A stretch of 26,957 bases of DNA. Source: a virus. The stretch covers positions 584-27,540 of the IMG/VR virus record IMGVR_UViG_3300030060_001783; one strand, given 5' to 3'. Below the pieces are notes generated by a model, which was not told the origin of the DNA, did no database searches, and was given only the letters and a program-made list of their open reading frames with translations. Shown here one piece after another: positions 1-26,957 of this stretch. The first letter of the stretch is position 1. Every line of letters starts with the position of its first letter. A program made the translations under genes and the position numbers.

Positions 1-5
1 GTATT

Positions 6-218
6 ATGATCGAGCACATTGTAGCCCTTTTAATGTTTATAGGACCTGATATCAAAGAGCATCGTATTCAGGAGTCAATGTCCGTTTGTTTGAAGCACCG
101 TAGAGAAGCTACTCGAGTCCCTGCACCAAATGTATCCTATAAATGTATTAGATCTAAAGCAGAGTTAGAGAAAAATATAGATGGATCTTACTCTATTAAA
201 GCGTTAATATTAGAATAA
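6..218 (+). CDS. Small conserved marine-phage protein, hydrophobic N-terminus
   Basis: A 70-residue protein of unknown function. Residues 4-12 (HIVALLMFI) form a short hydrophobic stretch, too short for a confident membrane helix. The rest is polar, with Cys28 and Cys47. The pattern of a hydrophobic start, then a Glu/Ser/Cys/Leu helix with many basic residues, then a Tyr-x-Cys segment, recalls small proteins common in uncultured marine phage genomes; this is from memory, not a search. The ATG overlaps a TGA at 7-9 in frame 1, so an upstream gene may end inside this start, in the ATGA style used throughout the window. Its stop shares a base with the next small ORF. It could belong with the following membrane peptides and the M15 peptidase, but no function is assigned. 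Confidence 0.7.
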   Translation: MIEHIVALLMFIGPDIKEHRIQESMSVCLKHRREATRVPAPNVSYKCIRSKAELEKNIDGSYSIKALILE

Positions 219-274
219 TGGAAATCATTTGTTACGTATTTATTGTGTTATGGCTAATGGGAATATCTGAGTGA
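218..274 (+). CDS. 18-residue hydrophobic peptide
   Basis: The ORF starts at the A of the preceding stop (TAATG at 216-220) and ends in a TGATG that starts the next ORF. The peptide MEIICYVFIVLWLMGISE is hydrophobic from residue 3 to 15, enough for one short membrane segment. No Shine-Dalgarno is evident, so translation would depend on coupling to the genes on both sides. A peptide of this size may be chance. The tight stop-start joins at both ends are the main argument that it is real, because without it the coupling from 218 to 274 would be broken. It may belong to a lysis group with its neighbours. Confidence 0.4.
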   Translation: MEIICYVFIVLWLMGISE

Positions 275-357
275 TGGAGCCATTTTTACCTATTAATACA
301 ATCATAGCTTTTATTTTATTATGTGTCGTTATATGGTATGGATTAAACGATAAGTAA
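274..357 (+). CDS. 27-residue single-span membrane protein
   Basis: The ORF reads from the TGATG at 272-276 to a TAATG at 355-359 that starts the next gene. The product has a polar N-terminus (MEPFLPINT), a membrane segment at about residues 9-23 (TIIAFILLCVVIWYG) and a charged tail (LNDK). Short one-span proteins of this build are frequent in marine phages, and some are holin or pinholin candidates. An M15 cell-wall peptidase lies 1.3 kb downstream, so a part in lysis is possible but not shown. The clean amphipathic layout and the coupling at both ends favour a real gene. Confidence 0.55.
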   Translation: MEPFLPINTIIAFILLCVVIWYGLNDK

Positions 358-980
358 TGTTTGATTTTTCACCCGCTATATGTAAGGATAATTTTTTCGA
401 TGATCCCTATCAAATAAAAGAGATAACAAAGAATATTTTATTTAAAAAAAGTAATTATATCTCAGGTTACAGAAGTGAAAATATAGCTAACATAGATCAA
501 AATTTATACGAATATATTAACAAAAAAATTGTAAAAACTTATTTTGCTGGTTTGAAAGACGTTACGTTTTCCGCTGAATCTTTTTTTCAAAAAAGTGAAC
601 CTGATATAAATGATGGTTGGGTTCATCAAGATACTGGAAATTTGACAGCTATTATTTATTTAACAATAGGAGAAACATCAGGAACTTCAATTTATAATCT
701 TAAAACTGAATATTTGTCCCCAGATTGGAATGTTGGAACTGAACAAAAACACAATTATTTTGGTAATAAAGAAAATTTTACCCATGAACAAAAAAATGAA
801 ATTCAACAAAAAAAATTAAAAAACAATTCTTTTTTTGACAAAACAATAAGTTTTAGGGGTAAATTTAATAGAATGATTTGCTTTGATTCTAGGCAATATC
901 ACGCATCAGAAATCTGTGATAAAGAAAGATTAGTTATAGTTTCCTTTATTGATAATTTAAGGAATAGTGTGATAAAATAA
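357..980 (+). CDS. 2OG-Fe(II) oxygenase-like protein (DUF6445-like)
   Basis: A 207-residue protein with the signature of a double-stranded beta-helix dioxygenase. His90-x-Asp92 sits in WVHQD, followed by a hydrophobic strand (AIIYL) and a GTSIY turn. His182 sits in RQYHAS after a strand (FNRMICFD), and Arg191 in ERLVIVSF would bind the 2-oxoglutarate carboxylate. The HxD strand followed by a Gly-Thr-x-x-Tyr turn and a long insert (about residues 115-165) resembles DUF6445 proteins, a family related to 2OG-Fe(II) oxygenases; this is recognition by eye. All metal and cosubstrate residues appear present, so activity is plausible, but the substrate is unknown. The gene is very AT-rich (about 20% GC in the line at 421-480) and is the first of nine oxygenase-like genes. 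The start is fixed by the TAATG overlap with the preceding membrane peptide. Confidence 0.72.
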   Translation: MFDFSPAICKDNFFDDPYQIKEITKNILFKKSNYISGYRSENIANIDQNLYEYINKKIVKTYFAGLKDVTFSAESFFQKSEPDINDGWVHQDTGNLTAIIYLTIGETSGTSIYNLKTEYLSPDWNVGTEQKHNYFGNKENFTHEQKNEIQQKKLKNNSFFDKTISFRGKFNRMICFDSRQYHASEICDKERLVIVSFIDNLRNSVIK

Positions 981-983
981 ATA

Positions 984-1628
984 ATGTCTTACTTAAACGC
1001 AAACATACCTGTGCAGTATGCACAGATAAGAAGGGAGTATCTTTATGATCTTAAAAAACATCATGGAGAAGTTGAAGATTGTATTATCTTCGGTATATCA
1101 AGTATTACGGGGCGTAGTCCTCTTTTTCATTGTGTTATGGAAAATGGAGCTATCTTCTATCGTTTACCAATATCTGCATTCATTCAAAGAGGTTTTAAAC
1201 CGAGTGATGTTCCTAAACGTAGGCTTGATGAGTTGGTTTTATGGAACTGTTTTAGTTATTATCCTGCTGTTACTTCTTGGGATATTTTAGAATCACAAGC
1301 TGGAAAATACATAGGAAAGGATAAAAAATTTCATCACGGTAAATATTTGTTTACTATAGATTTTGCTCATCCTGAAGCTAATATATTAGATACAGATCAT
1401 TCTGAAATACCACATGAACATAAATGTGCACATGTATTAGCTTTAGATGATGGTAATTTTGCAGCGCAACCAAACAATAGGTTGATTTGGGATATACCAT
1501 CCTTTACAGTTAAAGATAATGTTCCAGATTGGAAAGTACAAACAAACGAATGGAATGTAGAAGACTCAAGTCAATGGAGAACAGAAGACACAGATAAATT
1601 TTTTTATGAAATAGAGGAGAAAAAATGA
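984..1628 (+). CDS. Conserved marine-phage protein of unknown function
   Basis: A 214-residue soluble protein. The first 80 residues (MSYLNANIPVQYAQIRREYL, then a patch containing HHGEVEDCIIFGISSI and a RLPISAF motif) resemble a protein seen repeatedly in uncultured marine phages, usually close to packaging or head genes. It carries many His, Asp and Trp residues in its middle (for example ITGRSPLFHC, TIDFAH, EIPHEHKCAH), but I recognise no catalytic motif. No signal peptide or membrane segment is visible. It starts 3 bases after the preceding stop and ends in an ATGA overlap with the M15 peptidase. An overlapping ORF in another frame (1045-1290) is a shadow. The function is not assigned. Confidence 0.75.
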   Translation: MSYLNANIPVQYAQIRREYLYDLKKHHGEVEDCIIFGISSITGRSPLFHCVMENGAIFYRLPISAFIQRGFKPSDVPKRRLDELVLWNCFSYYPAVTSWDILESQAGKYIGKDKKFHHGKYLFTIDFAHPEANILDTDHSEIPHEHKCAHVLALDDGNFAAQPNNRLIWDIPSFTVKDNVPDWKVQTNEWNVEDSSQWRTEDTDKFFYEIEEKK

Positions 1629-2095
1629 AATTAACAGCTAACATAACCTTGGACGAGCTTACCAAGAGCCAGATAGCAGAGCGTAAGGGGATTAATAATA
1701 ATCCTAACCCTGCGCAGATTGAAAATCTAAAAGCATTGGCTACAAACATATTGCAGCCAGTCAGATCACATTTTGAAAAACCATTAATTATATCTAGCGG
1801 ATTCCGTTGTGCACAGCTGTGCCTAGAAATAGGTAGCAGTGTGAACAGCCAACATGTGGCAGACAATGGTGCAGCCGCAGCAGACTTTGAAATACCTGGT
1901 GTAGATAATAGGGAGCTAGCTTTGTACATCAAGAACGAGCTAGAATACGACCAGCTCATATTAGAATTTTACCGTGACAACGAACCGACTTCAGGCTGGA
2001 TACATTGTAGTTATTCAACCGACAGTAATAGAAATCAGTCGTTGCGTGCACAAAGAGTTGATGGTAAGGTGTCATACACACCATGGCTGGAATAG
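1625..2095 (+). CDS. Peptidase M15 family protein, probable endolysin
   Basis: A 156-residue zinc peptidase of the M15A/M15_3 type, which cuts D-Ala-containing peptide cross-links in peptidoglycan; in phages it serves as endolysin or virion-borne wall hydrolase. The motifs run SSGFRC at 57-62, SQH with zinc ligand His77, ADFEIPG with Asp87, YDQLILEF at 108-115 and WIHCSY with His127. Length matches single-domain phage M15 proteins. There is no signal peptide, so release would need a holin. The usual SxHxxGxAxD motif is stretched: ten residues separate His77 and Asp87 instead of seven, because of extra Ala/Asn/Asp residues. Hand-counted GC over 1681-1980 is about 42%, against 20-28% in its neighbours, which suggests a separate origin. 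The start is supported by GAGGAG just upstream and an ATGA overlap. Confidence 0.88.
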   Translation: MKLTANITLDELTKSQIAERKGINNNPNPAQIENLKALATNILQPVRSHFEKPLIISSGFRCAQLCLEIGSSVNSQHVADNGAAAADFEIPGVDNRELALYIKNELEYDQLILEFYRDNEPTSGWIHCSYSTDSNRNQSLRAQRVDGKVSYTPWLE

Positions 2096-2580
2096 ACACT
2101 AAAGTAATAGATAATTTTATAGATCCTCTATTGTGTAAAGCTATTTATGCTAATTTATTAAGATTGCCTATGGTCTATAATCAAAGTTCGTGTATTGATG
2201 AAATAAAAGAACCAACAGATTCTAGATTTTTTGTTTCCAACATGTCTGAGTATGATCATACTATTTTATATCTTTTATTAAAAATAAAAGTGTTTCTTAA
2301 TCAAGATCTAGAGTTTTTAAGAGCTTATTCAAATATTCAATTTAGAGGCCAACATAGTGATTGGCATACTGATGATGGTGATTATACAATACTGTTAATG
2401 GTATCAGAAACTTTAAAAGATGGTAAATTTGAAATAGGTGAACATAAACTAGATTTTGTACAAAATAGATGTATTATATTTAATGCTAAAGAAAAACATA
2501 GAGGTTTAGCTTCAGAATATGCTATACTTCCAAGATGTACAGTCGCAATAAAAACAAGGATAAAAAATGGCAATAACTAG
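2083..2580 (+). CDS. 2OG-Fe(II) oxygenase-like protein
   Basis: A 165-residue compact double-stranded beta-helix protein. An N-terminal helix region starts VIDNFIDPLLCKAIYANLL, typical of prolyl-4-hydroxylase-like phage oxygenases (a short strand, then DPxLC). Iron ligands would be His95-x-Asp97 in SDWHTDDGDYT and His139 in KEKHRG, with Arg151 in RCTVAIKTR as the 2-oxoglutarate anchor. The glycine-containing turn GKFEIG lies between them. All core residues appear intact. The reading frame overlaps the M15 gene by 13 bases and the next small gene by 14. It is far more AT-rich than the M15 gene (about 23% GC at 2101-2160). The substrate is unknown; cyanophage relatives are equally uncharacterised. 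Confidence 0.75.
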   Translation: MAGIDTKVIDNFIDPLLCKAIYANLLRLPMVYNQSSCIDEIKEPTDSRFFVSNMSEYDHTILYLLLKIKVFLNQDLEFLRAYSNIQFRGQHSDWHTDDGDYTILLMVSETLKDGKFEIGEHKLDFVQNRCIIFNAKEKHRGLASEYAILPRCTVAIKTRIKNGNN

Positions 2581-2701
2581 AGGTTCAATACCTGCACAAA
2601 TAGATGGTAAATTAAGAGGGGCTAGAGATGAAAAAAAGAAAAAAAGAAGAGTTATCGAAGCCATCAAACGTAAATCCAATCGCAAAAAGTCTAGGGTCTA
2701 G
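2567..2701 (+). CDS. 44-residue lysine/arginine-rich protein
   Basis: The ORF was read directly from the DNA. ATG at 2567 follows AAGGA at 2556-2560 with 6 bases spacing and lies inside the 3' end of the oxygenase gene. The product begins MAITRGSIPAQIDGKLRGAR and continues into a basic tail; 17 of 44 residues are Lys or Arg. The start MAITRGSIP followed by a basic tail is a pattern I associate with tiny conserved genes next to head-tail genes of marine phages. It overlaps the next gene in a different frame over 2628-2701, so the lysine-rich stretch is coded twice. A nucleic-acid or virion-binding role is possible from charge alone. Confidence 0.6.
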   Translation: MAITRGSIPAQIDGKLRGARDEKKKKRRVIEAIKRKSNRKKSRV

Positions 2702-2798
2702 CGCATTTAAGCCGAAAGTGGTACAATCAAAGAAGTTGTACAACCGTAAAAAGGAGAGAAATGACACTCTTAATGCGGCCGCTAAAGACTATGGATGA
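2628..2798 (+). CDS. 56-residue basic conserved phage protein
   Basis: The ORF was read directly from the DNA. ATG at 2628 is preceded by AAGAGGGG at 2614-2621. The product has the layout KPSNVNPIAKSLG, then FKPKVVQSKKLYNRKKER, then NAAAKDYG. The N-P-[IV]-A-K-x-L ... F-[KR]-P-[KR]-V-V-x-[SD]-K-K-x-Y-[NS]-R-K-K pattern is one I recognise from short proteins found across uncultured marine podovirus genomes, which makes this the firmest of the small basic genes here. It overlaps the preceding gene by 74 bases in another frame and the next gene by 8 to 38 bases depending on that gene's start. The function is unknown. Confidence 0.72.
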   Translation: MKKRKKEELSKPSNVNPIAKSLGSSAFKPKVVQSKKLYNRKKERNDTLNAAAKDYG

Positions 2799-2967
2799 TA
2801 GAGAAAAAGTAAATAAAAACAAAGTTGTTAAGTATGTTCAACAAAAATTTGAAGATGCTAAACAGATGTCTATGTTTAAATTTCTCAGACAAGAAGTAGA
2901 TATTAACGGCACAGGTACACATAAGTACAGATTAAAAGAAGGTAAAAACAAAGGTAAAGTATTATGA
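2761..2967 (+). CDS. Small conserved phage protein
   Basis: A 68-residue protein if translated from 2761, where AAGGAG at 2751-2756 gives ideal spacing. An in-frame ATG at 2791 (MDDREKVNKNKVVKYV, 58 residues) would overlap the previous stop as ATGGATGA and also looks natural; the MDD start may be the biological one. The body has a basic helix (KVVKYVQQKFEDAKQMSMFK) and an unusual VDINGTGTHKYRLK segment. No known domain is recognised. It ends in an ATGA overlap with the next gene, so it is part of the same translational chain. Confidence 0.65.
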   Translation: MTLLMRPLKTMDDREKVNKNKVVKYVQQKFEDAKQMSMFKFLRQEVDINGTGTHKYRLKEGKNKGKVL

Positions 2968-3602
2968 CAAAACTTTGTCCAAGAGGAAAAGCAGCAGCTA
3001 AAAGAAAATTTAAGGTATACCCAAGCGCATATGCAAATGCCTACGCATCTAAAATATGTGCAGGTAAAATTAAAGATCCATCTGGAGTAAAAAGAAAAGA
3101 TTTCAGAGGACCTAAACCAGCTAGACTTGGTGGTGTTATGAAAGCTGATAAAGGTGTTTTTGCTAATATTAAAAAAAAGATTGGTCCTGTTCAAGTTTCT
3201 CCAAGTATGACAAAACAATCTACTGTTGAGGGCAAAGTTAAATCTGATATTAGTTCAGGAGGTTTAGGTATTGGTACTAAATACGGAAATTTAAATCTTA
3301 GAAAAACAGATACAACGGAATCTATGAAAGGATTTAAAGACTACAAAACAAAAGATAAAAGCATATCTTATGATAAGAGATTTCAAACAGGAAAAAATTC
3401 ATACTTAGATCTTACTTTAAATAAAGGTAAATCAAAATCTAGTTCTGGTTTTAAAACAAAAACTAAAGGTGCTACAGTTACTTTTACTAAAACTTTTAGC
3501 ACTGGAGGATATAATGGTTCATATATTAAAGGTGAGATTAACGGTAAAAAAATTTCTAATAAATCTTTAGTGAATTATTACAAAGGCATGATTGATGAGT
3601 AA
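2964..3602 (+). CDS. Basic virion-associated protein with DUF5872-like N-terminus
   Basis: A 212-residue Lys/Ser/Gly/Thr-rich protein. Residues 1-55 contain TKLCPRGKAAAKRKFKVYPS and AYANAYASKICAGKIK. This resembles the [KH]-x-Y-P-S-A-Y-A-x-x-x-A-x-K segment of DUF5872-like proteins found in phages and large viruses. From about residue 60 on it is low-complexity, with Lys-rich beta-like stretches (for example VTFTKTFSTGGYNGSYIKGE), and it ends NYYKGMIDE. The next gene ends in a similar DYYKGIL. Reading frames overlap by 4 bases upstream and 8 downstream. A structural or packaged-DNA-binding role is inferred from charge and position ahead of the adaptor genes. Confidence 0.68.
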   Translation: MTKLCPRGKAAAKRKFKVYPSAYANAYASKICAGKIKDPSGVKRKDFRGPKPARLGGVMKADKGVFANIKKKIGPVQVSPSMTKQSTVEGKVKSDISSGGLGIGTKYGNLNLRKTDTTESMKGFKDYKTKDKSISYDKRFQTGKNSYLDLTLNKGKSKSSSGFKTKTKGATVTFTKTFSTGGYNGSYIKGEINGKKISNKSLVNYYKGMIDE

Positions 3603-3981
3603 ACGAGGTTCATGTTGGGTAGGATACGAACAAAAGGGAATGAAGAAAAAAGGCAATAAGATGGTTCCTAATTGTGTTCCTGCTGGTATGAAAAAGGGCG
3701 GATTAAAAACATGGTTCAAAGAAAACTGGGTAGATATATCGGCACCTAAAAAAGGAGGAGGGTATAAAAAATGTGGAAGAAAATCTGCAAGTGGATCAAA
3801 AAGAGGGTACCCCAAATGCGTGCCTGCTGCAAAAGCAGCCCGAATGACAGAATCGCAAAGGCGTTCTGCTGTTGCAAGAAAGAGAGCAGCAGGAAATCCT
3901 GGTGGAAAGCCAACTAACGTGAAGACTTTCGCTAAAGCAAGTACAGGTGGTATGGTAGATTACTATAAAGGAATTTTATAA
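3595..3981 (+). CDS. Basic protein with DUF5872-like domain
   Basis: A 128-residue cationic protein. The ATG at 3595 is preferred over the TTG at 3592; AAAGG lies at 3582-3586. Residues 2-36 contain a small repeat of Cys with Lys/Gly (GSCWVGYEQKGMKKKGNKMV, then PNCVPAGMKKGG). The middle, LKTWFKENWVDISAPKKGGG followed by YKKCGRKSASGSKRGYPKCV, matches my memory of DUF5872 (W..E.WV, G.K.CGR.S, YP.C). The tail is basic (ESQRRSAVARKRAAGNPGGK). It ends GGMVDYYKGIL, overlapping the next start as TAATG. The Cys pairs (CV, KKCGR, KCVP) could bind metal. The function is unknown, perhaps virion or DNA associated. Confidence 0.7.
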   Translation: MSKRGSCWVGYEQKGMKKKGNKMVPNCVPAGMKKGGLKTWFKENWVDISAPKKGGGYKKCGRKSASGSKRGYPKCVPAAKAARMTESQRRSAVARKRAAGNPGGKPTNVKTFAKASTGGMVDYYKGIL

Positions 3982-4676
3982 TGGCAAGTTCAGGAACAAC
4001 AGCTTTTGATTTAAACATTGACGAGGTTATCGATGAGTCATACGCTAGATGTGGTTTGTCTACTACATCAGGTTATGATTTAAAAAGAGCAAGACGTAAT
4101 TTAAATTTACTTTTTTCTGAATGGGGAAACAGAGGTGTTCATCTTTGGAAAGTAGAATTAAATGAAGTTGCTTTAGTATCTGGACAACCAAATTACACAA
4201 CACCTGCTGCAGTAAGTGATGTTCTTGAAGCTTTTATCTCAAGTACAAATGCTGCTGGAAACAATGTTAATACACAAGATATTTCTTTAACTAAAATAGA
4301 TAGATCTGCATATGCAGCTCTTCCAAATAAATACGCTTTAGGACAACCTTCTCAATACTATGTAGATAGACAAATCACACCGATTATAAATTTATATCAA
4401 GCTCCTAATTTAAGCACTTACACAACTTTAAAATATTACTCAATAAACAGAATTGAAGATGCAGGGGCATACTCAAATAACTCTGATGCTCCTTTTAGAT
4501 TTTTACCATGCATGGTTGCTGGTTTGGCTTACTATGTTTCTTTTATGAAAGCTGCTGAAAAAACACAAATGTTAAAAATGGCGTATGAAGATGAAATGAA
4601 AAGAGCATTAGATGAAGATGGTTCAAGAACTTCTTTATACATTTCACCACAAACATTTTTTGGAGATGGAGTATAA
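3981..4676 (+). CDS. P22 gp4-like tail accessory factor / head completion protein
   Basis: A 231-residue protein. The N-terminus (FDLNIDEVIDESYARCGLST) followed by SGYDLKRARRNLNLLFSEWG and NRGVHLWKVE is the hallmark of the P22 gp4-type tail accessory factor, a protein that binds below the portal ring and starts the tail after DNA packaging. The rest alternates short strands and helices (QPSQYYVDRQ, TTLKYYSINRIEDAGAYSNN, FRFLPCMVAGLAYYVSF) consistent with that family. Length is typical. It overlaps the preceding and following genes by one base each and begins the adaptor block. Closely similar proteins are frequent in marine podovirus contigs. The assignment is from memory of family motifs. 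Confidence 0.78.
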   Translation: MASSGTTAFDLNIDEVIDESYARCGLSTTSGYDLKRARRNLNLLFSEWGNRGVHLWKVELNEVALVSGQPNYTTPAAVSDVLEAFISSTNAAGNNVNTQDISLTKIDRSAYAALPNKYALGQPSQYYVDRQITPIINLYQAPNLSTYTTLKYYSINRIEDAGAYSNNSDAPFRFLPCMVAGLAYYVSFMKAAEKTQMLKMAYEDEMKRALDEDGSRTSLYISPQTFFGDGV

Positions 4677-5107
4677 TGGGAGTATTTGCAAAAGGTAAAA
4701 GATCATTAGCAATATCGGACAGATCTGGTATGGCATTTCCATATAATGAAATGGTTAGAGAATGGAATGGTTCTTTAGTACATACATCAGAGTTTGAACC
4801 TAAACATCCACAGATTAGAAGAAAAAGAGTTGTAGCTGATGCTGTTGCTTTACAAAATTCTAGAGCACAAGATTTTCAACAACCTGAAACGCCTTTTTTA
4901 AATGATACTACAATTGCTGGATCAGGTGGCCAAGGGCAAGCAGTCGCTAATCTTACATTACCTGGTCAATTTGCTTTTCAAGTATTTTATGCAATAGAGC
5001 ATGATGGTTCAGAAATAAACACTATGCAACCAAGAGACCCTTCTTTACAAAATAAAAGAAGAGAAGCTAAATCTCAAGTTGGAGAAGTAACAGTAGGAAT
5101 ATCATAA
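4676..5107 (+). CDS. Conserved virion-type protein of unknown function
   Basis: A 143-residue protein. The opening, MGVFAKGKRSLAISDRSGMA followed by FPYNEMVREWNGSLVHTSEF, is highly characteristic of a protein lying between the gp4-like and adaptor genes in many marine phage genomes. No catalytic motif is visible; the Gly/Gln-rich middle (IAGSGGQGQAVANLTLPG) suggests a flexible link. It is joined by TAATG overlaps to the genes on both sides, so it is very probably co-expressed with the head-tail connector. A structural role is inferred from position only. Confidence 0.72.
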   Translation: MGVFAKGKRSLAISDRSGMAFPYNEMVREWNGSLVHTSEFEPKHPQIRRKRVVADAVALQNSRAQDFQQPETPFLNDTTIAGSGGQGQAVANLTLPGQFAFQVFYAIEHDGSEINTMQPRDPSLQNKRREAKSQVGEVTVGIS

Positions 5108-5760
5108 TGGCTATAACTTATACAAATTTTTTAACACAAGTCAGAAACTACACAGAGGTAGATAGTAATGTTTTAACTGATGCTTTGTTAGATCAGTTCA
5201 TAAGAAATACAGAATTAGAGATAGCAGGAGCAGTAGACTATGATGATCTTAGAAAATACTCAAATTCTTCAACAACGAGTGGAAATAGATATGTGTCCAT
5301 GCCTGCTGATTTATTGATTTTAAGATCAGTTCAAATCATAAGTTCAAATGTTAGGGATTTTCTTGAAAAAAGAGATACTAGCTTTATATCTGAGTATGCC
5401 CCAAATGATACAACTACAGGCACTCCAAAATATTATGCTAATTGGGACGAAACAAATATATTACTAGCACCAACTCCTAACGCAGCTTTTGATATACAAA
5501 TAAATTATATTAAAGATCCGCCTCATTTTGACAGTTCAACAAATACATTTCTGTCTCAACATCAAGAGGCTTTATTATTATACGGAGTATTAAAAGAGGC
5601 TTTCGGGTATCTCAAAGGCCCTGCCGATCTTTACAATCAATACTCGCAAAGGTACAATGAAAGCATACAAGCTTTTGCCCTACAACAAATGGGTAGACGA
5701 AGAAGAGGAGAGTACGACAGTGGAGTCCCTCGAATTAAAGTTCCTTCACCGTCACCATAA
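5107..5760 (+). CDS. Head-tail adaptor protein (SU10-adaptor-like)
   Basis: A 217-residue protein. It contains a helical N-terminus (FLTQVRNYTEVD, LLDQFIRNTELEIAG), then GNRYVSMPADLLILRSVQI, a central beta part with GTPKYYANWDETNILLAPTP, and a C-terminal helical region (QEALLLYGVLKEAFGYLKGP, then QYSQRYNESIQAFALQ). The order of RYVxMPxDLL..., GxPxYYA and LLLYGxLxEAxxYxKxP matches the adaptor family described for phage SU10 and many marine phages, which sits between portal and tail nozzle. The short Pro/Ser tail (KVPSPSP) is probably disordered. It overlaps the upstream gene by one base, and the operon continues 19 bases later. Confidence 0.75.
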   Translation: MAITYTNFLTQVRNYTEVDSNVLTDALLDQFIRNTELEIAGAVDYDDLRKYSNSSTTSGNRYVSMPADLLILRSVQIISSNVRDFLEKRDTSFISEYAPNDTTTGTPKYYANWDETNILLAPTPNAAFDIQINYIKDPPHFDSSTNTFLSQHQEALLLYGVLKEAFGYLKGPADLYNQYSQRYNESIQAFALQQMGRRRRGEYDSGVPRIKVPSPSP

Positions 5761-5779
5761 AATTAATTAAGGAGAAAAA

Positions 5780-6220
5780 ATGGCAATAACAACTAACGCA
5801 ATTTGTAATTCTTTTAAAAAAGAATTATTAGAAGCAACTCACAATTTTAGTAACCCAGGTGGTAACTCATTTAAACTATCAATGTACACTAACTCGGCTA
5901 CTTTAGGAAAATCGACAACATCTTTTACAACGGGTAATGAAGTATCTTCACCATCAGGTGGTTATTCTTCAGGTGGTAAAGCACTTGTAAACACAGGAAC
6001 GTCTTTAGCTACAAACACAGCTATTACAGACTTTGCTGATTTATCTTTTGTAGGTGTAACAATTACAGCAAGAGGTGCTTTAATTTACAACGATACTGCA
6101 TCTGGAGATCCAGCGGTAGCAGTATTAGATTTTGGCGGTGATAAAACTGCATCTGCAGGAACTTTCACTATTCAGTTTCCAGCATTTACAACGAGTGCAG
6201 CTATATTGAGAATCGCATAA
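5780..6220 (+). CDS. Putative virion structural protein (beta-rich)
   Basis: A 146-residue beta-rich protein. It has the layout FKKELLEATHNF, then FKLSMYTNSATLG, TGNEV, GGYSSGGKAL, VGVTITARGALIYND, AVAVLDFGGDK and a final strand AAILRIA. This arrangement (a small Tyr-Thr-x-x-Ala turn, N-E-V, G-Y-x-x-G-G, A-R-G-A-x-I-Y-N, D-F-G-x-D) is a widespread phage structural family of unknown exact role, often placed next to tail genes. TAAGGAG just upstream of the start is a strong ribosome-binding site. I would call it a tail or baseplate-like component with moderate confidence. Confidence 0.68.
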   Translation: MAITTNAICNSFKKELLEATHNFSNPGGNSFKLSMYTNSATLGKSTTSFTTGNEVSSPSGGYSSGGKALVNTGTSLATNTAITDFADLSFVGVTITARGALIYNDTASGDPAVAVLDFGGDKTASAGTFTIQFPAFTTSAAILRIA

Positions 6221-6237
6221 TTTAAAAGGAGGGCCAG

Positions 6238-7263
6238 GTGGCGGACATAACAGTAAGTGTATCATCACCTGGTTCTCTCTCAACCTGGGGCCAAAGCAGT
6301 TGGAGTAATGGCTCTTGGAATATTTTTAATGGAACAACATTATCAAGTTCTTCTGTAACCATTGATGCTGAAATAGGTATAGGATGGGGAGGACAAGCAT
6401 GGAACTTAGGTACTTGGGGAGAAGTAAATAGTTCTGGAGTTGATCTAACAGGTCTTTCATTATCATCAAGTCTTGGTGATCTAGAGTTTAGCGGTGCAAA
6501 AGAAGGTTGGGGAAGACCAGCTTGGAATCTTGGATCTTGGGGTATTGCAGGTGATGTGCTTGCTACTGGTGGACAACTTACATCTTCATTAGGATCTATA
6601 ACAGTAGAAGCTTTAGTAGAAGTTGGTTGGGGCCGAGGCGGTTGGGGTAACAGAGCTTGGGGAGAAACATATTCTGTTTTACCAGCAGGACAACAAGCAA
6701 CCTTATCACAAGGAACTGCGATTGGTAAAACAGATTTTACTGCAGTAGTTTCTGGTTTAGACCTATTAACAATTACTCAAGGACTAAACTCAATTCAAAT
6801 TGATGGTAACGTAACCGTATTTGTTGGCGAAGATGCTATGCAAAGTTCAATTGGAACTTTGCCAAGTGTTACTGGTACGGCACTTGTTGAACCATCTGGT
6901 CAAGCCGCAACAGGATCTATTGGACAAGTAGTACCTGAACCAAAAATACCTGTCGATGTAACAGGTATTTCAATGAGTGCTTCTTTAGGAAGTATAACTT
7001 TAATACAAACTACTAATGAATCAGTTTCAGGGCAAGCTGCAACAATTTCACAAGGCACAGTTATACCTATAGCTGTTTACCCTGTAACAACTGCTGGATT
7101 ATTAACAGGATCTGTTGGTCAAGTATCCATATCAGGTGCAGCAAATATTAGTGTTTCAGGTATAGGCTTGACAGCAAATATTGGAACAGTTAATATTACG
7201 GCATGGAGCGAGATCAATCCTGGTGTAAATAATGTTTGGACTGAGGTTGATAGAGCGGCTTAA
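6238..7263 (+). CDS. Repeat-rich virion structural protein (GTG start)
   Basis: A 341-residue protein starting at GTG, with AAAAGGAGGG upstream. A tryptophan/glycine motif of the form GWGxxxWNxGxWG recurs at residues 49-61, 90-102 and 130-142, about 40 residues apart, with a degenerate copy near 17-27. A second, shorter motif of the form G-x-x-h-x-x-S-h-G-x-h-x-h recurs about ten times along the chain (for example GLSLSSSLGDLEF, GISMSASLGSITL, GLLTGSVGQVSI, GIGLTANIGTVNI). This predicts a repetitive beta fold. Ser, Thr and Gly dominate. It lies between an adaptor-side structural gene and the tail fibre, so a tail, spike or fibre-attachment role is likely. No enzyme motif is seen. Confidence 0.7.
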   Translation: MADITVSVSSPGSLSTWGQSSWSNGSWNIFNGTTLSSSSVTIDAEIGIGWGGQAWNLGTWGEVNSSGVDLTGLSLSSSLGDLEFSGAKEGWGRPAWNLGSWGIAGDVLATGGQLTSSLGSITVEALVEVGWGRGGWGNRAWGETYSVLPAGQQATLSQGTAIGKTDFTAVVSGLDLLTITQGLNSIQIDGNVTVFVGEDAMQSSIGTLPSVTGTALVEPSGQAATGSIGQVVPEPKIPVDVTGISMSASLGSITLIQTTNESVSGQAATISQGTVIPIAVYPVTTAGLLTGSVGQVSISGAANISVSGIGLTANIGTVNITAWSEINPGVNNVWTEVDRAA

Positions 7264-7284
7264 TTTTGTTAAAATAGGAGATAT

Positions 7285-8637
7285 ATGGCATCAAGTTTTT
7301 CTACAGATTTAAAATTAGAATTAATGGTAACTGGCGAAAACGCTGGTACGTGGGGTGATAAAACTAATACAAACTTAAACTTAGTACAACAAGCCGTAGC
7401 AGGTTTTGAACAAGTTACATTATCAAGTGGTGGAACATTAGCACTTGTAATGTCAAATGCAGCATTATCAAACGCAAGAAATATGGTAATCAAATTTGCA
7501 ACTGCAACAATTGCAGCGAGCACAGTTTGTACGATACCTGATGGCATAGAAAAATATTATATTTTTGATTGCACAGGTTTAACTAATCCAACTAACTTAA
7601 CAATCAAAACTGCTTCAGGAACAGGTTTTTCTCCTGACAGAGCAGCGATATTTGGCGCTTATGCAGACGGAACAAATTTAAAAGAAATTTCATTAGATAC
7701 AATGGGTGGAACTGTGGCTGCAGCACAAATTGCAGATAACGCTGTTACAACCGCAAAAATTTTACAATCAAATGTAACTACAAATAAAATAGCTGACAAT
7801 GCTGTACGTGCAGCAAATATTTCATCAAACGCTGTAACTACAGCAAAAATTTTACAATCAAATGTAACACTTACAAAAATGGCAGCCAACTCTGTTGGTC
7901 CAAGCCAATTACAATCAACTGCCGTAACAGCAGGATCTTACACAACTGCCGACATTACAGTTGATGAAGACGGAAGAATTACTGCAGCATCAACAGGTTC
8001 TGCAGGGTCACCTGACTTTGCATTTACTCACGTTGATAGTATTGCAGGAACAGAAACATTTACAGCGCAAGGGGGAACTTCAAAACTAATGCTTTATATG
8101 TCTGGAGCAGGAGGCGGAGGAGCTGCAGGATCAATGCAAACGGGAAGAGGACCAGGTGGATCAGGGGGAGTAGGATTTTTTAATATTCCAATATCTTCAC
8201 CAGCACCATCACCTTTTACAGCTCCATATACAGTTGGCGCAGGGGGAACAGGAAATACAAACTCAGCTGGTCAAGCAGGACAAAATAGTACTTTTGGAAA
8301 CCCTGTACAAGCAACTTGCACAGGGGGAGCAGGTGGACAACGACAAAACCAACCGTCTCCAACAATATCTTTAGGTGGTGCTAGCGGAACAGCACCAGGA
8401 GCTACATTAGATTTAACAATAGCTTCAGGAAACCCAGGAACAACATTGCCTGCTCAAGGACCTTCTACTATGAATTCAAAAAGAGCAATTCTTGGATTTA
8501 CAAAATCACCAGCTCCAACAACTGCACCTATATTTTTTGGTATGGGTGGAGATAATAAACAGTTAACAGCGCCTACAGATGCAGGTCACACTGGAAATGA
8601 TGGCATATTAGTAATCTACGAAAATATTGTGAGTTAA
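7285..8637 (+). CDS. Tail fibre protein with glycine-rich C-terminal tip
   Basis: A 450-residue fibre. The N-terminal segment (STDLKLELMVTGENAGTWGD, then KTNTNLNLVQQAVAGF) is a common virion-anchoring start of marine phage fibres. Residues about 60-140 are beta-rich. Residues about 145-215 carry iterated 10-residue units of the type [AS]-x-N-x-V-T-T-x-K-I-L-Q-S-N-V, expected to form a trimeric shaft. From about residue 255, GTETFTAQGGTSKLMLYMSG introduces a Gly-rich tip (GAGGGGAAG, GPGGSGGVGFF, VGAGGTGNTNSAG) ending in a strand GILVIYENIVS, like the glycine-rich receptor-binding domains of other phage adhesins. AGGAGA precedes the start. Such tips are commonly under diversifying selection and set host range. 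Confidence 0.82.
   Translation: MASSFSTDLKLELMVTGENAGTWGDKTNTNLNLVQQAVAGFEQVTLSSGGTLALVMSNAALSNARNMVIKFATATIAASTVCTIPDGIEKYYIFDCTGLTNPTNLTIKTASGTGFSPDRAAIFGAYADGTNLKEISLDTMGGTVAAAQIADNAVTTAKILQSNVTTNKIADNAVRAANISSNAVTTAKILQSNVTLTKMAANSVGPSQLQSTAVTAGSYTTADITVDEDGRITAASTGSAGSPDFAFTHVDSIAGTETFTAQGGTSKLMLYMSGAGGGGAAGSMQTGRGPGGSGGVGFFNIPISSPAPSPFTAPYTVGAGGTGNTNSAGQAGQNSTFGNPVQATCTGGAGGQRQNQPSPTISLGGASGTAPGATLDLTIASGNPGTTLPAQGPSTMNSKRAILGFTKSPAPTTAPIFFGMGGDNKQLTAPTDAGHTGNDGILVIYENIVS
7738..7869 (+). repeat. Direct repeat coding for fibre shaft units
   Basis: Two copies of a roughly 42-base unit, spaced exactly 90 bases apart. The core of 26 bases at 7753-7778 is identical to 7843-7868 (it codes AKILQSNV). 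The flanks differ by a few synonymous changes. The unit repeats inside the shaft of the tail fibre gene and could allow length change by slippage or recombination. Confidence 0.8.
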
Positions 8638-8639
8638 TT

Positions 8640-9122
8640 ATGAGTTATTTATTTTTTAATGAAAATGGTCTGTTACAAAATTCTGTAAAAGAAAAAAATG
8701 ATTTAAACTTAGTTAGAGGTGATGTTGCTCATTATGAAAGTTTAGGTTTAATAAAAGAAGTTTCAAGAGACGAATATAAATCTGTTGTATGCGCAGAAAA
8801 ACAAGTTACTTTACAAGACGGTAATGTAGTTTTTATAGAACCTGAAGCAGTTAATGCTGACGATTTAATAGACAATACACAAGAGATTTATCAAGGTGCT
8901 ATTGATGCACATTTAAGTAAAGTAGATAATTTTATGACAAAACATGCTGTAAAATTAGCAAATGCTGAACATTCATCTTTAAACACAAGACTAAACGAAT
9001 ATAAAACTGCTTTAACAAATCTTGATGCTTCTACTGTAAATTACTCAAAGACAACAAACTTTTTAAGATATTGGTTTGATAATCAGTCTGTAGAGCCTTT
9101 TTCTAATAGTTATTTACAATAA
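8640..9122 (+). CDS. Tail-fibre-associated protein, possible assembly chaperone
   Basis: A 160-residue acidic protein directly behind the tail fibre gene (2 bases apart). The N-terminal part (MSYLFFNENGLLQNSVKEKN) is beta-like. The C-terminal 90 residues are helical and polar (QEIYQGAIDAHLSKVDNFMT, LNTRLNEYKTALTNLDAS) and end FLRYWFDNQSVEPFSNSYLQ. Genes of this size and position in phages are often fibre chaperones or assembly catalysts, but I see no family motif that proves it. It is the last gene before the AT-rich oxygenase block. Confidence 0.6.
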   Translation: MSYLFFNENGLLQNSVKEKNDLNLVRGDVAHYESLGLIKEVSRDEYKSVVCAEKQVTLQDGNVVFIEPEAVNADDLIDNTQEIYQGAIDAHLSKVDNFMTKHAVKLANAEHSSLNTRLNEYKTALTNLDASTVNYSKTTNFLRYWFDNQSVEPFSNSYLQ

Positions 9123-9128
9123 TATTTT

Positions 9129-9134
9129 TATAAT
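9129..9134 (+). promoter_or_regulatory. Possible -10 box upstream of oxygenase block
   Basis: A perfect TATAAT lies 13 bases before the ATG at 9147, in the 24-base gap after the fibre-associated gene. No Shine-Dalgarno is visible there. I find no convincing -35 box at 16-18 bases, so this may be only AT-rich chance sequence. Confidence 0.22.
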
Positions 9135-9146
9135 GTAAAAGACAAT

Positions 9147-9716
9147 ATGTCTTTAAAAAACTATATTAAAGTTTATCAAGTTATCAAAGATCCTAAAATA
9201 GTTAGTAAGTGCATAAGATTTTTAAGTAAAAAATCTAAAGATAGCAAATATGTTTCTGGAAGTTTGTGGAACGGAAAAGGTTCTTACGAAGATAAAGAAG
9301 TAAGGGATGTTGAAATACTACCTTTATCTAATTTTAGCACTTCTTTAACAACAGTTCATTGGGCTAATTTTTTAAGTTACTTTATACTTGAAGGTATGAA
9401 AAACTATGCAACAGATTTTCCTGATGTTAGATCAGCCACAATAAATGAGATACAAGGTTTAAGATATGAAAAAGGAGGCCATTACAAATTTCATGTAGAT
9501 GATGGCCCTGGAATGAATAGAAAATACAGCTCAATTTTAATATTAAACAATGATTATGAAGGGGGCGAGCTTTGTTTTAAAATTGATGATAAAGAAGAAA
9601 TTATTAAAAATGTACCAGGATCATTAGTAGTTTGGCCAAGTAATTTTATGTTTCCCCATATGGTAAAACCAATAAAAAAAGGAGTGAGATATTCAATAGT
9701 ATCATGGATGAGTTAA
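9147..9716 (+). CDS. 2OG-Fe(II) oxygenase, prolyl-4-hydroxylase-like
   Basis: A 189-residue protein with a classical P4Hc-type catalytic core in its second half. The run is GLRYEKGGHYKFHVDDG (His116-x-Asp118 as iron ligands; GG-H-Y is the usual preceding turn), SSILILNNDYEGGELCF (the beta-strand and GGEL turn), VPGSLVVWPS, then FMFPHMV with the distal His171, and VRYSIVSWMS with Arg181 as the 2-oxoglutarate anchor. The family is known to hydroxylate proline or other residues in proteins and to act on other substrates; nothing here fixes the target. Every catalytic residue is present. It opens the downstream oxygenase block and overlaps the next oxygenase by 13 bases, implying joint translation. 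Confidence 0.88.
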   Translation: MSLKNYIKVYQVIKDPKIVSKCIRFLSKKSKDSKYVSGSLWNGKGSYEDKEVRDVEILPLSNFSTSLTTVHWANFLSYFILEGMKNYATDFPDVRSATINEIQGLRYEKGGHYKFHVDDGPGMNRKYSSILILNNDYEGGELCFKIDDKEEIIKNVPGSLVVWPSNFMFPHMVKPIKKGVRYSIVSWMS

Positions 9717-10246
9717 GTAAAGGATATAAAGTAGTTAAAAATTTTCTCACAAAAGAAGAAATAGATCTTCTTACTCATTACACTAGAATGAAGCATAGAG
9801 TAAATTTTACAGATTTTGAATTTGTTCAAAGCGATCAAGGAGATACAATGTACTACGGAGATCCAGCCACTGATTCTCTGATGGTTAATAAACATAAATT
9901 AATGGAGAAAGAAACTGGTTTACAGTTATTACCAACCTATTCTTTTTGGAGAATGTACTCTTATTTAGCTGATCTTAAAAAACACACTGACAGGCCTGCT
10001 TGTGAAATTAGTGTTACTGTAAAAATAAATTCTTGTGGTGTTAAATGGCCTATCTTTATTGGAGGTAATGAAATTCATCTTGAAAACGGAGATGGAGTTA
10101 TATATAAAGGATGTGATGTTGATCATTGGCGAGAAGAATTTCAAGGTGATTGGCATGCGCAAACATTTCTACATTATGTGAATAAAAACGGTCCACATAA
10201 AGAATGGCACAAAGATAAACGACCGCTATATGGAGTAGTAAAATGA
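9704..10246 (+). CDS. 2OG-Fe(II) oxygenase-like protein (HTDRPxCE type)
   Basis: A 180-residue protein of a type seen in cyanophages and other marine phages. The N-terminus GYKVVKNFLTKEEIDLLTHY is the usual lead strand-helix. Iron ligands are His94-x-Asp96 in KKHTDRPACEISVTV and His141 in DVDHWREEF. The intervening segment KWPIFIGGNEIHLENGDGVI is a conserved part of this family. It lacks the simple R-x-S strand of the preceding gene; Gln153 or Arg143 may contact the cosubstrate. The C-terminus continues WHAQTFLHYVNKNGPHKEWH. The substrate is unknown. It overlaps the neighbouring oxygenase (13 bases) and the next small gene (4 bases). Confidence 0.82.
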   Translation: MDELSKGYKVVKNFLTKEEIDLLTHYTRMKHRVNFTDFEFVQSDQGDTMYYGDPATDSLMVNKHKLMEKETGLQLLPTYSFWRMYSYLADLKKHTDRPACEISVTVKINSCGVKWPIFIGGNEIHLENGDGVIYKGCDVDHWREEFQGDWHAQTFLHYVNKNGPHKEWHKDKRPLYGVVK

Positions 10247-10473
10247 AAATAGTTCAAAAAGAAGATGGCTCTGGAGAAATAATTTTTTCTTGGAAAGAGA
10301 TTTGGATTCTAATTAAAAAAAGAAAATTGACACTTAGCGCTGAAGCATTAAAACATTTAGCTAACAACCTTGTTAAAATTGCTGTCGAATTTCAAGCAAG
10401 ATTTCATACGAAGGTACAAGAGCAAAAGTCATTCTCAAATATTGTCAATTCTGAAGATGATAAAAACAAATAA
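10243..10473 (+). CDS. Small conserved marine-phage protein
   Basis: A 76-residue protein beginning KIVQKEDGSGEIIFSWKEIW, a start I recognise from short genes of uncultured marine phages that usually sit near tail or internal protein genes. An amphipathic basic helix follows (ILIKKRKLTLSAEALKHLAN), and the tail is charged. No domain can be named. It starts in an ATGA overlap with the upstream oxygenase and overlaps the following oxygenase by 17 bases, so it is embedded in the oxygenase block. Confidence 0.68.
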   Translation: MKIVQKEDGSGEIIFSWKEIWILIKKRKLTLSAEALKHLANNLVKIAVEFQARFHTKVQEQKSFSNIVNSEDDKNK

Positions 10474-10987
10474 AATTATTGAAAAAAATATTCTTCGCCA
10501 GGCTTTTCTTCATGAGATAGAATTACAAATAGACAGTAACTATTTTATACAAGAGATAGAAAATAATTTAAAAAAAACTAATTTGTATTACGCTACTAAT
10601 GTTAAAGGAAAAATGACAGCGTGGAATGCTTTCAATAATAACGATAATTTTTTAAAAGTTTTAAGTCAAGGTGTTACACATATTTCTAAACACGTAAATT
10701 TTAAAGGAGAAGAACTAGAATCTTCTTGGGGTTTAAAACTTGAAAAAGGAGATTATACACAAAAACATAATCATGGAACTTCAGTTTTATCAGGTATTTT
10801 GTATTTAAATGAGGTAGATCAAGAGTTAGTGTTTCCAGATATTCAAATAAATGTTCAACCAAAAAAAGGAACTTTTTTATTATTTTCTCCATGGTTGGAT
10901 CATTATACTGATTTCAACAGAAGTGAAGAACCTAAATATGCAATTGCCTTTAATTTTAAAGAATATAAAGATAAAACGTGGGGATAG
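10457..10987 (+). CDS. 2OG-Fe(II) oxygenase-like protein (2OG-FeII_Oxy_5 type, HxH)
   Basis: A 176-residue protein. I take the ATG at 10457 (MIKTNKIIEKNILRQAFLHE); an open frame runs back to 10370 but the extra residues are unlike the family. The core is SWGLKLEKGDYTQKHNHGTS, then VLSGILYLNE, which resembles the H-x-H-x-x-S-x-L-S-G-x-x-Y-L signature of the TIGR02466/2OG-FeII_Oxy_5 group. His104 and His106 occupy the HxH. A KKGTFLLFSPWLDH strand carries His149. The position that is Arg in relatives is Lys160 (KYAIAFN), keeping a positive charge. Activity is plausible; the substrate is unknown. Confidence 0.75.
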   Translation: MIKTNKIIEKNILRQAFLHEIELQIDSNYFIQEIENNLKKTNLYYATNVKGKMTAWNAFNNNDNFLKVLSQGVTHISKHVNFKGEELESSWGLKLEKGDYTQKHNHGTSVLSGILYLNEVDQELVFPDIQINVQPKKGTFLLFSPWLDHYTDFNRSEEPKYAIAFNFKEYKDKTWG

Positions 10988-10991
10988 GATA

Positions 10992-11020
10992 TTTATAATC
11001 TTCTTTCATAATGGTATACT
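10992..11020 (+). promoter_or_regulatory. Candidate sigma70-type promoter, possibly leaderless
   Basis: An extended -10 (TGGTATACT, hexamer at 11015-11020) lies 17 bases after TTTATA at 10992-10997, which matches four of six bases of TTGACA. The expected start of transcription, about 7 bases downstream, falls on or beside the ATG of the gp10-like gene at 11027. No Shine-Dalgarno lies between. If used, the mRNA would be leaderless. This is one of the few gaps in the window between non-overlapping genes. Confidence 0.32.
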
Positions 11021-11026
11021 TACGAT

Positions 11027-13210
11027 ATGCCTTTAGCAAAAGTAAACATAGCACCAGGATTTGACAAACAATCTACGCCATCAGACGCAGAAGGTCGTTG
11101 GGTAGATGGAGATAATGTTAGATTTAGATATGGAGAACCTGAAAAAATAGGTGGGTGGTCAGCTCTAGTAGATAAAAAACTAGTAGGTGCAGCAAGAGCA
11201 CAACACGTTTGGGCTAATACTGATGGTAAAAGGTATTCTGCCATAGGCACCGATAAAGTTTTAATAATTTATTTTGATGGTGCTTTTTACGACATTACTC
11301 CATTAGACACAGACAATTTTTCTACAGGATCAAATATAAGCACAGTCAATAGTTCCTCAACTGTAACAATTACCACAACTGGTGTACACAATTTAGCTGT
11401 TGGAGATATAGTTACTTTTGCAAATGCTGGATCATTTACTACTGGGAATACAGTTTACACTGCTGCAGATTTTGATGATAAACTTTTTGAAATACAATCA
11501 GTTCCAACAACAACAACTTTTACAATAACTATGCCAAACGCTGAAACAAAATCAGGTGTGTCAGGGGACGGAACTTTAGATGTTAGACCTTACGTACCAG
11601 TTGGACCTCTTTTACAAACTTCAGGGTACGGTTGGGGAACATATTTTTTTGGTGGTAGAACTGTTGCATCAAATACTACAACAATAAACAATGGTGGCGT
11701 TATGTTGGTAGGTGCAAATTCAGTTGTTCTTACTAGCACAGCAAACTTACCTTTGACCAATGGTAAATTAAGGATTGGTTCTGAGGATATGAGCTACACT
11801 ACAAACACCACTGGTACAAACACGATTAGTGGAATTACTCGTGGAATAAACGGGACCACAGCAGCTGAACACGCTAACGGATCAACAGTAACTGATATAA
11901 CAGATTTTATAGGTTGGGGAGAGGCTTCAACTTCAAGCACAGTGACTATTGATCCTGCAAATTGGTCTTTAGATAATTTTGGAAATATTTTAATTGCCAC
12001 TATTCATAACGGTGAGACATTTACTTGGGATGCTTCTTTATCAGCTGCTTTACAAACAAGAGCAACGATTGGAACAGGTATGCCAACTAAATCCGTGATG
12101 ACTATTGTCTCTGATAGAGATAGACATCTTTTTCATTTAGGTACAGAAACAACAATTGGAACAGCTTCATCTCAAGATAAAATGTTTATAAGATTTTCTG
12201 ATCAAGAAAGTCTCAGTGATTATGCACCTACATCAACGAACACTGCAGGGACATTTAGACTAGATGATGGAACTCAAATAGTAGGAGCATTTAAAGGTAA
12301 AGATTATATTTTAGTTCTTACAGATACTGCTGCGTATGAAATGCAATTTGTTGGACCTCCTTTTACTTTCTCAATAAGAAAAGTAGGATCTAATAATGGA
12401 TTACTAGGACAACATGCTGGTGTGTTTGCTAACGGAGCCGTATACTGGATGGGTAAAACAGGTGGGTTCTATGTTTATGATGGTACTGTAAAATCATTAC
12501 CATGTTTAGTAGAGGACTTTGTTTTTACAACTGATGGAAACAATCCTGGAATAAATTATAATTCAGGTCAAATAGTTTTTGGTGGTATTAACGAACTGTA
12601 TTCTGAAATAAATTGGTTTTATCCAACAGCAGTCTCAGAGCAAATTAACAGAGTGGTTACTTATAATTTTGCAGAAAATGTTTGGACAACAGGAACATTA
12701 GATAGAACAACATGGATGGGCTCTACCGTGTTTGAACAACCTTACGCTACAGATTTTAATTCTTCTGATGCTCCAACATTCCCAGTAGTAAGTGGGATAT
12801 CAAATGGTGCAACTATATATTATGAACACGAATCTGGAATAAATCAAACTAACGGTGACGGTACTCAAACAGCTATAACCTCCTTTATTAAATCTGGAGA
12901 ATTTGATTTAAATGGAAGACAAGGTGCTCCAGGTGATGGTGAGTTCATAATGAGTATTAGTAGATTTTTACCTGATTTTAAACGTATAAGTGGTAATGCT
13001 AAAGTAACAATATTTTTAAATTCGTTTCCACAAGGCACTGTAGCAACATCATCACCATTAGGACCTTTTACGGTAAGTTCTTCAACCTCTAAAATTGATA
13101 CTAGAGCGAGAGCTAGATTAGCGGCTGTTCAAATAGAAAATGAAAATGTTGATGAAAGCTGGAGATATGGTACATTCCGATTTGATGTTAGAGTTGATGG
13201 CAGACGTTAA
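11027..13210 (+). CDS. P22 gp10-like packaged-DNA stabilisation protein
   Basis: A 727-residue structural protein. The first 45 residues (PLAKVNIAPGFDKQSTPSDA, then EGRWVDGDNVRFRYGEPEKI) are the signature of a large family of marine phage proteins related to P22 gp10, which sits in the tail hub and keeps packaged DNA in. Ser/Thr-rich stretches between residues about 95-300 look like inserted immunoglobulin-like or beta domains. WTTGTLDRTTW, GINELYSEINWFYPT, GEFDLNGRQG and the C-terminal SWRYGTFRFDVRVDGRR are also typical of the family. The start at 11027 is favoured because the family begins M-P-L-A-K. It overlaps the next oxygenase by one base. Confidence 0.8.
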   Translation: MPLAKVNIAPGFDKQSTPSDAEGRWVDGDNVRFRYGEPEKIGGWSALVDKKLVGAARAQHVWANTDGKRYSAIGTDKVLIIYFDGAFYDITPLDTDNFSTGSNISTVNSSSTVTITTTGVHNLAVGDIVTFANAGSFTTGNTVYTAADFDDKLFEIQSVPTTTTFTITMPNAETKSGVSGDGTLDVRPYVPVGPLLQTSGYGWGTYFFGGRTVASNTTTINNGGVMLVGANSVVLTSTANLPLTNGKLRIGSEDMSYTTNTTGTNTISGITRGINGTTAAEHANGSTVTDITDFIGWGEASTSSTVTIDPANWSLDNFGNILIATIHNGETFTWDASLSAALQTRATIGTGMPTKSVMTIVSDRDRHLFHLGTETTIGTASSQDKMFIRFSDQESLSDYAPTSTNTAGTFRLDDGTQIVGAFKGKDYILVLTDTAAYEMQFVGPPFTFSIRKVGSNNGLLGQHAGVFANGAVYWMGKTGGFYVYDGTVKSLPCLVEDFVFTTDGNNPGINYNSGQIVFGGINELYSEINWFYPTAVSEQINRVVTYNFAENVWTTGTLDRTTWMGSTVFEQPYATDFNSSDAPTFPVVSGISNGATIYYEHESGINQTNGDGTQTAITSFIKSGEFDLNGRQGAPGDGEFIMSISRFLPDFKRISGNAKVTIFLNSFPQGTVATSSPLGPFTVSSSTSKIDTRARARLAAVQIENENVDESWRYGTFRFDVRVDGRR

Positions 13211-13737
13211 TGATTTTAAATATATTTGAACTACCTATATTTGTTACAGATATAGAATGTGAGAAAATTGTTTTTAAAAAACAAAAACAATATGATCTTG
13301 CATTTCTATCAGAAGTTAATTCAACAAAAAGCACAATCGATAAAGAAAATATATTGTTTGAAGATTCCGAAAAATATTTAATTAATTTAGCTGGTGAACT
13401 TTTAAAAGAAAAATATACAAATTTTAAACTCTCTTTGTTAGAAATATGGAGTAACAAATATATTAAAAAAGATTATCAAGAACCTCATATACATCCTAAA
13501 TCTCATTTTAGTTTTATTATTTATAAAAAAGTTGATTCTAGTAAAACTTACTTTATTTCTCCTAATAACTATTTAATAGAGAGTTTTGGTATGCAAGACC
13601 TTTTTCCTATGACCAAATCATTTCATTTAAAAAATAACCAAATGATTATCTTCCCTAGTTTTTTAGCACATGGTGTTAAAAATTCTTCGAATGAAGAAAC
13701 CATAGCGGGTAATCTTTTATTTCAAAAGTTAAGTTAA
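13210..13737 (+). CDS. 2OG-Fe(II) oxygenase-like protein, HxH type, Arg anchor replaced
   Basis: A 175-residue protein of the 2OG-FeII_Oxy_5-like group. The core is KDYQEPHIHPKSHFSFIIY, with His93-x-His95, then KNNQMIIFPSFLAHGVKN with His154. The final strand reads EETIAGNLLF; aligning its Asn168 to the Asn of relatives (R-x5-N) puts Glu162 where the 2-oxoglutarate-binding Arg should be. The fold is likely but the charge at the anchor is reversed, so it may use another cosubstrate or be inactive. The gene is extremely AT-rich (about 21% GC in lines 13261 and 13381). It overlaps the gp10-like gene by one base and abuts the next oxygenase. Confidence 0.7.
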   Translation: MILNIFELPIFVTDIECEKIVFKKQKQYDLAFLSEVNSTKSTIDKENILFEDSEKYLINLAGELLKEKYTNFKLSLLEIWSNKYIKKDYQEPHIHPKSHFSFIIYKKVDSSKTYFISPNNYLIESFGMQDLFPMTKSFHLKNNQMIIFPSFLAHGVKNSSNEETIAGNLLFQKLS

Positions 13738-14256
13738 ATGAACATTTATAATATAAATTGTAAAATCGTAGAAACAGAAATAAATGTATCCGATGAGTTA
13801 AAAAATTTGGTAAATCAATTTAAACTTGAAGATGATTTTACAAGTTTTAAAGATAAAGATAATGCTAATAAACTTTCAGATTTTATTGGAACACACTATC
13901 AAAAACGTTTAATAGATATTATAAAATGTTTCACTGACATAAAAAAATTAGCCTCAGTCAAAATTAGCCATAGCTGGGTTCAAAGATATAATAACAAAAG
14001 ACACAACTGTCATATTCATGGAACTGACAATGATAAATTATCTTTTGTTTGGTACATTGATGCGTCTCCAAAAAGCTCACCAATCATATTTTACAATCCA
14101 GGTTATCCTTACATAAATTATTGGACAAAAGAAATAATGCCTTTAAAAAACAAGTTTTTAATATTCAACAGTTATATACCTCATGAGGTTGCTATAAACA
14201 GAGATAATGCTAGAATAGTTGTTAGCGGAAACATAGATTTATTATGGCGAAAATAA
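13738..14256 (+). CDS. 2OG-Fe(II) oxygenase-like protein, HxH type
   Basis: A 172-residue protein immediately following the previous oxygenase (start directly after its stop). The core is SWVQRYNNKRHNCHIHGTDN, with His92-x-His94, then LSFVWYID, a turn SPIIFYNPG, KNKFLIFNSYIPHEVAI with His149, and DNARIVVSGNIDLLW with Arg159 and Asn165 in the family R-x5-N spacing. All usual positions except the classical Asp are present. The N-terminal 70 residues are charged and helical and unlike the other oxygenases, so each member may see its own target. GC is low (about 22% at 13741-13800). Confidence 0.74.
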   Translation: MNIYNINCKIVETEINVSDELKNLVNQFKLEDDFTSFKDKDNANKLSDFIGTHYQKRLIDIIKCFTDIKKLASVKISHSWVQRYNNKRHNCHIHGTDNDKLSFVWYIDASPKSSPIIFYNPGYPYINYWTKEIMPLKNKFLIFNSYIPHEVAINRDNARIVVSGNIDLLWRK

Positions 14257-14408
14257 CTATCAATATACCTGAACCTAAAAGTGAGTATTCACAAGAGGAT
14301 CAAAGACAAATATTACAAGCACTGCGTACATTGCAGACTCAGTTGAACTTTTCATATGAGAATGATATAAAAAATGAAGCAGATGCATTTAACTATTTTT
14401 TATCATGA
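14244..14408 (+). CDS. Small conserved phage protein MAKITINIP type
   Basis: A 54-residue ORF read directly from the DNA. It starts inside the end of the preceding oxygenase (13-base overlap) and ends in an ATGA overlap with the next gene. The layout KITINIPEPKSEYSQEDQRQ, then a helix ILQALRTLQTQLNFSYENDI and an acidic end DAFNYFLS, resembles short proteins widely seen in marine phage genomes (K-I-T-I-x-[IL]-P ... Q-x-L-N-x-S-[YF] ... F). A structural or assembly role is probable from position, but the function is unknown. Confidence 0.72.
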   Translation: MAKITINIPEPKSEYSQEDQRQILQALRTLQTQLNFSYENDIKNEADAFNYFLS

Positions 14409-14755
14409 CAATACAATATAAAAATCAAGGATATAAACAAGCAAGTACGGGTAAGACTACAGTGCTTACATGTCCAACTAATGCAACAATTATAATTAAA
14501 AGTATTTATGTTGCTAACAATGATGGTTCGTCAGCCATTTTGGTTAATATGAACTTAGTAGACTCTTCTGATTCTAATGCTGAATACGAATTTTTTAGAG
14601 ATGACGTTGCAGCTAAATCACAAGTAAATGCAACAGCACAAACTTTAAACTTAGAAGCGGGTGATTCAGTAACAGTAACCGCAGCCACAGGCAGTAATAA
14701 AATTCAGGGGGCTATAAGTTACGCTCTGATAGATAGATCTCAAGAAAATGGCTAA
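14405..14755 (+). CDS. Small beta-rich virion-type protein
   Basis: A 116-residue protein. The chain TIQYKNQGYKQASTGKTTVL, TNATIIIKSIYVANNDG, YEFFRDDVAAKSQ, TLNLEAGDSVTVTAATG, NKIQGAISYALID is a run of short strands typical of a small conserved phage structural family that I know from marine podoviruses (Y-x-N-x-G-Y-x-Q-A-x-T-x-x-T-x-[IV]-L ... I-x-x-I-x-V-A-N). It may be a minor tail or head decoration protein. It lies in the same coupled chain (ATGA upstream, ATGGCTAA downstream), separating two groups of oxygenase genes. Confidence 0.72.
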   Translation: MTIQYKNQGYKQASTGKTTVLTCPTNATIIIKSIYVANNDGSSAILVNMNLVDSSDSNAEYEFFRDDVAAKSQVNATAQTLNLEAGDSVTVTAATGSNKIQGAISYALIDRSQENG

Positions 14756-14882
14756 AAAGAAACCTATGTTTGGGGTAAACAATTACCACAAACGAACCCC
14801 TAAAAAACGTCCAGGTGTACATACGAAAAGAAAAAATAAAAGAAAACCACATCGTAAGAAGAATCGTGGACAAGGGCGTTGA
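14748..14882 (+). CDS. 44-residue highly basic protein
   Basis: The ORF was read directly from the DNA; its start overlaps the previous stop (ATGGCTAA). The product MAKKKPMFGVNNYHKRTPKK continues with RPGVHTKRKNKRKP and a basic end; 19 of 44 residues are Lys or Arg. The pattern KKKPMFGVNxYxKRTPKKRPGxHxK is one I recognise from small proteins of marine podoviruses. High charge suggests binding to nucleic acid or to acidic virion surfaces, but no function is known. Confidence 0.75.
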   Translation: MAKKKPMFGVNNYHKRTPKKRPGVHTKRKNKRKPHRKKNRGQGR

Positions 14883-14901
14883 TTTAATGTATTAAATTCT
14901 A

Positions 14902-15078
14902 ATGACTGTTTATCAAAAAATAAAATGCGAAACTAAAACTATCTATAGAAGTATTAAAACTGGTGAGAGATATGAAACGGAAGAGGCTTTTCTTAAACAA
15001 CACCCTAAAGAAGATTTAGCTACAGACGTAGAAGTTCAAGTTCCTGATCTTCCGATTTTTAGTAAAACAAAATCATGA
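14902..15078 (+). CDS. 58-residue conserved phage protein
   Basis: The ORF was read directly from the DNA. It begins 19 bases after the preceding stop and ends in an ATGA overlap with the next oxygenase. The layout is TVYQKIKCETKTIYRSIKTG, then ERYETEEAFLKQHPKEDL, ATDVEVQVPDLPIFSKTKS. The phrase [TS]-G-E-x-Y-x-T-E-E-x-[FW] followed by A-x-D-V-x-V-x-V-P-x-L-P gives a clear small fold with a Cys at position 9. It seems conserved in style with other marine phage short proteins; the function is unknown. Confidence 0.68.
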   Translation: MTVYQKIKCETKTIYRSIKTGERYETEEAFLKQHPKEDLATDVEVQVPDLPIFSKTKS

Positions 15079-15665
15079 TTGCAAATAATTATTTTTTTGG
15101 CCCTCTTTTATTCAAGGTTAAAATAGAAACTGTTGGTTTAGAAAAAATAAAACAACTATGTAATAAATTACCTGAAAATGATAGTAGAAAAGATTTAGTT
15201 GGTCATATTAAAGAAGAATTTAGATTAGATACAATGTATTTCAATGATATTATGAAAAAGTATTATGAATGTTTTAGACATGCTTATTTTAAATTTTATG
15301 GTAATCATTGTCCTAATTTAAACACTAGCTCAGCTTGGGTAAACTATATGAAGAAAGGTGAACATAATCCTTCACATATACATGTAGGTTGTAATTTTTC
15401 TTCAGTAATAATTTTAGAAAAACCTTCAGGATTAAAAGAAGAGATAGAGGAATACTATAAAAATACTGCATCTAATTATAATGGACCAGGTTGTTTAATG
15501 TTTAGTTATGGTGAAAATAATCCACACAATCAAACTTGTAAAACATTTGAACCAGAGGTAGGAGATTTTTTTATTTTTCCTTTTTGGTTAAATCACTGGG
15601 TTAATCCTTTTCAATGCGAAGGCAAAAGAGTAACTGCAGCAGCAAACCTTGTTTATGACATATAA
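15075..15665 (+). CDS. 2OG-Fe(II) oxygenase-like protein, HxH type
   Basis: A 196-residue protein, the longest of the HxH group. The N-terminus YFFGPLLFKVKIE is the typical opening strand of TIGR02466-like proteins, which start with a short P-L-x-x-F/V segment. Core: SSAWVNYMKKGEHNPSHIHV with His101-x-His103, SSVIILEKP, then a long insert of about 35 residues, VGDFFIFPFWLNHWVNPF with His174, and KRVTAAANLVYDI with Arg185 and Asn191. The complete set of family residues argues for an active enzyme. A small part of the insert (SNYNGPGCLMFSYG) is Tyr/Gly-rich and unusual. The stop overlaps the glycosyltransferase by 11 bases. Confidence 0.78.
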   Translation: MIANNYFFGPLLFKVKIETVGLEKIKQLCNKLPENDSRKDLVGHIKEEFRLDTMYFNDIMKKYYECFRHAYFKFYGNHCPNLNTSSAWVNYMKKGEHNPSHIHVGCNFSSVIILEKPSGLKEEIEEYYKNTASNYNGPGCLMFSYGENNPHNQTCKTFEPEVGDFFIFPFWLNHWVNPFQCEGKRVTAAANLVYDI

Positions 15666-16602
15666 TATGAAACCTTTAGGCGGAACAGAGTTACAACATA
15701 ATTTTTTAGAACAACATGTATCTAAAGACCTACTAGATAAGTTTCAAATTTGTACATCAGTTCCAGGTAAAGTTCCTTTGTCTAAAGATAAGATAAATGT
15801 ACTTTGGCAAAAAATGGCCACTGACCAACCACACTTTCAAAGTTTTTTTAAAGACCCTGAACAAATAAAACAATATGACTACTATGTTTTTAACAGTCAT
15901 TGGAATTATGAACAATGGAGAAAGACTTTTAACCTTCCTTATGAAAAATGCACAGTAATTAAAAATGGTATTACTAACATAAAACAAAGAGATCCCAAAC
16001 CAAAGAGAGAAAAAATTAGATTGATATATCATCCTACTCCTTGGAGAGGGTTATCTGTTTTATTAGGAGCTATGCAATTAATAAAAAGCCCTAATGTAGA
16101 ATTAGATGTATACAGTAGCACTCAAGTGTATGGAGATGATTTTAAAAAAGAAAATGATCATCTTTACGAACCTTTGTATGATCAAGCTAGAGCATTGCCT
16201 AATGTTAATTATATTGGTTATAAACCAAATGAATACATACTAGAAAATTTACATACTTATGATGCTTTTGTTTATCCTAACATATGGGAAGAAACCTTTT
16301 GTATATCTGCTCTTGAAGCATTGGCTTGTGGTCTATACGTAGCAACAACGGATAACGGAGCACTATATGAAACATGCACAGAATTTCCAATTTACATTCC
16401 ATATGATCAAAATTGGGAAAATTTAGCAAAACAATTTGCAGCAGTCATAGACGGTATAGCTGATCAAATAAATACTGATGGCTGTAGAAATCATTTAAAA
16501 TATCAACAAGACTTTTTCAATCATTTTTATAATTGGAAAGTCATAGCTGGTCATTGGACTGGTTTTTTACAAGGAGCATTACAAAATGTTAGAAGCACTT
16601 AA
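15655..16602 (+). CDS. GT4-type glycosyltransferase (GT-B fold)
   Basis: A 315-residue glycosyltransferase. I choose ATG 15655 (MTYNMKPLGGTELQHNFLEQ); a TTG at 15649 and an ATG at 15667 are alternatives. GGTE near the start is the N-domain sugar-acceptor turn of the group. An RLIYHPTPWRGLSVLLGAMQ stretch contains the start of the C-terminal Rossmann domain and the usual GL..LL...L. The retaining-family EX7E motif is Glu213 ... Glu221 in EETFCISALE, followed by ALACGLYVATTDNG. It probably transfers a nucleotide-activated sugar; acceptor and sugar are unknown. It sits among oxygenase and virion genes, so the acceptor could be a virion protein, or host surface material. Confidence 0.83.
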   Translation: MTYNMKPLGGTELQHNFLEQHVSKDLLDKFQICTSVPGKVPLSKDKINVLWQKMATDQPHFQSFFKDPEQIKQYDYYVFNSHWNYEQWRKTFNLPYEKCTVIKNGITNIKQRDPKPKREKIRLIYHPTPWRGLSVLLGAMQLIKSPNVELDVYSSTQVYGDDFKKENDHLYEPLYDQARALPNVNYIGYKPNEYILENLHTYDAFVYPNIWEETFCISALEALACGLYVATTDNGALYETCTEFPIYIPYDQNWENLAKQFAAVIDGIADQINTDGCRNHLKYQQDFFNHFYNWKVIAGHWTGFLQGALQNVRST

Positions 16603-16774
16603 AAAAAGATACGAAGCACAAATTGCTGAGTCATCTACAACAATAAATATATACCTTACTAATTCAGTAGGAATTGGTGAACATCCACAACATCTAGATG
16701 AAATTGATAAATTACTACAAAAGATAGTGGATGCAGAAGAAAAAATAAAATTAATTGATAGATGGATTGATTAA
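16586..16774 (+). CDS. Small conserved phage protein, coiled-coil type
   Basis: A 62-residue protein with AAGGAG at 16571-16576 and a 17-base overlap with the glycosyltransferase end. The chain LEALKKRYEAQIAESSTTIN, IYLTNSVGIGEHPQHLDEID, KLLQKIVDAEEKIKLIDRWI contains two amphipathic helices around a conserved-looking V-G-I-G-E-H-P-Q-H turn. I associate this helix-VGIGEHPQ-helix form with small genes of many marine phages. The function is unknown; it might help fold or bring together virion parts. It ends in TAATG, which begins the next oxygenase. Confidence 0.74.
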   Translation: MLEALKKRYEAQIAESSTTINIYLTNSVGIGEHPQHLDEIDKLLQKIVDAEEKIKLIDRWID

Positions 16775-17340
16775 TGCAAGCAAATCTTTTGGGAAATAAA
16801 GTAGCTCATTTAAAATTACCTGATTCAATTATAGAAGAATTAGACTTGTGGAAAGAAGAATGTGACAAAATTAAAAACCATCCTTTAGGTTATTTAAAGT
16901 CTCATGAAAATGTTGGGACAAAAAGTAATAGTTTTCAAGTTTCAGTTCCAACAGATTTAATAGAAAAATCATATTGGTTACCTTATACTTTAAGATCATG
17001 TGCACAATTATTTGGCAAAGATCATAGAAATTTTTACCTAAGAAAATGGGAAGGACATTTCGATGGTTTAGATATTTGGATTAACTATGCATATAAAGGT
17101 AACTTTAACCCTAGTCATACACATGCTGGTTCAATTTCTGGTGTCATATATTATTCTAATGTAGATGACCCAACTATTTTTAATAAAGGTGAGATAAAAT
17201 TTAAAGGTAAAAAAGGTGATATGGTTGTTTTCAGTTCTGATTTAGAACATCAAGTATGCGAGCAAACACAAGATTATGAAAGAGTGACATTTGCTTTTAA
17301 TTTACAATCTTGGGATAGGAGTAAAGATGCAAGACCATAG
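16774..17340 (+). CDS. 2OG-Fe(II) oxygenase-like protein, HxH type
   Basis: A 188-residue protein. Core: LDIWINYAYKGNFNPSHTHA with His115-x-His117, GSISGVIYYSNV (the S-G-V-x-Y-Y strand typical of 2OG-FeII_Oxy_5), KKGDMVVFSSDLEHQVCE with His159, and RVTFAFNLQSW with Arg170 and Asn176 in the family spacing. The long N-terminal 90 residues are mostly helical, with LYLRKWEGHFDG-like Trp/Gly elements (89-98). Of the HxH members it is the closest to the textbook pattern. The stop lies 14 bases inside the next glycosyltransferase gene. It is somewhat less AT-rich than its relatives (about 30% GC in the line at 16861). Confidence 0.82.
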   Translation: MQANLLGNKVAHLKLPDSIIEELDLWKEECDKIKNHPLGYLKSHENVGTKSNSFQVSVPTDLIEKSYWLPYTLRSCAQLFGKDHRNFYLRKWEGHFDGLDIWINYAYKGNFNPSHTHAGSISGVIYYSNVDDPTIFNKGEIKFKGKKGDMVVFSSDLEHQVCEQTQDYERVTFAFNLQSWDRSKDARP

Positions 17341-18157
17341 TAAGCCAATTTGGTTTAATAAACAGGAAGAGAAACCAATAAAAACACAAGAATTAAAACC
17401 TAAAAAATTTTCTATTTTTGTAGCAACACCTTGTCATAGTGAAGTATCTATTCACTACTTTCAAGCTTGTCTAGATTTTCAAAAACAATGTATGAAGAAT
17501 AATGTATTGGTTTCTTTTCAAATAATGAAATCATCATTAGTTACACAAGGGAGAAACTTATGTGTTTCTAGTTTTATGGAAAGTGGTCACACACATTTAC
17601 TATTCATTGACTCTGATATTGATTTTCAAGCACAGTCTATATTTAAAATGATTGCAGCAGATAAAGAAGTAATATCTGTACCTTATCCATTAAAAGATTT
17701 AAATTGGGATAAAGCATGGCAGAGAATACAATCTAAAGAAATTAAAAGCGCAAAAGATTTAAGGTTTAAAGGACTATATAGATATCCTATGAAAGTAAAA
17801 GACGAAGATAATATAAGAGTTAATGATGGTGTTATTGAAGTAACTCATTCACCTACTGGATGTATGTTAATTAAAAAAGAAACAATTGAAAAAATGATAA
17901 AGGAATATCCTGAAATGGAGATAGTTCAAAAGACTGTCATTAATGGTGAGATGATAAATAGGCCTTATTACTATAATTTTTTTGATACATGGTTTGATCC
18001 AGTTAATAAGACTTACATGGGTGAAGATTTTGCTTTCTGTAAAAGATGGAAAGATATAGGCGGTAAATGCTATGCTTTAGTTACCGATAGAATCTCACAT
18101 GTTGGTGAACACCAGTATAGAGGGTGTTTTGCCGATGAGTTGATAAAGACCAAGTAA
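17327..18157 (+). CDS. GT-A-type glycosyltransferase
   Basis: A 276-residue protein. ATG 17327 is preferred because TAGGAG precedes it at the right distance; the open frame extends upstream to 17291. FSIFVATPCH is the first Rossmann strand. SSLVTQGRNLCVSSFMESG is the nucleotide-facing R-N region, and LLFIDSDIDF has a DxD-type motif (Asp95-Ser-Asp97) that would hold the metal and sugar nucleotide. THSPTGCMLIKK and MGEDFAFCKRW are later acceptor-side motifs of the same group. The substrate is not visible. Similar proteins occur in several marine phages. It closes the oxygenase/glycosyltransferase interval and comes just before the internal protein genes. Confidence 0.82.
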   Translation: MQDHSKPIWFNKQEEKPIKTQELKPKKFSIFVATPCHSEVSIHYFQACLDFQKQCMKNNVLVSFQIMKSSLVTQGRNLCVSSFMESGHTHLLFIDSDIDFQAQSIFKMIAADKEVISVPYPLKDLNWDKAWQRIQSKEIKSAKDLRFKGLYRYPMKVKDEDNIRVNDGVIEVTHSPTGCMLIKKETIEKMIKEYPEMEIVQKTVINGEMINRPYYYNFFDTWFDPVNKTYMGEDFAFCKRWKDIGGKCYALVTDRISHVGEHQYRGCFADELIKTK

Positions 18158-18192
18158 AATGGTAATATTACAGGATACGGTTAAGTATTATT

Positions 18193-19146
18193 ATGGATCC
18201 ATTTACAATAGCATTAGCCACATTTGGCGTTCAAAAACTTCGAGGTAAATCAACGAATAGAGCGTTGAGAGATGCCGCATTATTTGCTACAGGGAGTCAA
18301 TTAGCAGGTATGTCTGGTATTGGTCCGTTTAAAGCTTTTGGATCAATGGGAAATACTTTAGGACCAGGGAGTTTTGCTACACAATTTGGCAATACTTCAG
18401 CTATGAGAGGTATAGGTGCTTTATTTGGTAAAACACCACAAGCAGCTGACGCAGGTGTAATGCCTGTTGAAGGTGGTTTAAAAAATGTACCTCAACAAAG
18501 TTTTTTTTCTAGTTTAATACCTAAATCTACAGCAGGTAGAATTGGAGCAGGGACAGCCCTAGTTTCTTTACTTGGCTCAAGTGGTGGTGATGAAGAACCT
18601 CAAAAATACTTATTACCTACACCAAACAAAGCTTACACAAAATTTGCTAAATCAGGAGCACCAGGAACACCAACTGGTTTTATGACAAGAGACTACACAA
18701 CAGGAACAAATACAGCATTAGAAGATCCTGATACTTACCAAACTGTAGAAGAAATTTTAGGAGATGATCCTACACAAGGATTTAAATCAGTAGAATTTAA
18801 TTCTGGTGGAATTGTTAACGTAGCAAAATTTAACGAAGGAGGACAAGCTCTTCCTTCTAAGTTTTCTCATGATGAAAATGATGTAAATAATTATACTCGT
18901 GCTGGAGGTTTTGTAAAAGACGGAGCAGGTATGGGTGATGAAGACGAAGATACAATGTTAGCACAATTAGCTGATGGTGAATTTGTTTCAAGAGCGGCAG
19001 CAGTTAGAGGAGCAGGTATAGTAGCTGGTGCAAGCGTAAATAATAAAGAAGAACAAAGAAAAGTAGGGGCTGAGTTTTTTTATGAGCAACAAAAAAGATT
19101 TAAAAGAATTTACGATTTAATTGATGCTAGCAGAAAAAACAATTAA
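18193..19146 (+). CDS. Internal virion / structural protein
   Basis: A 317-residue protein with a start 35 bases after the glycosyltransferase and no clear Shine-Dalgarno. The first 40 residues (DPFTIALATFGVQKLRGKST) and a Gly/Phe-rich stretch (FGSMGNTLGPGSFATQFGNT) suit a membrane-interacting internal protein. The C-terminal third has GGIVNVAKFNEGG and a block TMLAQLADGEFVSRAAAVRG, which matches an L-[SA]-D-G-E-F-V-x-x-x-x-A-V-R-G-A-G motif seen in tail- or core-associated proteins of marine phages. It opens a module of five internal-type genes. The exact role is not known. Confidence 0.7.
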   Translation: MDPFTIALATFGVQKLRGKSTNRALRDAALFATGSQLAGMSGIGPFKAFGSMGNTLGPGSFATQFGNTSAMRGIGALFGKTPQAADAGVMPVEGGLKNVPQQSFFSSLIPKSTAGRIGAGTALVSLLGSSGGDEEPQKYLLPTPNKAYTKFAKSGAPGTPTGFMTRDYTTGTNTALEDPDTYQTVEEILGDDPTQGFKSVEFNSGGIVNVAKFNEGGQALPSKFSHDENDVNNYTRAGGFVKDGAGMGDEDEDTMLAQLADGEFVSRAAAVRGAGIVAGASVNNKEEQRKVGAEFFYEQQKRFKRIYDLIDASRKNN

Positions 19147-19582
19147 AAAAGAAGTTGGGGTTTTATTTATAGAACCTAAGATGATCGAAGAATACTGGCC
19201 ACTGGCAGAGTTTATGATCAAAGAAGGATTACAATACGATGGTAATCCGATGTCAGTATCTGAGATGAAGAAAAGAATTAAACGTGGTGTATATCAATTA
19301 TTTATCATGGTTGGTTCAGATGACGGAGAGAAGTATAAAGTTTTTGGTGTGTTTGTAACAACTGTAACAACACTACCTAATTTTAAACAAGTCGAAGTCT
19401 TATTGTTAAAAGGAGAAAAAAGAGAACTATGGCAAAAAGAGGCTGCGGAAACGATAGAACATTTAGCTATTCAACATGATTGCAAAAGAATAGCAGTTTT
19501 AGCGAGACCTGGTTGGAAAAACTTTTTAGAGCCATGGGGATGGAAAGTTAAAAGAGTATTATACCAAAAGGATTTAAAATAA
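19124..19582 (+). CDS. GNAT-like internal virion protein, T7 gp13-like position
   Basis: A 152-residue protein from ATG 19124 (a TTG three bases earlier is also in frame). The fold pattern resembles GNAT acetyltransferases: VGVLFIEPKMIEEYWPLAEF, KYKVFGVFVTTVTTL, LLLKGEKRELWQKEAAETIE, then HDCKRIAVLARPGWKNFLEP and WGWKVKRVLYQKDL. The closing R-x-G-W-x-x-x-L-x-x-[FW]-G-[WY] element is the usual end of phage GNAT-like proteins. In T7-like phages, gp13 belongs to this clan and lies just before the core genes. I see no certain acetyl-CoA loop, so a structural role is as likely as an enzymatic one. It overlaps the previous gene by 23 bases. Confidence 0.62.
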   Translation: MLAEKTIKKEVGVLFIEPKMIEEYWPLAEFMIKEGLQYDGNPMSVSEMKKRIKRGVYQLFIMVGSDDGEKYKVFGVFVTTVTTLPNFKQVEVLLLKGEKRELWQKEAAETIEHLAIQHDCKRIAVLARPGWKNFLEPWGWKVKRVLYQKDLK

Positions 19583-19583
19583 T

Positions 19584-20486
19584 ATGGGAAGTGTAGTAAG
19601 TGGAATATTCGGAGGAGGCGGAGGCGGTTCACAGCCACAACAAGCTGCTGTGCCAGCAACAACAACTCAATACGTAAGAGAAGCTCCAGGTATAGAGGAA
19701 AGAAAATTAGGTTTAATGGATATTGCAAGTTCTCTTGCAAAAACTCCAATCAATATACCTGCGTTACAAGTTTCACCAGCAAGTGCTCTTGAACAACAAG
19801 GATTTACACAATCAGGAACTACAGGAGTTGGAGCGCCAACGACCACCGCAGGAATAGGTTCTGTATTAAGTGCATTACAAGGACCCAACATAAATCAATT
19901 TTTAAATCCATATCAAAATTATGTGGTTGATGAAATTAACAGACAAGCTGCAATAGGGCAAAATAGATTAGGTGCACAAGCAGTTCAATCAGGAGCTTTT
20001 GGTGGAGCAAGACAGGGAGTTGCTCAAGCTGAATTAGAAAGAGCTAGATTAGGTCAAGTTGGACAAGCTATGGCAACAGGTTTTGGTCAAGCAGCAAATT
20101 TAGCCACTCAACAACAGCAATTAGGATTACAAGGTGCGGGTCAGCTGGGTGCATTAGGAAGACAACAACAAGCTATGGCACAAGGAGATATTAATCAATT
20201 AATGGCTGCTGGTGGATTACAAAGACAACTTGGTCAACAAGCTTTAGATGCAGCAAGATCGACAGAATTACAGAGAGCTTACGAACCTTTCCAAAGAGCA
20301 GAGTTCTTAAAAAATATTTATGCAGCTGGGCCTACAACACAATCTGCTATTACATCTACAACCACACCTGCTTCAGGGGGTAATCCACTTGCTCAAGCAG
20401 CAGGCGCAGGATTAGGTGCTTATGCTACATACTCAATGTTAAATCGACAACCAGGTGCAGCGACCGCCTTACAATACGCGAGGTAG
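19584..20486 (+). CDS. Internal virion (ejection) protein, Gln/Ala-rich
   Basis: A 300-residue protein rich in Gln, Ala and Gly. It has a glycine run near the N-terminus (GIFGGGGGG), then NINQFLNPYQNYVVDEINRQ, QSGAFGGARQGVAQAELERA and long Gln/Ala helices (QAANLATQQQQLGLQGAGQL, QLMAAGGLQRQLGQ), and it finishes GLGAYATYSML. The SGAFGG-[AG]-R-x-G motif with a Q-A helix following is a signature I recall for DNA-ejection or core proteins of marine podoviruses, comparable in role with P22 gp7 or T7 gp14. The start is 2 bases after the GNAT-like gene. Low complexity is expected for the family. Confidence 0.72.
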   Translation: MGSVVSGIFGGGGGGSQPQQAAVPATTTQYVREAPGIEERKLGLMDIASSLAKTPINIPALQVSPASALEQQGFTQSGTTGVGAPTTTAGIGSVLSALQGPNINQFLNPYQNYVVDEINRQAAIGQNRLGAQAVQSGAFGGARQGVAQAELERARLGQVGQAMATGFGQAANLATQQQQLGLQGAGQLGALGRQQQAMAQGDINQLMAAGGLQRQLGQQALDAARSTELQRAYEPFQRAEFLKNIYAAGPTTQSAITSTTTPASGGNPLAQAAGAGLGAYATYSMLNRQPGAATALQYAR

Positions 20487-20489
20487 TAC

Positions 20490-22712
20490 ATGGATAAGAC
20501 TTTAAAACGACCTCTTTTTAAACAAAAAGCAATGGAGGCCTACAAGGCTAAACACGGTGGTAAGATCCCTGGACACTCTGTAGGTAATTTTATCATGAGC
20601 GGTATAAGATCAGCTGCAGCTCCAACATTTAATTTTTTAAGAACCAATCCTACAGTTAGAACAGCTCTTACTGGATTAGAAGGATATGGTCTTGGTTTAG
20701 GGGCAGGCATAGCTGGAGAGGGTTTTCAAGAAGGTGACTACGGTAAAATGATTGAGGGTTTATCTTACGCTGTTCCTGCTGGAGCTTTTATTCCTTCCAC
20801 AGCTAGAGGTTCTGGAATTGCAGCGTTGAGAGAAACAGCTGAATATTTATCACCAAGAGCTACAAGTCTACAAAAAGCTATTGTAAGAAATCCTGGTAAA
20901 ACAGCTATCACGGGTATTGGTGGTGGTATTACAGGGCAACTGTTGAGTAGTGCAACACAAGGTGGAGAACCTGTTCAAGTTCCTGAAGGAATGTCTAACG
21001 AAGATTATTTAAAAGATTTATATGAAAGAACTGTTTTCTCTGATGCAAAATTTAAAAAAGATGACAAAGGTAAAGTAATTAGAACAGAAATACCTGAAGA
21101 AGAAAGAGTTCCTGGTGGCCCTAAATTTAGAATAGAGGAAGAACAGAGAATGCCTATAGGAATTAAAGAACCTAAAACAGAGGGAGAAAGAACTCTTAAC
21201 AAACAATTAACAAGAACAAAAACAATAAATGATGTTGCAAAAAAATTAGGTATTACAGATGCAAGCACAGCTACAGATCAACAAATTAAACAAATAGCTA
21301 TTGAATCAAACGTACCCGAAAAAGAACTTAGATCTGTTATAGGAAGAGAAGTTGAAACAAATATAGGAACTCCTCCAACAGGAACAGATAATCCAGCTGT
21401 TGCTACAGAGAATGAAGCCAACGCTTATCCAGGCATGACAGATGTAGAAATACAAAACGTAGTAAATAGAAGAAAGAAAACTTTAGCAAATGCAAAACAA
21501 TTTTCTGGTTTAAGTGAAGGATTTAGAAACTTTAAATCAGAGCTTCAAAAAATGACTGGCACAACAAACGAAAGTTTAAATGATTTAATTACGATGAAAG
21601 TGGCTGCAAAACTTTTAACAGGTAAAACATCTCAAAGAGGTTTTGCTGGATTTGCTGATGTAGCAGGACAAGCTTTAGGTGTAGGTGCTGATAGTTTACT
21701 TGCTCTTAAATTAGCTCAACAAGATCAAGATATGAAATTAGCTCAAGCTTTTATTAAAATGAAAACAGATAAATCAAAAGGACCTGGTTTTGTAGCAGGA
21801 GATAAAACATTTAAAATTTCTAACCCTAATTTTCCTGGAGGATTTTACAATGCAAAAGCTATTGAAGGTAAAGATGGTAGACAATATTACAGGACACCTG
21901 ATAATCAAATAGTTGCTGCAGGTCCAGGATCAACAGGTAATCAAATTCCTGTAAGTGCAGAAAAAATAAATTTGTATTCAGCTAACCTTGAAGAACTTAA
22001 AAGAGGTCAGGATATGATTTCTCAAGTTTTAAAAGTTCTTCCAGAAACAGGGACAACAAATGCAGCTTTTCAACTTACAAAAGAAGATGTATATGGCACA
22101 ATAAGACAAACGATGGGTATTAATGGATTAGAACAAGGCGGAAGTTTTGATAGTGAGATTATTGATTTATTAAGTAAAAATAACATTGATGATGAAAAAA
22201 CTAAGAAGAAATTAATTGAAGAGTATAGAAGCTCAATTAGCGATGATACTCTTGAAGAAAGAGCTAAAGAATTAGCAAAAGAAAGTGGTAAAAGTGGTTT
22301 CTTTAAAAGTCCAACAGATGAAGACCTAGAAAGATTTACTAAACTTGCTTTGATTGAACAACGTATGAAATACATTGTAGCCAACGCAAATAAATCAGAA
22401 GACAGGTTAACACAAAAAGACATTGAGAATGCTGAGAAAAGAACAAAGATTATTCAATTCTTTGGATCAGAAAGAACGGTTTATCAAAACTACAAACGAC
22501 TACAAGAAGAGTTTATCGCAAAAGCTCAAGCAGATGCAATGAAATATAGAAGAGCTGGAGGAACAGAAGATGGTATGCAATATTTTATTGATACTGTCCC
22601 TGGAATCTCAGAAATGTATCAAGCAAATTATAATAAAAACATAGCTGCACAAAAAGCTTCAAATAAGCAAACACGAAATGAAGTATTGGGAAGCATACCC
22701 ATAGGAGGTTAA
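20490..22712 (+). CDS. Large internal virion (ejection) protein
   Basis: A 740-residue protein following the previous internal protein by 3 bases. The N-terminus has a basic leader (KRPLFKQKAMEAYKAKHGGK), then Gly/Ala-rich segments with membrane-like parts (GLEGYGLGLGAGIAGEGF, GITGIGGGITGQLL-type runs around residues 60-160). The middle is highly charged (EIPEEERVPGGPKFRIEEEQ). The C-terminal half is helical. I see no lytic or protease motif. Its position before an even longer internal protein suggests it forms the core or the ejection channel. The exact family was not recognised, so this is a role by context and composition. Confidence 0.64.
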   Translation: MDKTLKRPLFKQKAMEAYKAKHGGKIPGHSVGNFIMSGIRSAAAPTFNFLRTNPTVRTALTGLEGYGLGLGAGIAGEGFQEGDYGKMIEGLSYAVPAGAFIPSTARGSGIAALRETAEYLSPRATSLQKAIVRNPGKTAITGIGGGITGQLLSSATQGGEPVQVPEGMSNEDYLKDLYERTVFSDAKFKKDDKGKVIRTEIPEEERVPGGPKFRIEEEQRMPIGIKEPKTEGERTLNKQLTRTKTINDVAKKLGITDASTATDQQIKQIAIESNVPEKELRSVIGREVETNIGTPPTGTDNPAVATENEANAYPGMTDVEIQNVVNRRKKTLANAKQFSGLSEGFRNFKSELQKMTGTTNESLNDLITMKVAAKLLTGKTSQRGFAGFADVAGQALGVGADSLLALKLAQQDQDMKLAQAFIKMKTDKSKGPGFVAGDKTFKISNPNFPGGFYNAKAIEGKDGRQYYRTPDNQIVAAGPGSTGNQIPVSAEKINLYSANLEELKRGQDMISQVLKVLPETGTTNAAFQLTKEDVYGTIRQTMGINGLEQGGSFDSEIIDLLSKNNIDDEKTKKKLIEEYRSSISDDTLEERAKELAKESGKSGFFKSPTDEDLERFTKLALIEQRMKYIVANANKSEDRLTQKDIENAEKRTKIIQFFGSERTVYQNYKRLQEEFIAKAQADAMKYRRAGGTEDGMQYFIDTVPGISEMYQANYNKNIAAQKASNKQTRNEVLGSIPIGG
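22703..22709 (+). promoter_or_regulatory. Strong Shine-Dalgarno for GTG start
   Basis: AGGAGGT lies 4 bases before the GTG start at 22714, inside the last codons of the preceding gene. It is close to the full anti-16S match and is stronger than most ribosome-binding sites in the window, which fits a GTG start and high late expression of the large ejection protein. Confidence 0.75.
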
Positions 22713-22713
22713 C

Positions 22714-25700
22714 GTGGCTGATTTACCTACATTACAAAAAGCTATTGATGATAAAAACATTGACACAAGAAAGCTTAGTGGCGAACAATTACAAGCGTTA
22801 GACCAAGCTTTTAAAAGTGGAGAATTAACTGGCTACGATAGTATAAAAGATTATTCAAGAATAATTAATCTTGGTGCTGCAGCAGTTGCACAACAGAAAG
22901 AAAAAAGATTAAAAGGTTTTGAATCACCAACTGGAATTACAAGAGGTGATTTTGTATTAGCTGGATCAGCAGCAGGATCTTTTATACCCTTCTATAAAGA
23001 TGCTCCTAAATTATTAGATGCTTTTGCGAGAGCTGGTTTTAAAGATGTATATGGAGTAGACAATCGTTTTGCTCCAATGGGTGAAATATATAAAAAAAGA
23101 TTTACAGTTTTAGGTGATGCATTAAAAAAATTACCCAAGGTAAGAGGCCCTGCTGGATTAGCTATAAAAGGTTTTAGTAACCTTGCAGGAATGGTTGATA
23201 ACACAATTGATTTTTTTGGTAAGTTAGCAAGATTTGGTGCTACTCCAGTTTTAGCTACCTCAGCTAAATCTTATTTAGGTGGAGCTGTTGGTTCGGGTTT
23301 AGGTTCAGCCGCATTTGATATAGCTAGTTTAGGTTCTGATTTTGTTGGAGCAACTTCTCAAGATTTAGCTAATCTTACAAATAATGATATTAGAAAATTA
23401 CCTTTTGCTCAAAGACTTTTATACAACGGTTTAACAGAAGCTTATAATGATCTTCTTTGGGCTGGTGGTGCTACGGCTTTAATTCCCCTTGTTAAATTTG
23501 CAGGGCGAGACATGGTAAAAAATTCTTTAGGATTAAATAGTGAACAATCAAAAGCGATAGCTAAAGCATACGAAAGAAGAGGTATTAAACCAACTGTAGC
23601 TGCCTTAATACCTGGAGAAGGTGGTTTTCAAAATTTCTTTAAAAAATTTTTTAGTACAATTGGTGTATATCCACTTGTTAGTGGACCATTGGCTAAAGTA
23701 AACAAAGAACTTAGTGCAAAATTAACACAAGAAGAATTTTTAAAAACAGTAGATAATTTAAACATGGCACCTGCTAGTAACATAAGTATAATGAACTACG
23801 CTGGTATTAATCAAATGAGAAAAGAATGGGAAAGAGTTTGGAAAGCTATTGATACTGAATATGGAGCTGTAAGAGAGACTATAGATCAAATTGGTAACCC
23901 TGCTTTTATACCAACACAAAATATTAAACAATCTACTACACAATTATTAGATAATTTAAAAAGAGAATATCCTGAAAGTGCATATATTTTTACTGATTTA
24001 GAAAAAGGAGCAAGAGCACTTACAGAAGTAGATGATCCAATGATTCAATACGTTAAACTTTTAAATGACGTAACGAGCAGATCTGATAGAATTAGAATGA
24101 GTGACTGGTTAGGTTTATCAAGAGCACAAACAGCTGCGTACACTGGAAGTAAATTTAAAAATGTTAGAAGCACCTTACTTAATATTAGAAATTCAATGGA
24201 GCTTGATTTAAATAGTTTAAAAACTGCAAACTCTAAAGAAGCATTGAAACAAGGAGTATTTAAAAACGACTATGATCAAATATTAAAAGATCAAGGACCA
24301 GAAGCTGCAGAAGCATTTATTGATAAACAAGTAAGGACAGCTGATATAGCGTTTAATAGATTAAAAGAAGCTAACGCATTTTATTCTTTAGTATTAAGAC
24401 CTTTTCAAAAAGATAGAATTGTAAGTCAATTAAGATCAGCAGATAGTAAATTGTTTGCAGATAAAGGTATTGAAATGATTGGCACAGCATCAATCTATCC
24501 TGACGAAGTATTTGATAAAGTTATCAGAAGAGTTCTAGCTAGCGATAGTCCAGCTGCAGTAAAACAACTAAAACAAATATTAGGTGTAACAAGATCCTCA
24601 TATAAAATTCTTGATGATGCAGGTAAAGTTACTAGAACAGTAAACATACCTAAAAGTAAAGAGTCTCAAGAAGTATACGATAGATATGTTAGAGAGTTCT
24701 TTTGGGACTCTTGGAACAATGCAACAGAGTTTCCATTAAGAGATTTTAGATCTATCTCAACACAAGCTGTTGCGGCTAAAGCTGCTGCTCAAGGTTTTGT
24801 TAGAAAAAGACCTTTTCAAATGGATGATATTACAGAACAAAGAATAAGAGCTAAAACAAAAACAAACGAAACATTAGATGTAACAGAAATAGATGCAAGA
24901 GTATTTACACAATCTGACATAGCTAATTTAAATGATGGTATTATTAGAAACCATAATTTTGGTAATGTGGATATTGAAAAATTTGCTAAGAACATTGGTA
25001 TAGATAACAAACAAGGTAGAGATAAAATTAGAGAGATCTTTGGTGGTGGAGAGTCTGGACGAAAAGCACTCCAAAGAATTGATGATATTATTAAAATTAA
25101 ACAATCTTTAGATACTGTAACTTATAGAGATCCCTCTACATTCGTACAAAGAGCGGTTACTCTTCAGGCAGGTTCATCAAGAGCCATCTCGGCATCAGCA
25201 ACAGCTGCAGCTTTTGGTATTGGAAGCACTCTTAAATTAATTTTAGGTGCAAGATTATTAGGAGGACAATTACTTGTTAATCCTAAAGTAGGTGAGAGTT
25301 TAATGGAATTAAATAAATACGAAAGATTTATGACGGGCAATAACGCATTAAGTCCTAGACTAACTCCACAAATATCATCTACATTTGTAAGATTTATAAA
25401 TAGTTTGATGGAAGCTGAAGGCGATGATTTTAGAGTTGATCCAAACAATATTGATTTTGAAGAAATACAAAATAAAATAAGAAGCCTTGATCCTAGTCTA
25501 CCTTTAAATAATAGTTTTGATTTTGGTTCTATGCCAAAGTTTACAAGAGATAGAATATATCCTGAGTTTGAAATCGCTAAAAATTTACCTAATGAAGTAG
25601 CACAAGCAGGTGATGATTATTTACAAGGTTCTAATTTAATAGCGTTAAGTGATGAACAATTTAATCAAGTTGCTAACTCCGAGCCTATGGTTCAAGCTAC

Positions 25701-25908
25701 TGAGCCTGCAGCAATGGTACCACCCACTGAACCAACTGCAATGACTATGGGACAAACACCACAGGCCACAGGACAAGAACAAGCACAACAGTTTGCAGCG
25801 TTGTTCCCGCAAGATAATCTTGGTCAAGCTGTAGCAGCCAAAGGGTTGAAAGAAGGTGGTTTAGTTGAAGATGCTTATGCACAAGCAGATGAGGTACTCA
25901 ATGGCTAA
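22714..25908 (+). CDS. Very large internal virion (ejection) protein
   Basis: A 1064-residue protein, the largest in the window, starting at GTG behind AGGAGGT. The sequence is mostly helical and polar, with Gly/Ala stretches (VGSGLGSAAFDIASLGSDFV) that may contact membrane during DNA ejection. No lysozyme or transglycosylase motif is seen, unlike T7 gp16. The C-terminal region is Pro/Glu/Gln-rich (residues about 990-1020) and ends with QQFAALFPQDNLGQAVAAKG and EGGLVEDAYAQADEVLNG. The F-x-x-L-F-P-x-D-x-L-G-x-A motif is one I know from the end of large internal proteins in marine podoviruses. It overlaps the next start by 8 bases. Confidence 0.7.
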   Translation: MADLPTLQKAIDDKNIDTRKLSGEQLQALDQAFKSGELTGYDSIKDYSRIINLGAAAVAQQKEKRLKGFESPTGITRGDFVLAGSAAGSFIPFYKDAPKLLDAFARAGFKDVYGVDNRFAPMGEIYKKRFTVLGDALKKLPKVRGPAGLAIKGFSNLAGMVDNTIDFFGKLARFGATPVLATSAKSYLGGAVGSGLGSAAFDIASLGSDFVGATSQDLANLTNNDIRKLPFAQRLLYNGLTEAYNDLLWAGGATALIPLVKFAGRDMVKNSLGLNSEQSKAIAKAYERRGIKPTVAALIPGEGGFQNFFKKFFSTIGVYPLVSGPLAKVNKELSAKLTQEEFLKTVDNLNMAPASNISIMNYAGINQMRKEWERVWKAIDTEYGAVRETIDQIGNPAFIPTQNIKQSTTQLLDNLKREYPESAYIFTDLEKGARALTEVDDPMIQYVKLLNDVTSRSDRIRMSDWLGLSRAQTAAYTGSKFKNVRSTLLNIRNSMELDLNSLKTANSKEALKQGVFKNDYDQILKDQGPEAAEAFIDKQVRTADIAFNRLKEANAFYSLVLRPFQKDRIVSQLRSADSKLFADKGIEMIGTASIYPDEVFDKVIRRVLASDSPAAVKQLKQILGVTRSSYKILDDAGKVTRTVNIPKSKESQEVYDRYVREFFWDSWNNATEFPLRDFRSISTQAVAAKAAAQGFVRKRPFQMDDITEQRIRAKTKTNETLDVTEIDARVFTQSDIANLNDGIIRNHNFGNVDIEKFAKNIGIDNKQGRDKIREIFGGGESGRKALQRIDDIIKIKQSLDTVTYRDPSTFVQRAVTLQAGSSRAISASATAAAFGIGSTLKLILGARLLGGQLLVNPKVGESLMELNKYERFMTGNNALSPRLTPQISSTFVRFINSLMEAEGDDFRVDPNNIDFEEIQNKIRSLDPSLPLNNSFDFGSMPKFTRDRIYPEFEIAKNLPNEVAQAGDDYLQGSNLIALSDEQFNQVANSEPMVQATEPAAMVPPTEPTAMTMGQTPQATGQEQAQQFAALFPQDNLGQAVAAKGLKEGGLVEDAYAQADEVLNG

Positions 25909-26077
25909 AAAATCAGCACTACAAAAAATAGAGTATCACGAAAAAATCTGTCGTATAATGCAGAAGCAGACATTTGAACGAATCGACAGAATGGAATCTA
26001 GAATTGCTAGACTTGAGAAGTGGATAATAGGTGGTTTAGGAGCTATACTTTTAGCTGTACTTTCAAACCATATGTAG
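25901..26077 (+). CDS. XhlA/holin-like small membrane protein
   Basis: A 58-residue protein from ATG 25901 (overlapping the previous stop as ATGGCTAA). A polar helix comes first (KIEYHEKICRIMQKQTFERI), then MESRIARLEKW, and then one membrane helix IIGGLGAILLAVL near the C-terminus. The arrangement of amphipathic coiled helix, RLE, and C-terminal membrane span resembles the XhlA (haemolysin-like) family, used with holins in some phages. A lysis role is plausible but the M15 peptidase is 24 kb away. The upstream open frame to 25865 adds residues unlike the family. Confidence 0.66.
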   Translation: MAKKSALQKIEYHEKICRIMQKQTFERIDRMESRIARLEKWIIGGLGAILLAVLSNHM

Positions 26078-26088
26078 TAAGGTGCGGT

Positions 26089-26823
26089 ATGAAATTTACC
26101 GAAGAAGAAAATTCATTTACATTATCTGATTTTAAATCCATAAATAAATACGAATATAAAAAATATTCTAGAGCAGAAGATCCTAAAACAGGAAAACGTT
26201 TATACGCTGTTGATGGTACAAAACTGCCAAGTGTAACTACAATTTTAGGAGCGACAAAGGACCAAGAGTCTATTGATAAACTAAATCAATGGAAAAAAGC
26301 AAAAGGAGAAAAAGAAGCTGAACGTATTAAAAACGAAGCATCTACTATAGGAACAGAAATGCACCTTGTTATTGAAAAGTATATTGAAGGACAAGGTTAT
26401 TTAAATTTATCTGAACAAGGTAATAGACCTAGAAGGATGGCTCACACTATACTAAAAAACTGTGAAGATATTACAGAGGTATGGGGTAATGAAGTGAGTT
26501 TAGCTTTCCCTGAAAAATATGCAGGAGCTACAGATTTAGTTGGTGTTGCAAATGGTAAAGTAACATTGTTTGATTGGAAACAAACTAATAAACCAAAGAG
26601 AAGAGAGTGGAGTTCTGTTCAAGACTACTTCACACAATTAGCAGCCTACACACTAGCCCACGAAAAAGTATATGGTCCAATAGAAGCTGCTTCTATTAGA
26701 ATGTGTTCCAGAGACATGCAATACTTCCAGTTTGATATAGAAGGTGAAGAATTAAAGCATTATCAAGCAAAATGGTGGGGAAGATACGACAAATATGCCT
26801 CTACGCTACCTAGTGAGGGTTAA
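26089..26823 (+). CDS. PD-(D/E)XK exonuclease (RecB/Cas4-type)
   Basis: A 244-residue nuclease. ATG 26089 is preferred, with AAGGTG before it; the upstream open frame to 26020 overlaps the holin-like gene out of frame. It has LPSVTTILGATKDQ, then GTEMHLVIEKYIEGQ (the G-T-x-x-H motif upstream of the catalytic core), NEVSLAFPEKYAGATDLVGV with the conserved Asp in ATDL, and KVTLFDWKQTNK with the D-x-K catalytic pair, then VQDYFTQLAAYTLAHEKVYG (Q-x-x-x-Y motif). This order is that of lambda-exonuclease-like and RecB-family nucleases used by T7-type phages in host DNA degradation and recombination. It is the first clear DNA-metabolism gene. Confidence 0.88.
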   Translation: MKFTEEENSFTLSDFKSINKYEYKKYSRAEDPKTGKRLYAVDGTKLPSVTTILGATKDQESIDKLNQWKKAKGEKEAERIKNEASTIGTEMHLVIEKYIEGQGYLNLSEQGNRPRRMAHTILKNCEDITEVWGNEVSLAFPEKYAGATDLVGVANGKVTLFDWKQTNKPKRREWSSVQDYFTQLAAYTLAHEKVYGPIEAASIRMCSRDMQYFQFDIEGEELKHYQAKWWGRYDKYASTLPSEG

Positions 26824-26827
26824 CCCT
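26816..26827. repeat. 12-base perfect palindrome at convergent junction
   Basis: AGGGTTAACCCT lies across the stop codon of the exonuclease gene. A second palindrome ACGGCCGT is at 26852-26859, just before the minus-strand stop. Both sit in a 36-base gap between converging genes. The stems are short (4 bp with 4-base loop) with no following T-run on the + strand, so a terminator is possible but weak. Confidence 0.35.
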
Positions 26828-26859
26828 TGAATCGCAAAAAATAGGGGGTCTACGGCCGT

Positions 26860-26957
26860 TTATTTGAGCCATTCTTTGAACTCATCGCCCAAAGTCTTAA
26901 TTGCTAGCTCATTTTTATTAGATAGAGAAGATATGATTCTTTCGTCTATTGTGCCCT
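26860..26957 (-). CDS. SNF2/DEAD-type helicase, C-terminal end only
   Basis: Read on the minus strand, the last 31 codons before the window edge give GTIDERIISSLSNKNELAIK, then TLGDEFKEWLK, followed by a stop at 26862-26860. The phrase T-[IV]-D-E-[KR]-I-[IV]-x-[AS]-L-x-[NS]-K is the C-terminal end of phage SNF2-family helicases, where it follows helicase motif VI. The start lies outside the window. It is the only minus-strand gene seen and converges on the exonuclease. Helicase motifs were not available to check, so the identity rests on the tail only. Confidence 0.68.
   Translation of the reverse strand, partial: GTIDERIISSLSNKNELAIKTLGDEFKEWLK

Follow-up and report, generated by a model that had tools for sequence, protein, structure and literature searches.

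In the virion gene block of a pelagiphage contig, genes for 2OG-Fe(II)-fold oxygenases appear to form a modular set that reassorts quickly: one pair (O3-O4) is near-constant, and the rest are variably present, in fixed slots. Nine ORFs (O1-O9) in the window, the whole stretch of 26,957 nucleotides that was analysed, almost certainly have the double-stranded beta-helix fold typical of 2OG-Fe(II) oxygenases, as judged by profile, motif or predicted structure. This assignment is based on predicted models for O4 and O1 and on profiles for the remaining seven. All nine were found on the + strand at the predicted starts, and their summed lengths of 4,971 bp (18.4% of the window) agree with the approximately 4.97 kb (18%) of the original prediction. 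The nine proteins would very probably act as Fe-dependent oxygenases, and we infer active hydroxylase-type enzymes that are produced together with the late genes.

Table 1. Oxygenase-type genes of the window and the fibre, virion and glycosyltransferase genes that flank their slots
Feature	Position	Strand	Profile evidence and context
O1, 207 aa, DUF6445 / phrog_1644, HxD...H...R	357..980	+	DUF6445 8e-10, phrog_1644 2e-23
O2, 165 aa, phrog_274, HxD...H...R	2083..2580	+	phrog_274 1.9e-19; overlaps end of endolysin gene
Tail-fibre-like protein, 450 aa, Gly_rich_2 C-terminal domain	7285..8637	+	PF21722 2.7e-8, residues 254-422; candidate substrate
O3, 189 aa, PF13640 / phrog_61 2OG-Fe(II) oxygenase	9147..9716	+	PF13640 1.3e-16; first of O3-O4 pair
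O4, 180 aa, phrog_2954, predicted prolyl-hydroxylase fold, HxD...H	9704..10246	+	phrog_2954 1e-49; overlaps O3
O5, 176 aa, PF13759 / phrog_81, HxH...H	10457..10987	+	PF13759 2.3e-13 (scanned from 10370)
727-aa virion protein ('stabilization'-type in relatives)	11027..13210	+	phrog_3287 2.6e-80; backbone marker between slots
O6, 175 aa, PF13759 / phrog_81, HxH...H	13210..13737	+	PF13759 5.1e-8, phrog_81 4.4e-24; overlaps end of 727-aa gene
O7, 172 aa, phrog_81, HxH...H	13738..14256	+	phrog_81 1.8e-19
O8, 196 aa, PF13759 / phrog_81, HxH...H...R	15075..15665	+	PF13759 1.8e-15, phrog_81 9e-30
Glycosyltransferase (Glycos_transf_1), conserved backbone gene	15649..16602	+	PF00534 7e-15; gene order
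O9, 188 aa, PF13759 / phrog_81, HxH...H...R	16774..17340	+	PF13759 1.8e-11, phrog_81 3.7e-23; between two glycosyltransferase-like genes
Second glycosyltransferase-like gene, conserved backbone gene	17291..18157	+	weak Anp1 match PF03452 3.6e-4 (below cut-off); phrog_1574; gene order; real start probably near 17327, inside the listed ORF

Judged from its sequence, the window is a piece of an HTVC023P-type pelagiphage. The 727-aa protein showed 57% identity to its counterpart in HTVC023P and 54% to that in HTVC027P over the aligned parts, the gene order is identical, and the virion block is homologous and syntenic. The hosts of pelagiphages are the commonest bacteria of the ocean. Nine oxygenase genes are a minimum, because the record (27,540 bp) covers less than half of an HTVC023P-type genome (57-61 kb).

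Iron-site patterns had been predicted for all nine genes. Every one of them proved to have support for the fold, whereas the canonical HxD...H pattern was found in four and HxH...H in the other five. The HxD/E...H facial triad of O1-O4 is invariant or at least 90% conserved: H90, D92, H182 and R191 are invariant in the O1 family (13 sequences), H116, D118, H171 and R181 in the O3 family, and H95, H139 and R151 in the O2 family, in which D97 is at least 90% conserved; H94, D96 and H141 of O4 are at least 90% conserved in an alignment that leaves out two isolate-phage rows. The 2OG-binding Arg/Lys past the distal His is an invariant R in the O1, O2 and O3 families, lies away from its usual place in O4 and is variable in O5-O9. 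Comparison of the O2 and O3 families with hhalign gave a probability of 97.5% (6e-12), and phrog_274, annotated as 'DNA endonuclease V', is by this profile evidence misnamed and of oxygenase fold.

Structure prediction, which the original prediction had proposed as a check, was run on the two doubtful proteins, and both models matched prolyl hydroxylases. The AF2 model of O1 (pLDDT 89) matched PHD2 with 7e-6 and reached Z scores up to 13.5, so phrog_1644 ('minor coat protein') is, as far as the model tells, likewise misnamed and of oxygenase fold. For O4, a Pfam scan gave no match, a PDB profile search using the O4 alignment found nothing, and Pfam scans of its cellular homologues gave nothing firm. 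A fold match was needed to tie O4 to O3, because hhalign of the two gave a probability of 0.5% and no link, though the HxD stretch lined up. The AF2 model of O4 (pLDDT 95.6) matched the P. putida P4H in Foldseek with 7.6e-9 and prolyl hydroxylases with Z scores of 15-16.7. The pelagiphage and cyanophage 'ferrochelatase' (phrog_2954) is thus a predicted oxygenase fold, an assignment that is new here, as are those of phrog_274 and phrog_1644.

In O5-O9 the HxD/E...H triad is replaced by HxH...H, which 117-118 of 118 sequences retain; we therefore read the site as three-His and not as a canonical 2-His-1-carboxylate, and with HxH...H the 2OG dependence of these five proteins is not assured. They were filed only as PF13759/phrog_81-type. 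O5, O6, O8 and O9 passed the PF13759 gathering cut-off; O7 matched PF13640 (5e-4) and PF13759 (1e-3) below the gathering scores and was placed by phrog_81 only. O8 matched 2rg4 weakly (0.015). For O5, position 10457 is a better start than the listed TTG at 10370, because it forms an ATGA overlap with a small upstream ORF.

Relatives were located via the 727-aa virion protein (phrog_3287). Related contigs of 12 kb or longer, 32 in all, carry 2-9 oxygenase genes each (median 4), which places nine at the top of the range; further contigs hold 8-10, and one (L101) has a run of ten oxygenase genes in a row, flanked by a Gly_rich_2 fibre gene and the 727-aa homologue. The number nine, taken at first as exceptional, is therefore not unique: related contigs with 9-10 genes equal or exceed it, and the expansion of 2OG-Fe(II) genes is published. 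Other elements of the original prediction held. The genes do lie within the virion gene block, and no two are alike, the best-scoring internal pair sharing 30% over 74 aa. For every gene the best relative belongs to another phage, with orthologue identities of 53-96% and several orthologues in the matching slot, among them a 96% identical relative of O9 in the identical slot of contig L018; compared with the best internal pair, these values rule out recent tandem duplication within the phage. Pairwise dN/dS of 0.08-0.37 revealed purifying selection across all nine. With orthologues elsewhere, often in the identical slot, and dN/dS far below 1, the nine genes agree well with the suggestion that many independent enzymes have been retained. 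The variable slots flank the 727-aa gene on both sides, adjoin the endolysin gene and lie before and between the two genes of glycosyltransferase type; orthologues are patchily present and some slots are empty. O3 was found in nearly all related loci, and the O3-O4 pair is near-constant, directly behind the tail-fibre gene. The genome scan for O4 used alignment A6 in place of the wide O4 alignment, which was too divergent.

The position beside fibre and tail genes, a weak covariation of O3 and O4 with the fibre tip and the conserved glycosyltransferase pair make surface or virion tailoring plausible. Mean distances were 0.63 for O3, 0.56 for O4 and 0.65 for the fibre tip, against 0.29 for the 727-aa gene. 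The tip covaried weakly with O3 (partial Mantel 0.32, p 0.009) and O4 (0.23, p 0.04); the same test showed no covariation of the tip with the glycosyltransferase genes, g14405 or the neighbouring fibre gene. An unrelated gene, g5780, covaried with O3 too, and linkage by itself could produce the covariation with the fibre. Unrelated phages have comparable arrays beside their fibre or neck genes, with Gly_rich_2 near the arrays. The tendency of Gly_rich_2 fibres to lie close to 2OG genes of any kind was marginal (Fisher 0.049), and the value became 0.15 once the HTVC023P group was removed; for oxygenase clusters, defined after seeing the data, the value was 0.003.

These observations are consistent with enzymes that would act mainly on the phage fibre or other virion proteins and possibly supply hydroxyls to the glycosyltransferases. 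If they do act there, we propose that host pressure drives the set and the fibre tip to diversify in concert. Fibre or virion proteins are our favoured target, with a likelihood that we put slightly short of even; a modular oxygenase set of late-gene enzymes, directed mainly at the fibre or virion, is the best overall explanation and may be given an even chance. It is doubtful whether this extends to a tail-linked 'oxygenase array' that several unrelated groups of marine tailed phages would share behind four names, that would tailor Gly-rich receptor-binding fibres post-translationally, and whose content would be swapped along with the fibre tip, giving host recognition a combinatorial layer of chemistry, in a logic like that of collagen hydroxylation plus glycosylation.

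The genes may instead be auxiliary metabolic genes (AMGs) that act on host small molecules, proteins or the envelope (2OG/nitrogen status, cell-surface polysaccharide, EF-Tu-type hydroxylation), the late block being merely a site that tolerates insertion; we regard this as possible, with a likelihood distinctly below even. Such genes are classed as AMGs by the authors of PMC9599517 and PMC9602691, the top fold matches of O4 include the P. putida EF-Tu prolyl hydroxylase, and a Brasilonema homologue of O4 lies among NRPS/PKS genes. Some homologues stand outside tail regions: P-SSM7 and S-CAM22 carry the O4 homologue in the replication cluster. Host targets account less readily for fixed slots beside fibre genes, for the similar fibre- or neck-adjoining arrays of other phages and for a divergence that parallels that of the fibre tip. 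Overall, the role of marine-phage oxygenase sets is probably the modification of either phage fibres or the host in the course of infection.

A role in nucleic acid modification or repair (AlkB- or TET/JBP-like, or endonuclease V as annotated) is improbable. It would suit the name of phrog_274, the glycosyltransferases close by and the DNA methyltransferase that adjoins the O4 homologue in P-SSM7 and S-CAM22. However, O2, the S-SM1 'denV' gene and Mosig's copy all lack a pyrimidine-dimer glycosylase Pfam match, phrog_274 joins the PF13640-type proteins and the best fold matches of O4 and O1 are prolyl hydroxylases. The missing glycosylase match, the family link of phrog_274 and the conserved site of O2 rule out endonuclease V for the gene at 2083. 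Selfish or near-neutral cargo of little function, piling up in permissive slots, would explain patchy presence and empty slots, but is very unlikely given the purifying selection on all nine genes, their intact frames and their conserved metal ligands. The iron of 2OG oxygenases is non-haem, so that a haem partner is unnecessary. Hardly credible, finally, is the published view of O4 as a genuine ferrochelatase feeding haem or iron to partner oxygenases: GenBank and PHROGs annotate it so and PMC9599517 and PMC11561400 remark on its co-occurrence with oxygenases, but PF00762 matched none of 14 phage records and 8 of 14 control genomes, phrog_2954 matched 20 of 24 phage records and no control genome (0/14), and these counts, with the high-confidence prolyl-hydroxylase-like model and the conserved HxD...H, rule it out for 9704.

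The oxygenase fold of phrog_2954 undermines the published claims of a seasonally enriched viral 'ferrochelatase' (PMC11561400) and of a partner AMG (PMC9599517). Recognising phrog_2954, phrog_274 and phrog_1644 as oxygenase-fold genes takes away a presumed connection with haem and DNA repair and reveals oxygenase arrays, most of them linked to tail genes, in several groups of marine phages; scattered annotations become a single testable system, that of a tail-linked oxidation of proteins or surfaces. Should the fibres prove to be the target, adhesins of phages would bear an enzymatic layer of chemical variation.

Among known systems, the HTVC023P-type pelagiphages of PMC9599517, with eight nonorthologous 2OG-Fe(II) AMGs that often adjoin 'ferrochelatases', are alike in phage group and genes. 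What is reported there of O4-like genes names them ferrochelatases, whereas here the O4, O2 and O1 families share a predicted oxygenase fold; in the available part of that paper we did not find the slots, the O3-O4 core or the fibre link described. O4 and O1 share the fold and HxD...H with the P. putida P4H and HIF prolyl hydroxylases (4j25, PHD2), but identity is only about 11-19% and the 2OG-binding Arg/Lys of O4 is misplaced. O5-O9 have their profile in common with PF13759 / TIGR02466 proteins (2rg4, 3bvc), and their HxH...H aligns with the 2rg4 sequence. The cyanophages S-SCSM1 (24 genes) and S-CREM1 (10 genes) (PMC9602691, PMC9964418) likewise have many 2OG-Fe(II) genes that differ widely from one another and stand partly in arrays; their annotators had already labelled the O4 homologue 2OG-Fe(II). 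Both are T4-like Synechococcus phages with another gene order, and their genes are scattered beyond tail regions too. Oxygenase sets are widespread in marine phages, partly masked by wrong names such as 'ferrochelatase' and 'DNA endonuclease V'.

The nine predicted ORFs (O1-O9) proved to be genuine, each on the + strand and together 4,971 bp long. In scans with Pfam, PHROGs and NCBIfam profiles, seven ORFs fell into 2OG-Fe(II) or related PHROG families; O1 matched DUF6445 and phrog_1644 ('minor coat protein'), and the only matches of O4, which had no Pfam match, were PHROGs named 'ferrochelatase'. For these doubtful two, family alignments from related viral contigs (52 sequences for O4, 13 for O1) were followed by structure prediction. 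The O4 model (pLDDT 95.6, pTM 0.90) had prolyl hydroxylases on top in Foldseek (P. putida P4H at 7.6e-9; PHD2), and a second aligner gave Z values of 15-16.7 across 150-170 residues. The O1 model (pLDDT 89) matched PHD2 (7e-6), vCPH, which is a collagen prolyl hydroxylase of viral origin, and P4H, with Z values of 12-13.5. The profile of phrog_274 ('DNA endonuclease V'), the family around O2, matched the O3 family profile at 6e-12. The profile, family and structure results therefore support an oxygenase-type fold for all nine ORFs, as originally predicted, by modelling for O1 and O4 and by family profile and motif for O2.

An HxD...H site is present in O1-O4. The phrog_274 family shows an HxD...H...R layout, with both His and the Arg invariant and the Asp nearly so. 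In the O4 family alignment no Arg/Lys stands out as the usual 2OG-binding residue; the conserved residues R97, R143, Q153 and H157 are candidates for this role. O5-O9 carry HxH...H, which is kept in 117-118 of 118 relatives along with a Trp and an Asn and recurs in the sequence of 2rg4, a solved PF13759 protein. Judged from sequence, PF13759-type is the safest label for this three-His subgroup, which is among the new parts of the analysis.

The name ferrochelatase, given to phrog_2954 (O4) in PHROGs and in most GenBank records listed, is likewise used for such genes in two ecological papers (PMC9599517, PMC11561400). It is wrong, because a true ferrochelatase profile matched 0 of 14 phage records versus 8 of 14 control genomes, the phrog_2954 profile matched 20 of 24 phage records and no control genome, and the predicted O4 fold is that of prolyl hydroxylases. 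The annotators of S-SCSM1 and S-CREM1 already labelled O4 homologues 2OG-Fe(II), and a broad structural resemblance between phage 2OG proteins and EGLN3 has been noted (PMC12774648), so the oxygenase fold in phages is not new. Within the paper library searched, no publication states the ferrochelatase correction, and the re-identification of three misnamed families is among the new parts. With phrog_274 and phrog_1644 read as oxygenases, S-SM1, S-RIM44, Mosig EXVC030M, HTVC008M and HTVC033P hold ~3-9 nearby oxygenase genes, in runs mostly adjoining fibre or neck genes; exceptions are P-SSM7 and S-CAM22, with the O4 homologue in the replication cluster. A window gene matching phrog_3704 'ferredoxin' at 2.7e-71 has no Pfam match, and this is possibly another misnamed PHROG.

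O4 also has cellular homologues. In Brasilonema sp. CT11 the homologue is flanked by two very large genes, read from their sequences as putative NRPS and PKS; such a neighbourhood is typical for tailoring oxygenases, and the setting would be fitting for one. S-SCSM1 ORF248 is a natural fusion of an O4-type and then an O3-type domain (phrog_2954, phrog_61); it mirrors the adjacent O3-O4 of the window, hinting that the two work together.

Aligned gene orders revealed a fixed backbone of lysin, structural genes, fibre genes 6238 and 7285, O3, O4, the gene for the 727-aa virion protein, g14405 and two glycosyltransferase-type genes. Variable oxygenases occupy fixed slots on this backbone; empty slots were seen in L005 and L070, and the O3-O4 pair is nearly constant. 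In one related locus the fibre-to-727-aa slot, elsewhere oxygenase-filled, holds a Nol-like carbamoyltransferase match (phrog_1601, 5e-61), so the slot admits other tailoring enzymes too. The best relative of each of O1-O9 is a gene in another phage (53-96%), versus at most ~30% over 74-125 aa among the nine themselves, which bears out the prediction that no two are alike enough for recent copies. Recent amplification is rejected on these grounds, and decay by pairwise dN/dS of 0.08-0.37; the set is a mosaic of functional genes that were retained. This slot-and-core architecture is among the new parts, as is a ten-gene array in L101, a related locus.

Coordinates of the features, with the best relatives of O1-O9 in other phages
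Feature	Position	Best relative	Slot of best relative
O1	357 (start)	95%	
O2	2083 (start)	93%	
O3	9147 (start)	88%	
O4	9704 (start)	86%	
O5	10457 (start)	68%	same
O6	13210 (start)	53%	
O7	13738 (start)	62%	same
O8	15075 (start)	80%	same
O9	16774 (start)	96%	same
727-aa gene	11027..13210		
phrog_3704 'ferredoxin' match	984-1628		
Ten-gene array	L101:4869-10624		
Carbamoyltransferase match	L028:9133-9663		
O4 homologue, Brasilonema sp. CT11	L128:5941-6612		
S-SCSM1 ORF248	L107:8995-10356		
'Tryptophan halogenase' genes, S-RIM44	L111:1-2011		
'Heme oxygenase' and 'phycocyanobilin:ferredoxin oxidoreductase' genes, Mosig EXVC030M	L108:8972-10208		

Position, divergence rate and covariation, each weak alone, point to the phage's own surface as a possible target. 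Oxygenase genes lie closely behind the Gly_rich_2 fibre gene in the window, L101, L102, Mosig and HTVC033P, and near it in S-SM1 and HTVC008M; the neighbourhood statistics were marginal except with clusters defined afterwards. The divergence of O3 and O4 roughly equals that of the fibre tip and is ~2x that of the adjacent 727-aa gene. In partial Mantel tests the tip showed covariation with O3 (0.32, p 0.009) and with O4 (0.23, p 0.04), but none with the other fibre gene, g14405 or either glycosyltransferase gene; linkage could be the source of this covariation, and the unrelated gene g5780 also covaried with O3. A host target (surface, EF-Tu-like protein or small molecule) is a serious rival, which we hold to be somewhat the less probable. 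In one virion proteome, that of S-SCSM1, no oxygenase is among the non-structural proteins named, and action inside the cell is thus more likely than a role as virion parts. The link of the oxygenases to Gly-rich fibres is testable and among the new parts.

Other enzymes were found beside the arrays. In S-RIM44, two 'tryptophan halogenase' genes stand directly upstream of the oxygenase array and downstream of three Gly_rich_2 copies, and in S-CREM1 a PrnA-type halogenase is named as ORF69, immediately before the array (PMC9964418). In the pelagimyophage Mosig EXVC030M the array ends with genes named 'heme oxygenase', whose only match is phrog_17328 of unknown function, and 'phycocyanobilin:ferredoxin oxidoreductase'.

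By its 727-aa protein and gene order the window, from a record of 27,540 bp, is grouped with the Pelagibacter phages HTVC023P, HTVC027P and 023Pt_psg01; their genomes are 57-61 kb, so it covers less than half. An IMG/VR scan revealed at least 598 relatives. Among 32 contigs of the group of at least 12 kb, window included, there are 2-9 oxygenase genes per contig (median 4); the counts are minima that depend on how long the contig is, and the profiles behind them were seeded with the window's own proteins. The window shares the top count with L002 (9 in 17 kb) and L034 (9 in 12 kb, or 10 with one further phrog_81 match). Contigs found via O1 pack 8-10 such genes into a few kb, and the ten consecutive, mostly overlapping genes of L101, flanked by a Gly_rich_2 fibre gene and a 727-aa homologue, form the longest unbroken run among the loci compared. 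The original prediction of an exceptional number is not supported: nine is the upper end of the range, other contigs reach 8-10, and the expansion is already published, one study giving eight nonorthologous 2OG-Fe(II) AMGs for HTVC023P-type phages (PMC9599517). The set is real and informative, and it is of a known kind, at the upper end of its range; 2OG-Fe(II) genes number 10 in S-CREM1 (PMC9964418) and 24 in S-SCSM1 (PMC9602691).
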